Assembly: GCF_041346945.1 (NCBI RefSeq)
Contig: NZ_CP166850.1
Location: forward strand, 1,550,001 to 1,614,000
Direction: 5' to 3'
From: Amycolatopsis sp. cg9
GTDB lineage: Bacteria > Actinomycetota > Actinomycetes > Mycobacteriales > Pseudonocardiaceae
Length of the DNA: 64,000 bases
Of this stretch, positions 1 through 64,000 are shown piece by piece. How positions within the stretch are numbered: the first letter of the stretch is position 1; each line of letters starts with the position of its first letter. The notes beneath the pieces are model-generated. The model did not search any database. It saw nothing but the letters and a program-made list of their open reading frames with translations, and was not told the origin of the DNA. The position numbers were made by a program, and so were the translations under genes.

Positions 1-280
1 CGGCCTCGGCCCGGACGAGAAGGCGGCGGCGTTCTTCGTCTACTGGACCCGCAAGGAAGCGGTGATGAAGGCCACGGGCAAGGGCCTGCGCATCCCGCTG
101 CAGAGCATCACGTTCTCCCGCTACGACGAGCCGGCCCGCCTGCTGTCGTCCGGCGACCCGGCCCTGGACCCGGCACGCACCCGCCTGGCGGACCTGAAGG
201 CCACGGACGGCTACCGCGCGGCCATCGCGGTGCTGACCACCGAGGAGCTCTCGGTGACCGAGGAGCACTGGCTCCCCTAG
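1..280 (+). CDS. 4'-phosphopantetheinyl transferase, C-terminal part (cut by window start)
   Basis: Only the last ~92 residues are present, reading in frame from base 2. The segment W-T-R-K-E-A (about residues 15-20 of the visible part) matches the W-x-x-K-E-A motif of Sfp-type transferases, whose Glu helps bind Mg and whose Lys contacts CoA. The K-x-x-G-x-G-L stretch that follows is also typical. Such enzymes move phosphopantetheine from CoA to carrier-protein serines of NRPS, PKS or siderophore synthetases. It converges on an isochorismate synthase, which suggests a siderophore role (inference). Stop TAG at 278-280; the true start lies outside the window. Confidence 0.85.
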   Translation, partial: GLGPDEKAAAFFVYWTRKEAVMKATGKGLRIPLQSITFSRYDEPARLLSSGDPALDPARTRLADLKATDGYRAAIAVLTTEELSVTEEHWLP

Positions 281-290
281 CGCCCGACCC

Positions 291-376
291 GAGCGCCCCA
301 ATGTGGCGTTGGTTGCGTCCAACGCACCGAACGCCACATTGGGTGCGTCTGACGCACCGAACGCCACATTGGGGTG
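291..376. terminator. Composite palindromic repeat between convergent genes (copy 1)
   Basis: One copy of AATGTGGCGTT (300-310) is followed by two copies of its reverse complement AACGCCACATT (330-340 and 360-370), with smaller GCGTC/GACGC inverted repeats between. It lies between the convergent stops at 280 and 390, so it can act as a bidirectional terminator with two alternative pairings. The same family recurs in the opposite arrangement at 36461-36551. Confidence 0.75.
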
Positions 377-389
377 CTTTGGGCCGGGG

Positions 390-1547
390 TCAGACCGAGG
401 TGAGGTCCGCCAGGCCCATCGCCGTCAGGAGGGTGCGGAACTTCGCCGTTGTCTCGTCCAGCTCCGACTGCGGGTCCGAAGCCGCCACGATGCCGCCGCC
501 CGCGTACAGCCGCATCGAGGTCGACGCGATTTCCGCGCAGCGGATCGCCACCGCCCATTCGCCGTCGCCGGTGGCGTCCACCCAGCCGACCGCGCCCGCG
601 TAGTAGTCGCGGTCGAAGGGCTCCAGTTCCTGGACCAGGTCGCGGGCGCCGTCGGTCGGGGTGCCGCAGATCGCCGGGGTCGGGTGGAGGGCGGCCGCGA
701 GGTCGAGAGCCGTGATCTCCGGGTCGATCAGCTCGCCCGTGATCGGGGTGCGCAGGTGCCAGATCGCCGGCGTCGTCACCAGCTCCGGGCCCGCCGGGAC
801 GTCCAGCGTGCGGCAGAACGGCCGCAGCGCCTCGACGAGGTAGTCGATGACCACCGCGTGTTCGAGCTGGTCCTTGCGGGACGTCCGCAGCGCCTCGCCG
901 TTGGCGCGGTCGGTCGCCGGGTCGGCCGACCGCGGCATCGAGCCGGCGTGCGGGGACGAGAACACCGTGCGGCCGGTGCGGCGCAGCAGCAGCTCGGGGG
1001 TGGCGCCGACCAGGGACCGGCCGCCGGGCAGCTCGGCCGCGTACGTGAAGTGGCGGGGGTTGCCGACCGCCAGGTTGCGCACGATGCGTTCGGCGGGCAC
1101 CGGCGCCGCGAACTCGAGGTCGAGAGCGCGTGCCAGGACGACTTTGCGCAGGTCACGTGCGTCCAGGGCGTCGACGGCCGCCGAGACGGCGGCCACGTGC
1201 CGCGCGGGGGACGGGACCGCGCGCACCCGCGTGGGCGCCGGCAGGACCTCACGCGGCAGCGAGGGGGCACCTTCGGCGCGGTGGACGGTCCGGGGCACGA
1301 CCAAGTGGCCCGGCACCTTCGTGTCGGGCCCGGTGTCGAACGGGAGGACGCCGACGGCCAGGGGGGCGCCGGTCTCGGCCAGCACGCCGGGGATCGCCGA
1401 AGCGAGGCGGCGGGGGTCCGTCTCGGTGACGGTCCGGAGGGTGCCCTGCGCGAGGAGTGCGCGCTGGGCCGTCGTGAACAAGAAGTCGCCACGCTGGTAG
1501 CGGGCGGCGAGGTCGAGTGCCGGGGTCGCCGGGTCAGGTGAGCTCAC
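390..1547 (-). CDS. Isochorismate synthase (EntC/DhbC type)
   Basis: A 385-residue member of the chorismate-utilising enzyme family, converting chorismate to isochorismate. Visible motifs in order: K-V-V-L-A-R-A near residue 135 (the lysine of isochorismate-forming enzymes), G-A-T-P-E-L-L, K-D-Q-L-E-H, H-P-T-P-A-I-C-G-T-P, and the C-terminal Y-A-G-G-G-I-V-x-x-S-D-P-x-x-E-L-D-E-T with a metal-binding Glu. Length fits the family. Such enzymes feed 2,3-dihydroxybenzoate siderophores, salicylate or menaquinone. No men genes are visible, and the neighbouring phosphopantetheinyl transferase favours siderophore use (inference). A strong hairpin separates it from the IHF gene upstream, so it probably has its own promoter. 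MenF remains an alternative name. Confidence 0.88.
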   Translation of the reverse strand: MSSPDPATPALDLAARYQRGDFLFTTAQRALLAQGTLRTVTETDPRRLASAIPGVLAETGAPLAVGVLPFDTGPDTKVPGHLVVPRTVHRAEGAPSLPREVLPAPTRVRAVPSPARHVAAVSAAVDALDARDLRKVVLARALDLEFAAPVPAERIVRNLAVGNPRHFTYAAELPGGRSLVGATPELLLRRTGRTVFSSPHAGSMPRSADPATDRANGEALRTSRKDQLEHAVVIDYLVEALRPFCRTLDVPAGPELVTTPAIWHLRTPITGELIDPEITALDLAAALHPTPAICGTPTDGARDLVQELEPFDRDYYAGAVGWVDATGDGEWAVAIRCAEIASTSMRLYAGGGIVAASDPQSELDETTAKFRTLLTAMGLADLTSV

Positions 1548-1575
1548 CCCACCAGCGTCCCAGGCTTCGGGAGAT

Positions 1576-1613
1576 CCGCGAGGGGAGTGTCACGAGCGAC
1601 ACTCCCCTCGCGG
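1576..1613 (-). terminator. Perfect 16-bp hairpin terminator
   Basis: Arms 1576-1591 and 1598-1613 are perfectly complementary with a 6-nt loop. It lies 18 bp past the stop of the IHF gene and upstream of the isochorismate synthase start at 1547, so it most likely ends the IHF transcript. Confidence 0.8.
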
Positions 1614-1630
1614 GAGCTCCGGGTGACGAG

Positions 1631-1942
1631 CTACTTGAGCGCGTCGATGAGCGCCTCGCGCTGGCGCTCGCCCAGGCCGGCGGCCCGCCGGTCCGGGTCG
1701 ATGCCGGCCTGCTCGAGCAGGGCGGCGACCTTCACCGCGCCGAGGCCGGGGACGGCCTTCAGCAGCTGGGTGACCTTCGTCTTCCCGATGGTCTTGTTCT
1801 CCTTGGCCTGCTTGAGCACCTTCTCGATGCTCTCCTTGCCGGACTTGATCGACGCGAGCAGCTCCGAACGCGCCTTGCGAGCCTCGGCGGCCTTGGCCAG
1901 GGCCTCGGCGCGCTGCTCCGGAGTCAACGTAGGCAGAGCCAA
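1631..1942 (-). CDS. mihF: Actinobacterial integration host factor (mIHF/sIHF)
   Basis: A 103-residue basic DNA-binding protein. The start is TTG at 1940-1942, giving the family's typical N-terminus M-A-L-P-T-L-T-P-E-Q; an AAAGGA ribosome-binding site lies upstream. A longer in-frame reading reaches 2113 but adds residues foreign to the family. The helix-two-turn-helix segment K-V-P/A-G-L-G-A-V-K-V-A-x-L-L lies near residues 65-80. Family members bind DNA without strong sequence specificity, bend it and affect nucleoid structure and recombination. In most actinobacteria mihF is followed by gmk; here it stands alone behind a strong terminator, so this could be a second paralog (inference). Confidence 0.9.
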   Translation of the reverse strand: MALPTLTPEQRAEALAKAAEARKARSELLASIKSGKESIEKVLKQAKENKTIGKTKVTQLLKAVPGLGAVKVAALLEQAGIDPDRRAAGLGERQREALIDALK

Positions 1943-2376
1943 CGTAGTGTCCTTTCCTCTCAGGTCTCCGCTTTCGCGGCCGACAGCTTTTGTGAGCGCT
2001 TGCTCCTGCAAGCGCTGCTCAGCCGTCTCTTGCCACGGCCCCAGTAAACGCCACCGGCTTCGTGGCCGTGCAACCGACACGCACTTATTACCCCCGGAGG
2101 TGATACCGGGCAACCCGCTCCGGCCTGCGGAAACGCTCCCAAGAAGCGGCTCGAGTGGCCAGACTCACCCGGAAGTGGAGCCTCCGTTACAGCGCGCATT
2201 TCCTTGCCTATAAGGAAAGGCGCATAAATTGATGATCTTGATCATCGTCCGGTCGTCGCCCGATCGCGCGACGACCGTGACCGAACGGAGCCGTTGTTGA
2301 CCATGCCCGCTTCACCCGATCCGCACTAGAGTCGGCGCAACCCCAGTTCACCGGCGAACGACCCCCGGGAGCGACC
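1943..2376. other. Divergent intergenic region, 434 bp, with several small palindromes
   Basis: No coding sequence is supported. It holds the leaders of mihF (leftward) and the acyl-CoA ligase (rightward). Visible structures: AGCGCTTGC/GCAAGCGCT (1995-2003 and 2008-2016, 4-nt loop) in the mihF leader; TTTCCTT...AAGGAAA around 2201-2220; and GATGATC-TT-GATCATC at 2231-2246, a candidate operator. The 2201-2250 stretch is unusually AT-rich for this genome, suggesting a promoter or regulator site. No canonical -35/-10 pair could be fixed. Confidence 0.5.
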
Positions 2377-4005
<1,629 letters not shown>

Positions 4006-4033
4006 CGGGTAAATCTCCGGCGAGTCTTCATGC

Positions 4034-4084
4034 CTCTGAAGGCCACCATGAGGGAACCTAACGCCCTCATGGTGGCCTTCAGAG
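4034..4084. terminator. Perfect 21-bp palindrome, terminator-like
   Basis: Arms 4034-4054 and 4064-4084 are perfect complements around a 9-nt loop. It lies 28 bp after the acyl-CoA ligase stop and 22 bp before the solute-binding protein start. The outer sequence GAAGGCCACC is shared with the hairpin at 11864-11906, so the two belong to one repeat family. Confidence 0.8.
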
Positions 4085-4105
4085 CACGTCGGAGGGGTTC
4101 TGGGG

Positions 4106-5392
4106 ATGCATAACAGGCGCAAGTTCTTGGCGTTGGCGGGTGCGGGCGCGCTGACCGCGGCGTGCGGGTCGAACACCGGGCGGCAGGGTGACCCGCCGCC
4201 CTCGACGGCGTACTCGGCGGGGCCGCCGCCGTCGGACGCCCCGAAGGTCACGCTCCAGCAGTGGTACCACGCCTACGGCGAGGACGGCGTCCAGGAAGCC
4301 GTGAAGCGGTACGCCGCGAGCTACCCCGGCGCGACCGTGAACGTGCAGTGGAACCCCGGCGACTACGACTCCAAGATCGTCACCGCGCTGCAGAACAGCA
4401 AGGTGCCGGACGTCTTCGAGGCGCAGGTCAAGATCGACTGGGTGCGGCAGAACCAGGTGGTCTCGCTCGACGACGTCATCGCGCCGGTGAAGGGCGACTT
4501 CAGCCCGGCCGTGCTGGCCGCGCAGACCGTCGAGGGCAAGGTCTACGGCATCCCGCAGGCCACCGACACGCAGGTGCTCTTCTACCGCAAGAGCCTGCTG
4601 CAGGCCGCCGGCGTGCAGCCGCCGCAGACGGTCGACGAGCTGATCGACGCGGCGGCGAAGCTGACGAAGGATGGCATCAAGGGCCTCTTCGCCGGCAACG
4701 ACGGCGGCGTCGGCGTGCTCACCGGCCCGCTGCTGTGGTCGGCGGGCCTCGACTACCTCAAGAACGGCAACCGCGAGGTCGGCTTCGACGACCCGCGCGC
4801 GGCGACCGCGCTGGGCAAGCTGCACACGCTCAACACCAACGGTTCCCTGCTGCTCGGCGCGCCGGCCGACTGGTCGGACCCCGGCGCGTTCGTCGACGGG
4901 CTCGCCGCGATGCAGTGGACCGGGCTGTGGAACGTGCCGAAGATCCGCTCGGCGTTCGACGACGACTTCGGCGTGCTCCCGTTCCCCAAGCTGGACGGCA
5001 GCGGGGCGCCGTCGGTGCCGGTCGGCGCGTACGGCGCGATGGTCAACGCCAAGAGCGAGCACGTCGCCGAGGCCAAGGCGTTCGTGAAGTGGCTGTGGAT
5101 CGACCAGACGCAGAACCAGCTCGAATTCGCGACGAAGTTCGGCTTCCACGTGCCGGCCCGCCAAAGCCTGATCGACCGCGCGGACAACCTCAAGAACGGC
5201 CCGGCCGCCGACGCGGCCCGGTTCGTCAAGGAGAACAGCCACCTCGTCGGCGGTCCGGTGTGGACGCAGCAGGCGAACACGGCGCTGTCCGACGCGGCCG
5301 CGAAGATCGCCAAGGAGGGCGCGGACCCGGCGGCCCAGGTCAAGACGGCGGTCGAGGTGGCGAAGGCCGAGCTGAAGCGCCTGTTCGGATGA
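4106..5392 (+). CDS. Sugar-type ABC transporter solute-binding lipoprotein
   Basis: A 428-residue extracellular solute-binding protein of family 1. The N-terminus carries R-R-K-F-L-A-L, matching a Tat motif, then a lipobox L-T-A-A-C with the acylated Cys at residue 20, so it is probably exported folded and anchored to the outer face of the membrane. The body follows the MalE/UgpB pattern (Y-G-I-P-Q near 145, W-T-G-L-W-N near 272). It overlaps the first permease by four bases (ATGA), so the three genes form one operon. The ligand is probably an oligosaccharide, but the sequence does not identify it. Confidence 0.9.
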   Translation: MHNRRKFLALAGAGALTAACGSNTGRQGDPPPSTAYSAGPPPSDAPKVTLQQWYHAYGEDGVQEAVKRYAASYPGATVNVQWNPGDYDSKIVTALQNSKVPDVFEAQVKIDWVRQNQVVSLDDVIAPVKGDFSPAVLAAQTVEGKVYGIPQATDTQVLFYRKSLLQAAGVQPPQTVDELIDAAAKLTKDGIKGLFAGNDGGVGVLTGPLLWSAGLDYLKNGNREVGFDDPRAATALGKLHTLNTNGSLLLGAPADWSDPGAFVDGLAAMQWTGLWNVPKIRSAFDDDFGVLPFPKLDGSGAPSVPVGAYGAMVNAKSEHVAEAKAFVKWLWIDQTQNQLEFATKFGFHVPARQSLIDRADNLKNGPAADAARFVKENSHLVGGPVWTQQANTALSDAAAKIAKEGADPAAQVKTAVEVAKAELKRLFG

Positions 5393-6285
5393 AGCGGCGC
5401 GACACGCGCGCGTTCTGGCTGTTCGTCGGGCCGTTCCTGCTGGGGCTGGCGATCTTCGCGTACCTGCCGATCGGCTGGAGCGCGTACCTTTCGTTCTTCG
5501 ACGCGCGGAACACCGTGACCCCGACGGACTTCGTCGGGCTGGACAACTACGGGCACATGCTCACCGACGAGCCGTTCCTGTCGAGCCTGGGCACGTTCAG
5601 CGTGTTCGCGGTCTTCATCGTGCCGCTGACGTTCGTGCTGTCGCTGGCGCTCGCGCTCGGCGTCAACCAGCTGCGGTTCGCGCGCGCGTTCTTCCGTTCG
5701 GTGTTCTTCCTGCCGTTCGCGTGCTCGTACGTCGTGGCGTCGCTGATCTGGAAGACGTCGTTGTTCTCGGGTGTCCGATACGGACTGGCGAACACGGTGC
5801 TTTCGGTCTTCGGGGTGGACCCGGTGGCGTGGACCGGGACGGTGCACCCGCCGCTGTACTGGATCGTGCTGGTGACGGCCCGGTTGTGGCTGCAGCTGGG
5901 CTTCTACATGATCCTGTTCATCGCGGCGCTGCAACGGATCCCGCAGCACCTCTACGAAGCGGCGTGGCTCGACGGCGCGAAGCCGGGCTGGCAGGTCTTC
6001 CGGTACGTGACGCTCCCGCAGCTGCGCTCGACGGCGGTGGCGGTGCTGCTGCTGAACCTGATCAACGCCTACCAGGCGTTCGACGAGTTCTACAACATCA
6101 TGGGCGACAGCCGCGGCTACCCGCCCTTCGCCCGGCCGCCCCTGGTCTACCTCTACTACACGTCGCTGGGCTCCGGCGGCCAGGACCTCGGCCGCGGCAG
6201 CGCGGGCGCGGTGATCCTGGCGCTGATCATCGCGCTCGTCACCCTGGTGCAGGGCCGGGTGCTGCGCTTCGGGAGGACGGCATGA
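5389..6285 (+). CDS. ABC sugar permease 1 (MalF-like)
   Basis: A 298-residue inner-membrane permease with about six membrane segments, the first at residues 8-28. The cytoplasmic EAA-like loop reads Y-E-A-A-W-L-D-G-A near residue 190, the docking site for the ATPase. The ATG at 5389 overlaps the stop of the binding protein (ATGA); upstream in-frame sequence is antisense-like and was not used. No ATP-binding subunit is encoded in the operon; actinomycete importers of this kind commonly share one MsiK-type ATPase encoded elsewhere. Confidence 0.9.
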   Translation: MKRRDTRAFWLFVGPFLLGLAIFAYLPIGWSAYLSFFDARNTVTPTDFVGLDNYGHMLTDEPFLSSLGTFSVFAVFIVPLTFVLSLALALGVNQLRFARAFFRSVFFLPFACSYVVASLIWKTSLFSGVRYGLANTVLSVFGVDPVAWTGTVHPPLYWIVLVTARLWLQLGFYMILFIAALQRIPQHLYEAAWLDGAKPGWQVFRYVTLPQLRSTAVAVLLLNLINAYQAFDEFYNIMGDSRGYPPFARPPLVYLYYTSLGSGGQDLGRGSAGAVILALIIALVTLVQGRVLRFGRTA

Positions 6286-7097
6286 GGGCGTTCCTCCGCT
6301 GGGCCGCCTTGATCGTGGCGGCGGTCCTGTTCCTGCTGCCCTTCTACCTGTTGCTGCGCAACGGCTTGGCGTCCCGGGCCGAGATCACCGCTCCCGAGTG
6401 GACGTTCTTCCCGTCCACGGTGCACTGGGAGAACTTCTCGAAGCTGTTCTCCTCGGACGACGTCCCGTTCGCCGGGAGCCTGCTCAACTCGGCGATCGTG
6501 GCGGTGCTGCAGACGGCCGGCCTGCTGGTGCTCTGCTCCCTGGCCGGCTACGGCCTGGCGCGGATCCCGTACCGCCACGCCAAGATCGTGTTCTACGCGG
6601 TGCTGGCGACCCTGATGATCCCGACGTCGGTGACGTTCGTGCCGAGCTTCGTGGTGGTTTCGTCACTGGGCTGGCTGTCGGACTTCCGCGGCCTGGTGAT
6701 CCCCGGGCTGTTCAGCGCGTTCAGCGTGTTCCTGTTCCGCCAGTACTTCCTGGACTTCCCGCGCGAGCTGGAGGAAGCCGGGCGGGTGGACGGGCTCACC
6801 CGCTGGGGCGTGTTCTGGCGGATCGTGGTGCCGAATTCGAAGGGGTTCTTCGCGGCGATCGCGGTCATCACGGTGATCGGCAGCTGGAACGCGTTCCTGT
6901 GGCCGCTGATCATCGCCCAGTCGCCGGATTCGTGGACGGTCCAGGTGGCGCTGTCGGGGTTGCTGACGGCGCAGAACCCGCAGCTGAACCTGCTGTTCCT
7001 GGCGGCGGCGGTGTCAATCCTGCCGATCGTGCTGCTGTTCGCGTTCCTGCAGCGGTACCTCGTGCGCGGCGTGACCGAGTCCGGCCTGACGGGCTGA
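6282..7097 (+). CDS. ABC sugar permease 2 (MalG-like)
   Basis: A 271-residue permease with about six membrane segments; an N-terminal hydrophobic helix spans residues 7-27. The EAA loop E-L-E-E-A-G-R-V-D-G lies near residue 165. It begins by ATGA overlap with permease 1 and ends the operon. Its last 188 bp overlap, on the opposite strand, the reading frame of the membrane protein that ends at 6910. Confidence 0.9.
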   Translation: MRAFLRWAALIVAAVLFLLPFYLLLRNGLASRAEITAPEWTFFPSTVHWENFSKLFSSDDVPFAGSLLNSAIVAVLQTAGLLVLCSLAGYGLARIPYRHAKIVFYAVLATLMIPTSVTFVPSFVVVSSLGWLSDFRGLVIPGLFSAFSVFLFRQYFLDFPRELEEAGRVDGLTRWGVFWRIVVPNSKGFFAAIAVITVIGSWNAFLWPLIIAQSPDSWTVQVALSGLLTAQNPQLNLLFLAAAVSILPIVLLFAFLQRYLVRGVTESGLTG

Positions 7098-7482
7098 ACC
7101 GCCACCACAGCAGGGCCGGCGTCAGCACGAGCGCGCCGCCGTCGGTGACCACCGAGGGCAGCAGGCCCGGCCAGCCGTACAGGTCGAGCGTCGCCCGCCA
7201 CACCGACGGCGGGATCGCGAACACGCCCGCCGCCTGGGTCGCGTTCACCGCCAGGACCAGCCAGAACACCCACCTTCGACCGGTCAAGGCCAGTAGCCCC
7301 AGGAGGTTCCCGGCCAGGTAGACGTCTCCGACCAGCCTCAGCCCCGTCAGGAAGCCGTCCGACGGCGGCGCGCCGGCCAGGACAGCCGCGCGCGCCACCA
7401 GGTCGTGGTCGATCACCACGAAGTTCTGCAGTGCCGTGCCGATCGCGAAAAGCAGCGAGCACCCCGCTGTCCACCACCGCAT
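6910..7482 (-). CDS. Small membrane protein, likely TetR-controlled
   Basis: Not assigned to a family. The first ~130 residues contain about four hydrophobic segments (near 3-20, 45-65, 70-88 and 105-125) and look like a genuine membrane protein. The last ~60 residues, rich in Ser, Pro, Thr and Ala, are read from the strand opposite the sugar permease; they look like read-through of an antisense frame, so the gene may have lost its original stop or simply ends there. The start at 7482 lies 11 bp from the first tetO-like operator, making it the probable target of the divergent TetR. It is far too small to be a TetA-type pump. Confidence 0.6.
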   Translation of the reverse strand: MRWWTAGCSLLFAIGTALQNFVVIDHDLVARAAVLAGAPPSDGFLTGLRLVGDVYLAGNLLGLLALTGRRWVFWLVLAVNATQAAGVFAIPPSVWRATLDLYGWPGLLPSVVTDGGALVLTPALLWWRFSPSGRTRSRRARGTAAGTRTAARSAGLTPPPPGTAGSAAGSAPSATPTAPPGPSTNPATGR

Positions 7483-7492
7483 CCCGAGCCCC

Positions 7493-7529
7493 CTCTATCA
7501 GCGATAGAGACCAATCTATCACTGATAGA
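7493..7529. promoter_or_regulatory. Two tetO-like operators between divergent genes
   Basis: CTCTATC-AGC-GATAGAG (7493-7509) and TCTATC-ACT-GATAGA (7515-7529) are near-perfect copies of the classical Tn10 tet operator core. Their centres are 21 bp apart, two helical turns. The second touches the GTG start of the TetR gene at 7530, and the first lies 11 bp before the membrane protein start. One dimer at each site could repress both genes. Confidence 0.85.
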
Positions 7530-8120
7530 GTGCGCCGGGTGCCGCTCGACCGCCGTCAGATCACCGAAGCCGCCCTCGAACTCCTCGACGAGGCCGGGCT
7601 CGCCGAGCTGAGCACGCGACGGCTCGCCGCCAGGCTCGGCGTCAGCTCGCCGACGCTGTACTGGCACGTCAAGGACAAAGCGCAGCTCCTCGACCTGCTC
7701 GCCGAAGCCGTCTGCGAGGACGCGTTCGACATCGACGGGACGCGGGATTGGCGCGGACAGCTCGAGCAGGGTCTGCACCAGTTCCGCGCGCTCCTGCTGA
7801 GGCACCGCGACGCCGCGACCCTGCTCCGGGACCGCCTGCCGGGGCCGAACCGCCTCGCCCACATCGAAACGACGTGCCGGATCCTCCTCGAAGCCGGCTT
7901 CACGCCCGAGGACACCGCGGGCATCGCCCGGCTGCTCACCGCGCACGTCTTCGCGTCGGCCGAGACGCCCGCGCGGCCGGATCCCGAGTTCCAGCGCCGG
8001 CTGGACGGCTTCCCCGCGGTCAAGGCCCTCGGTCCGGCGTTCGCCCGCACCAGCGCCGACGACCTGTTCGCCCTCGGCACCGAAGTCATCCTGGACGGTC
8101 TCGCCGCGCGGCGGAAATGA
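7530..8120 (+). CDS. TetR-class transcriptional repressor (TetR_C type)
   Basis: A 196-residue repressor resembling the true TetR class rather than the wider TetR/AcrR family: the helix-turn-helix reads S-T-R-R-L-A-A-R-L-G-V-S-S-P-T-L-Y-W-H-V-K-D-K (residues ~28-50), with the Y-W-H-V-K found in tetracycline-type TetR. The GTG at 7530 abuts a tetO-like palindrome, which implies a very short or absent 5' leader. A second GTG at 7539 is possible. It faces a small membrane protein across the two operators, giving the usual autoregulated divergent design. The inducer is unknown. Confidence 0.87.
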   Translation: MRRVPLDRRQITEAALELLDEAGLAELSTRRLAARLGVSSPTLYWHVKDKAQLLDLLAEAVCEDAFDIDGTRDWRGQLEQGLHQFRALLLRHRDAATLLRDRLPGPNRLAHIETTCRILLEAGFTPEDTAGIARLLTAHVFASAETPARPDPEFQRRLDGFPAVKALGPAFARTSADDLFALGTEVILDGLAARRK

Positions 8121-8252
8121 CCACGACCTTCGGCGGTACACCCACCTCGACGCCCGTGACAGGGTAGCTCGAAATGTCACGTTCACCGCCCGGTCACCGA
8201 CGTCCGGCACGGTGCTGGCAACCGAGAAGACTGGGGAGCGACTGTGCCGATC

Positions 8253-8347
8253 GTTCCCCAATCCGGCCACAGTCACGGCCGAATGATTGCGCAGCAACGG
8301 TTGCGTACCGCTCGAAGGTCGGCCTACTTTTGGCCGGATTGGGGAAC
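8253..8347 (+). repeat. 95-bp element with 17-bp terminal inverted repeats (copy 1)
   Basis: Arm GTTCCCCAATCCGGCCA (8253-8269) is the exact reverse complement of 8331-8347, with a 61-bp core. A related 93-bp element with the same 61-bp core length lies on the minus strand at 31098-31190. Within the core, TTGCGT (8301-8306) and TACTTT (8325-8330) form a promoter-like pair with an 18-bp spacer. The right arm ends four bases before the phosphoesterase ATG at 8352, and its GGGGAAC may serve as the ribosome-binding site. It may be a promoter with flanking operators, a structured leader, or a MITE-like repeat. Confidence 0.75.
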
Positions 8348-8351
8348 AACC

Positions 8352-10076
8352 ATGGCCGAACTCACCCGGCGCACCGTCGCCACCGCGGGCGCCGCCGGTC
8401 TCGGGCTCCTGCTCTGCACGCCCACCGCGAACGCCCTCGACCGCGCCCTGCGGCTCACCGGCACGCGGTCGGTCAGCACCACCGGCACCACGCTCGAGCA
8501 GGTCGCGACGGCGTCGGGCACCGGCTACTCGCGGCTGTCCGCGGGCCCGGGCTGGCCCCTGGTCGTCCGGAGCGACCTCGCCGCGCCGCAGAGCGGCCGC
8601 GACGACCGCCGCCGCGCGCTCAGCGCCTTCGTGCAGTTCACCGACCTGCACATCACCGACACCGAAAGCCCCGCGCGGTTCGAGTACCTGCACCCCTTCA
8701 TCGGCTCCGCGCACCGGCCGCAGGAAGCGCTCGGCACCGTGGCCACCAGCGCGCTGGTCGAGCGCGTCAACAGCGTGCGGCAGGGCCCGTTCACCGGGCG
8801 GCCGTTCGACCTGATGGTCACCACCGGCGACAACACCGACAACCACGAGCTGATCGAGCTCGACTGGTTCCTCAAGGTCCTCAACGGCGGCACCGTCACC
8901 CCGGGCTCCGGCGACCCGAACGCCTACGAAGGCGTCCAGAGCTCGGGCAACAAGGAGTACTGGAACCCCTCGATCCCGGGCGTCGGCGACGACTACTCGG
9001 CCAAGGGCTTCCCGCAGCTGCCGGGCCTGCTCGAAGCGGCCATGAAGACGTTCACCGCGCCGGGCCTCGACGTGCCGTGGTTCTGCACCTTCGGCAACCA
9101 CGACGACAGCATCGTCGGCTCGCTGCCGGCCCGGATCCCCGGCATCGACGCCTGGTACACCGGCAAGTACAAGGTCATCGGCAAGGACGAGACCACCGCG
9201 AAGAAGCTCGCCGACGCCATCAAGAAGCCGGGTTCGAGCATCCCGGTCGCCGAGCTGTTCGGCGGTTCCGGCACCATCCGCGAGATCACGCCGGACGCGC
9301 GGCGCCGCCCGTTCAGCACCGGCGAGTTCGTCCGCGCGCACCTGGATGCGGCCAACACCGGGCCCGGCCCGGCCGGCCACGGCTTCACCAGCGCCAACGC
9401 CGACGGCAAGAACGTCTACTACACGTTCCGGATCGCCCCGGGCATCACCGGGATCAGCCTCGACACGACCACCGACGCCGGGTTCGCGGACGGCTCGATC
9501 GGGCTGGCGCAGTACTCCTGGGTGGAGTCGACGCTCAAGCGCAACAGCTCGGCGTACTACGACTTCTTCGGCCGCAAGGTCACCCACGCCGTCACCGACG
9601 AGCTGTTCATCCTGTTCAGCCACCACACCAGCGGCTCGATGGGCAACCTGCTGCCGGACTCGCGTCACCTGCTCGACCCGCGCCTGGACGGCAACGCGTT
9701 CGTCGCACTGCTCAAGCGGTTCCCGAACGTGCTGGCCTGGGTCAACGGCCACACGCACCGCAACCAGATCACGGCGCACGCCGGGAACACCCCGCAGCAG
9801 GGCTTATGGGAGATCAACACCGCGTCGCACGTCGACTTCCCGCAGCACGCCCGGATCGTCGAGGTCGCGGACAACGCCGACGGCACGTTGTCGCTGTTCA
9901 CGACGTTGATCGAGGCGGAGGCGCCGTACGCGGTGGACTACGGCGCCCGGACCCCGCAAGCGCTTGCGTCGCTGTACCGCGAACTGTCCTACAACGACAT
10001 CCACACCGACCCGGGCCGCGTCGGCGCAAGCGGGGACCACAACACCGAGCTGCTGCTGGTCAACCCGCTGTCCTGA
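8352..10076 (+). CDS. Tat-exported metallophosphoesterase (TIGR03767-like)
   Basis: A 574-residue secreted calcineurin-like phosphoesterase. The ATG at 8352 gives a twin-arginine signal (T-R-R-T-V-A-T-A-G, then a hydrophobic stretch and A-N-A cleavage near residue 28). Metal-binding motifs in order: F-T-D-L-H-I-T-D (~95), V-T-T-G-D-N-T-D-N (~155), F-G-N-H-D-D (~248), the late H-H-T-S-G (~420) and V-N-G-H-T-H-R-N (~462). It resembles a propionibacterial family of unknown substrate. A longer frame reaches 8244, but that sequence belongs to the repeat element upstream. Substrate not predictable. Confidence 0.85.
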   Translation: MAELTRRTVATAGAAGLGLLLCTPTANALDRALRLTGTRSVSTTGTTLEQVATASGTGYSRLSAGPGWPLVVRSDLAAPQSGRDDRRRALSAFVQFTDLHITDTESPARFEYLHPFIGSAHRPQEALGTVATSALVERVNSVRQGPFTGRPFDLMVTTGDNTDNHELIELDWFLKVLNGGTVTPGSGDPNAYEGVQSSGNKEYWNPSIPGVGDDYSAKGFPQLPGLLEAAMKTFTAPGLDVPWFCTFGNHDDSIVGSLPARIPGIDAWYTGKYKVIGKDETTAKKLADAIKKPGSSIPVAELFGGSGTIREITPDARRRPFSTGEFVRAHLDAANTGPGPAGHGFTSANADGKNVYYTFRIAPGITGISLDTTTDAGFADGSIGLAQYSWVESTLKRNSSAYYDFFGRKVTHAVTDELFILFSHHTSGSMGNLLPDSRHLLDPRLDGNAFVALLKRFPNVLAWVNGHTHRNQITAHAGNTPQQGLWEINTASHVDFPQHARIVEVADNADGTLSLFTTLIEAEAPYAVDYGARTPQALASLYRELSYNDIHTDPGRVGASGDHNTELLLVNPLS

Positions 10077-10129
10077 CGTTACGTCGGAGGTAATCGCCCC
10101 GCGGCGGGCTTTCGGGCAAGCTGCGGGGC

Positions 10130-10531
10130 ATGACCGATCCCGAGGGCACGCAGCTCTTCCACCGCTCCATGCCGTTCTCCGAGCGCCTCGGCGTCGAGGT
10201 GCTGGAACACGGGCGCGCGCTCGTCCGCAGCCGGCTGAAGTGGGACGAGAGCCTCTGCACGCTCGGTGGCGCGCTGCACGGGGGTGCGCTCATGGCGCTG
10301 GCCGACTCGACCGGGGCCGTGTGCGCGTTCCTCAACCTGCCTGAAGGCGGGCAGGGCACGACCACCGTCGAGTCGAAGACGAACTTCCTGCGCGCGGTGC
10401 GTTCGGGCTACGCCGTTGCGTCGTCCAGACCACTGCACGCCGGGCGCAAGTTCGTCGTGGTGGAGACGGAGATCCACGACGACGAGGGCAAGTTGGTCGC
10501 GAAAGTGACACAGACGCAGGCCGTCCTGTAG
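10130..10531 (+). CDS. PaaI-type hotdog thioesterase
   Basis: A 133-residue single hotdog-fold protein. The central segment G-G-A-L-H-G-G-A-L-M-A-L-A-D (residues ~45-58) carries the H-G-G and conserved Asp of the PaaI/YdiI acyl-CoA thioesterases, and V-E-S-K-T-N-F-L-R-A near 82 is also typical. It probably hydrolyses an aryl- or acyl-CoA in the cytoplasm. It stands alone between the phosphoesterase and the C39-like peptidase. Confidence 0.85.
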   Translation: MTDPEGTQLFHRSMPFSERLGVEVLEHGRALVRSRLKWDESLCTLGGALHGGALMALADSTGAVCAFLNLPEGGQGTTTVESKTNFLRAVRSGYAVASSRPLHAGRKFVVVETEIHDDEGKLVAKVTQTQAVL

Positions 10532-10538
10532 GTACCTG

Positions 10539-10567
10539 TTTACATACCTCGCCGGACCGGCGAAAAT
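10539..10567 (+). promoter_or_regulatory. Candidate promoter of the C39-like peptidase gene
   Basis: TTTACA (10539-10544) and GAAAAT (10562-10567) are 17 bp apart. The spacer contains the perfect odd palindrome CGCCGG-A-CCGGCG (10550-10562), a possible operator or the end hairpin of the thioesterase transcript. The gene starts at 10603, 35 bp downstream. Confidence 0.4.
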
Positions 10568-10602
10568 CCTCGCCTACTGGGTGGGTCGAGCGAGGAGCCG
10601 CG

Positions 10603-11856
10603 ATGCGGGTACGCAGTCTGTTCACATTGTTGTCGGTTGTCGTGCTGACAGCCGTAACCGTTCAGGTCGCCGAAGCGGGGCCGCGCGACGACGAAGCCGT
10701 CGACTACCACGAGTGGACCGGCGGCCGCTTCCACGAAGGCGACTTCGCCGGGCTCGCGCTGACCCGGGACGGCCTGCGCATCACCCGCCCGATCGGCACC
10801 GTGCAGCACACCGAGCCGGAGCTCGGCACGACGCGGACGTACGAGTACAGCCAGTGGACGTCGCCCTCGTACCGGCAGGGCTTCGGCGCGACGCAGCTGG
10901 TCGCGTCCTGGAACGCAAAGACGCCGGCCAAGACGTGGCTGCAGGTCGAGGCGCAGGGCCGGACGTCGGCGGGCGCCGAAACCGGGTGGTACGTGATGGG
11001 CCGCTGGGCCAGCGGGGACGCCGATGTCCTCCGCACCAGCGTCGACGGCCAGGACGACGCGAACGCGCTGGTGGACGTCGACACGCTGGTCACGAAGGCC
11101 GGGGTGACGCTGAAGTCGTACAAGCTGCGGATCAGCCTCTACCGCGAAGCCGGCTCGGGCGCGACGCCGTCGGTGTCGCTGCTGGGCGCGATGACGTCCG
11201 CGGTGCCGGACCGCTTCGAGGTGCAGCCGACGAAGCCGGGCCGCGCCACCGGGATCGAACTGAAGGTGCCCACCTACGCGCAGAACCTCCACAAGGGACA
11301 GTTCCCGCAGTACGGCGGGGGCGGCGAGGCGTGGTGCAGCCCGACGTCGACCGAGATGGTGGCCGAGTACTGGGGCAAGAAGCCGTCCGCCGAGGAGATG
11401 TCGTGGATCCCGGCCGACTACGTCGACCCGCAGGTGGCGTTCGCGGCGCGCTACACCTACGACCACGCCTACGACGGCACCGGGAACTGGCCGTTCAACA
11501 CCGCCTACGCGGCGTCGCGCGGGTTGAAGGGCCACATCACGCGGCTGCACTCGCTGAACGAGCTGGAGGGCTACATCGCCCGCGGCATCCCGGTGATCAC
11601 GTCGCAGTCGTTCCTCGCTTCGGAGCTGGACGGCGCCGGCTACGGGACGGCGGGCCACATCATGGTCGTCGTCGGGTTCACGAAGGACGGCGACGTGATC
11701 GCCAACGACCCGGCGGCCAGCAGCAACGACCGCGTCCGGAACGTCTACAAGCGCGACCAGTTCGAGAAGATCTGGCAGCGGACCAAGCGCTACCGCGCGG
11801 ACGGCACGGTGGCGGGCGGCCCCGGCGGCATCGCGTACATCATCACCCCCGCCTGA
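10603..11856 (+). CDS. Secreted C39-like cysteine peptidase
   Basis: A 417-residue exported protein with a signal peptide (basic R-V-R, then hydrophobic residues 5-22, A-E-A-G near 25-28). The N-terminal ~200 residues form a beta-rich region of unknown function. The C-terminal part matches the C39-like/papain-like fold: catalytic Cys in G-E-A-W-C-S-P-T-S (~246), His in A-G-H-I-M-V-V-V-G-F (~352) and the partner Asn/Asp in I-A-N-D-P-A-A (~367). Related actinomycete proteins are secreted and poorly characterised. The spacing suits an active enzyme, but the substrate is unknown. The unit ends at a perfect 19-bp hairpin. Confidence 0.85.
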   Translation: MRVRSLFTLLSVVVLTAVTVQVAEAGPRDDEAVDYHEWTGGRFHEGDFAGLALTRDGLRITRPIGTVQHTEPELGTTRTYEYSQWTSPSYRQGFGATQLVASWNAKTPAKTWLQVEAQGRTSAGAETGWYVMGRWASGDADVLRTSVDGQDDANALVDVDTLVTKAGVTLKSYKLRISLYREAGSGATPSVSLLGAMTSAVPDRFEVQPTKPGRATGIELKVPTYAQNLHKGQFPQYGGGGEAWCSPTSTEMVAEYWGKKPSAEEMSWIPADYVDPQVAFAARYTYDHAYDGTGNWPFNTAYAASRGLKGHITRLHSLNELEGYIARGIPVITSQSFLASELDGAGYGTAGHIMVVVGFTKDGDVIANDPAASSNDRVRNVYKRDQFEKIWQRTKRYRADGTVAGGPGGIAYIITPA

Positions 11857-11863
11857 TGTTCGC

Positions 11864-11906
11864 GAAGGCCACCTTCAGGAACCCTACGTTCCTGAAGGTG
11901 GCCTTC
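11864..11906. terminator. Perfect 19-bp palindrome between convergent genes
   Basis: Arms 11864-11882 and 11888-11906 pair perfectly around a 5-nt loop. It separates the convergent stops at 11856 and 11913 and can end both transcripts. It shares the GAAGGCCACC outer arm with the hairpin at 4034-4084. Confidence 0.82.
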
Positions 11907-11912
11907 ACGGCT

Positions 11913-12374
11913 TCACCAGGTCTTGCCGGCCTGCTCCCGGATCGCGCGGTTGATCCGGTTGAAGAAGCCGGTGAGCGCGATGTTCAGGACGATCGCCGAC
12001 AGCTGCTTGTCGTCGAAGTGCACGGCGGCGGCCGCCCAGATCTCGTCGGTGACGCCGGGCCGGCCGTCCTGGATCCGCGTCGCGGCTTCGGTCAGCGCGA
12101 GCACCGCCCGCTCCGGCTCGGTGAAGAACGGCGTCTCGCGCCAGGTGACGACGTTGTGCAGCCGTTCGTCGGTTTCCCCCTGCCGCTTCGCCGACGCGAC
12201 ACCCGCGAAGACGCACGGGCTGCAGCCGTTGATCTGACTGGCCCGCAGGTGGACCAGTTCGAGCAGCAGCGGGTCGACCCCGGCGCCGTGCACCGCCTTG
12301 AACAGCTGCTGGACCGCGCCGACCACCTCGGGGCTGCTCTCGCTCGTCAGCCGTGCTTCCATCGTTTCCTCCAT
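11913..12374 (-). CDS. Carboxymuconolactone decarboxylase/AhpD-like protein
   Basis: A 153-residue AhpD-like helical protein. The segment L-R-A-S-Q-I-N-G-C-S-P-C-V-F (residues ~50-63) carries the redox-active C-x-x-C of alkylhydroperoxidase-type members, followed by E-T-D-E-R-L. It is divergent from an ECF41-type sigma factor 65 bp away. That family is known for genetic linkage to carboxymuconolactone decarboxylases, oxidoreductases and epimerases, so this gene is the probable sigma target. A peroxide- or quinone-related function is plausible but not shown. Two methionines near the start (residues 1 and 5) leave the start slightly uncertain. Confidence 0.87.
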   Translation of the reverse strand: MEETMEARLTSESSPEVVGAVQQLFKAVHGAGVDPLLLELVHLRASQINGCSPCVFAGVASAKRQGETDERLHNVVTWRETPFFTEPERAVLALTEAATRIQDGRPGVTDEIWAAAAVHFDDKQLSAIVLNIALTGFFNRINRAIREQAGKTW

Positions 12375-12439
12375 CGGTTACCTGTGCCCCTCCGGGCTCG
12401 TCACCACCACGACGGAGCCGGACCGAGGAAGGTAACGAC

Positions 12440-13279
12440 ATGCCCGACACGCTGGCCGAAGCGTTCGAAGCCCGGCGCGAGCGCCTGCTCGCGGTGGCGC
12501 ACCGCCTGCTCGGGTCGCACGCCGACGCCGAGGACGCGGTCCAGGAGGCCTGGCTGCGCCTGTCCCGCCAGGACGCGGCGGCCATCGAAAACCTCGACGG
12601 CTGGCTGACCACGGTGGTCGGCCGGATCAGCCTGGACGTCCTGCGCTCGCGCAAGTCCCGCCCCGAGTCCCCGTACGACGAGATCGTGGTGGCGATCGAC
12701 GACGGCACCGAGGACGTCGCCCGCGCCGACTCGGTGGGCTTGGCGCTGCTGGTGGTCCTCGAGTCGCTGGGGCCCGCCGAGCGGCTGGCGTTCGTGCTGC
12801 ACGACCTGTTCGCGGTGCCGTTCGAGGAGCTCGGCCGCATCCTGGGCAAGTCCGCGGGAGCGACGAAGATGCTGGCCAGCCGCGCCCGCCGCAAGGTGCG
12901 GGCCGCGGACCGGCCGCCGGCGGCGGGAGGTTCCTCGCAGCGCGAAGTGGTCCAGGCGTTCCTGCGCGCGGCCCACGACGGCGACTTCGAGAGCTTGCTG
13001 CGGGTCCTCGACCCGGACGTCCAGCTGACGGTGGACACCCCGGGCGGCGTGGTGGTGGTACTGGGCGCGACGAAGGTGGCGGCGGGCGCCCAGTTCGGCG
13101 CGGCGTCCGACGGGAGCGCGGTGCTGGTCGGCGGGCTGCCGGGCGTGGTGGCGTGGCGCGGGGACGGATCGCCGTTGTCGGTGGTGGCGTTCGTGGTCGC
13201 GGACGGCCGGGTCACCGGCATCGCCGCGGTGGCCGACCCGGCGCGGCTGGCGTCGATGACGCTGCCGGAGCCGTCATGA
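12440..13279 (+). CDS. ECF41-type (SigJ-like) sigma factor with SnoaL-like tail
   Basis: A 279-residue extracytoplasmic-function sigma factor. Region 2 (A-H-R-L-L-G-S-H-A-D-A-E-D-A-V-Q-E-A-W) lies at residues 20-40, region 4 (F-E-E-L-G-R-I-L-G-K-S-A-G-A-T-K) at ~130-150, and a SnoaL-like domain begins near residue 172. In ECF41 this fused domain replaces an anti-sigma factor and modulates activity. The D-P-A-R-L near the end may correspond to the conserved N-P-D-K-V motif. Start ATG 12440 after GGAAGG. It is divergent from the AhpD-like gene. No exact TGTCACA/CGTC promoter of that family was found in the short gap. Confidence 0.9.
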   Translation: MPDTLAEAFEARRERLLAVAHRLLGSHADAEDAVQEAWLRLSRQDAAAIENLDGWLTTVVGRISLDVLRSRKSRPESPYDEIVVAIDDGTEDVARADSVGLALLVVLESLGPAERLAFVLHDLFAVPFEELGRILGKSAGATKMLASRARRKVRAADRPPAAGGSSQREVVQAFLRAAHDGDFESLLRVLDPDVQLTVDTPGGVVVVLGATKVAAGAQFGAASDGSAVLVGGLPGVVAWRGDGSPLSVVAFVVADGRVTGIAAVADPARLASMTLPEPS

Positions 13280-13416
13280 CATCCACCACCGCAGTTGCGG
13301 AGGGCGCAACTTGTTGCGTGATCGCCACCGAACCTCACTCATGCGGATGTCGCCATCTCCGCGTGATCCGTGATTAGCTGCGGGCAGGACCAGCAGGAGC
13401 CGGAAGGTGGATTCGC

Positions 13417-14514
13417 ATGCCGTACGAGGTGCAGGGGGTCGTTTCGCGGGCGAAGGGCGAACTCGTCTCGCTCGAAACCGTCGTCGTGCCCGATCCCGGG
13501 CCCGGCGAGGCCGTCGTGAACGTGCAGGCCTGCGGGGTCTGCCACACCGACCTGCACTACCGCGAAGGCGGGATCAACGACGACTTCCCGTTCCTGCTCG
13601 GCCACGAAGCCGCCGGTGTCGTGGAAGCCGTCGGGGACGGCGTCACCGATCTCGAGCCCGGTGACTACGTCATCCTCAACTGGCGCGCGGTCTGCGGCAC
13701 CTGCCGGGCCTGCAAGCGCGGCAAGCCGTGGTACTGCTTCGCCACCTTCAACGCCGCCCAGCCGATGACGCTGGCCGACGGCACCAAGCTGTCGCCCGCG
13801 CTCGGCGTCGGCGCCTTCCTCGAGAAGACGCTCGTCCACAGCGGACAGTGCACCAAGGTCGACCGCGAAGCCGAACCCGCCGTCGCCGGGCTGCTCGGCT
13901 GCGGGGTCATGGCCGGGCTCGGCGCCGCCATCAACACCGGCGCCGTCACGCGCGGGGACTCGGTCGCCGTGATCGGCTGCGGCGGCGTCGGGGACGCCGC
14001 CATCGCGGGCGCGAAGCTGGCCGGCGCCACGACGATCGTCGCGATCGACATGGACGACCGGAAGCTGGACTGGGCCAAGGACTTCGGCGCCACCCACACG
14101 GTGAACAGCCGGGGCCTTTCCGAAGCGCAGGTCGTCGAAGCCATGCAGGACGCGACGAACTCCTTCGGCCCGGACGTCGTCATCGACGCGGTCGGCCGCC
14201 CCGAAACCTGGCGCCAGGCGTTCTACGGGCGCGACCTCGCCGGCACCGTCGTGCTGGTCGGCGTGCCGACGCCGGACATGCGGCTGAACGACCTGCCGCT
14301 GATCGACTTCTTCTCGCGCGGCGGCTCGCTGAAGTCGTCCTGGTACGGCGACTGCCTGCCCAGCCGCGACTTCCCGATGCTCGTCGACCTCTACCTGCAG
14401 GGCCGGCTGCCGCTGGACAAGTTCGTCACCGAACGGATCGGCGTCGACGGCGTCGAGCAGTCCTTCGAGCGGATGCACCGCGGCGAGGTCCTGCGCAGCG
14501 TGGTGACGTTCTGA
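13417..14514 (+). CDS. mscR: S-(hydroxymethyl)mycothiol dehydrogenase
   Basis: A 365-residue zinc-dependent medium-chain dehydrogenase (class III-like) that oxidises the mycothiol-formaldehyde adduct with NAD, and often also reduces S-nitrosomycothiol. Catalytic zinc ligands: C-G-V-C-H-T-D (~41) and G-H-E-A-A-G (~66). Structural zinc Cys cluster: [15 protein letters not shown] (~92-106). Rossmann motif G-C-G-G-V-G-D near 190. The W-Y-C-F-A-T-F-N-A signature is typical of the mycothiol enzyme. It overlaps the next gene. Its presence supports an actinobacterial, mycothiol-producing host. Confidence 0.92.
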
Positions 14515-15134
14515 CCCTCTTCACCGACGACGAGTACCCGGCCGAGCCCTACCCCGGGTCGCGGCCGGGCTACTCGTTCGTGCACTTCGACGGGGTCGGG
14601 CACCCGCTCGACACCGCACCCGACGGCTGGCGGGACCGGCTGGCCGTGCTGGCGTACGGCTCGAACGCGAACCCGTCGAAGATCAGCTGGCTGCGCGCGC
14701 GGCTCGGGCTCGAAGGCCCGGTCGTGGTGGCGCACGCGCGCTGCGCCGGGCTCGCCGCGGTGTGGGCCGCCGGGTTCCGCGTGGTCGACGACCAGCGGCC
14801 GGCCACCATCACCGCGCTGGACGGCGTCGAGGAGCACGCCGTCTGGTTCGTGACGCCGGACCAGCTGGCGGTGCTCGACCGCTGCGAGGGCCGCGGCACC
14901 CGCTACCACCTGGCCCGGCTGACCGAACCCGACGTCACCCTCGAAGACGGCACCCGGCTGACCGAGGTGCACACCTACGTCGGCGCCGCGCCGATCCGCT
15001 ACCCCCTGCTGGTGGACGGCGAGCCGGTGCGCACCACCGACGTCCCGCAGGCCGAAGCGGCGGCGCTCGAAGGCGTCGCCGCGGACGGCCACGGCGTGCC
15101 GTGCGAAGTGCTCAGACCAGTTTCCCCGGGTTGA
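14511..15134 (+). CDS. Gamma-glutamylcyclotransferase-like protein, possible CTG start
   Basis: About 207 residues. The motif L-A-Y-G-S-N-A-N-P (~45-53) marks the GGCT/butirosin-type cyclotransferase fold. The reading frame has no ATG, GTG or TTG near the end of the upstream gene. The best start is CTG at 14511, overlapping the dehydrogenase stop as CTGA, analogous to ATGA couplings elsewhere here. A later GTG at 14580 would give a shorter protein still containing Y-G-S-N. In many actinobacteria a metallo-beta-lactamase gene follows this dehydrogenase; here this protein takes that place. It overlaps the convergent oxidase by 23 bp. Function in this context unknown. Confidence 0.75.
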
Positions 15135-16731
15135 GGATCCCGGTCGGGTCCACCGCGGACTTCGCCGCCCGCAGCACTTCCACGCCCAGCGAGCCGATTT
15201 CCGCGCTCAGGTAGGGCGCGTGGTCGACGCCGACCGCGTGGTGGTGGGAGATCGTGCCGAGCCCGGTGATCGCCTCGCACGCCGCCGCCTTCGCGCGCTG
15301 CCACTGGCCGACCGGGTCGGCTTCGTCGCGGGCCGTCAGCACCGTGAAGTACAGCGACGCGCCGGTTTCGTACGCGTGCGAAATGTGGCACATCACGATC
15401 GCCGGGCCGAGCGACGCCGTCAGCGCGGCGCGGACGTCGTCGCGCAGTTCGTCCACATTGGACCAGTAGGCCGCGGTTTCCAGCGTCTCGACGCAGATCC
15501 CCCGGTCCAGCAGCGCGTCGCGCTGGCGGGGTCCGGCGAACCGGCCGTGACGCCAGGACTCGCCGAGCGCCTTGCCGACGCGCACCGCGCCCAGCGCCTT
15601 CAGCCGGCGCGTGGTCTCGCGGCGGCGCACCGCGACGTCGTGCGCGGTGCCTTCCCAGCCGACGATGAGGAAGCATGGCCGCCGCACCCCGCGCGCGGCG
15701 AGGTAGCGGCGCAGCGCCCCCGTCTTGAGACCCGCGTTCAGCGCCAGCGAAACCTCGGTTTCGTCCACATCGGACAGCCGGGTGACGTCGGCGAGCGCGT
15801 GGTGCTGCGCGAGGTCGCGGACCGCCTCGCGGCCGGCTCCCCAGCCGGGCAGCGCGTACCCCTCGTACCGGCGGACCGCCGGTGCCGGCCGCACCCGCAG
15901 CGCGACCTCGGTGATCACGCCGAGCGCCCCTTCGCTGCCGATCGCGAGCTGGCGCAGGTCCGGCCCGGCGGCAGACGCGGGCGCCACGCCGAGCTTCCAC
16001 TCGCCGCGCGGGGTCGCCAGCCGCACGCCGGTGACCATGTCCTCGAACCGCCCGTAGCCCGACGAGGCCTGGCCGGCCGAGCGCGTCGCCGCGAAGCCGC
16101 CGATCGTGGCCCGCTCCCACGACTGCGGGATGTGCCCGAGCGTCAGGCCGTGCTCGCCGAGGAGGCGCTCGGCTTCGGGCCCGCGGACGCCGGCCTGCAG
16201 CACGGCGATGCGCGACTCGGCGTCGACCGACACCAGCGCGTCGAGCCGGACGAGGTCGAGCGCGATCACCGACGCCTTGTCGCCGCGCAGCGCCGCGACG
16301 CCGCCGACCACCGACGTGCCGCCGCCGAACGGGACGACGCCGATGTCGTGCCGGACGCACGCGTCGAGCACCGACTGGACCTCGTCGGCGTCGGCGGGGA
16401 GCACGACCGCGTCGGGCACCGGGAACGCCACCGCTGCCGACCGGCGCCGCAGCAGGTCGAGGTAGGACAGCCCGGTCGCCCTCGCCAGCCGCGCCGCGTC
16501 GTCCACCAGCACGTTCTCCGCGCCGACCACTTCCGACAACGCGTCGGCTGCAGATTCGTCCAGTTTCCGTGACGGTATTTCCACCGGCAATTCGCTCGCC
16601 GGGGCAGCACCGGGGGCCACTTGGCCGATACGCTGTTCAAGCCACTTGGCCGCTCGCGCGGGCAGCTGGGCGGCATCGGCGGCTTCCGCGGTCCAGGACC
16701 GGCGGAGACGGTGGTCAATGAGCGCGTTCAC
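15112..16731 (-). CDS. FAD-linked oxidase, alkyldihydroxyacetonephosphate synthase type
   Basis: A 539-residue VAO/PCMH-fold flavoprotein. FAD-binding motifs P-F-G-G-G-T-S-V-V-G-G (~137) and A-T-I-G-G-F-A-A-T-R-S-A-G-Q (~205) are clear. The C-terminal H-H-H (in G-T-I-S-H-H-H-A-V-G, ~500) and the preceding Y-F-T-V-L correspond to the His triplet and Tyr region of eukaryotic ether-lipid AGPS. It is divergent from a TetR gene and a GlpD-type glycerol-3-phosphate dehydrogenase, a neighbourhood pointing to dihydroxyacetone-phosphate/glycerol-3-phosphate and perhaps ether-lipid chemistry. Whether this enzyme makes ether bonds or oxidises a hydroxy acid (D-lactate-like) is undecided. Confidence 0.82.
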   Translation of the reverse strand: MNALIDHRLRRSWTAEAADAAQLPARAAKWLEQRIGQVAPGAAPASELPVEIPSRKLDESAADALSEVVGAENVLVDDAARLARATGLSYLDLLRRRSAAVAFPVPDAVVLPADADEVQSVLDACVRHDIGVVPFGGGTSVVGGVAALRGDKASVIALDLVRLDALVSVDAESRIAVLQAGVRGPEAERLLGEHGLTLGHIPQSWERATIGGFAATRSAGQASSGYGRFEDMVTGVRLATPRGEWKLGVAPASAAGPDLRQLAIGSEGALGVITEVALRVRPAPAVRRYEGYALPGWGAGREAVRDLAQHHALADVTRLSDVDETEVSLALNAGLKTGALRRYLAARGVRRPCFLIVGWEGTAHDVAVRRRETTRRLKALGAVRVGKALGESWRHGRFAGPRQRDALLDRGICVETLETAAYWSNVDELRDDVRAALTASLGPAIVMCHISHAYETGASLYFTVLTARDEADPVGQWQRAKAAACEAITGLGTISHHHAVGVDHAPYLSAEIGSLGVEVLRAAKSAVDPTGILNPGKLV

Positions 16732-16738
16732 GACTACA

Positions 16739-16767
16739 GTGTGACATATGGACGTGAAACGTCACAC
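16739..16767. promoter_or_regulatory. Inverted repeat over the TetR start codon
   Basis: GTGTGAC (16739-16745) and GTCACAC (16761-16767) are perfect inverted repeats 15 bp apart; inside lies GACGT-GAA-ACGTC (16751-16763). They cover the ATG of the TetR gene (16748), and only 16 bp separate it from the divergent oxidase start (16731). Binding here would block both genes. Confidence 0.6.
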
Positions 16768-17392
16768 CACGCAGACGGCGGGACCCTCCGCGCTCGCGGA
16801 CACCCGCAGCCGTCAGACGGCGACCAGAGTGGCCGATGACGTGCTGCTCGACGCCGCGCGCTCGTGCGTGCTGGCCGTCGGTGTGCGCCGCACCACACTC
16901 GCCGAAATCGCCCGCACCGCCCGCGTCAGCCGCATGACGGTCTACCGCCGCTTCCCCGACGTCCGCAGCGTGCTCGCGGCGCTGATGACCCGCGAGTTCA
17001 GCGGGCTGCTGCGCACGGCGAGCGAGCGCGGCGCCGACGCCGCGGACAGCCGCGAGCGGCTCGTGCTCATCGCTTCGGCCGGCGTCCGCGCGCTGTCGGC
17101 CGACCCGCTGTTCCGCACGCTCCTCGACGTCGACCCCGAGCTCGTGCTGCCGTACATCGTCGAGCGGCTGGGCGCGACCCAGAAGTTCGCCGAGCAGGCG
17201 ATGCACCAGCTCCTGGCGGCCGGCCACCAGGACGGCTCGATCCGGCGCGCCCCGGTCGCGGCCCAGTCCCGGGCGGTGCTGCTGGTGGTCCAGTCGTTCG
17301 CGTTCTCGCTGCGGCCCGCGACCGCGGACGTCGACGAAGCGGCGCTGCTGGCGGAATTCACGCACGTGCTCGACGCGGCTTTGAAGCCGTGA
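16748..17392 (+). CDS. TetR/AcrR family regulator of the AGPS-like/GlpD unit
   Basis: A 214-residue regulator. The helix-turn-helix lies at residues ~48-70 (L-A-E-I-A-R-T-A-R-V-S-R-M-T-V-Y-R-R-F-P), after an N-terminal extension of about 30 polar residues. The C-terminal ligand domain is unremarkable. It overlaps the glycerol-3-phosphate dehydrogenase start by four bases (GTGA), so the two are co-transcribed. An inverted repeat covers its own start codon, which fits autorepression and shared control of the divergent oxidase. Confidence 0.87.
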   Translation: MDVKRHTTQTAGPSALADTRSRQTATRVADDVLLDAARSCVLAVGVRRTTLAEIARTARVSRMTVYRRFPDVRSVLAALMTREFSGLLRTASERGADAADSRERLVLIASAGVRALSADPLFRTLLDVDPELVLPYIVERLGATQKFAEQAMHQLLAAGHQDGSIRRAPVAAQSRAVLLVVQSFAFSLRPATADVDEAALLAEFTHVLDAALKP

Positions 17393-18930
17393 CGTCCGGC
17401 TCCCTCAACGCGCGCCGCCGCGACCGCGAACTCACCGAGCTGGCCTCGGGCGAGCGCGTCGACGTCGTCGTGGTCGGCGGCGGCGTCACCGGCACGGGCA
17501 TCGCACTGGACGCGGCTTCCCGCGGGCTGTCGGTGGCGCTGGTGGAAGCGCACGACCTCGCGTTCGGGACTTCGCGCTGGTCTTCGAAGCTCGTGCACGG
17601 CGGCCTGCGGTACCTGGCGCACGGGGAGCTGGGCCTGGCGCACGAAAGCGCTGTCGAGCGGGGCATCATGATGACGCGGACCGCGCCGCACCTGACGCGC
17701 GCGATGCCGCAGCTGTTCCCGTTGTACCCCAGCACTTCCCGGGCCCAGCAGGCGCTGGTGGCCGCCGGGCTCCGGGCGGGCGACGCGCTCCGCCGGGCGG
17801 CGCGCACGCCGTCGTCGGTGCTGCCGCGGCCGCGGACCATCCCTCCCGTCGAAGCGCTGGCGCTGGCTCCGGGGCTTTCCGCGCACGGGCTGCGCGGCGC
17901 CCTCTTGGCCTACGACGGCGCACTGGTCGACGACGCCCGGCTGGTGGTTTCCCTGGCCCGCACGGCGGCGTCGTTCGGCGCGCGAATCCTGACGCGCCTG
18001 TCGGCTTCGTCGCTCTCGGCGGACCGGGTCGCGGTCGTCGACGGCGTTTCGGGCGACTCGTTCGACATCCACGCGCGCCAGGTGATCAACGCGACGGGCG
18101 TGTGGGCGGGCACCCTGACCGGCTCGGTGCGCCTGCGGCCGTCGCTCGGTTCGCACCTGGTGCTCGCGCCGGGGACGGTGCCGATGGGCACGACGTCGGT
18201 CAACATCGGCGTGCCCGGCGAGACCAACCGGTTCGTCTTCCTGCTCCCCCAGCCCGACGGGCGGGTCTACCTGGGACTCACGGACGAGCCGGTCTCGGGT
18301 TCGATCCCCGACGTGCCGACGGTCCCCGAGTCCGATGTGGACTTCCTGCTGTCGCTGGCTTCCTCGGTGCTCTCGCGGCCGCTGACCCGGGCGGACGTGG
18401 CGGGTTCGTACGCCGGGTTGCGGCCGCTGGTCGAAGGCAGCGGCGGGCGGTCGGCGGACCTGTCCCGCAAGCACGCCGTGCTGGCCGGTGCCGACGGGTT
18501 GCTGACCGTGGTCGGCGGCAAGCTGACCACTTACCGCCGGATGGCGGAGGACGCCGTCGACGCGGCGATCCGCCTGGCCGGCCTCCCCGTTTCACCGTGC
18601 CGGACGGCGCGGTTGCCTTTGCTGGGCGCGGCTCCGCGCCCGGAGCTGTCCCTTGTGGACGCTCCGGCGCGGCTGGTGGCGCGGTACGGGACCGAGGCCC
18701 CGCGCGTGGCGGCGCTGGGCGAACTGGACGCGGAGTTCGCGGCGCCGGTGGCACCCGGCACCGGGATCACGGCGGCGGAGGTCGTGTGGGCGGTCCGCAA
18801 CGAGGGGGCGCTGGACGTCTCGGACGTGCTGGAGCGCCGCACGCGGCTGGCGTTGGTCCCGGCGGACGCGGAAGCCGCGCGGGCCCGGGTCGCGGAACTC
18901 GTCGACAAGTCGCTGGCCGGACTCGCCTGA
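17389..18930 (+). CDS. glpD: Glycerol-3-phosphate dehydrogenase, FAD-dependent (GlpD-like)
   Basis: A 513-residue flavoprotein that oxidises sn-glycerol 3-phosphate to dihydroxyacetone phosphate at the membrane. N-terminal FAD Rossmann motif V-V-G-G-G-V-T-G-T-G-I-A-L-D-A-A-S-R-G (~24-42), then the GlpD signature G-T-S-R-W-S-S-K-L-V-H-G-G-L-R-Y-L (~60-76), and a late G-G-K-L-T-T-Y-R-R-M (~380). GTG start by GTGA overlap with the TetR gene. Paired with the AGPS-like oxidase, it may supply or consume dihydroxyacetone phosphate for lipid synthesis (inference). A second glpD for glycerol catabolism may exist elsewhere. Confidence 0.9.
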   Translation: MTSGSLNARRRDRELTELASGERVDVVVVGGGVTGTGIALDAASRGLSVALVEAHDLAFGTSRWSSKLVHGGLRYLAHGELGLAHESAVERGIMMTRTAPHLTRAMPQLFPLYPSTSRAQQALVAAGLRAGDALRRAARTPSSVLPRPRTIPPVEALALAPGLSAHGLRGALLAYDGALVDDARLVVSLARTAASFGARILTRLSASSLSADRVAVVDGVSGDSFDIHARQVINATGVWAGTLTGSVRLRPSLGSHLVLAPGTVPMGTTSVNIGVPGETNRFVFLLPQPDGRVYLGLTDEPVSGSIPDVPTVPESDVDFLLSLASSVLSRPLTRADVAGSYAGLRPLVEGSGGRSADLSRKHAVLAGADGLLTVVGGKLTTYRRMAEDAVDAAIRLAGLPVSPCRTARLPLLGAAPRPELSLVDAPARLVARYGTEAPRVAALGELDAEFAAPVAPGTGITAAEVVWAVRNEGALDVSDVLERRTRLALVPADAEAARARVAELVDKSLAGLA

Positions 18931-19000
18931 GCGTGGTGACCAGCCCCACGCCGACCATCCGACGAGCTTGCCGGGCGTTCGCGTGGCTTAGGGTGAGGAC

Positions 19001-19912
19001 ATGACCGAGGGGACGCTGGAGATCGACGGGATCTCCAAGCGCTACGGCACGAAGGTCGCGCTGGACGGCGTCTCGTTCGACGTCCGCGCCGGGGAGCTGT
19101 TCGGCTTCGTCGGCAGCAACGGGGCCGGGAAGACCACGACGATGCGGATCGCGCTGGGGGTGCTCGCCGCCGACGGCGGGGAGGTGCGCTTCGACGGCAG
19201 GCCGGTCACGCACGAGGCCCGCACGCACATCGGTTACATGCCGGAGGAACGCGGCCTGTACCCGAAGATGAAGGTGCTGGACCAGCTGGTCTACCTCGCC
19301 GAGCTGCACGGTCTCGGCACCAACGAGGCCCACCGCAACGCCGAGGCGTGGATCACCCGGCTCGGGCTGGCCGAGCGCCGCAAGGACGAGGTGCAGAAGC
19401 TCAGCCTCGGCAACCAGCAGCGCGTCCAGCTGGCCGCGGCCCTGGTGCACGACCCGGCCGTGCTGGTGCTCGACGAGCCGTTCTCCGGCCTCGACCCCCT
19501 CGCCGTCGACGTGATGAGCGGGGTGCTGCGGGAAAAGGCCGCCGCCGGCGTGCCCGTGGTGTTCTCCAGCCACCAGCTCGACCTCGTCGAACGGCTCTGC
19601 GACCGGGTCGGGATCATCCGCGGGGGCCGGATGGTCGCCGTCGGCGCGGTTGCCGAACTGACCGCGGGCGCGAGCAGCAAGCTCGTGGTCACCGCGCCGG
19701 CCGCGCGCCCCGGCTGGGCCGCGGGCCTGCCCGGGGTGCGGGTCGCCGAGGACCACGGCGCCACCACCGTGCTCGACCTCGACCCGGGCGCCGACGACCA
19801 GGCCGTGCTCGCCGCGGCGCTGGCCACCGGACCGGTCACCGAGTTCAGCCGCCGTCGCCGCTCGCTGACCGAGCTGTTCCGCGACGCGGTGGCCGAAGAG
19901 GGGGGACGATGA
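19001..19912 (+). CDS. ABC exporter ATP-binding protein (NatA-like)
   Basis: A 303-residue ATPase. Walker A G-S-N-G-A-G-K-T-T-T (~40), Walker B V-L-V-L-D-E-P-F-S-G-L-D-P (~155), H-loop S-S-H-Q (~188). The signature is L-S-L-G-N-Q-Q-R instead of L-S-G-G, a variant also seen in NatA-type exporters. A C-terminal ~90-residue extension is typical of DUF4162-bearing members. It overlaps the permease by ATGA. Role: ATP-driven export of an unknown compound, or a sodium-exporter-like function. Confidence 0.88.
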   Translation: MTEGTLEIDGISKRYGTKVALDGVSFDVRAGELFGFVGSNGAGKTTTMRIALGVLAADGGEVRFDGRPVTHEARTHIGYMPEERGLYPKMKVLDQLVYLAELHGLGTNEAHRNAEAWITRLGLAERRKDEVQKLSLGNQQRVQLAAALVHDPAVLVLDEPFSGLDPLAVDVMSGVLREKAAAGVPVVFSSHQLDLVERLCDRVGIIRGGRMVAVGAVAELTAGASSKLVVTAPAARPGWAAGLPGVRVAEDHGATTVLDLDPGADDQAVLAAALATGPVTEFSRRRRSLTELFRDAVAEEGGR

Positions 19913-21099
19913 AGACGTTGAGCGGACGGCGGGCCGTCTGGCTGGTGCTGAAGCGCGAGCTGAACACGCGGCTGCGCACGCGGTCGTTCGTGATCGGCAC
20001 CGCGGTGCTGCTGGTGCTGCTGCTCGGCTACGTCGGGTTCCAGACCGCGCTGGCCGGCTCGTCGGACAAGAGCACGGTGGGGCTGACCGGGCAGGCGACC
20101 GGGATCGCCAAGCAGCTGCAGGTCGCCGCCGCGCAGTCCGGGCGCCAGGTCGAAACGGTCACCGTCACCGATCCGGCCGAGGGCAGGCAGGCGGTCGAGA
20201 ACGGCGATCTCGACGCGCTCGTCTCGGGCAGCGCGGCGAAGCTGACCGCCACGTACAAGTCCGCTTTGGACGACCAGCTGCGCCGGGTGCTCGATCAGGT
20301 CGCCCAGCAGCAGGTGCTCGACGGCGTCCTGTCGTCCGCACAGCTCGAACCGGCCGTCGTGATGGCGCAGGTGAACAGCACCCACGTGCAGGACGACGCC
20401 CTCTCGCCCGAACCCGCCGACCACACGCAGCGGCTGGTCCTCGGCCTGATCGTCGCGTTCCTGCTCTACATGAGCATCATCACCTACGGGATGATGGTCG
20501 CCCAGGGCGTGGTCGAGGAGAAGTCGAGCCGGGTCGTGGAGCTGCTGCTCGCCAGCGTCCGGCCGTGGCAGCTGTTGCTGGGCAAGGTGATCGGCATCGG
20601 CCTGGTCGGCCTGACCCAGCTGGTGGTCCTCGGCGCGGTGGGCCTGCTGGCCGCGACGGTGACCGGCGTGTTCACCCTGTCCGGCTTCGCGACCGGCGCG
20701 GTGCTGTGGGGTTTGCTCTGGTACCTGCTCGGTTTCCTGTTGTACGCCACGATCTACGGCGCGCTCGGCTCGCTCGTGTCGCGGCAGGAAGACACGCAGT
20801 CGGTCGTCGGGCCGCTGAACATCATCCTCGTCATCGGGTTCGTGGCGGGCTTCAACCTGCTGCTGCAGGACCCCTCGGGCACGGCGGTGAAGGTCGTCTC
20901 GCTGGTCCCGCTGCTGTCCCCGATCCTGATGCCGGCCCGGATTTCCACCGGCGCGGCGGCGGGCTGGGAGATCGGGCTGTCGCTCGCGCTGACGCTGGCG
21001 TCCGTCGCGCTGCTGACCTGGCTGGGCGGCAAGATCTACGGCAACAGCGTCCTGCGCATCGGCAGCCGCATCAAGCTTTCGGAGGCCCTGCGTGGCTGA
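19909..21099 (+). CDS. ABC exporter permease (NatB-like, ABC-2)
   Basis: A 396-residue ABC-2 permease: one N-terminal membrane helix (residues ~27-47), a large extracytoplasmic domain (~50-170), then about five helices. The segment E-E-K-S-S-R-V-V-E-L-L-L-A-S-V-R-P (~203-219) is the hallmark of the NatB family and links to the ATPase. Start by ATGA overlap; the next gene starts 8 bp before its stop. Confidence 0.88.
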   Translation: MKTLSGRRAVWLVLKRELNTRLRTRSFVIGTAVLLVLLLGYVGFQTALAGSSDKSTVGLTGQATGIAKQLQVAAAQSGRQVETVTVTDPAEGRQAVENGDLDALVSGSAAKLTATYKSALDDQLRRVLDQVAQQQVLDGVLSSAQLEPAVVMAQVNSTHVQDDALSPEPADHTQRLVLGLIVAFLLYMSIITYGMMVAQGVVEEKSSRVVELLLASVRPWQLLLGKVIGIGLVGLTQLVVLGAVGLLAATVTGVFTLSGFATGAVLWGLLWYLLGFLLYATIYGALGSLVSRQEDTQSVVGPLNIILVIGFVAGFNLLLQDPSGTAVKVVSLVPLLSPILMPARISTGAAAGWEIGLSLALTLASVALLTWLGGKIYGNSVLRIGSRIKLSEALRG

Positions 21100-21580
21100 T
21101 GTGCGGACGGCCGGGCCGGACGACGTCGCGGCGATCGTCCGGTTCGGCGAGACGCACATCCGGCCGCACTACGCACCGCTGATCGGCGCGGCCGCCGCGG
21201 ACGCGCAGGTCCGCGACTGGTGGAACGAACCGCACCTCGCCGCGGCGGTGGCCGCCGGGCGGGTGGTCGTCGCCGATGACGAAGGCGGGCTCTCGGGCGT
21301 CGGGCAGCGTGGCCACGACGGGACCGACCACGTCGTCTACAAGCTCTACGTCCATCCCGAGCACCGCGGCCGCGGGCTCGGCCCGCGGTTGCTCGACGCC
21401 CTGGTCCGGCAGCTGCCCGCCGGTACCGGGCGCCTCTGCCTCGAACATTTCGCGGCCAACGAGCGGGCCGGCGCGTTCTACGAGCGCGAGGGCTTCACCG
21501 TGGACCGGGTCGAGCCGAGCGCCACCGGCGATCCCCGGCTCGCCATCGTGTGGCGCGCCCGGCCGCTGATCACGACGTGA
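21092..21580 (+). CDS. GNAT family N-acetyltransferase
   Basis: A 162-residue acetyltransferase. The acetyl-CoA pyrophosphate loop H-R-G-R-G-L-G-P-R-L-L (~90-100) follows the beta strand Y-K-L-Y-V-H-P-E, and N-E-R-A-G-A-F-Y-E-R-E-G-F (~127-139) closes the fold. The GTG start lies inside the last codons of the ABC permease gene, suggesting translational coupling, although the functional link is unclear. Its 3' end overlaps the convergent photolyase by 11 bp. Confidence 0.85.
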   Translation: MADVRTAGPDDVAAIVRFGETHIRPHYAPLIGAAAADAQVRDWWNEPHLAAAVAAGRVVVADDEGGLSGVGQRGHDGTDHVVYKLYVHPEHRGRGLGPRLLDALVRQLPAGTGRLCLEHFAANERAGAFYEREGFTVDRVEPSATGDPRLAIVWRARPLITT

Positions 21581-22916
21581 TCTTCCCGTAGCGCTCCAAG
21601 GAAACCTGGCGCTCGTGGGCGTGGTCGACCATGGGCTCCGGGTACTCCGCCGGCCGGTCCTTCAGCTTGTGCACCGCCTTGCCCTGGACCGGCCGCAGCT
21701 CCGGCACGTACTTCCGCACGTAGTCGCCGTTCGGGTCGAACTTCTCCCCCTGCGTCGTCGGGTTGAAGATCCGGAAGTACGGCGCCGCGTCGGTGCCGCA
21801 GCCCGCGACCCACTGCCAGTTCAGCTGGTTCGACGCCAGGTCGCCGTCCACGAGGTGCTTCATGAAGTGGCGCGCGCCCAGCCACCACGGCAGGTGCAGG
21901 TCCTTCACCAGGAAGCTCGCGACGACCATCCGCACCCGGTTGTGCATCCAGCCCTCGGCCAGCAGCTGCCGCATCCCCGCGTCGACGATCGGGTAGCCCG
22001 TCTTGCCCGCGCACCACCGCTCGAACGCCTCGGGGTCGGTGTCGTGCTTCATCCCGTCGAACCGCTTGTCGTAGTTCTTCCGCGCGGTTTCCGGCCGGTG
22101 CCACAGGACGTCGGCGTGGAACTCGCGCCAGCAGATCTCGCTGCGCAACGACTTCGCGCCGACGCGGTCGTCACCCGCCAGGTCCGCCAGGACGGTCCGC
22201 GGGTGGATGCACCCCCAGCGCAGGTACGGCGACAGCCGCGTGGTGCCCTCGCGGTCCGGGCGGTCGCGATCGGAGTCGTAGGTCTCGATGCCGTCGTCGA
22301 GGAACTCGTGCCAGACGTCGAGCGCGGCCTGCTCGCCCGGCTCGGGCAGGGTCGCGGAAACCTTGGGCGCCTTGGGTATCTTCAGCGAACGCGGCGGTTC
22401 CACCCAGTCCACAAGGGACGGTCCGGTGTCCGCGGGCGAGTGCCAGCCGCGCGCGGTCCAGGCGCGGTAGAACGGCGTGAAGACGCGGTAGGGATCGCCG
22501 TCCGGCTTGGTGACCCGGCCCGGCGTCACGGCATACGGGGAGCCCGTCTCGACCCAGTCGATGCCCTGCTCGGCCAACGCCTTCGCGACCTCGGCGTCCC
22601 GGCGGCGGCCGTACGGGCCGGTGTCGGCGCTGACGTGCACGGCGGCCGCGCCGATCTTCTTCGCGGCCTTCACGACCTCCGCCGCCGGCTCGCCGCGCAC
22701 GAGCATCAGCCGGCCGCCGAGCTGCTCGTCCAGCTTCTCCAGGCAGCCGTACATGAAGGCCTCACGGGCGGCGCCGGACGGCTTGATGAGCGCCTCGTCG
22801 AGGACGTACAACGCGAGCACGTGCTTGCTGTGCTTCGACGCTTCGAGCAGGGCGGCGTGGTCGCCCAGCCGCAGGTCGCGGCGGAACCACAGGACGACGG
22901 GTGCTTCTTTGGTCAC
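21570..22916 (-). CDS. phr: Deoxyribodipyrimidine photolyase (class I CPD type)
   Basis: A 448-residue cryptochrome/photolyase family protein that repairs UV-induced cyclobutane dimers using blue light. N-terminal antenna-domain motif V-L-W-F-R-R-D-L-R-L-G-D-H (~6-18). C-terminal FAD-binding region with G-Y-P-I-V-D-A-G-M-R-Q-L, H-N-R-V-R-M-V-V-A-S-F-L-V-K-D and W-Q-W-V-A-G-C-G-T-D-A-A-P-Y. Start chosen as GTG 22914-22916; a TTG three codons upstream is possible. No clear ribosome-binding site was seen. The antenna cofactor type cannot be told. Confidence 0.9.
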   Translation of the reverse strand: MTKEAPVVLWFRRDLRLGDHAALLEASKHSKHVLALYVLDEALIKPSGAAREAFMYGCLEKLDEQLGGRLMLVRGEPAAEVVKAAKKIGAAAVHVSADTGPYGRRRDAEVAKALAEQGIDWVETGSPYAVTPGRVTKPDGDPYRVFTPFYRAWTARGWHSPADTGPSLVDWVEPPRSLKIPKAPKVSATLPEPGEQAALDVWHEFLDDGIETYDSDRDRPDREGTTRLSPYLRWGCIHPRTVLADLAGDDRVGAKSLRSEICWREFHADVLWHRPETARKNYDKRFDGMKHDTDPEAFERWCAGKTGYPIVDAGMRQLLAEGWMHNRVRMVVASFLVKDLHLPWWLGARHFMKHLVDGDLASNQLNWQWVAGCGTDAAPYFRIFNPTTQGEKFDPNGDYVRKYVPELRPVQGKAVHKLKDRPAEYPEPMVDHAHERQVSLERYGKITS

Positions 22917-22932
22917 GCCGCACAACGATAAG

Positions 22933-22962
22933 CGCCCCGCCGTGCGGGTGCACGGCGGGGCG
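22933..22962 (-). terminator. Hairpin terminator after gltA
   Basis: Perfect 12-bp arms, CGCCCCGCCGTG (22933-22944) and its complement (22951-22962), with a 6-nt loop. It lies 18 bp past the citrate synthase stop in its direction of transcription and upstream of phr. Confidence 0.8.
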
Positions 22963-22979
22963 GTTACCGGGGTGAGGGC

Positions 22980-24296
<1,317 letters not shown>

Positions 24297-24493
24297 GCAA
24301 GTCCCTCTCACGTTCGGCACGGAGCGGCGGCGCCTGTACGTTTCACAGGTAGCCACGTGTTCACGCGAGGAAACACTGGCGCCTCGCTGCACACCGCCCC
24401 GCTGGGGTATGAAGAATGCCCCTCTACGCTAGTCGAGGAACTGGTGTTCGCGCAGCGGTGGCGTTGCTCCTGGGGGCCCCTTTGGGACCAGGT

Positions 24494-25435
24494 TCACACG
24501 CTCGACGCCATATCCGCGGACGTCGGCGGCTCGGCACCGCTGCGCGACACCGTGATCGACGCCGCTTTCGCCGCGAAAGCGAGGGCCTCGCGCCACGCGT
24601 CCGCGTCGAGGGAGGCCAGGTCGGCGACCTCCCGGGTGTGCAGCCAGGCCAGCAGCGCGCCCTGCACGGTGTCGCCGGCGCCGATCGTGTCGACCACCTC
24701 GACCTTCCGCGACGGCACGTGGGCCAGCTCACCTGCGGCGGTGATCACCGCGAGCCCGTCGGCGCCCCGGGTGAGCACCACGGCGTCCACACCGGACTCG
24801 ACCCACGTCTTCGCGGCGGCGATCGGGTCGGCGCCGCCGGTGAGCCACGCGGCGTCGTCGTCGGAGATCTTGAGCAGCCGGACGTCCGGCAGCCAGGACG
24901 CGAACCGGGCGCGGTAGGCGGCCGGGTCGGTGATCAGCGCCTCGCGGATGTTCGGGTCGAGGACGGTCAGCACGCCGCGCGCGGCCTCGCGCCGCAGCAT
25001 CGCCTCGTACGCCGACGCGCCGGGTTCGAGGACCATGCCGAGGGTGCCGAGCGAGAGCGCGGTCACCGTGTCCGGCAGCGGTCCCGGATCCGCGACGAGC
25101 CGGTCCGCGGTGCCCTCGACGTAGAACGTGTAGCGCGCGGCGCCCTTCGCGTCGAGCGCGACCACGGCGAGCGTCGTCGGTTCGTCGCCGCGCTGCAGCA
25201 GCGCGGTGCCGACGTCCGATGCGTGCAGCCGCTCGACCATCGCGTCGCCGAAGCGGTCGGTGGACACGCGCGAGAGGAAGGCCGTCGGCACGCCGAGGCG
25301 GCCGGCCGCCAGCGCGACGTTGTACGGGCCGCCGCCCAGGCGGGGCAGCAGCGCGCGCAGCCCACCGTCCACAGTGGAATCCAAGGGGTCGCCGGGAACC
25401 AGGTCGACCAGAGCTTCTCCGCCTACGACGATCAC
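24494..25435 (-). CDS. PfkB family sugar kinase (fructokinase-like)
   Basis: A 313-residue ribokinase-fold kinase. N-terminal G-E-A-L-V-D-L-V-P-G (~6), the substrate-binding G-G-G-P-Y-N-V-A-L-A-A-G-R-L-G (~34-48), and the C-terminal anion hole/base region D-T-I-G-A-G-D-T-V-Q-G (~248-258) with the catalytic Asp in G-A-G-D. It phosphorylates a sugar or nucleoside, most like fructokinase. Monocistronic, between gltA and a TetR gene. The 197-bp gap to gltA holds the gltA promoter region and a weak CCTGG/CCAGG inverted repeat. Confidence 0.87.
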   Translation of the reverse strand: MIVVGGEALVDLVPGDPLDSTVDGGLRALLPRLGGGPYNVALAAGRLGVPTAFLSRVSTDRFGDAMVERLHASDVGTALLQRGDEPTTLAVVALDAKGAARYTFYVEGTADRLVADPGPLPDTVTALSLGTLGMVLEPGASAYEAMLRREAARGVLTVLDPNIREALITDPAAYRARFASWLPDVRLLKISDDDAAWLTGGADPIAAAKTWVESGVDAVVLTRGADGLAVITAAGELAHVPSRKVEVVDTIGAGDTVQGALLAWLHTREVADLASLDADAWREALAFAAKAASITVSRSGAEPPTSADMASSV

Positions 25436-25475
25436 GCGGGGAGTTTATCGATTGCGGGCTGACAATTCCTGTCCG

Positions 25476-26057
25476 CTATTTGTTCAGCCCGCCGAGCAGC
25501 AGTTCACCCAGAGCGGTGAACGCTTCGGCGTCGGAAACGTCGGTGCGCCGGCCCAGCTCCCCGGTCTGGATGCCTTCGATGATCAGCCCGGTCATCTCGG
25601 CCACGAGCCGGGCGTGGACGTCGCGGAACACCCCGTCGGCGACGCCCTTGTCGATGAACTGCCGGAGCCGCCCGGCCGCGAACCGGCTGTTGACCTGGTA
25701 GGCCTCGCGCGCCGGGCCGAACTCGGCGAGGTCGCGCATGAACGCCGCCGACGCCCGGTTCAGGTGCTCGGAGACGCCCGCCAGGTACTCCCCGATGAGC
25801 TTGCGGGCGTCGTCGATCCCGGCGATCCGCTCTTCGATCCGCTCGCCGGCGCCCCGGAAGAAGTGGGTGACGACCTTGACGGCGAGCTGCTCCTTGCTGG
25901 GCGCGAGCGCGTAGAGCGTCGACTTCGAGCAGCGCAGGCGGGCGGCGAGGTCGTCGAGGGTGAAGCCGGCGAACCCCTCCGCGAGGAAGAGCGCCTCGAG
26001 CTCGCCGAGCAGGGCGCGCTGGCGCGCGGTCGGCCGTCGGCGGGGTTCGGGGCGCAT
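25476..26057 (-). CDS. TetR family regulator of the divergent acyl-CoA dehydrogenase
   Basis: A 193-residue regulator: helix-turn-helix [24 protein letters not shown] (~30-53). ATG at 26055-26057 selected. It faces an acyl-CoA dehydrogenase gene across ~100 bp containing GTACTG palindromes, the usual arrangement for repressors of acyl-CoA catabolism. Confidence 0.87.
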
Positions 26058-26125
26058 CGGTTCACTATCTCCTACGTCTTCCGGCCACCCCAGGCCCGTC
26101 GTACTGTACTCTAAGCGGGCCCACA

Positions 26126-26141
26126 GTACTGTTTTCAGTAC
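26126..26141. promoter_or_regulatory. Operator palindrome GTACTG-TTTT-CAGTAC
   Basis: A perfect 6-bp inverted repeat with a 4-bp AT spacer, 17 bp before the acyl-CoA dehydrogenase ATG. A related overlapping site GTACTGTACT begins at 26101. Together they probably form a tandem TetR operator controlling both divergent genes. Confidence 0.7.
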
Positions 26142-26158
26142 CGCTTTGGAGGACGACG

Positions 26159-27295
26159 ATGCCCGCCGAACGCCTGCTGCCGGATTCGGACGCCGAGGAC
26201 CTGGTCGCGCTCGCGACCGAGATCGCCCGCGACGAGCTCGCGCCCCGCGCGGCGGCGGCCGAAGAGGCCGAGCAGTTCCCCCGCGACCAGTTCCGCCTGC
26301 TCGGCAAGTCGGGCCTGCTCGGGCTGCCGTACCCGGAGCGCTGGGGCGGCGGCGACGTGCGATACGAGGTCTACCTGCAGGTCCTGGAGGAGCTCGCGGC
26401 CGCGTGGATGACGGTCGGCGTCGGGCTGTCGGTGCACACGATGTCCTGCTACGCGCTGGCCGAGTACGGCAGCGACGAGCAGCGCGACGAGTGGTTCCCG
26501 GACATGCTCGAGGGGTCACTGCTGGGTGCGTACGCGCTCTCGGAGACGAACGCGGGCTCGGACGCGGCCGCTTTGTCGACCCGCGCGCGGCTGGACGGCT
26601 CGGACTACGTCGTCAACGGCACGAAGGCGTGGATCACGCACGCGGGCGTGGCGGACTTCTACACGACAATGGTCCGCACGGGCCCCGACGAGATCTCGTG
26701 CCTGCTGGTCGACGGCGCCACCGAAGGCCTCTCGGCGGCACCGCGCGAGAAGAAGATGGGCCTCACCGGCTCCCCGACCGCCCAGCTGATCTTCGACGGC
26801 GCCCGCGTACCGGCGTCCCGCCTGCTGGGTTCGGCGGGCGACGGGCTGCGGATCGCGTTGTCGTCCCTGAGTTCGGGCCGGCTCGGCATCGCGGCGTGCG
26901 CGGTCGGGTTGGCCCAGGCGGCACTGGACGAGGCGGTGGCGTACGCGAAGGGCCGCTCGCAGTTCGGCCGCCCGATCATCGACTTCCAGGGCGTCGAGTT
27001 CCTGCTGGCCGACATGGCGGCGACGGTGGAGTCGTCCCGGGCGACGTACCTGGAGGCGGCACGGCGGCGCGACCGCGGGCTGCCGTTCCAGCGCCAGGCG
27101 TCGATCGCGAAGCTGGTGGCGACCGACGGCGCGATGAAGGTGACGACGGACGCGGTCCAGGTCCTCGGCGGGGCCGGGTACACGCGGGACTTCCCGGTGG
27201 AGCGGTACATGCGGGAGGCGAAGGTGCCGCAGATCTTCGAGGGGACGAACCAGATCCAGCGGATGGTGATCGCGCGGGAGCTGAAGAAGGCCTGA
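26159..27295 (+). CDS. Acyl-CoA dehydrogenase
   Basis: A 378-residue FAD-dependent acyl-CoA dehydrogenase that introduces the alpha-beta double bond in an acyl-CoA. Motifs: [12 protein letters not shown] (~124), W-I-T-H-A-G-V (~160), and the C-terminal [16 protein letters not shown] followed by [10 protein letters not shown] (~360), whose Glu is the catalytic base position of short/medium-chain members. Strong ribosome-binding site GGAGG. The chain or branch specificity is not evident. Regulated by the divergent TetR gene (inference). Confidence 0.92.
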
Positions 27296-27388
27296 TCCAG
27301 CGGGTTCGGTCACACGCTTGGGACACCTACGGTTACTCCTGGTTGCACCTGAGCCGTGAGGCAATGCCGGGCGCCGTGAGGAGCCGTT

Positions 27389-27850
27389 GTGATTGCACTT
27401 CCCGAGCCGGGCCCTGCTCGCAAGTGGGAGATCCCCGATCACCTGCTGACGATCGAGGAGTACGCGGCGCTCGGTGAAACCGACACAGGTTTCACCGAAC
27501 TCGTGGAAGGCCGCGTCGTGATGTCCCCCGGCCCCAAGCCCGGGCACAACCTCGTGATGCTCGAGCGAGTACGCGAAGACAAAGACATGATTCGGGCCGA
27601 AGAGGTCGCCGTTGAGATCGAAATCGTGTCGCCGGGCTCCAAGCACACCGACTACCACGTCAAGCACGACGAGTACGCCGACGCGGGCATCCCGCACTAC
27701 TGGATCGTCGACATCACCGAGCCGGTCTCCCTGGTCGCCCGCCACCAAGCCGGCGAGTTCGGCTACCTCGATGCCTCAGCGGTCACCGGCACCTTCGCCA
27801 CCGACGTCCCGTTCCCGGTCAAGATCGACCTCGACGCCCTGCTCGACTGA
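27389..27850 (+). CDS. Uma2/DUF820 PD-(D/E)xK-fold protein with internal deletion
   Basis: A 153-residue protein related to the next gene across both ends: L-L-T-I-E-E-Y, F-T-E-L-V-E-G-R-V-V, and the C-terminal V-K-H-D-E-Y-A-D-A-G-I-P-H-Y-W-I-V-D. About 41 residues are missing between H-N and D-M-I-R-A-E-E, in frame. The lost segment includes R-P-D-L-L-V in the paralog, which carries a conserved nuclease-core Asp. The downstream E-I-V-S-P-G-S and Lys region remain. GTG start after GAGGAG. Probably inactive as a nuclease, or repurposed. Confidence 0.8.
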   Translation: MIALPEPGPARKWEIPDHLLTIEEYAALGETDTGFTELVEGRVVMSPGPKPGHNLVMLERVREDKDMIRAEEVAVEIEIVSPGSKHTDYHVKHDEYADAGIPHYWIVDITEPVSLVARHQAGEFGYLDASAVTGTFATDVPFPVKIDLDALLD

Positions 27851-27904
27851 CCCGACCTGGTCGAGCGAACGCTGTCCCACCCACGGGACGGATACCGTTT
27901 CCGC

Positions 27905-28453
27905 ATGCCCGACCAGCTGCTGACCATCGAGGAGTACCGCGCGCTCGGGGAGTCCGACCGCGGCTTCACCGAACTGGTGGAAGGCCGCGTAGTCCCCTCG
28001 CCCGGCGCCGGCCGCACGCACAACATGGCCGCGTGCCGGCTGGCCGCACAACTGGAGCGTCAGCTTCCGCGCGGCCTCGCGTTCGCCCTCGGCACCGACA
28101 TCGACCTCGGCTTGGCACCACCCGGCGAGCCCGGCTTCGCCCGTCGTCCGGATCTTCTGGTCTTCGACCGGACAGCCCGCGACCCGATCCGCGCCAAGAA
28201 CGTGGCGGTGGTCGTCGAGATCGCGACAACGGGCTCCCGGCGCACGGACTACCGCGTGAAGCACGACGAGTACGCCGACGCGGGGATCCCGCACTACTGG
28301 ATCGTCGACCTCACCGAACCGGTCACCCTCGTCGCCTGCCAGGGCTACCGAGACGCGCCGCCTGTCACCGGCACCTTCGCGACCGGTGAACCGTTCCCCG
28401 TCGAGCTCGACCTCGACGCATTGATCGGGCAGCACGCCGGAACCGCCCGGTAA
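27905..28453 (+). CDS. Uma2/DUF820 PD-(D/E)xK-fold protein, full length
   Basis: A 182-residue Uma2 family protein with the complete fold: E-L-V-E-G-R (~24), R-R-P-D-L-L-V-F-D (~80) and V-V-V-E-I-A-T-T-G-S (~100), then the Lys-containing Y-R-V-K-H-D-E-Y. The usual S-P-S/S-P-G after the core Glu is T-T-G here. Tandem paralog of the truncated gene 54 bp upstream. Family members are very numerous in actinobacteria and cyanobacteria; their biological role is not established. Confidence 0.85.
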   Translation: MPDQLLTIEEYRALGESDRGFTELVEGRVVPSPGAGRTHNMAACRLAAQLERQLPRGLAFALGTDIDLGLAPPGEPGFARRPDLLVFDRTARDPIRAKNVAVVVEIATTGSRRTDYRVKHDEYADAGIPHYWIVDLTEPVTLVACQGYRDAPPVTGTFATGEPFPVELDLDALIGQHAGTAR

Positions 28454-28472
28454 CCGGCGTGCCGCCCGAAAC

Positions 28473-29690
28473 TCAGCGGGCCTCGCGGTAGCGCCGGTCC
28501 TTCGACACGCCCTCACCCAGCGACTCGTCGAAGTGGTATACCTCGTCGCCGCGCACGAAGACGCGCAGCGCCCGGTTCATCACGTCCAGCGGGTCGCCCG
28601 ACCACAGCACGACGTCCGCGTCCAGGCCCGGCTTCAGCGCGCCGATCTGCCCGTCCAGGCCCAGCATCGACGCCGGGTTGACGGTCAGCGACTTCAGCGC
28701 CGTCGCCGGGTCGAGGCCGTCCTTCACGGCCAGTGCCGCCTGGTAGACCAGGAAGTTGATCGGGATCACCGGGTGGTCGGTGGTGATCGCGATCCGCACG
28801 CCCGCGCGGGCCAGGATGCCGGCCGAGCGCAGCGTGCGGTTGCGCAGCTCCACCTTGGACTTCGTGGTGAACAGGGGCCCCAGGATCACCGGGACGTCCC
28901 GCTCGGCCAGCAGGTCCGCGATCAGGTGGCCTTCGGTGCCGTGGTTGATCACCAGCTTGTAGCCGAACTCGTCGGCCAGCCGCAGCGCCGTGGCGATGTC
29001 GTCCGCGCGGTGGACGTGCTGGTCCCAGTACAGCTCGCCGTCGAGGACCTTCGACAGCGTCTCCAGCGTCAGGTCCACCTCGTGCGGCTTGCCCTCGGCC
29101 TCGGCGTGCGCGCGCTTGGCCTGGTAGTTGCGGGCCTTGGTGAAGGCCTCGCGCAGGATCGCCGCGACCCCCAGCCGTGTCGACGGCGTCTGCTTCTTGT
29201 CGCCGTACACGCGCTTCGGGTTCTCGCCCAGCGCGCTCTTCACGCTGACGTGCTCCGCGAAGATCATGTCGAGGATGCTGCGGCCCCAGGTCTTGACGCC
29301 GATGGTCTGGCCGCCGATCGGGTTGCCCGAACCCGGCTTGATGACGACGCTCGTGACGCCGCCGGCCAGCGCGTCGTCGAAGCCCGGCTCGTACGGGTCG
29401 ATGCCGTCGATCGCGCGGAAGCGGGCGCCGTTCGGGTCGGTCATCTCGTTGGTGTCGTTGCCCGCCCAGCCCTCACCGTCCTCGTGCACGCCGAGGTGCG
29501 CGTGCGCGTCGATGAAGCCGGGCAGCACCCAGGTGCCGGCCGCGTCGACGAGCTCGGCGTCCTCCGGGATGTCCACATCGGCCTCGGCGCCGATCGCGAC
29601 GATCTTGCCGCCGTCGATGAGGACCGTGCCGCCGTCGATGGGTTCACCGTCGATGGGGACGACGTAGCCCCCGACAATTGCCTTCGCCAT
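28473..29690 (-). CDS. Amidohydrolase, imidazolonepropionase-like
   Basis: A 405-residue metal-dependent hydrolase. Metal ligands: G-F-I-D-A-H-A-H-L-G (~62-71), later V-N/V-I-N-H-G-T-E-G-H (~255) and the catalytic Asp in I-T-T-D-H-P-V-I-P (~310). A C-terminal beta-sandwich (G-L-D-A-D-V-V-L-W-S-G-D-P) completes the fold. ATG at 29688-29690 chosen. No signal peptide, so cytoplasmic. The substrate (cyclic amide, dipeptide or similar) is not predictable. It runs in the same direction as the acetyltransferase and epimerase upstream, 11 bp apart, so it may be the third gene of that operon. Confidence 0.85.
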   Translation of the reverse strand: MAKAIVGGYVVPIDGEPIDGGTVLIDGGKIVAIGAEADVDIPEDAELVDAAGTWVLPGFIDAHAHLGVHEDGEGWAGNDTNEMTDPNGARFRAIDGIDPYEPGFDDALAGGVTSVVIKPGSGNPIGGQTIGVKTWGRSILDMIFAEHVSVKSALGENPKRVYGDKKQTPSTRLGVAAILREAFTKARNYQAKRAHAEAEGKPHEVDLTLETLSKVLDGELYWDQHVHRADDIATALRLADEFGYKLVINHGTEGHLIADLLAERDVPVILGPLFTTKSKVELRNRTLRSAGILARAGVRIAITTDHPVIPINFLVYQAALAVKDGLDPATALKSLTVNPASMLGLDGQIGALKPGLDADVVLWSGDPLDVMNRALRVFVRGDEVYHFDESLGEGVSKDRRYREAR

Positions 29691-29701
29691 AGTTCGCCAC
29701 G

Positions 29702-30169
29702 CTAACGAACTCGTCCGGGCGGGTGCACGCGGGCCTTCTCCAAGTGCACCAGTTCGTGGTTGTTCTCGGGGGTCCGGTGCGTCTCGCGGTACCCGTGCTT
29801 GGCGTACAGGTGCAGCGGCCCCGCGCTCTTCGAGCCGGTGCACAACCGGAACAGCGTCACCGCGGCGGGGGCCTGCGCCTCCGCGAACCGCAGCAGGCCG
29901 CCGCCCAGCCCGGCGCTCTGCCGGTCCGGCGCGACGACCAGCCGCCCGATCACCCCGACCGGCCCGGTCACCGTCAGGCGCACCGACGCGACCAGGCGCC
30001 CGTTCTCGCGGACGCCCCACGAAAGGCCTTCGAGCGCCACCCGCGTCTCGTCGAGGGTCTCCAGCAGGGGCGGCAGGTCGAGGTCGCCGTGCGCGCGGGC
30101 CTCGGTGACGTACGCGGCGCGCTGCAACGTCAGCACCTCGCCCGCGTCGGCGGGACCCAGCCGGTTCAC
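29702..30169 (-). CDS. GNAT family N-acetyltransferase
   Basis: A 155-residue acetyltransferase. Core motif V-V-A-P-D-R-Q-S-A-G-L-G-G-G-L-L (~83-98) matches the acetyl-CoA loop, and the C-terminal L-Y-A-K-H-G-Y-R-E-T is typical. GTG start at 30167-30169 overlaps the epimerase stop as GTGA, so it is translationally coupled. Acceptor unknown. Confidence 0.85.
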   Translation of the reverse strand: MNRLGPADAGEVLTLQRAAYVTEARAHGDLDLPPLLETLDETRVALEGLSWGVRENGRLVASVRLTVTGPVGVIGRLVVAPDRQSAGLGGGLLRFAEAQAPAAVTLFRLCTGSKSAGPLHLYAKHGYRETHRTPENNHELVHLEKARVHPPGRVR

Positions 30170-31071
30170 CGGACCCGGATGCCCCAGCTGCCCGACCACG
30201 ACGCCGACGGCTCCAGCTCGATCAGGTCGGTGCCCGTGTTGAGCGCGTCGGCCGGGCAGGTCATCGGCTCGATCGCGACGGCCCGGCCGCGGCCGACCAG
30301 GTCGTCCGGTGTGAACACCTGCGCCCAGCGGAAGTCCGGGCCGGTCCAGACGAGCAGCTGCTGGTCGCCGTGCGCCAGCACGAAGTGGTGCGTGCCGTCC
30401 TCGGCCGCCGCGAGGCCGCCGAACGCCGTGTCCAGGTCGACGCCTTCGAGCACCCGGCCGGCGCGGAAGTCGTACTCCGTGCCCTCGACGTCCTGCTCCG
30501 GCGCGTACGGCATCTGCTGGTCGCCCTCGTACGGCCGGACGCGGCTCGCCGGCAGCGTCAGGGTCAGCTCGTCGGTGGGGACGTCGCCGATCCGGAAGTA
30601 CGGGTGCGTGCCGACGCCGACGCCGATCGGCTGCTCGCCCTCGTTGCGGATCTCGTGCGTCACGGTCAGTTCGCGCGGCGCGAGCTCGTAGGTCACCGTC
30701 GCGCGCACCGGCACCGGCCAGCCCGGCTGCGCCTCGACGTCGACGGCCAGGGTGATCGACGACTCGGCGTGCTCCAGCAGCTCCCACTCGAGGTGGCGGG
30801 TCAGGCCGTGGATGGCGTTGCCGCGCGCCTCCTCGGTGATCTCGAGCTGCTGTTCCTCACCCTGGAAGGTCCACTTCCCGGCCTTGGTCCGGTTCGGCCA
30901 CGGCAGCAGCACCTGGCCGGCGCCCTTCGGCGGCTTCTCGTCTTCGCCGAATTCCTCGACGTACGGCACGCCGCCGACCTCGAAAGCGCGCAGCCCGGCG
31001 CCGATTTCGGTGACGACGGCGCGCGCGTTGCCGCGGGTGATCTCGAACTGCTGACCGGTCGGGTTGCCCAT
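30166..31071 (-). CDS. Aldose 1-epimerase family protein
   Basis: A 301-residue galactose-mutarotase-like protein. Motifs: P-W-P-N-R (~66), N-A-I-H-G-L-T-R (~93) with the first catalytic His, G-V-G-T-H-P-Y-F-R (~175) with the second, and E-P-M-T-C-P-A-D-A (~270) with the catalytic Glu. It interconverts sugar anomers in the cytoplasm. ATG at 31069-31071; the 93-bp repeat element (copy 2) ends 26 bp upstream in the same orientation as copy 1 has to the phosphoesterase gene. Confidence 0.87.
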   Translation of the reverse strand: MGNPTGQQFEITRGNARAVVTEIGAGLRAFEVGGVPYVEEFGEDEKPPKGAGQVLLPWPNRTKAGKWTFQGEEQQLEITEEARGNAIHGLTRHLEWELLEHAESSITLAVDVEAQPGWPVPVRATVTYELAPRELTVTHEIRNEGEQPIGVGVGTHPYFRIGDVPTDELTLTLPASRVRPYEGDQQMPYAPEQDVEGTEYDFRAGRVLEGVDLDTAFGGLAAAEDGTHHFVLAHGDQQLLVWTGPDFRWAQVFTPDDLVGRGRAVAIEPMTCPADALNTGTDLIELEPSASWSGSWGIRVR

Positions 31072-31097
31072 GGGCACGACCTTACCGATCCGCGCCG

Positions 31098-31190
31098 TTG
31101 CCGATCCGGCCAAAGGTAGGCCGCCCCCCGAGCGGCACGTGACCGTTGCGATCAGCCGATTCGGCCGTGGCCGTGGTCGGAGCGGCAACC
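31098..31190 (-). repeat. 93-bp element with 16-bp terminal inverted repeats (copy 2)
   Basis: Read on the minus strand: arm GTTGCCGCTCCGACCA (31190-31175), a 61-bp core, then arm TGGCCGGATCGGCAAC (31113-31098). Arms match 14 of 16. The core aligns without gaps to copy 1 (8270-8330), sharing CACGGCCGAAT, GCAACGGT, CCGCTCG and CGGCCTAC. The promoter-like TACCTT abuts the second arm as TACTTT does in copy 1. Stem positions 4 and 7 differ between copies but change on both strands of the stem. Confidence 0.75.
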
Positions 31191-31203
31191 GAACGACACA
31201 GTA

Positions 31204-31223
31204 CTAGACCGGTCGTCATAGTT
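31204..31223. promoter_or_regulatory. LmrA/YxaF-like operator
   Basis: The sequence around TAGACCGGTCGTCATAGT resembles the TAGACC(A/G)GTC box bound by LmrA/YxaF repressors of Bacillus (from memory). The centre GACCGGTC is a perfect 8-bp palindrome. It lies 17 bp upstream of the TetR-type gene at 31241, which fits autoregulation. Confidence 0.6.
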
Positions 31224-31240
31224 TGCGATACGGTCGTGCC

Positions 31241-31819
31241 ATGGTCCGTCGCACCGACACGCGGCAGCGGATGCTCGACACCGCCGCCGACCTGTTCCAG
31301 ACCCAGGGCTACCACGCCACCGGCCTCACCCAGCTGACGACGGCGGGCGGCGCCCCCAAGGGCTCGCTGTACTTCCACTTCCCCGGCGGCAAGGAACAGC
31401 TCGCCGCCGAAGCCGTCCGGCTTTCCGGCGAGCGCACCGGCGCGCTGCTCGAAGCGATCCTGCGGGACGCGCCCGACGCGCCGACCGCGATCGACCGCGC
31501 CGTCGACGCGCTGGCGGGATTCCTGACGGAGTCGGACTTCCAGCGCGGTTGTCCACTCGCGACGGTCGCATTGGACGTCGCCGCGGCGAGTGAACCGATC
31601 CGCGAAGCCTGCGCGGACGGCTACTCGTCGTGGCACGCGATCTTCACGGATTACCTTGCCGGGCAAGGTCTTCCGGCCGAGCGCGCCGATGAGCTGGCCA
31701 CCGTCGTGCTCGCCACGATCGAAGGCGGGCTGCTGCTGGCCCGCACCCGCCGCGACCTCGCGCCGCTACGCGCCGTCGCCACCCATCTGCACACCACCCT
31801 CGACCGGGAGTTCGCCTGA
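31241..31819 (+). CDS. TetR family regulator, LmrA/YxaF-like
   Basis: A 192-residue regulator. Helix-turn-helix T-G-L-T-Q-L-T-T-A-G-G-A-P-K-G-S-L-Y-F-H-F-P-G-G-K (~25-49), with the P-K-G-S-L-Y-F-H-F-P found in the LmrA/YxaF subgroup; F-Q-R-G-C-P-L-A-T-V-A-L-D (~100) is the matching C-terminal signature. ATG at 31241 preferred over a TTG at 31223 that would overlap the operator. Its stop overlaps the next ATG (TGATG), so it heads an operon with two metallo-beta-lactamase-fold enzymes. Confidence 0.88.
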   Translation: MVRRTDTRQRMLDTAADLFQTQGYHATGLTQLTTAGGAPKGSLYFHFPGGKEQLAAEAVRLSGERTGALLEAILRDAPDAPTAIDRAVDALAGFLTESDFQRGCPLATVALDVAAASEPIREACADGYSSWHAIFTDYLAGQGLPAERADELATVVLATIEGGLLLARTRRDLAPLRAVATHLHTTLDREFA

Positions 31820-32655
31820 TGCGCGTCCACCACCTCAACTGCGGCACCATGCGCCCCCTCGGCGGAAAGCTGATCGACGGCCGGCCGGGCCTGTTCCGGC
31901 GCGCCACCATGGTCTGCCACTGCCTGCTGCTCGAAACGGACACCGGTCTCGTGCTCGTCGAGACCGGCATGGGCACGCCGGCCGCGGTCGACCGCGCCGC
32001 CTGGCTCGGCGCCGGGTTCGTCCGCCAGTCCAACCCGATCCCCGACCCGGCGCAGACGGCGATCGCGCAGATCCGCGCGCTCGGGTTCGACCCGGCGGAC
32101 GTCCGCGACATCGTGCTGACCCACCTCGACCTCGACCACGCCGGCGGGCTGATCGACTTCCCCTGGGCGCGCGTGCACGTCTACGCCGAGGAGCTGCGGG
32201 CGTTCACCGAGCCCCGCGACGCCGTCGAACGCGGGCGCTACCGCCGGATCCAGTTCGCGCACGGTCCACAGTGGACGTCCTATGCGGACACCGGGGAGCC
32301 GTGGTTCGGCTTCGACGCCGTCCGGCCGCTCGACGGCCTGCCGCCCGAGGTCCTGCTGGTCCCGCTCTCCGGCCACACGCGCGGGCACGCCGGGATCGCC
32401 GTCGACACCGGCAGCGGCTGGCTGTTCAACGCCGGCGACTCGTACTTCTTCCACGGCCAGGTCGACCCGGCCGGGCCCGGCTGCCCGCCCGGGCTCAAGT
32501 GGTTCGAAGGCCACATGGAGACGGTGAAGGGCGCCCGGCTGGACAATCACCGCCGGCTGCGCCAGCTTGTTCAGGAGCACGGCGGCGAGGTCACCGTCTT
32601 CGCCGCGCACGACGAGACCGAGTTCCTCCGGCTGAGCACCAGGAGCAGCGTATGA
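31819..32655 (+). CDS. Metallo-beta-lactamase-fold hydrolase 1 (AiiA/lactonase-like)
   Basis: A 278-residue MBL-fold enzyme. Zinc motif T-H-L-D-L-D-H-A-G-G (~101-110) supplies the H-x-x-x-D-H set, with further ligands in S-G-H-T-R-G-H (~190) and N-A-G-D-S-Y (~213). The N-terminal H-H-L-N-C-G-T-M-R-P recalls N-acyl-homoserine-lactonase-like members. No signal peptide. Co-transcribed with the TetR gene and its paralog, so the regulator may sense the substrate or product. Lactone hydrolysis or quorum quenching is a hypothesis only. Confidence 0.87.
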   Translation: MRVHHLNCGTMRPLGGKLIDGRPGLFRRATMVCHCLLLETDTGLVLVETGMGTPAAVDRAAWLGAGFVRQSNPIPDPAQTAIAQIRALGFDPADVRDIVLTHLDLDHAGGLIDFPWARVHVYAEELRAFTEPRDAVERGRYRRIQFAHGPQWTSYADTGEPWFGFDAVRPLDGLPPEVLLVPLSGHTRGHAGIAVDTGSGWLFNAGDSYFFHGQVDPAGPGCPPGLKWFEGHMETVKGARLDNHRRLRQLVQEHGGEVTVFAAHDETEFLRLSTRSSV

Positions 32656-33476
32656 AGGTGCACCACCTGAACTGCGGATCGATGCGCCCGGCGGGCGGCA
32701 AGCTGCTCGACGGCGAGCCGGGCCTGCTGCGGCGGGCGGAGCTGGTCGCCCACTGCCTGCTGGTCGAAACCGGCGACGGCCTGGTGCTGGTCGACACCGG
32801 CTTCGGCAGCGAGGGCGTGGCCCGCCCCGGCGAGTGGCTGGGCCGGGCGTTCCTGACGATGGTCGGCGCCAAACCGGTCGCCGCCGAGACAGCGGTCGCG
32901 CAGATCAAGGCACTCGGCCTCGACCCGGCCGACGTCCGGCACATCGTGATGACCCACCTCGACGTCGACCACGCGGGCGGGCTGGCCGACTTCCCCAACG
33001 CCGTCGTGCACGTCCGCGCCGAGGAGCACCGCGCGGCCACGTCCCCGGCGAACGCGGCGGAGAAGAACCGCTACCGGGCGGCCCAGTTCGCGCACCGCCC
33101 GCTGTGGAGCACGTACGACGAGACGGGCGAGCCGTGGTTCGGCTTCGAAGCGGTCCGCTCGCTGAAGGGGCTGCCGGCGGAGTTCCTGCTGGTCCCGCTC
33201 ACCGGCCACACGCGCGGCCACACGGGCGTCGCGGTCGACACGGGTGACGGCTGGCTGCTGCACGCGGGCGACGCGTACTTCTTCCACGGCCAGCTGGACC
33301 CGGTCGCACCGCACTGCCCGCCGGGGCTGACGGTGTTCCAGAACCTCGTGCAGACCCTGCGCGGGCCGCGGCTGGAGAACCTGGCGCGGCTGCACGAGCT
33401 GGCGCGGGACCACCACGACGAGGTCAAGGTGTTCTCGGCGCACAGCCCGGTCGAACTGGCCGCCCTGCGCCGCTGA
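32652..33476 (+). CDS. Metallo-beta-lactamase-fold hydrolase 2 (tandem paralog)
   Basis: A 274-residue paralog of the preceding gene, beginning by ATGA overlap. The same framework is kept: H-H-L-N-C-G-S-M-R-P, T-H-L-D-V-D-H-A-G-G, T-G-H-T-R-G-H, H-A-G-D-A-Y-F-F-H-G-Q. Differences cluster in residues ~50-75 and ~135-155, loops that shape the active-site entrance in this fold, suggesting diverged substrates. The pair looks like a tandem duplication within one operon. Confidence 0.87.
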   Translation: MKVHHLNCGSMRPAGGKLLDGEPGLLRRAELVAHCLLVETGDGLVLVDTGFGSEGVARPGEWLGRAFLTMVGAKPVAAETAVAQIKALGLDPADVRHIVMTHLDVDHAGGLADFPNAVVHVRAEEHRAATSPANAAEKNRYRAAQFAHRPLWSTYDETGEPWFGFEAVRSLKGLPAEFLLVPLTGHTRGHTGVAVDTGDGWLLHAGDAYFFHGQLDPVAPHCPPGLTVFQNLVQTLRGPRLENLARLHELARDHHDEVKVFSAHSPVELAALRR

Positions 33477-33529
33477 GGGAACCGGATGATCTCCCGTCGC
33501 ATCTGAGCCGCGACGAAGGAGGTTCAGCG

Positions 33530-34540
33530 GTGACGAACAAGTGGTGGAGTGCGGCCTTGACCGGGGCGGTCGCGGTGCTGGTCACGGCGTGCGGGAGCGA
33601 CACCCCGCCCGCACCGGCCGCCGCCGCGGCGCCGGAAGCGCCGCCGCTCGACCTCTCCGGGGTCGTCCTGCTGCAGCAGGCGCCGACGCACCTCGACGAC
33701 GTCGTCTTCGCCGATCCCGCCACCGGCGCGGCGAAGACGACCTTGTCGCTGCCCGGGTACGACAGCTCGCTGAACCGGTTCGCCGGGCCGGCCACCAAGC
33801 TGGACCTCATCTCGCCCGACGGTCAGTACGCGACGCTCGAAACCGACGACGGCGTCGACGTGTTCAAGCTCAACGCCGCCGACCGGCGGTACGAACGCAC
33901 CGGCACCGTGCCGGAACCGGAGCGGTCGATGAGCGAGAAGGCGGCCAGGTTCCGGAACCCGCGGTTCGGGCCGGCCGGGTCGAAGCTGTACTTCGACGAC
34001 GGCGAGGCGGTGTACTCCGTCGACTACCGGCAGCTCGGGCAGCCGGTGAAGGAAGCCGCCATCGTGCCGAACAGCAGCTCCGACCAGCACGTGGAGGACT
34101 GGGCGATCGACCCGCGGGGCGCGGTGCTGACCTGGAAGGACGCCCGGCACGCCGGCGACGGCCTGACGTACCTGACCGACTCGGCGGGCGCGATCGCCTA
34201 CGCCTTCTACGAAGAACCCGGCGCCGTCTACCAGTTCGTCACCGCGCTCGACGCGACGACCGTGCTGATGTCCGCCGTCTCCGGCTCCGAAGAGCACGGC
34301 GTCCTGATGCGCCTGTCGATCGCCGGCGGAACGCCGCAGCTCACCAAGCTGGTCGACCGGTCCGAGCCGATGATCGCCAAGACCGCGGCGGCCCCGGACA
34401 AGGCCGCCGTGCTGTACCAGACCGACCAGGACGAGTGGTTCCAGTCGCCGGCCACGCCGGGCGCGGTCGCGCGGCCCGCGCTCGGCCTGCTGAAGCCGAC
34501 CGGGACGCTGTCGGAGCGGAAGCTCGTCGGCTGGGCGTGA
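33530..34540 (+). CDS. Secreted lipoprotein, possible beta-propeller
   Basis: A 336-residue protein with an N-terminal lipobox L-V-T-A-C (Cys ~21), so it is anchored outside the membrane. A Pro/Ala linker (~25-42) is followed by a domain with recurring L-I-S-P-D-G, F-G-P-A-G-S-K-L-Y-F-D-D-G and similar blade-like repeats, suggesting a WD40/TolB-type propeller. GTG start after AAGGAGG. No family recognised with certainty. It converges on the DUF3558-like gene with directly abutting stops. Confidence 0.65.
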   Translation: MTNKWWSAALTGAVAVLVTACGSDTPPAPAAAAAPEAPPLDLSGVVLLQQAPTHLDDVVFADPATGAAKTTLSLPGYDSSLNRFAGPATKLDLISPDGQYATLETDDGVDVFKLNAADRRYERTGTVPEPERSMSEKAARFRNPRFGPAGSKLYFDDGEAVYSVDYRQLGQPVKEAAIVPNSSSDQHVEDWAIDPRGAVLTWKDARHAGDGLTYLTDSAGAIAYAFYEEPGAVYQFVTALDATTVLMSAVSGSEEHGVLMRLSIAGGTPQLTKLVDRSEPMIAKTAAAPDKAAVLYQTDQDEWFQSPATPGAVARPALGLLKPTGTLSERKLVGWA

Positions 34541-35092
34541 TCAGCTGGCGTCGACGGCCTGCTTGACCAGCGGCGCCATCTGCTCCGGCGTCATCTTGGC
34601 CGGGCCGGTGTAGTTGACCAGCACCGGCGTGCCCGCGACCAGCTCCGCCGTGGCGAGGGTCGCCGTCTTCTGCTCGTCGACGTAGTAGACGGCGCCGTCC
34701 GGGAAGCCGGCGACGTCCTTCGCGCCCGGCTTGGCCTTCTTGATCGACGCCACCATCTCGGCGGGCTTGCCCTGCTTGCCCTCGTAGCGGGTGACCGCGA
34801 GCGCGCCCGCGGCCTTGCCGTCCAGCTGGTACTCGCAGCTGCGGGCCTTGCCGCCGTTGGCCGCGTTGTCCTGCACCGGACCCGCGACCGCCGTGAGGTT
34901 GTCCAGGAACAGCGCCTTCGACACGGCCGCCGCGGGCAGCAGCTTGCACGGGTCCAGCGACGCGGCGGCGGCGTTCGAGCTCGGCGCCGGCTTCGGGGCC
35001 GCGGACGACGACGTCGCCGTGGTGGGTTTGTCCCCCGAAGAGCAGGCGGTCAAAGCGGCAAAAGCGACCAATACGACGGCGAAGGTACGCAT
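34541..35092 (-). CDS. DUF3558-like lipoprotein
   Basis: A 183-residue lipoprotein: signal with lipobox L-T-A-C (Cys ~16), a Ser/Thr/Pro/Ala linker (to ~46), then S-L-D-P-C-K-L-L-P and a later R-S-C-E-Y (~84), giving the two-cysteine pattern of DUF3558 proteins common in actinobacteria. Function unknown. ATG at 35090-35092. Its stop (34541-34543) abuts the stop of the convergent lipoprotein gene with no bases between. Confidence 0.78.
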   Translation of the reverse strand: MRTFAVVLVAFAALTACSSGDKPTTATSSSAAPKPAPSSNAAAASLDPCKLLPAAAVSKALFLDNLTAVAGPVQDNAANGGKARSCEYQLDGKAAGALAVTRYEGKQGKPAEMVASIKKAKPGAKDVAGFPDGAVYYVDEQKTATLATAELVAGTPVLVNYTGPAKMTPEQMAPLVKQAVDAS

Positions 35093-35115
35093 GACCGCAC
35101 CGTACTCTGAACGGC

Positions 35116-36402
35116 CTACGCGGTCGGTGCCCGGTATCGCCAGAACGCCGGGAGCACGAACATCGCGGCGCAGACCAGCACGATGACCAGCAGGCCACCA
35201 CCGGTCGCGGCCGCCGTCGTGCCGAACGCGGCGGCACCCCAGCCGTGGGTGAGGTCGGCGATCCGCGGGCCGCCCGCCACCACGACGGTGAAGACGCCCT
35301 GGAGCCGGCCTCGCATCTCGTCGGTGGTGGCTACCTGCAGGATCGCCATCCGGTAGACGGCACTGACCATGTCCGCGGCGCCGGCGAGCGCCATGAAGAC
35401 GACGGCGAGCCACAGCGAGTGCGCCAGCCCGAACCCGGCGACCGCCGCACCCCACGCGCAGATCGAGACGACCACCGCGACGCCCTGGCGGTGGATGCGC
35501 GTCAGCCAGCCGCTGAACAGGCCGATCAGCATCGCGCCCAGCGGCAGCGCGGCGTAGAGCCAGCCGAGCGCGGGCCCGCCGCCGGGCGGATCGCCGAACG
35601 TGCGCTCGGCCATTTCCGGGATCAGCGCCCGCGGCATGCCGAAGACCATCGCGATGATGTCGGCGACGAAGGAGGCCAGCAGGATCTTCTGCCCGGCGAG
35701 GTACTTGAAGCCGTCGATGACGTCGCTGAGCCCGGCGCGCCGCGACGGCCCGTTGAGCGGCGGGATCGACGGCAGCCGCCAGACGGCGACGAGCGTGATC
35801 GCGAGGGCGACGACGTCGATCAGGTAGAGCGTCGAGAGCCCGAGGACCGGGATCAACGCACCGGCGAGCAGCGGGCCGAAGACCGCGCCGAAGGTCGACA
35901 TGGTGGTGTTCAGCGCGTTCGCCGACGGCAGCAGTTCGCCGGGCACGAGCCGGGCGACGACCGCGCCGCGCGTCGGCATGTTGATCGCGAAGAACGCCTG
36001 GTTGACGGCGAGGAGGCCGAGCACCAGCCAGACCGAGCCGAAGTTCGCGAACGCCTGCAGCCAGAGCAGCGCGGACGTGACCGCGACCCCGACGTTCGTG
36101 ACGAAGAGCAGCTTCCGCCGATCGACGGCGTCGGCGACGGCCCCGCCCCAGAGCCCGAAGACCAGCAGCGGCACGAGCGCGACGAGCCCGGTGAGCCCGA
36201 CGTAGGCGGAGGACCCGGTGAGGTCGAAGACCTGCTTCGGCACCGCGACGGCGGTCAGCTGGGTACCGACGGCGGTGACCACAGTGGACAGCCAGAGCCG
36301 CCGGAAAGCCGGGATCTTCAGCGGCCGCGTGTCGACGATGATGCGTCCGAGGACCTTGCGCACGCCCGAGCGGGGCGGCAGTGTCCCCGGTTCACCAGTC
36401 AC
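35116..36402 (-). CDS. MFS transporter, EntS/MFS_3-like
   Basis: A 428-residue major facilitator with about 12 membrane segments, beginning at R-R-L-W-L-S-T-V-V-T-A-V-G-T (~35). The A2-like loop G-G-A-V-A-D-A-V-D-R-R-K-L (~86-98) is typical. The closest known group is the MFS_3/EntS-like exporters (enterobactin export, macrolide efflux). Given the isochorismate synthase in the window, siderophore export is conceivable, but the two are 34 kb apart. It stands in one direction with the DUF3558 lipoprotein, 23 bp apart. Confidence 0.85.
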   Translation of the reverse strand: MTGEPGTLPPRSGVRKVLGRIIVDTRPLKIPAFRRLWLSTVVTAVGTQLTAVAVPKQVFDLTGSSAYVGLTGLVALVPLLVFGLWGGAVADAVDRRKLLFVTNVGVAVTSALLWLQAFANFGSVWLVLGLLAVNQAFFAINMPTRGAVVARLVPGELLPSANALNTTMSTFGAVFGPLLAGALIPVLGLSTLYLIDVVALAITLVAVWRLPSIPPLNGPSRRAGLSDVIDGFKYLAGQKILLASFVADIIAMVFGMPRALIPEMAERTFGDPPGGGPALGWLYAALPLGAMLIGLFSGWLTRIHRQGVAVVVSICAWGAAVAGFGLAHSLWLAVVFMALAGAADMVSAVYRMAILQVATTDEMRGRLQGVFTVVVAGGPRIADLTHGWGAAAFGTTAAATGGGLLVIVLVCAAMFVLPAFWRYRAPTA

Positions 36403-36460
36403 AACAGACGAGCTTAGCTCGGCTAACTATCTCGCCGCAGGTGATTTACCTCGCCCGGGT

Positions 36461-36551
36461 CAAGCGCCCCAATGTGGCGTTGGTTGCGTCCAACGCACCC
36501 AATGTGGCGTTCGGTGCGTCAGACGCACCGAACGCCACATTGGGGCGCTTG
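36461..36551 (-). terminator. Composite palindromic repeat (copy 2)
   Basis: A perfect 21-bp inverted repeat (36461-36481 with 36531-36551) encloses a second AATGTGGCGTT-type arm. That inner arm forms an even tighter perfect 20-bp hairpin with a 1-nt loop (36501-36520 with 36522-36541). The two hairpins compete for the same right arm. It lies 3 bp beyond the pdxH stop and is the opposite arrangement of copy 1 (291-376). Confidence 0.78.
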
Positions 36552-36554
36552 GGG

Positions 36555-37232
36555 TCAGGGGGCGACGCGCTCCACGTGCCAGCCGTCGTCCGTCCGCACG
36601 TACCGCAACCGGTCGTGCATCCGGTCCTCCCGCCCCTGCCAGAACTCCACCAGGTCCGGCCGGATCCGCCAGCCGCCCCAGTGCGGGGGCGCCGGGATGT
36701 GCTCCACGTCCGCGAAGCGGCGCTCGATCCCGCTCAACGCGTTGTCCAGCGCGCGCCGCCCATCGACCACACGGGACTGCGGGGACGCCCACGCCCCCAG
36801 CTGCGAACCGCGCGGGCGCTTCGCCCAGTACTCCGCCGTCTCCTTGGTGCCGACCTTCTCCACCTCGCCGCGGACGTGGACCTGGCGCTGCAGCGGGTAC
36901 CAGGGGAACGTGACCGACGCGTACCGGGTCGCGGTCAGGTCGTGGCTCTTGGTCGACGTGTAGTTCGTGTAGAACACGACGCCGCGGTCGTCGAGGCCCT
37001 TGCACAACACGGTGCGCGACGAGGGGCGGCCCTCGGCGTCCGCCGTCGCGAGGACCATCGCGTTCGGTTCGGCGATGCCCGCGGCGACGGCCTGGTTCAG
37101 CCAGCCCTGCAATTGGTCGGTCCAGGTGGCGGCGAGCGCGGATTCGTCGAACGCGGCGCCGTCGTAGGCCACTCGCATTCCCGGAAGCCGTACTACGGCG
37201 TCTTCCACCTGGTCCTCGATTCCCGGCATCAT
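36555..37232 (-). CDS. pdxH: Pyridoxamine 5'-phosphate oxidase
   Basis: A 225-residue FMN flavoprotein making pyridoxal phosphate from pyridoxamine or pyridoxine phosphate. Motifs: P-N-A-M-V-L-A-T-A-D (~55), R-T-V-L-C-K-G-L-D (~72), Y-T-N-Y-T-S-T-K-S (~86), E-Y-W-A-K-R-P-R-G-S-Q-L-G-A-W-A-S-P-Q-S (~130-150) and the C-terminal R-I-R-P-D-L-V-E-F-W-Q-G. GGAGG lies 7 bp before the first of two ATG codons (37230-37232), which decides the start. Immediately followed by the palindromic repeat. Confidence 0.93.
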   Translation of the reverse strand: MMPGIEDQVEDAVVRLPGMRVAYDGAAFDESALAATWTDQLQGWLNQAVAAGIAEPNAMVLATADAEGRPSSRTVLCKGLDDRGVVFYTNYTSTKSHDLTATRYASVTFPWYPLQRQVHVRGEVEKVGTKETAEYWAKRPRGSQLGAWASPQSRVVDGRRALDNALSGIERRFADVEHIPAPPHWGGWRIRPDLVEFWQGREDRMHDRLRYVRTDDGWHVERVAP

Positions 37233-37356
37233 GGCCAAACCTCCACGCCCGGTCGGGGCATCAGTCGACTTCGGCTCTAGGCACGTTAAGGCCTCGCGAG
37301 CTGCAGCGGAACCCACTGAACGGTGACACCCGACACCACGTCGGCGCCATCAGCCC

Positions 37357-37393
37357 GTAACCGCAGGACAGCAAGCCGTAACCCCCGCGTTAC
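37357..37393 (+). promoter_or_regulatory. GTNAC repeats, candidate GlnR site upstream of the NCS1 permease
   Basis: GTAAC at 37357-37361 and 37378-37382 and GTTAC at 37389-37393. The last two are separated by 6 bp (11-bp period), the spacing of GlnR a/b half-sites (GTNAC-N6-GAAAC). They lie 70-105 bp upstream of the permease ATG. The b-site matches imperfectly. Confidence 0.4.
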
Positions 37394-37461
37394 CCGCCGG
37401 ACCAGGATCGATACAGGACGCACCTACCTTCGGCCCGTTCCCCACCACCCCGGAGGCAGGC

Positions 37462-39129
37462 ATGACCGAGACCCTGTCCAGCGCCGAAGAAAGCGCCCCG
37501 CCGAAACGCCGCTACGCCCCGCTCGCGGCCAACGAAAACCGCGAGGACTACTCACTGCGCTTCGCCGCTCATTCGTTCCGGAAATGGTCACCGTTCGTGG
37601 TCGCGACGACGGCGCTGGGCGGTATCGCCTACCTCGCCGATTTCGCGATCGGCGCCAGCATCGTCCTTTCCTACGGGTTCACGTCCGGGGTCCTCGCGAT
37701 CCTCGCCGCCGCCGTCGTGATCTTCGTGACCGGTGTGCCCATCGCGGCCGCCTGCGCGAAGTCCGGTGTGGACATGGACCTGCTGACCCGCGGAGCCGGC
37801 TTCGGCTACTTCGGGTCGACGCTGACGTCGCTGGTCTACGCGAGCTTCACCGTCATCTTCTTCTCCCTCGAAGGCTCGATCATGGGCCAGGCCTTCGAGC
37901 TCGCCCTCGGCATCCCGCTGCCGATCGGCTACCTGCTCGCCACGCTGATCGTGCTGCCGTTCGCGCTCTACGGCATGGGCGCGGTCGCGAAGATGCAGAC
38001 CTGGACGCAGCCGCTCTGGATCGCCGGGCTGGTGCTGCCGTTCGTCGTCGTGCTGGTCCGCGAGCCGGGCAAGTTCGCCGAGTTCGCGCACTTCGCGGGC
38101 ACCGACGGCGCCGGCTCGGGGTTCTCGGCGATCGGGTTCGGCCTCGGCATGGGTGTCGCGCTGTCGCTGATCGGGCAGATCGGCGAACAGGCCGACTACC
38201 TGCGGTTCATGCCCGAGAAGACCGCCGAGAACAAGCGGTCGTGGTGGGCCGCGGTGCTCGCCGCCGGCCCCGGCTGGGTGATCCTCGGCGCCGCGAAGCA
38301 GATCGGCGGGGCGCTGCTGGCGTTCCTCGCGCTCGGCGTCGTCGGGAAGACGCACGCGCTCGAGCCGATCGCGCCGTACCTGGAAGCGGTGAAGCCGGCC
38401 CTCGGCCCGGTCGCGCTGACGTTCGCCGCGCTGTTCGTCGTCGTCTCGCAGATCAAGATCAACACGACGAACGCGTACTCGGGCTCGCTGTCGTTCGCGA
38501 ACTTCTTCTCCCGCGTGCTGCACAAGCACCCCGGCCGCGTCTGGTACGTGCTGGTGAACTGCGGGATCGCGCTCGCGCTGATGGAGTTCGGCGCGTTCGG
38601 CTTCCTGAACAAGATCCTGGGCTTCTACTCGAACGTCGCGATCGCGTGGATCGGCGCGGTGTGCGCCGACCTGGTGATCGCGAAGCCGCTCGGGCTTTCG
38701 CCGCGCTACATCGAGTTCAAGCGGGCCTACCTGCACAAGATCAACCCGGTCGGGTTCGGCTCGATGCTCGTCGCGTCGGCGGTGTCGATCGTGGCGTACT
38801 TCGGCGCGTTCGGGCCGTTCCTGGCCGCGTTCAGCCCGCTGCTCGCCCTGCTCATCGCCATCGTGCTGGTGCCGACGCTCGCCGTCGCGACGAAGGGGAA
38901 GTACTACCTGGCGCGGGAGAACACCGTCGCCACCCCGGACGCCGACCTGCGCGCAACGCACACCTGCTCGACCTGCGGCGACCCGTACGAGCTGCCGGAC
39001 GTCGCGGACTGCGCGAAGCAGGACGGCCCGATCTGCTCGCTGTGCTGCACGCTCGACAACACCTGCCACGACGTGTGCCAGACGACCGGCCCGGTCGCGC
39101 TGGGCCTGCCGGCGGTCCGGACCCCGTGA
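37462..39129 (+). CDS. NCS1/cytosine-permease-like transporter with C-terminal Cys-rich module
   Basis: A 555-residue membrane protein of the nucleobase:cation symporter-1 family: about 12 helices across residues 40-485, with L-T-R-G-A-G-F-G-Y-F-G-S (~106) and the Q-I-G-E-Q-A-D-Y-L-R-F-M-P loop (~240). It would import a nucleobase, allantoin, hydantoin or similar. Beyond the last helix, residues ~495-545 form a cytoplasmic module with C-S-T-C-G, C-A-K, G-P-I-C-S-L-C-C-T-L-D and C-H-D-V-C: at least eight Cys plus His, a likely zinc-binding domain. That tail is absent from ordinary CodB. A hairpin follows the stop. Confidence 0.83.
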   Translation: MTETLSSAEESAPPKRRYAPLAANENREDYSLRFAAHSFRKWSPFVVATTALGGIAYLADFAIGASIVLSYGFTSGVLAILAAAVVIFVTGVPIAAACAKSGVDMDLLTRGAGFGYFGSTLTSLVYASFTVIFFSLEGSIMGQAFELALGIPLPIGYLLATLIVLPFALYGMGAVAKMQTWTQPLWIAGLVLPFVVVLVREPGKFAEFAHFAGTDGAGSGFSAIGFGLGMGVALSLIGQIGEQADYLRFMPEKTAENKRSWWAAVLAAGPGWVILGAAKQIGGALLAFLALGVVGKTHALEPIAPYLEAVKPALGPVALTFAALFVVVSQIKINTTNAYSGSLSFANFFSRVLHKHPGRVWYVLVNCGIALALMEFGAFGFLNKILGFYSNVAIAWIGAVCADLVIAKPLGLSPRYIEFKRAYLHKINPVGFGSMLVASAVSIVAYFGAFGPFLAAFSPLLALLIAIVLVPTLAVATKGKYYLARENTVATPDADLRATHTCSTCGDPYELPDVADCAKQDGPICSLCCTLDNTCHDVCQTTGPVALGLPAVRTP

Positions 39130-39133
39130 AGTC

Positions 39134-39180
39134 CGTGAAGGCCCGGTACCCGCGTCCGCTGCGGGTGCCGGGCCTTCACG
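39134..39180. terminator. 20-bp hairpin containing the TetR stop codon
   Basis: Arms 39134-39153 and 39161-39180 pair with a single T/G wobble around a 7-nt loop. It lies between convergent genes; the stop codon of the minus-strand TetR gene (39176-39178) is inside the right arm. Confidence 0.8.
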
Positions 39181-39886
39181 TTGGCCGGTTTCCCCCCTGG
39201 TCCCCCTCCCGGCTCGACTCCTTCACGTCCGGGGCGGCGCCGGGGTTGCCCGGCATTTCCGAGATCTTTTCCGGCCGCATGATGGCCGCCAGCATCAGCG
39301 CGCGCAGCTCCGCGCCGACGTCTTCGACGGGCAGCGGCGGCTCGTGCGCCTGCCACTCGCGCAGCAGGCCGGTGGCCGCGCCGACCAGCGCGATCGCCGT
39401 CAGCCGGTAGTCGCGGTCGGGCGCGGCGCCGAGTTCGGCCGCGCGCCGCGCCTCCGTCTCGATGAAGGTCGCCCAGCGGTCGACCCAGACCTGGTGCTGC
39501 TCCTCCAGCTCCGCGCTGACGCCGACCGCTTCCACGTAGTTGAGCCGGGGCAGCCGGGGGTCGACGGTGACCGTGTCGATGAAGACGTCGAGCAGCGTGG
39601 CGATGCGGGTCATGGCGTCGGCGTCGGCGACCTCGTCGAGCGCGGCGGTGACGTGTTCGAGCGCGAGCATGTTGATCCGGTCGTGGAGGATGCGGAGCAC
39701 GTCCTCCTTGCCGGTGAACTCCTCGTAGAAGTTCCGCGTCGAGACGCCGGCGTGGCCGCACACCTCGGTGATCTTCGTGTGCCGGAAGCCGGCGGAGGTG
39801 AACAGCTCGAGGCCGGCCGTGAGCAGTCGCTCGCGGCGGTCGGCGCGACGTTGCTCGGGTGCGACGCCGCCGTACGTACGAGCCAC
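39176..39886 (-). CDS. TetR family regulator, divergent from secreted lipase
   Basis: A 236-residue regulator. Helix-turn-helix I-T-E-V-C-G-H-A-G-V-S-T-R-N-F-Y-E-E-F-T-G-K-E (~39-61). The C-terminal ~30 residues are polar and low-complexity, running into the terminator hairpin. It is divergent from the lipase gene across ~90 bp holding a strong promoter, so it is probably that gene's regulator. Confidence 0.86.
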   Translation of the reverse strand: MARTYGGVAPEQRRADRRERLLTAGLELFTSAGFRHTKITEVCGHAGVSTRNFYEEFTGKEDVLRILHDRINMLALEHVTAALDEVADADAMTRIATLLDVFIDTVTVDPRLPRLNYVEAVGVSAELEEQHQVWVDRWATFIETEARRAAELGAAPDRDYRLTAIALVGAATGLLREWQAHEPPLPVEDVGAELRALMLAAIMRPEKISEMPGNPGAAPDVKESSREGDQGGNRPT

Positions 39887-39910
39887 CGGTTGTCTCCTCC
39901 TTCTGAGGGA

Positions 39911-39939
39911 TTGCCAGATCCTACCGGGCTGGCTACTTT
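39911..39939 (+). promoter_or_regulatory. Sigma-70-type promoter of the lipase gene
   Basis: TTGCCA (39911-39916) and TACTTT (39934-39939) with a 17-bp spacer match the principal-sigma consensus well. The start site would fall near 39946, about 30 bp before the ATG at 39976. Confidence 0.65.
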
Positions 39940-39975
39940 GTGAAAACTTCGATTACCAAAGAGCCGGAGGCAATG

Positions 39976-41076
39976 ATGCTTCGTCGGTTGCTGGTCGCCG
40001 TCACCCTCCTTTTCGTGGCCGCGGCGCCGGCCGCGCAGGCCGATCCGGGCGCGGTGCTCTCCGCGCAGCCGACCACGGTGTTCGTCGGCCCGTTCCCGGC
40101 CCCGGTCAAGGCGTGGCACCTCGTCTACCGCTCGACGTCGGCGACCGGCGCGCCGACCGCGGTGTCCGGGACGCTCCTGGTCCCGCCGGTGCCGTGGCTG
40201 CGCGGCGGCCCGCGCCCGCTGATCACGTACGCGGTGGGCACCCACGGCCTCGGCGACCAGTGCGCGCCCTCTTCCTTGCTGGCGCGGGGCGCCGAGAACG
40301 AAAGCGCGCTGCTCGCGCAGGCGCTGTCGCAGGGCTGGGCGGTCGTCGTCACGGACTACGAAGGCCTCGGCACGCCGGGGACGCACACGTACGCGGTCGG
40401 CCGGTCCGAAGGCCACGCGGTGCTGGACGCGGCCCGGGCGGCCTCCCGCGTACCCGGCGCCGGGTTGTCGGCCGCCGGCCCGGTCGGCGTGTTCGGCTAC
40501 TCGCAGGGCGGCCAGGCGGCGGCGTGGGCGGCGGAACTGCAGGCGTCGTACGCGCCTTCGCTGAACGTCGTCGGTGTCGCGGCGGGCGGGGTGCCGGCGG
40601 ACTTGACCGAAGTGTTCCGCTTCAACGACGGCGGCCCGGCCTTCGGCCTGGTCCTGGGCGCGGCCACGGGTTTCGCGGCGGCCTACCCGGACGTGCCGTT
40701 CGAGTCCATCCTCAACGACCGCGGCCGCGAAGCGGTGGCACGGGTCTCGCAGGCGTGCACGATCGAACTCGGCGCGGCGGCGCCGTTCGCGCACCTGCAG
40801 GACTTCGTGACGGTGCCGGACCCGATCCACGACCCGCGCTGGCAGGCCCGGCTGGCGGAGAACTACCTGGGCACGACGGCCCCGAAGGCGCCGGTGTACC
40901 TGTACCACGGAACGCTCGACGAGCTGATCCCGTTCAGCGTCGGGACGGCGTTGCGCGACCGCTGGCAGTCCCGCGGCGCGGCCGTCACCTGGCAGGAGTT
41001 CCCGCTCCTGGAACACATCGGCGGCGTCTCGCTCGGCGGCCCGGCGGCGATGACCTGGCTGGGCACGAAGTTCTGA
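39976..41076 (+). CDS. Secreted lipase (LIP family)
   Basis: A 366-residue exported alpha/beta hydrolase. GGAGG at 39966-39970 best fits the ATG at 39976, giving the signal peptide M-L-R-R-L-L-V-A-V followed by a hydrophobic core and A-Q-A cleavage near residue 22. Nucleophile elbow G-Y-S-Q-G-G-Q (~173-179), an Asp in H-G-T-L-D-E-L-I-P (~318) and His in L-E-H-I-G-G (~350) form the triad. It resembles the secretory (LIP) lipase family. Ends at a perfect 14-bp hairpin. An upstream ATG at 39940 is less likely because it overlaps the promoter region. Confidence 0.87.
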   Translation: MLRRLLVAVTLLFVAAAPAAQADPGAVLSAQPTTVFVGPFPAPVKAWHLVYRSTSATGAPTAVSGTLLVPPVPWLRGGPRPLITYAVGTHGLGDQCAPSSLLARGAENESALLAQALSQGWAVVVTDYEGLGTPGTHTYAVGRSEGHAVLDAARAASRVPGAGLSAAGPVGVFGYSQGGQAAAWAAELQASYAPSLNVVGVAAGGVPADLTEVFRFNDGGPAFGLVLGAATGFAAAYPDVPFESILNDRGREAVARVSQACTIELGAAAPFAHLQDFVTVPDPIHDPRWQARLAENYLGTTAPKAPVYLYHGTLDELIPFSVGTALRDRWQSRGAAVTWQEFPLLEHIGGVSLGGPAAMTWLGTKF

Positions 41077-41081
41077 GGATT

Positions 41082-41124
41082 CCGTTCGCCGGGGACGGCG
41101 CAGGGGGCCTTCCCCGGCGAACGG
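41082..41124. terminator. Perfect 14-bp hairpin between convergent genes
   Basis: CCGTTCGCCGGGGA (41082-41095) pairs exactly with 41111-41124, with a 15-nt loop. It separates the stops at 41076 and 41131. Confidence 0.8.
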
Positions 41125-41130
41125 TGCGGT

Positions 41131-41697
41131 TCAGCCGCGGGCGACCGCGCCAATGAGCCGGGAGTGCCGCGCCAGCAGCTCCCGGTACGTCGTGATGACG
41201 TCGTCGTCGAAGGCGTCCGGCCAGTTCGTCTTCGAATGCCACGGGTACGGCACGCCTTCTTCCTTCCACCGCAGGTGCGACACGCGCCAGGCGTTGTAGT
41301 GCTCGACGAACTGGTGGAAGGAGGCGGGGAAGTCGTCCTCCTCGATCAGGTGGGACTTGGTCGCCAGCAGCTGCTGGACCGCGGCGTTGCGGGGCATCAG
41401 GTCGTGGTCGACCCAGAAGAGCCACAGGTCGAGGTCCTTCTGCGGGACCGGGCGGTCGGCACCGAAGACGTGCGGCCGCCCCAGTGTCGTCAGCAGGTCG
41501 CGGAAGGACGCCTTCCCTTCGTAGATCAGCACGGCGAGCGGGCCGTAGAGCTCCTCGAGCTGCTTCTCGACGTGGGCGAGCCGCGCGGTGAGGCGGATGC
41601 GCCGCCGTTCGGACCGCGCGTTCAGCAGGTTGCTCACGAACCAGCCGACGATCGAGACCGACCCGGCGATGACGGCGACGACGACGGCTGCGTTCAT
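41131..41697 (-). CDS. Single-pass membrane protein with coiled-coil-like region
   Basis: A 188-residue protein: one N-terminal membrane helix (residues ~3-24), then a charged segment S-E-R-R-R-I-R-L-T-A-R-L-A-H-V-E-K-Q-L-E-E-L-Y that looks coiled-coil, and a soluble C-terminal region rich in Trp and His. No family recognised. It ends 26 bp from the urease ureD start side and is in the same direction as the urease operon downstream of ureD, so it could be a trailing gene of that operon or independent. Confidence 0.65.
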   Translation of the reverse strand: MNAAVVVAVIAGSVSIVGWFVSNLLNARSERRRIRLTARLAHVEKQLEELYGPLAVLIYEGKASFRDLLTTLGRPHVFGADRPVPQKDLDLWLFWVDHDLMPRNAAVQQLLATKSHLIEEDDFPASFHQFVEHYNAWRVSHLRWKEEGVPYPWHSKTNWPDAFDDDVITTYRELLARHSRLIGAVARG

Positions 41698-41723
41698 CCG
41701 ACCTCCAGCTTCCCGGCCACAGC

Positions 41724-42425
41724 CTACGGCGACAACGCCTTCAAGGCCGTCACCGCGTCGGGCGCCAGCGAAGTCGTCAGGGTGCCGCCCCCGGCCAGCG
41801 GGGTGCGGGACCACCACTCGCCCGACGCCGCCGGGTGGTCCGGGCCGCCGACCACCAGGTCCGTGGCCAGCACCCGGCGGCCCGCCAGCACCGCCAGGCT
41901 CGCGTCCAGCCCCGCGTCGCCGACCGAAAGCGTCTGGCGCAGCACCGGAACCCCGCCCCGGGTGACCGACTGCGTGGTCGTCAAGGACCCCGGCGCCTCC
42001 CCCGCGCGGCCGAGCACCAGCACCTCCCGGGTGCGCAAGTACGCGTCGGAGGCCAGCTCCCCGCGGAAAACCGCCGTGTGGCGGGCCCGGGCGGTGATCA
42101 CCGTCGGCTCCGGCAGGTACTCCAGCGAGCCGCCCGGCTCCACGACCACGTCCACAGTGGACAACGACGCCTCGCCGTGGAGACCCGGCAGCGCCAAGGT
42201 GGCCGCCACGCCGGACAACCGGAGGGACGCGCCCGGACCCACGTGGACGGTGAGCAGCAGGTCGTCGCCGCCCAGCGGGGAGGTCGCCGAGTTGACCAGG
42301 TGGACCACCGCCGTCGAACCGCGGCCCCGGCGCGGGAACAACGTCAGCGGCGCCATCGAACGCAGCTCGCGCAGGACCGTCCGCGAGCCGTCGAAGCACG
42401 CCGTCAACCGGGCGTGGGCCTTCAC
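41724..42425 (-). CDS. ureD: Urease accessory protein UreD
   Basis: A 233-residue UreD/UreH homologue, the scaffold that binds apo-urease and recruits UreF and UreG for nickel insertion. N-terminal M-K-A-H-A-R-L-x-x-x-F and later [21 protein letters not shown] (~50-75) are typical. GTG start by GTGA overlap with ureG. Last gene of the ure operon proper. Confidence 0.9.
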
Positions 42426-43111
42426 AGCAGGGAACGGACCCAGGCCGCGACGTCCGGCGCGTCGGGAGTGTCCACAAGGGACTGTGTGATGACCGGCAGC
42501 TCGCCCCGCATCCGGTGCGCGTCCGACGTCATCACCGCCATGTCCGCGTTCACCAGGTGCGCGATGTCGATCTTGTTGATCACCAGCAGGTCCGCCGTCG
42601 TCACGCCGGGGCCGCCCTTGCGCGGCACCTTGTCGCCGCCCGCCACGTCCACCACGAAGATCTGGCTGTCGGCCAGGCCGCGGCTGAACACCGCCGTCAG
42701 GTTGTCGCCGCCGCTCTCGATGATCACCAGGTCCAGGCCGGGGAACTTCTCCTCCAGCCGCTCGACCGCGTCCAGGTTCGCGGTGATGTCGTCGCGGATC
42801 GCGGTGTGCGGGCACGCGCCCGTCTGCACCGCCTCGATCCGCGCCGGGTCCAGCACGCCCGCGCGACGCAGGAAGTCCGCGTCCTCGGTCGTGTAGATGT
42901 CGTTCGTCACCACCGCGAGGTTGATCTCGTCGCCGAGCGCGCGGCACAGCGCCGCGGTCAGCGCCGTCTTGCCGGAGCCGACCGGGCCGCCGATGCCGAT
43001 CCGGTACGCGCGGCCCGCGGTGGGCGCCGCGTCGTAGTGGTCGGGTTCGGCGGCCGTCGGGTCGAAGTTGACCTCGTGGAAGTGTCCGTGGCCGTGGCCT
43101 TCAGCTGGCAA
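42422..43111 (-). CDS. ureG: Urease accessory GTPase UreG
   Basis: A 229-residue SIMIBI GTPase delivering nickel to urease. P-loop [10 protein letters not shown] (~42-51), metal site C-P-H (in T-G-A-C-P-H-T-A, ~98), and G-N/E-S-G-G-D-N-L (~132). The His-rich N-terminus H-G-H-G-H-F-H-E (~6-13) is a likely nickel reservoir. Starts inside the end of ureF (11-bp overlap). Confidence 0.93.
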
Positions 43112-43781
43112 AGAGACGCACCTCTTCCTGGTGGTGCCGGGCGTGCGCCTCGGCGAACAGGTCCAACGCGGGCGAGCCCGGCGACGGCAGCGACGCCGGA
43201 TCGTCCCCCGCCACGGCCGCCGCTTTCGAACAGACGGACTCGAGATCCAGGCGCGCCACGACGGCGTTGACCGCGAAAGGATCCAGTCCCAGCAGCCGAA
43301 CGGCCGCGCTCGCCGGCCCGCTCACCGCCAAGTAGGCGACGGCCATCGCGGCGTCGTACGGCGCCCCGCCCGCGACGCCGACCAGCGCGCCCAGCACCAC
43401 CGGGTGGTGCGGTCGCGGGGTCTCCGCCACCAGCGCGTCCAGCACCGGGGACGGCCACGCGATCCGCCCGGCCCGGGCGGTCCCCCGCCCCTGGGCCCGT
43501 GACGCCGCACGCTGCGCGAGCGACGGCGTCCGCGCGTCCAGCTCGGCGTCCAGGAGCAACCAGTGTCCACTGGGGACAGTCCGCGAAGCCGCGTGCGCCG
43601 AAGCCGCCGCGAAAACGGCCGCCAGGAAGCCCGCCGTCCGCAACCGGCCGGACAGGAACCCCGGCAGGTCGCGCACCGAAGTCACCAGTCGCCGGGAGAC
43701 GACTTCCTCCAGCCCGCCACTGTGGACGTGCCCGCCGCCGGGGAAGCGGGAGTCCGCGAGGATCAGCGCCGAGAGGTCCAT
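43101..43781 (-). CDS. ureF: Urease accessory protein UreF
   Basis: A 226-residue helical UreF homologue, regulator of UreG GTPase activity. N-terminal [18 protein letters not shown] (~8-25) matches the conserved L-x-D-S-x-x-P-x-G-x-x-x-H-S-x-G-L-E. ATG overlaps the ureC stop by one base (TGATG). Confidence 0.88.
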
Positions 43782-45496
43782 CAGAACAGGAAGTACCGTT
43801 GCGCCATCGGCAGTTCGGTCACCGGCTGCGGTTCGATCAGCTCGCCGTCGACGTGCACGGCGAAGCTGTCCGGCTCGACGCGGACGTCCGGGGTGGCGTC
43901 GTTGAGCACCATGTCCGCCTTGGTCCGCGCGCGCATGTCCGACACGGCGACCAGCGGCCGCGTGATGCCGAACGTCTCGCGCAAGCCGCTGTCCAAAGCG
44001 GACGGTGCCACGAAGTGCAGGCTCAGCGCCGCCCCGATGTTCGCCCCGAACATGGGGCGGGCCACGACCGGCTGCGGCGTCGGGATGGACGCGTTCGCGT
44101 CGCCCATCGCCGCCCACGCCGGGAAGCCGCCCTTCAGCACCACGTGCGGGCGGACACCGAAGAACTTCGGCTCCCACAGGACGAGGTCCGCGAGCTTGCC
44201 GACCTCGACCGAGCCGATCTCGGTCTCCATGCCGTGCGCGATGGCCGGGTTGATCGTGTACTTGGCGACGTAGCGGCGCGCGCGCAGGTTGTCGGCCGCG
44301 CCGTCGCCGGGCAGCGCGCCGCGGCGGCGTTTCATCACGTGCGCGGTCTGCCACGTCCGGATGATCACCTCGCCGATCCGGCCCATCGCCTGCGAGTCCG
44401 AGCTCATCATCGAGATGGCGCCCAGGTCGTGCAGGACGTCCTCGGCCGCGATCGTGGTCGGCCGGATGCGGCTCTCGGCGAAGGCGAGGTCCTCGGGCAC
44501 CGACGGGTTGAGGTGGTGGCAGACGACCAGCATGTCGAGGTGCTCGTCGAGCGTGTTGGCGGTGTGCGGCCGGGTCGGGTTGGTCGACGACGGCAGCACG
44601 TTCGGCAGCGAGACGACCTGGATGATGTCCGGCGCGTGCCCGCCGCCGGCGCCTTCGGTGTGGTACGCGTTGATCGAGCGCCCGCCGATGGCGTCCACAG
44701 TGGACTCCAGGAACCCGGCCTCGTTCAGCGTGTCGGTGTGGATCGCCACCTGGACACCGGCTTCGTCGGCCACGGTCAGGCAGGCGTCGATGGCGGCCGG
44801 CGTCGTACCCCAGTCCTCGTGCAGCTTGAAGCCGCCCGCGCCGGCCGCGAGCTGCTCGCGCAAGGCGTCGTGCCGGACGGTGTTCCCCTTGCCCAGCAAC
44901 AGGACGTTGACCGGGTAACCGTCCATGGCGGACAGCATCCGGCCGAGGTTCCACGCGCCGGGCGTGACGGTGGTGGCCTTCGTGCCCTCGTTGGGCCCGG
45001 TGCCGCCGCCGACCAGGGTGGTCAGCCCGGCCGCCAGGGCCGTGTCGACGAGCTGCGGGCAGATGAAGTGGACGTGGCAGTCGATGCCGCCCGCGGTGAG
45101 GATCTTGCCGTTGCCGGACAGCACCTCGGTCGACGGCCCGATGACCAGGGCCGGGTCGACGCCGTCCATCGTGTCCGGGTTGCCCGCCTTGCCGATGCCG
45201 ACGATCCGGCCGTCGCGCACGCCGACGTCGGCCTTGACGACGCCCCAGTGGTCGAGGATCACCGCACCGGTGATGATCAGGTCGGGGGTGCCCTCGGCGC
45301 GGGTCGCCGTGCCCTGGCCCATCGATTCGCGGATGACCTTGCCGCCGCCGAACAGCACCTCGTCGCCGGAGCCGCCGGGCCCCATCGAGCGGTCTTCGGT
45401 GACTTCGATCAGCAGGTCGGTGTCGGCGAGCCGGATCCGGTCGCCGGTGGTCGGGCCGAACAGCTCGGCGTAGCGCTCGCGGTCGATCTGCGGCAT
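43781..45496 (-). CDS. ureC: Urease alpha subunit (catalytic)
   Basis: A 571-residue nickel enzyme hydrolysing urea to ammonia and carbamate. Nickel ligands H-V-H (in I-D-C-H-V-H-F, ~137), the carbamylated Lys in [10 protein letters not shown] (~220), H-T-D-T-L-N-E (~249), active-site flap [12 protein letters not shown] (~275) and V-C-H-H-L-N-P (~322). Full family length. Separate alpha, beta and gamma subunits follow the common bacterial arrangement. Two internal copies of the W-centred GTCC motif are present, at 44693 here and at 43565 in ureF. Confidence 0.97.
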
Positions 45497-45497
45497 T

Positions 45498-45803
45498 TCA
45501 GAACTCTCCGGAAAATTCGGTCCGCAAGCCCGGAACGCGGCGGGCCCCGGCGAGCGGCACGAGATCGACTTCGCGTTCGACCCCCGGTTCGAAGCGCACG
45601 GACGTGCCGGCCGGGACGTCGAGCCGGTGGCCGCGGGCGGCGTCGCGGTCGAATTCCAGGCCGGGGTTGACTGCGGCGAAGTGGTAGTGCGAGCCGACCT
45701 GGACCGGCCGGTCGCCGAGGTTGCGGACCAGGAGCCGGACCCGCGGGCGGCCGGGGTTCAGCTCGACCGGCTCGTCGCCGGGAATGATCTCACCTGGGTG
45801 CAT
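45498..45803 (-). CDS. ureB: Urease beta subunit
   Basis: A 101-residue beta subunit: [17 protein letters not shown] (~3-19), [16 protein letters not shown] (~31-46), [10 protein letters not shown] (~64-73). One base separates its stop from the ureC ATG, so translation is coupled. Confidence 0.95.
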
Positions 45804-45815
45804 CCGTCCCCTCCC

Positions 45816-46118
45816 TCACACGATCGGGTCGTGCACGGTGACGAGCTTCGTGCCGTCCGGGAACGTGGCCTCGACCTGCACGGAATCGACCATCTCGGGC
45901 ACGCCGTCGAGCACCTGCGCCCGCGAGAGCACGCTCCGGCCGCTGGCGACGAGCTCACTGACCGTGCGCCCGTCCCGGGCCCCTTCGAGGACGTGGTCGG
46001 TGATCAGCGCGACCGCCTCGGGGTAGTTCAACCGGACGCCGCGGTCCAGCCGCTTCCGCGCGACGTCCGCCGCCACGTGGATGAGCAGCTTGTCGCGCTC
46101 CTGCGGGCTGAGGTGCAT
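45816..46118 (-). CDS. ureA: Urease gamma subunit
   Basis: A 100-residue gamma subunit: [13 protein letters not shown] (~1-13), [11 protein letters not shown] (~30-40), [20 protein letters not shown] (~80-99). First gene of the operon ureABCFGD, 12 bp before ureB. Confidence 0.96.
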
Positions 46119-46159
46119 CCGCTAGGTCTATCACCCGGACCACGGCGGCGCCTGGTTCG

Positions 46160-46175
46160 GAAACATACCTTTAAC
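46160..46175 (-). promoter_or_regulatory. Candidate GlnR half-site pair before ureA
   Basis: GAAAC (46160-46164), 6 bp, then TTAAC (46171-46175): the b-site/a-site spacing of GlnR boxes, one mismatch in the second. About 42 bp upstream of ureA. The whole gap 46119-46407 (289 bp) holds the divergent promoters of ureA and the second citrate synthase and no supported gene. Confidence 0.4.
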
Positions 46176-46407
46176 CTGGGCTTCGTCACACTGAGTGGTG
46201 AAAATTCTCCCGTCGGACGGCCTCGGTGACTGAATCGTTCTCGTAATCGTGACCGAAACCACCGCTTCTTTCGATTGCCCCCCGGCGATCGAGGGAGCAA
46301 GGTCTATCCATCCGTGCGATGGCGCGCGCGTTCCGTGCGCATTTCCGTCCGCGCGTGCACCACCACCAAGACGGGGAAAAAAGCGCACCGAAAGGTTCCG
46401 CGAAACA

Positions 46408-47556
46408 GTGACTACCTCCACGATCAGCAAGCCACAGCCGTCCGGCCAACCCGACGACGGCTTCCGACCGGGTCTGGAGGGCGTCGTCGCCTTCCACACC
46501 GAAATCGCCGAACCCGACCGGGACGGCGGTGCGCTGCGCTACCGCGGCGTCGACATCGAGGACCTCGCCGGCAAGGTGACCTTCGGTGACGTGTGGGGCC
46601 TCCTCGTGGACGGCCGGTTCGGCCACGGCCTCCCGCCGGCCGAGCCGTTCCCGCTGCCGGTGCACACCGGCGACGTCCGGGTGGACGTCCAGGCCGCGCT
46701 GGCCATGCTCGCGCCGATCTGGGGCTACCGCCCGCTGCTCGACATCACCGACGAAGAGGCCCGCGAACAGCTGGCCCGCGCCTCGGTGATGGCCCTCTCC
46801 TACGTCGCGCAGTCGGCGCGCGGCATCGGCCAGCCCGCCGTGCCGCAGGCGCGCGTCGACGAGGCCCACTCGATCACCGAGCGGTTCCTGATCCGCTGGC
46901 GCGGCGAGCCCGACCCGGCGCACGTCAAGGCACTCGACGCGTACTGGGTGTCGGCCGCTGAGCACGGCCTCAACGCCTCGACCTTCACCGCGCGCGTCAT
47001 CGCCTCCACCGGCGCCGACGTCGCGGCGGCCATGTCCGGCGCCATCGGCGCGATGTCGGGCCCGCTGCACGGCGGCGCGCCGGCGCGCGTGCTGCCGATG
47101 ATCGAAGAGGTCGAACGCTCCGGCGACCCGGCCGGCCTGGTGAAGGGCATCCTGGACCGCAAGGAACGCCTGATGGGCTTCGGCCACCGCGTCTACCGCG
47201 CCGAAGACCCGCGGGCGCGCGTGCTGCGCCGGACGTGCAAGGAGCTCGGCGCGACCCGCTACGAGGCGGCCGCGGCGCTGGAGCAGGCGGCGCTGAAGGA
47301 GCTGCGCGAGCGGCGCCCGGACCACCCGATCGAGACGAACGTCGAGTTCTGGGCCGCGGTCATCCTGGACTTCGCCCAGGTCCCGCCGCACATGATGCCC
47401 GCGATGTTCAGCTCGGCCCGCACCGCCGGCTGGGCCGCGCACATCCTGGAGCAGAAGCGCACCGGACGTCTGGTGCGGCCGTCGGCCAAGTACGTCGGCC
47501 CGGCGCCCCGCACCCCCGAGGACGTCGAGGGCTGGGAACTGGTCACCAAGCACTGA
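46408..47556 (+). CDS. Citrate synthase 2 (CitA-like)
   Basis: A 382-residue short citrate synthase lacking the N-terminal beta domain of gltA. Motifs P-L-H-G-G-A-P-A-R-V-L (~212) and M-G-F-G-H-R-V-Y-R-A-E-D-P-R-A (~251) are conserved. Where gltA has N-V-D-F-Y-T-G, this protein reads N-V-E-F-W-A-A, so the catalytic Asp position is Glu. GTG start after AAAGG. Mycobacterial and streptomycete citrate synthase 2 proteins look similar. It may be a methylcitrate or citrate synthase variant. Ends before the parS-like palindrome pair. Confidence 0.87.
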   Translation: MTTSTISKPQPSGQPDDGFRPGLEGVVAFHTEIAEPDRDGGALRYRGVDIEDLAGKVTFGDVWGLLVDGRFGHGLPPAEPFPLPVHTGDVRVDVQAALAMLAPIWGYRPLLDITDEEAREQLARASVMALSYVAQSARGIGQPAVPQARVDEAHSITERFLIRWRGEPDPAHVKALDAYWVSAAEHGLNASTFTARVIASTGADVAAAMSGAIGAMSGPLHGGAPARVLPMIEEVERSGDPAGLVKGILDRKERLMGFGHRVYRAEDPRARVLRRTCKELGATRYEAAAALEQAALKELRERRPDHPIETNVEFWAAVILDFAQVPPHMMPAMFSSARTAGWAAHILEQKRTGRLVRPSAKYVGPAPRTPEDVEGWELVTKH

Positions 47557-47570
47557 CCCCCGTACCCGCG

Positions 47571-47627
47571 CACTTTCACGTGAAAGTGAACCGGAGGAAC
47601 CCTCCACCTCACTTTCACGTGAAAGTG
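47571..47627. terminator. Two parS-like palindromes between convergent genes
   Basis: CACTTTCACGTGAAAGTG occurs at 47571-47588 and 47610-47627, centres 39 bp apart, with a small GGAGG/CCTCC inverted repeat between. The 12-bp core TTTCACGTGAAA equals the core of the ParB site (GTTTCACGTGAAAC), but the flanking bases differ. The stop codon of the minus-strand TetR gene (47615-47617) lies inside the second palindrome. Most likely a bidirectional terminator repeat. Confidence 0.7.
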
Positions 47628-48220
47628 CCGGCTTGGTCGTGGGCGGCGGTGGCGGCGAGCATTGCCGTGAGCTGGTCGACCAGCCACGTGTCCAGGTGCT
47701 CGTGCGGGAGCGTGCGTTCCTGGAGCCAGGACAAGAGGGCGCCCTCGACGACGGCGGTCCAGCAGCGCAGGGTGAGAGACAGCAGGGGCGAGGGATCGGT
47801 GACGCCGAGGGCGTCCAGGATCAGGGCCACCGCGCGGTTGCGGACCTCGTCGATCGCCGCGTCCGTGTCCGACGTCGCGATCACCGAACCGCTGCGCAGC
47901 AACGCGATGTACCCGGCCCGGTAGTGGTCGGCGACGTCGATCAGGCCGCGGACAGCCGCCTTCAACCGGGCTTCGGGCGGGCCTTCCTCGAGCCCGGCCA
48001 GGCCGTCGATGAGGCCGTCGGTGACCGTGCGCAGGGCCTGCACCTGCAGCTCGCGCAGGCTCGGGAAGTACCGGTAGAACAACGGCCTCGAAACCTCGGC
48101 GCGCGCGACGATGTCGTCCACCGTGACCAGTTCCGGCGCCCGCGAGCCGAACAGGTCGAGCGCGGCGCGGATCAGGTCGTCGCGGCGGGCCTGCGGCGAC
48201 ATCCGCCGCGGGCGGCTCAC
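47615..48220 (-). CDS. TetR family regulator coupled to the EphD-like gene
   Basis: A 201-residue regulator: helix-turn-helix V-T-V-D-D-I-V-A-R-A-E-V-S-R-P-L-F-Y-R-Y-F-P-S (~32-54). GTG start overlaps the stop of the fusion gene (GTGA), so it is translated after it from one mRNA. Its stop lies in a palindrome. Confidence 0.87.
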   Translation of the reverse strand: MSRPRRMSPQARRDDLIRAALDLFGSRAPELVTVDDIVARAEVSRPLFYRYFPSLRELQVQALRTVTDGLIDGLAGLEEGPPEARLKAAVRGLIDVADHYRAGYIALLRSGSVIATSDTDAAIDEVRNRAVALILDALGVTDPSPLLSLTLRCWTAVVEGALLSWLQERTLPHEHLDTWLVDQLTAMLAATAAHDQAGTFT

Positions 48221-49926
48221 GGCGTCAGGTCCAGCTTCGCCGCCGCACGCAGCAATCCGGGCGTCAGTCGCGAAAGGACCAGCGCCACCTTCGCCTCCGG
48301 AGTGGACGGTGCGATCGCGGTGTCCTTCTCCACCGCTCGCAGGATGTCCTTCGCGACGCCCTCCGGGCCGAACCCGCGTCGCGCGTAGAGCTTGGAGCTC
48401 TGCTGCTGACGCCGTCGCTGCTCCGCTTCGGACACCCCGACGAACGTCGTCGTGTTGGTGATGTTGGTCTTCACGATCCCCGGGCACACCGCCGTGACGC
48501 CGATCCGGTGCGCGGCCAGCTCGGCGCGCAGGCCGACGCTCAGCGCCAGCACGGCGGACTTCGTCGTGGCGTACGCGGTCAGGATCTTCGACGGCAGGTA
48601 GGCGGCCGCGGAGGCGAGGTTGACGATCTGGCCGCCTTCCCCGCGCTCGGCGAGCATCGGCGCGAACGCGCGGCAGCCGTGGATCACGCCCCACAGGTTG
48701 ACGTCGATGACGCGCTCCCAGTCCTCGACGGACGTGTCGAGGAACGGACCGGACATCCCGATGCCGGCGTTGTTGACCACGATGTCCGGGACGCCGTGGT
48801 TGTCGCGGACGTCCTGGGCGAAGCGGTGCACGGCCTCGCCGTCCGAAGAGTCCACTGTGTACTCGGCGACGCCGTGTCCGTCCAGCAGCTTCAGGGTTTC
48901 CGCCGCCGCGGCCTGGTCGATGTCGGTGACGATGACGTCGGCACCTTCGGCGGCGAAGGCGAGCGCGGTGGCCCGGCCGATCCCGCTGCCGGCGCCGGTG
49001 ACGACGACCAGCTTGTGCGCGAAGCGGCCGGTCCCCACGCGCGCCTGGCGCAGGGCCCGGCTTTCGGCGCCGGTCTCGGCGTACTCGATCAGCTCGGCGG
49101 CGGCGCGGGCGACCACGTCCGGCTTGGCGCGGGTGACCCAGTGCGTCCCGACGATCAGCCGGATCCGCAGGTCCGGCACCCAGCGGGCGACCTCGGTCTG
49201 CAGCGGGGTCGTGACGTAGGCGTCGCCGGTCGGGGCCAGCACCTGCACCGGGACGTCGGCGGGCCGCGGGGCGGGCCGCGAAAGCCGGGTGAACATGTTG
49301 GCGCGGTAGAGCTCGAGCCCGTGTTGGCCGTCGGACTTGTCCGGGGGCGCCGCGTCGGGTTCCATGCGCTGGATCTGCTTGCCCAGCAGGCCGGTGCGCC
49401 ACAGCACGTCCGGGATCAGCGGGAGCTGGAACGCGAGGATGTACCACGAGTGCAGGAACTGGCTCAGCGCGTTCTTGAGGCGCTTCGGTGTCGGGCGCGT
49501 GAGCTGCGCGCGGAACCAGGCGCCCGCGTGGTCGAGGCTCGGCCCGGAGATCGACGTGTAGGACGCGATCCGGCCGCACAGCCCGTCGCCGGTGACGGCG
49601 TGCCAGGTCTGGATCGAGCCCCAGTCGTGGGCGACCAGGTGCACCTTCCCGGCCGGCTGCACCGCCTCGACGACCGCGCGCAGGTCGTCGGCCAGCTGGT
49701 CCAGCCGGTAGGACGAGCGTCCCGATGGCTTGTCCGACTGTCCGGCCCCGCGCACGTCGTAGGTGACGATGCGGTGCTTCGCCCCGAGTGCGGCAGCCAC
49801 CCCGCCCCACATCGAGCTGTTGTCCGGGTAGCCGTGCACGAGCACGACCGTGGGCCCGTCGTCGCGGCCGTCGATGTGGACCGAGAGGCGGACACCGTCG
49901 CTGGCGGTCACCCACTTGTGAGACAT
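48217..49926 (-). CDS. Alpha/beta hydrolase - SDR fusion, EphD-like
   Basis: A 569-residue two-domain enzyme. Residues ~1-290: alpha/beta hydrolase of epoxide-hydrolase type with H-G-Y-P-D-N-S (~30), nucleophile Asp in V-A-H-D-W-G (~99) and a late H-W-V-T (~265). Residues ~302-569: short-chain dehydrogenase with cofactor motif V-T-G-A-G-S-G-I-G-R-A-T (~308-319), N-N-A-G-I (~385) and Y-x-x-x-K in Y-A-T-T-K (~448). The same order occurs in mycobacterial EphD, linked to modification of mycolic-acid lipids. It is followed by its TetR gene. Substrate here unknown. Confidence 0.87.
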   Translation of the reverse strand: MSHKWVTASDGVRLSVHIDGRDDGPTVVLVHGYPDNSSMWGGVAAALGAKHRIVTYDVRGAGQSDKPSGRSSYRLDQLADDLRAVVEAVQPAGKVHLVAHDWGSIQTWHAVTGDGLCGRIASYTSISGPSLDHAGAWFRAQLTRPTPKRLKNALSQFLHSWYILAFQLPLIPDVLWRTGLLGKQIQRMEPDAAPPDKSDGQHGLELYRANMFTRLSRPAPRPADVPVQVLAPTGDAYVTTPLQTEVARWVPDLRIRLIVGTHWVTRAKPDVVARAAAELIEYAETGAESRALRQARVGTGRFAHKLVVVTGAGSGIGRATALAFAAEGADVIVTDIDQAAAAETLKLLDGHGVAEYTVDSSDGEAVHRFAQDVRDNHGVPDIVVNNAGIGMSGPFLDTSVEDWERVIDVNLWGVIHGCRAFAPMLAERGEGGQIVNLASAAAYLPSKILTAYATTKSAVLALSVGLRAELAAHRIGVTAVCPGIVKTNITNTTTFVGVSEAEQRRRQQQSSKLYARRGFGPEGVAKDILRAVEKDTAIAPSTPEAKVALVLSRLTPGLLRAAAKLDLTP

Positions 49927-50073
49927 TCTGTCATGTTAGACAACCTGTCAACAGCGCTGTTCACCCACGCGGCGGCTGGCGGCGGCTCCCCGTTCATGCA
50001 TGGCCGCCGTTTTTGCTTGTATGACAGCGTTTTCGTGGTTTCCCGTGGAACCAAGCGGACCGGCTGACGTCGG

Positions 50074-50093
50074 TGTCCACCGAACGGTGGACA
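50074..50093. promoter_or_regulatory. Perfect 9-bp inverted repeat before the ABC exporter operon
   Basis: TGTCCACCG-AA-CGGTGGACA, 57 bp upstream of the ATPase ATG at 50151. A likely operator, possibly for the response regulator encoded at the end of the same operon, whose LuxR-type domain prefers such palindromes. Confidence 0.55.
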
Positions 50094-50150
50094 GCCGGAT
50101 TCAGCTGAGCGTTGCTCACGATCGAGGCCGCGAGCGGCCAGGCTTGAGCC

Positions 50151-50990
50151 ATGACCACAGCAGTGAGCGTGCGCGGCCTGCGCAAGCAGTACCCCGGTCA
50201 CCTGGCCGTGGCCGGGCTGGACCTGGACATCGCCCGGGGCGAGGTGTTCGCCCTGCTCGGCCCGAACGGCGCCGGGAAGACCACGACCGTCGAGATCCTG
50301 GAGGGCCACCGCCAGCGCACCGCCGGTGACGTCACCGTGCTCGGGGAGGACCCCGGCAAGGCCGGCCGCGCGTGGCGGTCGCGGATCGGCATCGTCCTGC
50401 AGACCGCCAACGACGCCGCCGAGCTGAGCGTCGCGGAGACCGTGCGGCACTTCGCGAAGTACTACCCCGACCCGCGCGACCCGGACGAAGTCATCGACAA
50501 GGTCGGGCTCACCGCGAAGGCCGGGACCCGCGTGAAGTCGCTCTCGGGCGGGCAGCGGCGCCGCGTCGACGTCGCGCTCGGCATCATCGGACGGCCCGAA
50601 CTGCTCTTCCTCGACGAGCCGACCACCGGCTTCGACCCCGAGGCGCGACGGCAGTTCTGGACGCTCATCGGCGACCTCGCCGACGAGGGCACCACGATCC
50701 TGCTCACCACCCACTACCTCGACGAGGCCGAGGCGCTCGCCGACCGCGTCGCCGTGATCGCGCGCGGCGAGATCGTCGCGCAGGACACCCCGCGCAACCT
50801 CGGCGGCCGGGCCGTCGCCGAGGCCACCGTGCGGTGGGTGGACGAACGCGGCGAGCACGTCGAGCGCACGGCGTACCCGACCAAACTCGTCACCGAGCTC
50901 TCCGCGGGGGGTAGGGAGCTCGCGAACCTGACCGTGACCAGGCCGAGCCTGGAGGACATCTACCTGGACCTGATCGGAGACAAAGCATGA
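50151..50990 (+). CDS. ABC exporter ATP-binding protein (DrrA-like)
   Basis: A 279-residue ATPase. Walker A G-P-N-G-A-G-K-T-T-T (~39), signature L-S-G-G-Q-R-R-R-V (~136), Walker B L-L-F-L-D-E-P-T-T-G-F-D-P (~155), H-loop T-T-H-Y-L (~190). Overlaps the permease by ATGA. First gene of a four-gene operon with a permease and a two-component system, a layout typical of bacitracin- or drug-responsive exporters. Confidence 0.88.
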   Translation: MTTAVSVRGLRKQYPGHLAVAGLDLDIARGEVFALLGPNGAGKTTTVEILEGHRQRTAGDVTVLGEDPGKAGRAWRSRIGIVLQTANDAAELSVAETVRHFAKYYPDPRDPDEVIDKVGLTAKAGTRVKSLSGGQRRRVDVALGIIGRPELLFLDEPTTGFDPEARRQFWTLIGDLADEGTTILLTTHYLDEAEALADRVAVIARGEIVAQDTPRNLGGRAVAEATVRWVDERGEHVERTAYPTKLVTELSAGGRELANLTVTRPSLEDIYLDLIGDKA

Positions 50991-51796
50991 CCACCCTCGC
51001 CCTACCCGGCGCGCTTTCACTGGGGCTGGCCCGCGGCGGCACCGAGCTGCGGCAGTTCTTCCGGCACAAGGAACAGGTGGTCTTCACCTTCTCCCTGCCC
51101 GCGGTGCTGATGATCCTGCTCGGGTCCATCCTGGACGGTCCGACCGCGCTCGAGGGCGTCACCTCCGGGCAGCTGCTCGCGGCCGGGATGATCGGCTCCG
51201 GCATCGTCTCGACGTCGTTCAACAGCATCGCGACCGGCGTCTCCGGCGACCGCGAATCCGGGGCCCTCAAACGCCTGCGCGGCACGCCGATGCCGCCGGC
51301 GTCCTACTTCATCGGCAAGATGGTGCTGGTCGCGGTGTCCAGCCTGGCCCAGACCGTGCTGATGGCCGGCGTCGCGGTGCTGCTCTTCGGGCTCGAACTG
51401 CCGTCCGACCCGGCGAAGTGGCTGACGCTGCTGTGGGTGTTCGCGCTCGGCATCGTCTCCTGCACGCTGCTCGGGATCGCGATCAGCGCGCTCGCCAAGT
51501 CCACCAACGGCGCGGTCGCCATCGTGCAGATGCTGTACTTGGTGCTGCAGTTCATCTCGGGGGTGTTCGTCTCGCCGATCACCAACCTGCCGAAAGTTAT
51601 GGTGGACGTCGCTTCGTTCTTCCCCCTGAAGTGGATTTGCCAGGGCTTCCGGTCGGTGTTCCTGCCGGACGCCGCGGTGCGGATGGAGATGGCTGGGTCA
51701 TGGGAGCTCCCGCGGGTGGCGCTGGTGCTGGGGATCTGGTGCGTGGTGGGCGCGGTGCTGGCGCGGCTGACGTTCCGGTGGACCGACGCGAAGTGA
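50987..51796 (+). CDS. ABC-2 exporter permease
   Basis: A 269-residue membrane protein with about six helices. The segment E-S-G-A-L-K-R-L-R-G-T-P-M-P (~88-101) is the conserved cytoplasmic element of DrrB/YhaP-type ABC-2 permeases. Overlaps the ATPase (ATGA) and the histidine kinase (GTGA). Confidence 0.88.
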   Translation: MTTLALPGALSLGLARGGTELRQFFRHKEQVVFTFSLPAVLMILLGSILDGPTALEGVTSGQLLAAGMIGSGIVSTSFNSIATGVSGDRESGALKRLRGTPMPPASYFIGKMVLVAVSSLAQTVLMAGVAVLLFGLELPSDPAKWLTLLWVFALGIVSCTLLGIAISALAKSTNGAVAIVQMLYLVLQFISGVFVSPITNLPKVMVDVASFFPLKWICQGFRSVFLPDAAVRMEMAGSWELPRVALVLGIWCVVGAVLARLTFRWTDAK

Positions 51797-52950
51797 AGGA
51801 CGCCTGGGACCGGTTCAACTGGCTCTGGGAGATCCTCTTCGCGGTGGCGTACCTGGCCACGACGGTGCTGGTGGTGCTGGACGAAGCCGATCCGGTGCGC
51901 ACCGCCGTCGCGGTCGGGGCGCTCACCGCGCTCGCGCTGACCTACCTGCTGTGGGGCCGCCGGGTCGTGCGCGACGAGGGGCACCTGCCGCAGCGGTGGA
52001 CGCTGGCGCTCGTGGTCCTGGCGCTGGTCGCGGTCGCGATGTTCGCCAACACGACGACCAGCTTCATCCTGTTCATGGTGTGCCCGCTGCTGTTCTCGAC
52101 GCTCGAGTTCCGGCCGGCCGCGGTGCTGACGACGATCGCGATCCTGCTGAGCCCGGCGTCGGCGGTCCTCAACGACGGGCTGGCCGGGCCGACGCTGCAC
52201 ATCCTGCTGCCGATGACCGCGATCCTGATCGTCTTCGGGATCCTGTCCGGCAAGTTCATCCTGCACGTCATCGAGGAGAGCCGGGCGCGGGCGGACCTGA
52301 TCGCCCGGCTCGAAGCGAGCCAGGCCGAAGTCGCCCGCCTCTCCCGGGAAGCGGGCACCGCGGCCGAACGCGAACGCCTTGCGCGGGAGATCCACGACAC
52401 GCTCGCGCAGGGGTTCACCAGCATCGTCACCCTCGCCCAGGCCATCGAGTCCGAAGTGGACGCCGACCCGGCCGCGGCGCGGCGGCACGCCGAACTGGCC
52501 GCCCGGACCGCGCGCGACAACCTCACCGAGGCCCGCGCGATGGTCGCCGCGCTGGCCCCGGCCGACCTGACCGCCGGCTCGCTCGTCGACGCCGTCCGGC
52601 GGCAGGCCGACCGGCTGGCGGACGAGACGGGCCTCACCGTGCGGTACGAAGTGGACGGTGCGCTGCCGGCGCTGCCCATGGCCGGTGAAGTCGTCCTGCT
52701 GCGGGGCGCGCAGGAGGCGCTGAACAACGTCCGGCGGCACGCGGCCGCGTCGGCGGTTTCGGTCACCCTGTCCGTTGTGGACGATTCGGTCCGGCTGTCC
52801 GTCCGCGACGACGGCGCCGGCTTCGCCCCGGACCGCGCCGACGGGTTCGGGCTGCGGGGCATGCGGTCCCGCGCCGAGCAGGTCGGTGGCAGACTGAGCG
52901 TCCGGAGCGGCCCCAGCGGCACCGAACTCAACTTGGAGGTGCCCGCTTGA
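51793..52950 (+). CDS. Sensor histidine kinase (NarL/DesK-type, HisKA_3)
   Basis: A 385-residue membrane kinase: about six helices in residues 8-165, a short coiled coil, then the phosphorylation motif L-A-R-E-I-H-D-T-L-A-Q-G-F (~196-208) with the His, and a HATPase domain with A-L-N-N-V-R-R-H-A (~310) and G-F-G-L-R-G-M-R-S-R-A (~353). GTG start by GTGA overlap with the permease. No large extracellular sensor domain, so it may sense within the membrane or through the exporter. Contains two GTCCNNWGTGGAC sites. Confidence 0.88.
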   Translation: MKDAWDRFNWLWEILFAVAYLATTVLVVLDEADPVRTAVAVGALTALALTYLLWGRRVVRDEGHLPQRWTLALVVLALVAVAMFANTTTSFILFMVCPLLFSTLEFRPAAVLTTIAILLSPASAVLNDGLAGPTLHILLPMTAILIVFGILSGKFILHVIEESRARADLIARLEASQAEVARLSREAGTAAERERLAREIHDTLAQGFTSIVTLAQAIESEVDADPAAARRHAELAARTARDNLTEARAMVAALAPADLTAGSLVDAVRRQADRLADETGLTVRYEVDGALPALPMAGEVVLLRGAQEALNNVRRHAAASAVSVTLSVVDDSVRLSVRDDGAGFAPDRADGFGLRGMRSRAEQVGGRLSVRSGPSGTELNLEVPA

Positions 52951-53567
52951 TCCGCGTCCTGCTGGTCGACGACCACCCGGTCGTCCGCGAAGGTCTCCGC
53001 GGCATGCTCGAAGCCGAACCCGACCTGACGGTGGTCGGCGAAGCGGGCTCCGGCGACGAAGCCGTCGCGCTCGACCGCGTCGCCGAACCCGACGTCGTGC
53101 TGATGGACCTGCGGATGCCCGGCCTCGACGGTGTCGGCGCCACCAAGCGGATCCTGCGTGACCGGCCCACCCGCCGGGTCGTCGTGCTCACGACGTACGA
53201 AACGGACGCCGACATCCTGCGCGCGGTCGAGGCCGGCGCGTCCGGCTACCTGCTGAAGGACGCGTCCCGCACGGAACTGGCGAACGCGATCCGCGCGGCG
53301 GCCCGCGGCGAGACGGTGCTGGCGCCGTCGGTGGCGGGCAAGCTGGTGAACCGGGTCCGCAACCCGGAGCCGCAACCGCTTTCGGCGCGCGAGGTGGAGG
53401 TGCTGCGGCTGGTCGCGAAGGGCGGCACGAACGCCGACATCGGCCGCGCGCTGCACATCAGCGAAGCGACGGTGAAAACGCACCTCCTCCGGGTCTTCGG
53501 CAAGCTGGGCGTCTCGGACCGCACGGCCGCGGTGACGACGGCGATGGCGAGGAACCTGCTCGGCTGA
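52947..53567 (+). CDS. NarL/LuxR-type response regulator
   Basis: A 206-residue regulator. Receiver domain: acidic D-D-H (~8), phospho-acceptor Asp in V-L-M-D-L-R-M-P (~52), Lys in L-L-K-D (~102). The C-terminal LuxR-type helix-turn-helix covers ~142-206 (L-S-A-R-E-V-E-V-L-R-L-V, then N-A-D-I-G-R-A-L-H-I-S-E-A-T-V-K-T-H). TTG start (TTGA overlap) supported by GGAGG 8 bp upstream. Its TGA stop is the first part of a palindrome. Confidence 0.9.
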   Translation: MIRVLLVDDHPVVREGLRGMLEAEPDLTVVGEAGSGDEAVALDRVAEPDVVLMDLRMPGLDGVGATKRILRDRPTRRVVVLTTYETDADILRAVEAGASGYLLKDASRTELANAIRAAARGETVLAPSVAGKLVNRVRNPEPQPLSAREVEVLRLVAKGGTNADIGRALHISEATVKTHLLRVFGKLGVSDRTAAVTTAMARNLLG

Positions 53568-53640
53568 AGGGGACGTTGCCGGCATCTGATGCGACGAAAG
53601 TCCCCTTCAGCTCATCACATGCACTGAACGTCCCCTTCAG
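53564..53640. repeat. Three-arm palindromic repeat after the two-component operon
   Basis: CTGAAGGGGAC (53564-53574) can pair with either of two GTCCCCTTCAG copies (53600-53610 and 53630-53640). The two right arms sit in ~28-bp direct repeats starting CAT...ATGC. The TGA of the response regulator is within the left arm. Alternative hairpins make it a candidate attenuator or terminator ahead of the serine hydrolase gene at 53689. Confidence 0.7.
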
Positions 53641-53688
53641 CGCGGCCCGGGACCTGCTTCTCCCGCCGCCGCGCGGCAGAATGCCTTC

Positions 53689-55029
53689 ATGCTTGAGTCG
53701 ACCGAACACGCCCTGCTCCGCCGGATCGCCCACGAGCAGGCCGCCTGCCGGGCGCCGTCGCTGGTCGCCGCCGTGGTGCGGGACGGCGAAATCGTCTGGT
53801 CCGGTGGCCGGGGGCGCGTCGGGGACGCGCGGCCCGGCACCGACACCCAGTACCGGCTGGGCTCGATCACCAAGACCATCGTGGCCACCGCCGTCATGCG
53901 GCTGCGCGACGAAGGCCTCCTCGACCTCAACGACCCGCTCGAAAAGCACGTCCCCGGCACGCCGTTCGGCGCCGCCACCGTCGCCCAGCTGCTGTCCCAC
54001 ACCTCCGGCCTGACGTCCGAATCGCCGGGCCTGTGGTGGGAGCGGACCCCGGGCGCCGACTGGGACGCCCTCGTCGGGAGCCTCGCCGAGGGCGCGACCA
54101 AGCACCGGCCGGGCGCGAAGTTCCACTACTCGAACGTCGGCTACGGCGTGCTCGGCGAGCTCGTCTCGCGCCTCCGCGGCAAGGGCTGGCTCTCCGTGCT
54201 CGACGAGGAGGTCCTCGGCCCGCTCGGGATGACCCGCACCACCCCGCACCCGACCGGCGAGCACGCCGACGGCTTCGCCGTGCACCCCTTCGCCGACGTC
54301 CTGCTGCCCGAGCCGAGCCCGGACGCCGGCGCGATGGCGCCCGCCGGGCAGCTGTGGTCGACCGCGCGGGACCTCGGCCGCTGGACGGCGTTCCTCGGCG
54401 GCCACGGCGGCGGGGTCCTGGCGCCGGAGACCATCGAGGAAATGCGGACCATGGTCACCGTCGACGACACCGACGTGTGGACGACCGGCTTCGGGCTCGG
54501 CCTGATGCTCGTGCGCTACGGCGGCCGCCGGCTGGCCGGGCACACCGGCTCGATGCCCGGCTTCCTCGCCGTCACGCTGGTCGACCCGGTCGCGCAGACC
54601 GGCGCGCTGGTGCTCACGAACTCGACGTCCGGCGTCGGCATCACCCAGCTCTGCCTGGACCTGATCACGACGACCGACGAGCGGGAACCACGCTTGCCCC
54701 TCGAATGGGAGCCCGCTCCCGTCGACCCGGAGCTGCTGGCGCTGACCGGGCTCTGGCACTGGGGCCCGACGCCGTACCACCTGCGCGTCCAGGGCGAAGG
54801 GCAGCTCCTGCTGGCGCCGGTCGAGGGCGCCGGGCGCAGCTCGCGCTTCCGCGTGACCGGGAAGGACACCTACGTCGGCCTCGACGGCTACTACTCCGGC
54901 GAGACGCTCGAGGTGGGCCGCAACGCCGACGGCGTGGCCACCCACCTCGACCTGGCGACGTTCGTCTTCACGCGCACGCCGTACGACCCGGCCGCGCCGG
55001 TCCCGGGCGGCGTCGAGGACTGGCGCTGA
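53689..55029 (+). CDS. Serine hydrolase, class C beta-lactamase fold
   Basis: A 446-residue cytoplasmic-looking protein (no signal peptide). Catalytic S-x-x-K in G-S-I-T-K-T-I (~60-66), second motif Y-S-N (~147), third motif H-T-G-S (~286). A C-terminal ~110-residue beta domain follows. This family includes esterases, D-aminopeptidases and penicillin-binding relatives; antibiotic resistance is not implied. Monocistronic and closed by a 13-bp hairpin. Confidence 0.87.
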   Translation: MLESTEHALLRRIAHEQAACRAPSLVAAVVRDGEIVWSGGRGRVGDARPGTDTQYRLGSITKTIVATAVMRLRDEGLLDLNDPLEKHVPGTPFGAATVAQLLSHTSGLTSESPGLWWERTPGADWDALVGSLAEGATKHRPGAKFHYSNVGYGVLGELVSRLRGKGWLSVLDEEVLGPLGMTRTTPHPTGEHADGFAVHPFADVLLPEPSPDAGAMAPAGQLWSTARDLGRWTAFLGGHGGGVLAPETIEEMRTMVTVDDTDVWTTGFGLGLMLVRYGGRRLAGHTGSMPGFLAVTLVDPVAQTGALVLTNSTSGVGITQLCLDLITTTDEREPRLPLEWEPAPVDPELLALTGLWHWGPTPYHLRVQGEGQLLLAPVEGAGRSSRFRVTGKDTYVGLDGYYSGETLEVGRNADGVATHLDLATFVFTRTPYDPAAPVPGGVEDWR

Positions 55030-55037
55030 GGGGAGCC

Positions 55038-55078
55038 GGGCCCCGCTCACACCCCCAGGGCGGTGGTGAGCGGGGCCC
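55038..55078. terminator. Perfect 13-bp hairpin between convergent genes
   Basis: GGGCCCCGCTCAC (55038-55050) pairs with 55066-55078 around a 15-nt loop. The minus-strand gene's stop codon begins at 55079, immediately next to the arm. Confidence 0.78.
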
Positions 55079-55396
55079 TCAGGTCAGCGCGGCCGTGCCC
55101 GCCGCGTAGGCGACGGAGGCGGCGAACCGGGTGGCGAGGCGCTTGCCTTCGCCCCAGTCGAACAGGCCGAACTTCAACTGGGTCTGGACGGTGATCGTGG
55201 ACCCGGCCGCCGACGGCGAAACCGTCGCGGTGACGACCTGGCCCCAGCTGAAGAAGGTCATCCCGGTGCGGCAGGTGACGTACCCGCGCTGGGCGTCGTA
55301 GAACGGGCCCTGCCCGCCGATCGCCGTGACCCCGGCGGGGAGCGCGTTCCACAGCACCTCGGGCGGCACCGGGAAACTCTGCTGCACTGTCGTCAT
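55079..55396 (-). CDS. Small START/SRPBCC-like protein
   Basis: A 105-residue soluble protein. The N-terminus (V-P-P-E-V-L-W-N-A-L-P near residue 10) and alternating beta pattern recall polyketide cyclase/SRPBCC-fold proteins, though the family is shorter than usual. Function unknown. It runs with the membrane protein gene just upstream (11 bp). Confidence 0.6.
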   Translation of the reverse strand: MTTVQQSFPVPPEVLWNALPAGVTAIGGQGPFYDAQRGYVTCRTGMTFFSWGQVVTATVSPSAAGSTITVQTQLKFGLFDWGEGKRLATRFAASVAYAAGTAALT

Positions 55397-55407
55397 GGCG
55401 GGCCAAC

Positions 55408-56100
55408 CTACCGGGCCGCGCGAGCGCCGGGCACCGTGTTTTTCCGGTCACGGCGGTGGACGCCGAACTCGCCGACGGCGTAGTGGTCGCCGTCCGGGAG
55501 GCCGATGACGAGGTGCTCCGAAGGCCACCCGGCCAGCCACAGCCGGCGGCGGCCGGCCAGCTCGGCGGCGACGTCGGCGGGGGCCGCGTCCAGGTGGAAC
55601 TTGATCCGCCGGCCATCGGGCAGCACGGCCCAGCCGTCGACCGGCTCCCCGGGCCGCACGTCGAACGCGGCGGCGGCCACCGGCGACCGGCGGCCGTCCA
55701 GGCACCGCGCGATCTCGGCGAGGTCGGAGCGCCACCCCGCCAGGCCCAGCACGACCAGCAGGCTCGGCACCGGGACGAGCACCGGCAGCCAGCCGCCGTC
55801 GAGGACGATGGCCGCCACCTCGGCGGCCACGGCGAGGGCGGCGGCCGTCCAGAGCGTCGCGGTCCGGGCCCGGAGCCGCCACCGCACCCGGGAGCGCCGC
55901 CTCAGCCGGACGCGGCGATCGCGGACCGGGCGGTCCTCGCCGGTCACCCACCACGGCAGCCGGGGGACGAAGACCAGCGCCAGCGTCGCCGCGAAGCCGA
56001 CCGGCAGGCCGATGGCGGTGGTGTCGGTCCAGCCCTCGACGAGGAGGTGCACCGCGGCCACCACCGCGAACCAGGCGAAAAAGTACCAACGAGGCTTCAT
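55408..56100 (-). CDS. Membrane protein of unknown function
   Basis: A 230-residue protein with about four hydrophobic helices (near 5-22, 28-48, 85-105, 108-125), an Arg-rich cytoplasmic loop (R-D-R-R-V-R-L-R-R-R-S-R) at ~60-75, and a soluble C-terminal ~100 residues. No family recognised. ATG at 56098-56100; a GTG three codons upstream is possible. Divergent from serC with 68 bp between. Confidence 0.65.
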   Translation of the reverse strand: MKPRWYFFAWFAVVAAVHLLVEGWTDTTAIGLPVGFAATLALVFVPRLPWWVTGEDRPVRDRRVRLRRRSRVRWRLRARTATLWTAAALAVAAEVAAIVLDGGWLPVLVPVPSLLVVLGLAGWRSDLAEIARCLDGRRSPVAAAAFDVRPGEPVDGWAVLPDGRRIKFHLDAAPADVAAELAGRRRLWLAGWPSEHLVIGLPDGDHYAVGEFGVHRRDRKNTVPGARAAR

Positions 56101-56156
56101 CGATTCCACATGTCGGACACCCGGCCACCTCTGTTAGCAGCCCGATCCCGACCTGA

Positions 56157-58515
<2,359 letters not shown>

Positions 58516-58563
58516 CGCGTCCCCCTCGAACCAGGTCTCCGACCGGCCGAGATTACCGGGCGC

Positions 58564-60093
58564 TCAGCAGCAGCCGCGCACCGGCAACCGCACTGACCTG
58601 GCGTTCGCCGCGGCCGGGCGGCTCGCCGCGGCCTCGGCGTCGGCGAACATCCGGGCCCGCCTGGCCCGGTCGAGCACGCGGCCCGCGGTGACGACGGTGT
58701 CGATCCGCCGGACCGCGCGGATGTCGGCGAGCGGGTCGGCGTCCAGCAGCACCAGGTCGGCGGCCTTGCCGGGGCTGATCGTCCCCATGGTGTCCGCCCG
58801 GCCGAGGAACGCGGCCGCGTCGCGGGTCACGGTCTGCAGCGCCCGCCTCGGCGTGAGCCCGGCCTCGACCAGGAAGTCCAGCTCGTCGTGCAGGCTGAAG
58901 CCGGGGAAGACGTACGGGTTCTGGCAGTCGGTCCCGCCGAGCAGCCCGACGCCGGCGCGGTACGCCTCCCCGGTGAGCCGCAGCTGCGCCTGGAAGTACT
59001 CCTCCTGCTGGGCGATCTGCTCCGGCGTGACCGGCGTGAAGAGCGTGAGCCGGTCGGCCCAGTAGTCGCGGATCTCCTGCGAGACGTACTTGAGCCGCGG
59101 GTCGTGCGCGTAGGTGTCGGCGGGCTTCGAAATGACGCGGTTGACCGCGAACGTCGGGGTCAGCCGGCTGCCGAGCGCCTTCAGCCCGGCGAAGTGGCGC
59201 TCGGCCGTGACCGGGTCGTAGGCCTGGGCGGCCTGCCGGTCGAGTTCGCGGGCGAGGTTGAAGAAGTCGCGCGGGGCCTTCGGGTCGAACGGCTTGGCGT
59301 CGAGACGGGCGAAGAACTCGTCGCGGCGGCCCGAGGTCGCGATCGGCAGCCCGAAGGAGTGCTCGAAGCTGCGCTGTCCGTAGCGGGCGGCTTCCAGCTG
59401 CCCCATCCGGTACGGCCAGTGCCCGGCGAAGGTGAGGCCGAGCCGGTCGCACTCGTCGGCGATCGCGGTGAAGCACTCCCGGGGCAGGTAGAAGTACACC
59501 TTGACGAAGTCCGCGCCCTGGGCCGCGGCGGTCCGGACCGCCGCGCGCGCCTCCTCGGCGTTCGCGACCTGGGTGATCGGCGGGCCGAGCAGGGAGACCG
59601 GCCCGTCGATGATCGCGCTGGCCAGCACGACCCGCGGGCCGAGCAGCTCGCCGCGGACGATCTTGTCGCGGGTGGCGCGGTTCTCGGCGTAGCCCTGCAT
59701 CTCCCGGATCCCGGTGACGCCGTTGGCCAGGAACAGCGGCGGCCACACCCCTTCCATCTCGATGCCGTGGGCGTGCATGTCCCAGAGCCCGGGCACGAGG
59801 AAGCGGCCACGGCCGTCGATCACCCGGGCGGACCCGCGAAGCGGCACTTCGGCGGCCGGCCCGACCCAGGCGATCCGGTCCCCGACCAGCACGACCGCGG
59901 AGTTCGGCCGGGCGGGCCCGTCGGTGCCGTCGACGACGGTCGCCCCGCTCACCACGACGACGTCGGTACCGGCCGCGGCGGCCTCCCGCGCGAACACCGC
60001 GGGTGCGATCCCGGCGGCGGCCAGCCCCGCGCCCGCCGTGGCCAGCCACCGCAGGAAGTCCCGCCGGTTCGCCTCGACTCGCACCAAGCCCAC
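58564..60093 (-). CDS. Tat-exported amidohydrolase
   Basis: A 509-residue secreted metal-dependent amidohydrolase. N-terminal twin-arginine motif N-R-R-D-F-L-R-W-L-A-T-A-G with a hydrophobic stretch and A-F/A-R-E-A-A-A cleavage region near residue 35. Metal ligands: W-D-M-H-A-H (~107), F-A-G-H-W-P-Y (~222), S-F-E-H-S (~243), catalytic Asp in G-G-T-D-C-Q-N (~396). C-terminal beta-sandwich G-K-A-A-D-L-V-L-L-D-A-D-P is typical. Substrate unknown, possibly a peptide-like or cyclic amide compound outside the cell. GTG start at 60091-60093. Confidence 0.85.
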   Translation of the reverse strand: MGLVRVEANRRDFLRWLATAGAGLAAAGIAPAVFAREAAAAGTDVVVVSGATVVDGTDGPARPNSAVVLVGDRIAWVGPAAEVPLRGSARVIDGRGRFLVPGLWDMHAHGIEMEGVWPPLFLANGVTGIREMQGYAENRATRDKIVRGELLGPRVVLASAIIDGPVSLLGPPITQVANAEEARAAVRTAAAQGADFVKVYFYLPRECFTAIADECDRLGLTFAGHWPYRMGQLEAARYGQRSFEHSFGLPIATSGRRDEFFARLDAKPFDPKAPRDFFNLARELDRQAAQAYDPVTAERHFAGLKALGSRLTPTFAVNRVISKPADTYAHDPRLKYVSQEIRDYWADRLTLFTPVTPEQIAQQEEYFQAQLRLTGEAYRAGVGLLGGTDCQNPYVFPGFSLHDELDFLVEAGLTPRRALQTVTRDAAAFLGRADTMGTISPGKAADLVLLDADPLADIRAVRRIDTVVTAGRVLDRARRARMFADAEAAASRPAAANARSVRLPVRGCC

Positions 60094-60220
60094 CCGCCCC
60101 TTCGATCACGACCCCGGTGCCCATTCAACGCGGGCGCGATCGAGCGCGAAATCTTCCAACGTGCTGAATGCCGGGCAGCGTGTAACCCGCCACCCGGCAT
60201 CCGTGTCACCGCACCCCGGG

Positions 60221-61489
60221 TCAGGCCAGCGCCTGCGTGGGCGGCAGCCGGGCCGCCCGCACCGCCGGGTACGCCCCCGCCACGGCCCCCACCAGCGCCG
60301 CGACCCCGACCCCACCGGCCAGTGCCCCCACCGGCAGCACCGCCGGCCACCCCTGGCTCAGCGCGTACCCCGCCGTCACCAGCACCCCGGCCAGCACCCC
60401 CGCCAGGCCGCCCAGCCCGGACAGCAGCACCGACTCGGCCAGGAACTGCCCGCGGACCTGCCGCTTCGTCGCGCCGAGCGCGCGGCGGAGACCGATCTCG
60501 CGGCGCCGCTCCAGCACCGAGATCACCATCGTGTTCGCCACCCCGACGCCGCCGACGAGCAGCGCGACCCCGCCGAGCCCGAGGAACAGCGCGCTGTACG
60601 TCGTGTCCGTGAGCTTCTGCGCGGCGAGCGCGTCCGACGGGCGGCGCACCTCGACCTCGTTGGGCGCCTGCGGGTTCAGCGTCGCCGCCAGCACCGACCG
60701 CACACTGTCCACTTGGGACTCTTCGGCGCGGACGTACACCGTGGACGGGTGGCCGTCGAAGCCGAGCAGCCGCTTCGCGACGTCCCAGCCGACCAGCGCC
60801 GACCGCTCGATCTCCGGTGCCAGCGGCATCGGCGCCAGTATCCCGGCCACGGTGAACCACTGCGTCCCGATCAGCACCTGCGGCGGGCGGGCCGGGTCAC
60901 AGCTGTCGTTCGGGGGCTCCGGGTGGCGGAGTCCCCGGCCTGGGGCGGAGCCCCGGATGCCACAGTGGTCGATGCCGAGCCGGGCCGCGGCCTGGGAGCC
61001 GAGCACCACCACCGGGTAGTCCTGGTTGGCCGCTGCCAGGAACGCGCCCACGCGGACCTTGCCGCCGAGCACGGCCAGCAGGTCCGGCCGCGCCGCGTAC
61101 ACGGCCAGCCCGGAGGAGTCGTTCGGCGCGATCTTGTCGCTGCGCCGCACGTTCGCCGACGTCGTCCCGGTGCCGCTGACCGCCTGCACCGGGCCGATCC
61201 GCTTGGCCATCGGGACGGCGTCGTCCGGCAGCGTCGCGGTGTCCCCGAACAGCGTCTGCCCCGGCCCGGCGGTGAGCAGGTTCGTGCCGAGCGCGGCCAG
61301 CCGGTCGTGCAGCGCCTGCGCGCCGGACGCCGGGATCGCCAGCACCGCGACCATCGCGGCGACGCCGATCGCGATGCCCAGCGCGGAAAGCACCGCGCGC
61401 ACCGGCCGCGTGCGCATGCCGTGCGCCCCGAGCGCCACGACGTCCGGCGTCTTGAGCCGGGCCGGTTCCGGCAGCGTCACCAGCGTCAT
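60221..61489 (-). CDS. MacB-type ABC permease with an embedded repeat
   Basis: A 422-residue FtsX/MacB-fold permease: N-terminal helix (~35-55), large extracytoplasmic domain, then three C-terminal helices (~283-305, ~337-358, ~380-402) and the conserved [14 protein letters not shown] (~318-331). An unusual insertion of about 22 residues (~188-210) rich in Gly/Arg/Pro is encoded by a REP-like palindromic repeat at 60898-60959 and lies in the extracytoplasmic domain. Last gene of the lipoprotein-adaptor-ATPase-permease operon. Confidence 0.88.
60898..60959. repeat. REP-like GC-rich palindrome inside a coding region
   Basis: GGGGCTCC (60913-60920) pairs with GGAGCCCC (60947-60954), with inner GGAGTCCCC/GGGGCGG complements. 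Such GGGGCTCCGCCCC-type palindromes are normally intergenic in actinomycetes. This one is in frame within the permease gene. Confidence 0.65.
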
Positions 61490-62172
61490 CGCGCACCCAC
61501 CAGGCCGGTGTCCAGCCGCAGGTGCCCGTCGAGCAGCTCGATCCGGCGCGGCATGCCGGCGGCGATCTCCCGGTCGTGGGTGATCACGACGATCGTGGTG
61601 CCCTCCGCCGACAGCTCCCCCAGCAGCGCCAGCACGGACGCGCCGGTGCCGGTGTCGAGGTTGCCGGTCGGCTCGTCGGCCAGCAGGATCGACGGCTCGT
61701 TGACCACCGCCCGCGCGATCGCGACGCGCTGGCGTTCCCCGCCCGACAGCTCGCCGGGCCGGTGCCACGCCCGGTGCCCCAGCTTGACGCGGTCGAGCGC
61801 GACCAGCGCCCGCTCGCGCCGCCGCCGTCGCGGCACCCCGGCGTAGAGCAGGCCGGTGCACACGTTGTCCACCGCACTCATCCCTTCGTCGAGGAAGAAC
61901 TGCTGGAACACGAACCCGATCCAGCGCGACCGCAGCGCGGAGACCTTGCGGTCCGGCAGCGCGGCGACGTCGTGGCCGTGCAGCTCGATCCGCCCCGACG
62001 ACGGCCGGTCGAGAGTGCCCATCAGGTGCAGCAGCGTCGACTTGCCGGACCCGGACGGGCCGACGATCGCGACCATTTCGCCGTCCTCGAGCGACAGCGA
62101 GACGCCGTCGAGCGCGGCGACGCCGCCGGGGTAGGTGCGCGTGACCTCGTGCAAGCGCAGCACGGGTGTCAC
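61486..62172 (-). CDS. MacB-type ABC ATP-binding protein
   Basis: A 228-residue LolD/MacB-type ATPase. Walker [12 protein letters not shown] (~39), Q-loop F-V-F-Q-Q-F-F (~84), signature [14 protein letters not shown] (~140-153), Walker [13 protein letters not shown] (~161), H-loop T-H-D. GTG start by GTGA overlap with the adaptor; ATGA overlap with the permease. Confidence 0.9.
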
Positions 62173-63263
62173 GACGTCGTCACCACCCGCAGGCCCGCGG
62201 TCAGGCCGTCGCCGGTGACCTCGACCTTGCCACCGCTGAACAGTCCGGTTTGGACAGCCACCAGCCGGCGCTTCCCGTTCTCGTCGACCTCGACCGCGTA
62301 CCCGCCTTCGGCGAGCGCGAGCAGCGCGCCGACCGGGACCGCCAGCACGCCCCGGTGGACGTCCTTGGTGAACCGGACGCTCGCCGGCGACGAGTCGAGC
62401 GTGCCGCCCGCGGCCGGATCGTCGAGCCGGACGGCCACGGTGATCGTGGGCTTGCCGTCGTTGTTGCCCGCCGCGTCCTTGCCCTCGACGGCGGACCGGC
62501 CGACGTCGGTGATCGTCCCCGGTGTCGTCTTGCCGTTGATCGTCACGGACGCCTTCGCGCCCTGCTGGGCGAGGTCCTGCTTGGCCGCCTCGAGCTTCAC
62601 CTGCACCGACCGGACGGTCCCGGTCGTCTTGAGCACCTCGCCCTGGGCCGGCGAGCCGGGCTTGGCGGCGAGCGACGACACCCGGACCTCGCCCGCCGCG
62701 AGCACGACGTCGCCCTGGCCGAACGCGCCGGTCTGCTCGAGGCCGAGGGACTTCTGCCACTTCTTCAGCGCGGCCGCCGTCGCCGAGGTGAACTTCTTGT
62801 CCGGCGTGCCGAAGCCGCCGAAGCCGCACGCCTTGAGGTTCTCCTCCAGCTGCTTGACGTCGGCGCCGTCCTCCGCGCCGGCGGCGAGGTCGCGGTAGAA
62901 CGGGAGCGTGCCGTAGAACAGCGGCACCGGCTTGGCGTCCACTCCGTACACCGCCTGGCAGCGGGTGATCTTGGCGCCGGCCGCGGGCAGCGACGTGATC
63001 GTGCCGGGCTTGCGGCCCTGGACGGTCTCCTCGTCGCCGTAGCCGAGGGTGCCGTCGGCTTCCTCCTCTTCACTGAGGTCGGTCTTGACGACCTCGGCGG
63101 TCTCCACCGGCGGCGGCGCGGCCTCCTTGACCGGCGTCGCGCTCGACACCCGGGTCAGGACCACGACGGAGCCGGTGCCCAGCACGACGACGAGGACCGC
63201 GGCCGCGACGAACCAGCGGGTCCGGCCGCGACGACGCGGCTTGAGTTCGGTCACGTGGGTCAT
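62169..63263 (-). CDS. Periplasmic-adaptor-like protein (HlyD/MacA-like) with peptidoglycan-binding domain
   Basis: A 364-residue single-pass protein: membrane helix at ~17-37, acidic linker with E-E-E-E-A-D (~67), a lipoyl/beta region, a peptidoglycan-binding-like domain (~133-172, D-V-K-Q-L-E-E-N-L... and W-Q-K-S-L-G), then beta domains. It connects the MacB-type pump to the cell wall in this gram-positive host. ATGA overlap with the upstream lipoprotein gene. Confidence 0.85.
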
Positions 63264-63799
63264 CCCGCCGGTGCCGCCTTCACGCTCATGCCGAGCCCGC
63301 ACGCCTTCGCGGCCTCTTCGAACTTCTTCGGGTCGTCGCCCGGCCCGCCGATCCGCGCCGTCCCCTTGCCGCTCGGGTCCGGGTCGGGCATGTCGATGCC
63401 GTGGTCGCGCATGCACTTGGCGTCCTTGCGCATCTTGTCCAGCTCCTCGGCGCTCGGCGGCTTCATCTCGCCGCCGTTGGGCATGAGGTGCCGGCACGCC
63501 TTCTGCGCGGCTTCGATCTTCGAGACGTCGGCGCCGTCGCCGCCCAGGGTGATCGCCATGCCGCCGCCGTCGCCGGCCGGCTTGGGGTCGGGCATGTCGA
63601 CGCCGTGCTCGCGCATGCACTTGGCGAAGTCGCGCATCTTGTCTTCGTCGCTCTTGCCGCTGTTGTCGGCCGCCGTGGGCCCGCCCGACTTCGGCGGCGT
63701 CGAGATCGAAGCCACCTTCGACCCGTCGTCCCCCTGGCCGCCGCAGCCCGCGAGCAGCAGCGCCGCCCCGATCGCCGCGACGACGATCCGTGTCCGCAT
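63260..63799 (-). CDS. Lipoprotein with duplicated CMxxHGxDMPDP motif
   Basis: A 179-residue lipoprotein: signal with lipobox L-L-A-G-C (Cys ~19). The mature part contains two similar units: F-A-K-C-M-R-E-H-G-V-D-M-P-D-P (~58-72) and D-A-K-C-M-R-D-H-G-I-D-M-P-D-P (~126-140), each followed by a K-A-C further on, suggesting paired Cys/His-containing repeats that might bind a metal or form disulfides. First gene of the MacB-type operon; such proteins commonly accompany this pump in actinobacteria. Exact role unknown. Confidence 0.83.
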   Translation of the reverse strand: MRTRIVVAAIGAALLLAGCGGQGDDGSKVASISTPPKSGGPTAADNSGKSDEDKMRDFAKCMREHGVDMPDPKPAGDGGGMAITLGGDGADVSKIEAAQKACRHLMPNGGEMKPPSAEELDKMRKDAKCMRDHGIDMPDPDPSGKGTARIGGPGDDPKKFEEAAKACGLGMSVKAAPAG

Positions 63800-63861
63800 C
63801 GGCTCGCTCCTTTCGTTGTCGGTCGGGTGCCAGGTCTACGGATCGGGGGATTCGGGCGCGC

Positions 63862-63890
63862 TAAGCGACGTCGCTTATGCGGTCCTTATG
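63862..63890. promoter_or_regulatory. 16-bp perfect palindrome plus direct repeats in the divergent promoter
   Basis: TAAGCGACGTCGCTTA (63862-63877) is a perfect palindrome. CTTATG occurs at 63874-63879 and 63885-63890, an 11-bp period typical of OmpR-type direct-repeat sites. It lies between the MacB operon start (63799) and the response regulator start (63914). Confidence 0.55.
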
Positions 63891-63913
63891 GCCTCCCTGC
63901 GCAGACTGGGCCG

Positions 63914-64000
63914 GTGCGGGTGCTGGTGGTGGAGGACGAGCGGCTCTTGGCCGACTCGGTCGCGGAGGGGCTGCGGCGGTTTTCGATGGCCGTCGACGTC
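63914..64000 (+). CDS. OmpR-family response regulator, N-terminal part (cut by window end)
   Basis: The first 29 residues are present: M-R-V-L-V-V-E-D-E-R-L-L-A-D-S-V-A-E-G-L, the standard start of an OmpR/PhoB receiver with the acidic pocket E-D. GTG start at 63914. Divergent from the MacB-type operon, which it probably regulates together with a histidine kinase beyond the window. Confidence 0.8.
   Translation, partial: MRVLVVEDERLLADSVAEGLRRFSMAVDV

Follow-up and report, generated by a model that had tools for sequence, protein, structure and literature searches.

A mobile, MITE-like hairpin repeat of Amycolatopsis whose stem appears to reach into target DNA

Two similar hairpins of Amycolatopsis sp. 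cg9 each stand just ahead of a gene, and the question is whether they are regulatory devices of those genes or copies of something that moves. Both lie in the window, the whole stretch of 64,000 nt that was analysed (GCF_041346945.1, NZ_CP166850.1 1,550,001-1,614,000, forward strand). An earlier note on this DNA had reported two look-alike elements of 93-95 bp and proposed a promoter with operator arms, an RNA switch or a MITE-like family. The likeness is real: with copy 1 as BLAST query, copy 2 is returned at E 2.2e-11 and 79% identity. The size given there holds for the hairpin and falls short for the unit, which in both window copies consists of a conserved left tail (CTGTGCCG...), outside the left arm, followed by the long hairpin.

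The whole unit of copy 1 (dinucleotide GA, tail, hairpin and hairpin foot) occupies 8240..8347 on the plus strand and that of copy 2 31096..31203 on the minus strand, with covariance model scores of 114.3 and 100.7 bits that are not independent, as the model was trained on eight copies including these two. In copy 1 the sequence and its fold place the left arm at 8253..8269 and the right arm at 8331..8347, and sequence and pair counts place the inner helix at 8277..8282 (GGCCGA) and 8319..8324 (TCGGCC), all on the plus strand, where the surroundings fold with a z of -6.3 relative to shuffles. In copy 2 the sequence gives the left arm at 31174..31190 and the right arm at 31097..31112, both minus. 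According to our own codon-usage script, which is not a standard gene finder and which made all gene calls here (window and neighbours), copy 1 is followed by an exported metallophosphoesterase-like protein (8352..10076, plus; Pfam Metallophos 23.7 bits, cut-off 21.5) and copy 2 by an aldose 1-epimerase (30166..31071, minus; Pfam), with a divergent TetR-type regulator on the opposite side of copy 2 (31271..31819, plus; Pfam).

The note had named a scarcity of copies in related genomes, beforehand, as one point that would tell against it; many were found. The window's own genome has 15, and 33 of the 60 Amycolatopsis genomes searched have from 1 to 52 each. Our set of 231 copies is what remains of 251 model matches minus 20 duplicates; the 251 already exclude 6 opposite-strand shadows, 12 further opposite-strand matches and 1 of 16 full copies (L270). 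Matches of the eight-copy model are biased toward that model's structure. One pattern scan of genome contigs for copies outside the genus gave 71 stretches, 69 of them in Amycolatopsis, and the other two (L084, L092) have no covariance-model match at E 0.001; the pattern covers just the commoner subfamily, and absence beyond Amycolatopsis does not follow. Plasmid and phage collections gave no match to copy 1 at E 0.01. A check for a parent element with a left-half pattern in three genomes gave 20 stretches, and among the 9 viewed with 100 bases past the match, two left halves lacked a right half within 100 bases (L268, L269). By title we found no published account of such a repeat in Amycolatopsis; subscription journals fell outside that scope, and an earlier description is possible.

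Placement just before a gene start is true of both window copies and fails as a rule for the family. Sites are intergenic in 149 of 173 cases, and orientations to the neighbour genes are mixed (-E>- 59, +E>+ 40, -E>+ 37, +E>- 13). Copies thus occur in every orientation to their neighbours, and the element is not a gene-start switch. The neighbour proteins have no common function: 164 Pfam families occur over 103 proteins, the commonest, TetR_N, in 7 (the scan took 99 of 148 listed proteins and 4 from the window, in part the same ones, and its family counts include doubles). At gathering score Rfam matches only 5_ureB_sRNA in the window, away from both copies. These results, on orientation and neighbour function, lend support neither to the RNA switch nor to the promoter with operator arms, and both readings were set aside. 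Individual copies may alter expression of a neighbour; GGGG within the right arm of copy 1 is presumably a new ribosome-binding site of the following gene.

The MITE-like reading fared better: copies are many and vary in number between genomes, their sites can be empty in relatives, and some of them have a 2-bp repeat. For 10 of the 15 own copies, both window copies among them, a cleanly empty site is seen in relatives whose flanks are similar, as it is for several copies of genome G051; the remaining 5 own copies have no empty site among the loci fetched. The site of copy 1 is empty in 7/7 relative loci read and that of copy 2 in 15/15, where loci were fetched from a list based on 5 scored candidates per genome, which does not amount to every genome being empty there. 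Copy 1 fills with 108 bases a locus that has 4 in empty sites, copy 2 fills with 108 one that has 5 in most. Empty-site comparison gives as inserted DNA, in one of equivalent registers each, 104 bp at 8242..8345 (plus) and 103 bp at 31099..31201 (minus); inserts are in general ~100-104 bp. In copy 1, GA at 8240-8241 is repeated at 8344-8345. The 2-bp repeat is mostly TA, less often GA, TG or TC, and is clear at two loci (L017, L011); the left dinucleotide equals the right one in 49 of 109 copies against 38.7 expected, a count reached by 22 of 10,000 shuffles (9 of 118 rows were left out of this and the arm comparison below for unclear anchors). Two sites (L013, L016) are empty in nearer relatives and filled in genomes G046 and G054, so that copies must also be lost, transferred or inserted repeatedly. 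From these comparisons of sequence, the element is almost certainly a mobile repeat.

The insert has an unusual build. Its inverted-repeat arms are not terminal: the left arm lies 11-13 nt inside, the right arm ends in target DNA, and the two termini of the insert do not form an inverted repeat. The right foot of the hairpin (consensus TAAC) consists of target bases already present in empty sites, while the left side (GTTA) is inside the element, and after insertion the stem spans the element border, GTTA pairing with target TAAC. The target logo is TAAC, and no extended motif was seen beyond it. In copy 1 the outer end of the left arm, GTTC, is complementary to the final GAAC of the right arm, which empty sites identify as target DNA (GAAC in 5/7). 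In copy 2 the target-side foot is CAAC, and relatives have TGAC there in 7/15, TAAC in 1/15 and other letters in the rest. The compensatory arm changes reported in the note are real and family-wide, except that the outermost right-arm bases (k4-k7) belong to the target and not to the element. The TAC(T/C)TT box seen there is likewise conserved through the family (TRCTTTTGG), as a strand of an internal loop.

Left and right foot co-vary although they lie on opposite sides of the border. Stem pairs k1-k7 are formed in 98-129 of 132 sequences and k8 is at chance level (7 of 139 rows left out for unclear anchors), and right k4-k5 can be predicted from the left arm in 88 of 109 sequences, against 35.2 in shuffles. 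Unusual targets go with matching arms: TACC (12/16 empty loci) with GGTA at L017, GAAC (5/7) with GTTC at L011, GTATC (in G001) with GATAC at L136, and TACC with GGTA at L030. The match is not full at every site: all four of k4-k7 are matched in only 138 of 231 copies, and three arms (L132, L143, L013) do not wholly fit their empty-site target. Near-identical cores at different sites, compared for guiding versus rewriting, formed 12 disjoint pairs that split 4/4/3/1.

An ordinary MITE is one rival reading. Its mover would be a cut-and-paste transposase that acts on double strands and prefers TA; template switching during replication would keep the arms matched after insertion, with target complementarity secondary. 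Template switching is known to mend and create hairpin stems (PMC8794818), and such an account would fit the TA repeat, the clustering of changes in the outer part of the arms, close to the foot, and copy 2, whose right foot differs from the relatives' target yet matches its own arm. Against it, one stem pair is most often an unmended A-C (110/229, versus 2 G-T), a state that copying of one arm from the other should erase; the lack of inverted ends and of any transposase among the neighbour families listed weighs the same way. We consider the ordinary MITE doubtful.

Covariation in the stem also invites a structured RNA that serves the cell, for example in processing or stabilising neighbour transcripts, spread by insertion and kept paired by selection on the RNA. 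Cells with both sides changed number 244 against 86.8 in shuffles (118 sequences), the inner helix has 180 C-G, 49 G-C and 1 mismatch, the loop strands are conserved, and wobbles are biased toward the minus strand. Copies at the same site tell otherwise (L017/L030, 10 bp apart, are grouped among them, and further independent insertions may be). In 78 of 84 such pairs, which are not independent, the flanks are more alike than the element, and none of 280 deep-stem cells went from one pair to another by a double change after insertion. Given also the mixed orientation to genes, and relatives that manage without the copies, a cellular RNA function seems improbable. The outer arms did change in step at same-site pairs, on both sides in 15 of 243 cells with 3.8 expected, a point for the target-pairing reading. 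The wobbles themselves favour the minus strand as the folding strand: half-changed pairs are A-C on the plus strand (G-U on the minus) in 303 cases versus G-T in 152, with exceptions leaning to the plus strand at pair (32,85) (G-T 65, A-C 47) and k7 (16 vs 5).

As mobilising enzyme we searched for three families, Y1, IS110 and reverse transcriptase. The Y1 (HUH) transposase PF01797 was found in 0 of 60 genomes, on which we rejected an IS200/IS605 or REP-RAYT element, the control being positive in 5/14 and PF01797 covering RAYTs only in part. We also rejected a retro-element that relies on a reverse transcriptase of the host genome, RVT_1 being missing from 13 of 33 carriers, including the window's own genome and G039 with 34 copies. 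No transposase or recombinase gene lies beside copies among the neighbour families listed.

An IS110-type recombinase would be the mover if the folded RNA acted like a bridge RNA, pairing with target and element ends. IS110 elements use a two-base core and a structured RNA that pairs with target and donor (PMC11208160); IS110 genes occur in 29/33 carriers versus 15/27 non-carriers (Fisher p 0.008, kinship uncorrected), and in several copies the loop has a CACAGT complementary to an ACTGTG of the left end. However, four carriers have no IS110 match (G041 with 18 copies, G038 with 9, G050 with 2, G007 with 1), and 12 IS110 loci have no covariance-model match at E 0.01 or better (best E 0.044). 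We regard this mover as very improbable.

Our preferred reading is a non-autonomous, non-coding, MITE-like repeat of Amycolatopsis, and we put the whole chain, including the folded-strand and target-pairing step, at about 0.5, judging from sequence. The repeat inserts as a ~100-104 bp unit, mostly between genes, beside a TAAC-like tetranucleotide; its minus strand would fold, and its foot would recognise the target by base pairing or be repaired to match it. The transposing form would be a folded single strand, cut and joined by an enzyme, and some copies would, as a by-product, alter a neighbour's leader or ribosome-binding region. More tentatively, this could be a transposable hairpin free of Y1: its minus strand would fold, the foot of the stem would pair with some four bases of the target, and correction of the paired foot would then make element and target match.

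By description, not by sequence, the repeat resembles bacterial MITEs in being <200 bp, non-coding, dispersed and mostly intergenic, with empty sites in relatives. MIRU repeats of mycobacteria, too, are short and intergenic, sometimes tandem, at gene borders; ours is likewise a short intergenic actinobacterial repeat (again by description, not sequence), and we know of no hairpin-to-target complementarity in MIRU. IS200/IS605 elements, to our knowledge, make no 2-bp target repeat, unlike part of the Amycolatopsis copies, and the lack of Y1 in 60 genomes is a second difference. In IS608 of that group a tetranucleotide guide in the element picks the target, with an end hairpin and a single strand (PMC5934647). 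ERIC/RU-1, Correia/NEMIS and RUP are described in PMC2229807 as ~100-200 bp, non-coding and intergenic, with TA ends, stem-loop transcripts and no internal gene. Unlike these, the Amycolatopsis repeat has its left arm 11-13 nt inside, ends that are not inverted copies and a foot made of target bases; among the families searched (Y1, IS110 and reverse transcriptase) there was no IS whose ends match it. REP sequences with RAYT (TnpAREP) are hairpins scattered between genes, with a tetranucleotide foot (PMC6006769), whereas our consensus has no GT[AG]G foot and the 60 genomes no Y1 match. IS110 differs by the lack of a recombinase gene beside copies among the families listed and by its absence from carriers G041 and G038.

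How gene-less miniature elements move is an old question in bacterial genomics, and for this repeat two obvious candidates fail: no Y1 transposase was found, and part of the carriers lack a reverse transcriptase. Stem bases of target DNA that co-vary with the element offer a direct handle on target choice by base pairing; if the corrected-foot reading is true, the hairpin would contain a current version of the site it targets. The repeat also warns that compensatory stem changes need not imply a selected RNA, and for annotators it accounts for many gene-edge hairpins in Amycolatopsis, an antibiotic-producing genus.

Both copies of the hairpin repeat reported in the earlier note were borne out by sequence and by covariance model; the whole units are 8240..8347 on the plus strand (copy 1) and 31096..31203 on the minus strand (copy 2). 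The first alignment and covariance model were made from eight copies in the 10.6 Mb Amycolatopsis sp. cg9 genome, and the model found 15 copies there at E 4.3e-4 or better; three further rows at E 0.12-0.47, one of them an opposite-strand shadow, were left out. Among the 60 Amycolatopsis genomes searched there were 422 model matches, with 1-52 copies in each of 33 carriers and none at E 0.001 in the other 27. Copy number varied among relatives close to cg9 (0 in G035, 9 in G036, 15 in cg9 itself, and 34 in G039). Of 71 stretches returned by an element pattern scan, 69 belong to Amycolatopsis.

The plus-strand consensus begins with a dinucleotide (mostly TA), a tail CTGTGCCGATC and the left arm GTTACYRATCCGACCA. 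Next come the loop strand CAGYCAC and GGCCGA, the first strand of the inner helix; a variable tip separates this from its partner TCGGCC, after which TRCTTTT forms a second loop strand and GGCCGGATYRGTAAC the right arm. The inner helix splits the copies into two subfamilies (GGCCGA/TCGGCC versus GGCGGA/TCCGCC); the swapped pair is C-G in 180 copies, G-C in 49, mismatched in one and gapped in one. Among 118 sequences with a likeness below 90%, standard pairs filled 92.8% of the 2825 pair cells, whereas shuffles gave 84.5% and slid partners no more than 47.1%; both sides had changed in 244 cells versus 86.8 in shuffles. Half-changed pairs, counted over 25 pairs, were more often plus-strand A-C (G-U on the minus strand) than G-T (303 versus 152), with a single pair giving 110 versus 2, although some pairs lean the opposite way (47 versus 65 at (32,85), 5 versus 16 at k7). 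On balance these counts favor folding of the minus strand, as RNA or as single-stranded DNA. In G026 the full-length model matches 69 bases (L362, 501-569), a copy that has lost its middle but retains the stem.

The element is mobile. When the two flanks of each cg9 copy were joined and searched against the 60 genomes, empty sites were found in relatives for 10 of the 15; L010, L012, L018, L019 and L022 had none among the loci fetched. The site lacked the element in all seven loci read for copy 1 and all 15 for copy 2, and neither had a same-site partner among 231 copies. Flank identity was mostly 88-96% (80-84% for some loci of copy L017), and inserts were about 100-104 bp, except about 96 at L014. 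Copies in G051 gave the same picture; that genome also holds two tandem element triplets (L147, 1946-2261; L131, 1735-2046) spaced at 103-105 bp, the L131 joints reading GGTAACCGTGCCGATC where TACTGTGCCGATC is usual. Insertion of most cg9 copies after the split from close relatives stands beside their low mutual likeness (66% on average, 86% at most), and no source copies were found.

Empty sites also show that the right side of the hairpin foot is target DNA. Numbering stem pairs outward from ATCC/GGAT, k1-k7 are strongly paired (98-129 of 132) while k8 onward is at chance (27 versus 35.9 expected). The element ends on the right at k3, and k4-k7 (consensus TAAC) are already present in empty sites, their left partners (GTTA) lying inside the element. 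Right k4-k5 can be predicted from the left arm in 88/109 cases versus 35.2 in shuffles. Sites with unusual targets tell most. At L017 the target is TACC (12/16 empty loci) and the arm GGTA, and the same pairing recurs at L030, an independent insertion in another species 10 bp from the L017 site. Copy 1 (L011) has target GAAC (5/7 empty loci) and arm GTTC, and L136 has target GTATC (in G001; G003 differs) and arm GATAC. Against this, the match is incomplete at L132, L143 and L013, and all four positions agree in 138/231 copies. No strong base preference was seen outside TAAC. The two bases preceding CTGTG equal right k4-k5 in 49/109 cases versus 38.7 expected (22 of 10,000 shuffles as high), a 2-bp repeat signal that is modest because the right is often CA while the left stays TA; copy 2 is an example, with foot CAAC and arm GTTG where relatives have TGAC (7/15), TAAC (one) or others.

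Changes after insertion were counted in 35 disjoint same-site pairs whose elements had a likeness of 80% or more. Both sides had changed in 15/243 outer-arm cells (13 pair-to-pair; 3.8 expected), 4/280 deeper-stem cells (none pair-to-pair; 0.9 expected) and 0/244 core cells. The arms are therefore kept matched near the foot, by one of three routes: selection, folded-strand repair or template switching (PMC8794818). In 78/84 pairs of copies sharing a site, the elements resemble each other less than their flanks do (median 0.839 versus 0.9275). Some sites hold different subfamilies in different species (L021/L294, L024/L096, L020/L029, L036/L375), meaning that either the site was used again or its contents were exchanged. 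The L013 and L016 sites, empty in nearer relatives, hold the element in G046 and G054, which makes loss or transfer possible as well.

The closest working likeness is to small TA-flanked mobile repeats of bacteria (PMC2229807), combined with target pairing of the kind described for IS608 (PMC5934647). A standard MITE was set aside because the element ends are not terminal inverted repeats, and an IS200/REP element because its Y1 enzyme (PF01797) was found in 0/60 genomes, with the control positive in 5/14, by a profile that covers RAYTs only partially (PMC6006769). Reverse transcriptase (PF00078) is absent from 13/33 carriers, including cg9 and the 34-copy G039. IS110 (PF01548) is present in 29/33 carriers and 15/27 non-carriers and absent from G041, which has 18 copies; across 12 IS110 loci the best element-model match was E 0.044.

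Counting each same-site group once gave 173 sites, 149 intergenic, 19 within predicted genes, three with short flanks and two undetermined. A gene edge lies within 15 bp at 94 of the 149 intergenic sites, where the four neighbor-gene arrangements number 59, 40, 37 and 13. Matches of 103 neighbor proteins (four being window proteins that partly repeat others) spread over 164 Pfam families, TetR_N being the commonest with seven, and no transposase family is among the 25 Pfam families shown.

In the window, copy 2 has a TetR-type regulator on one side and an aldose epimerase on the other. A separate Rfam match, 5_ureB_sRNA (RF02514; 70 bits versus a gathering score of 40), lies at 45040-45332 on the plus strand, where the gene caller's genes are on the minus strand. 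The phosphoesterase gene of relatives starts shortly 3′ of ggggagcGAACAACCATG; the copy 1 insert lies between ggggag and the start codon, and its right arm supplies TTGGGGAACAACCATG, with GGGG within the plus-strand stem. Copy 1 may thus lower or regulate translation of the phosphoesterase.
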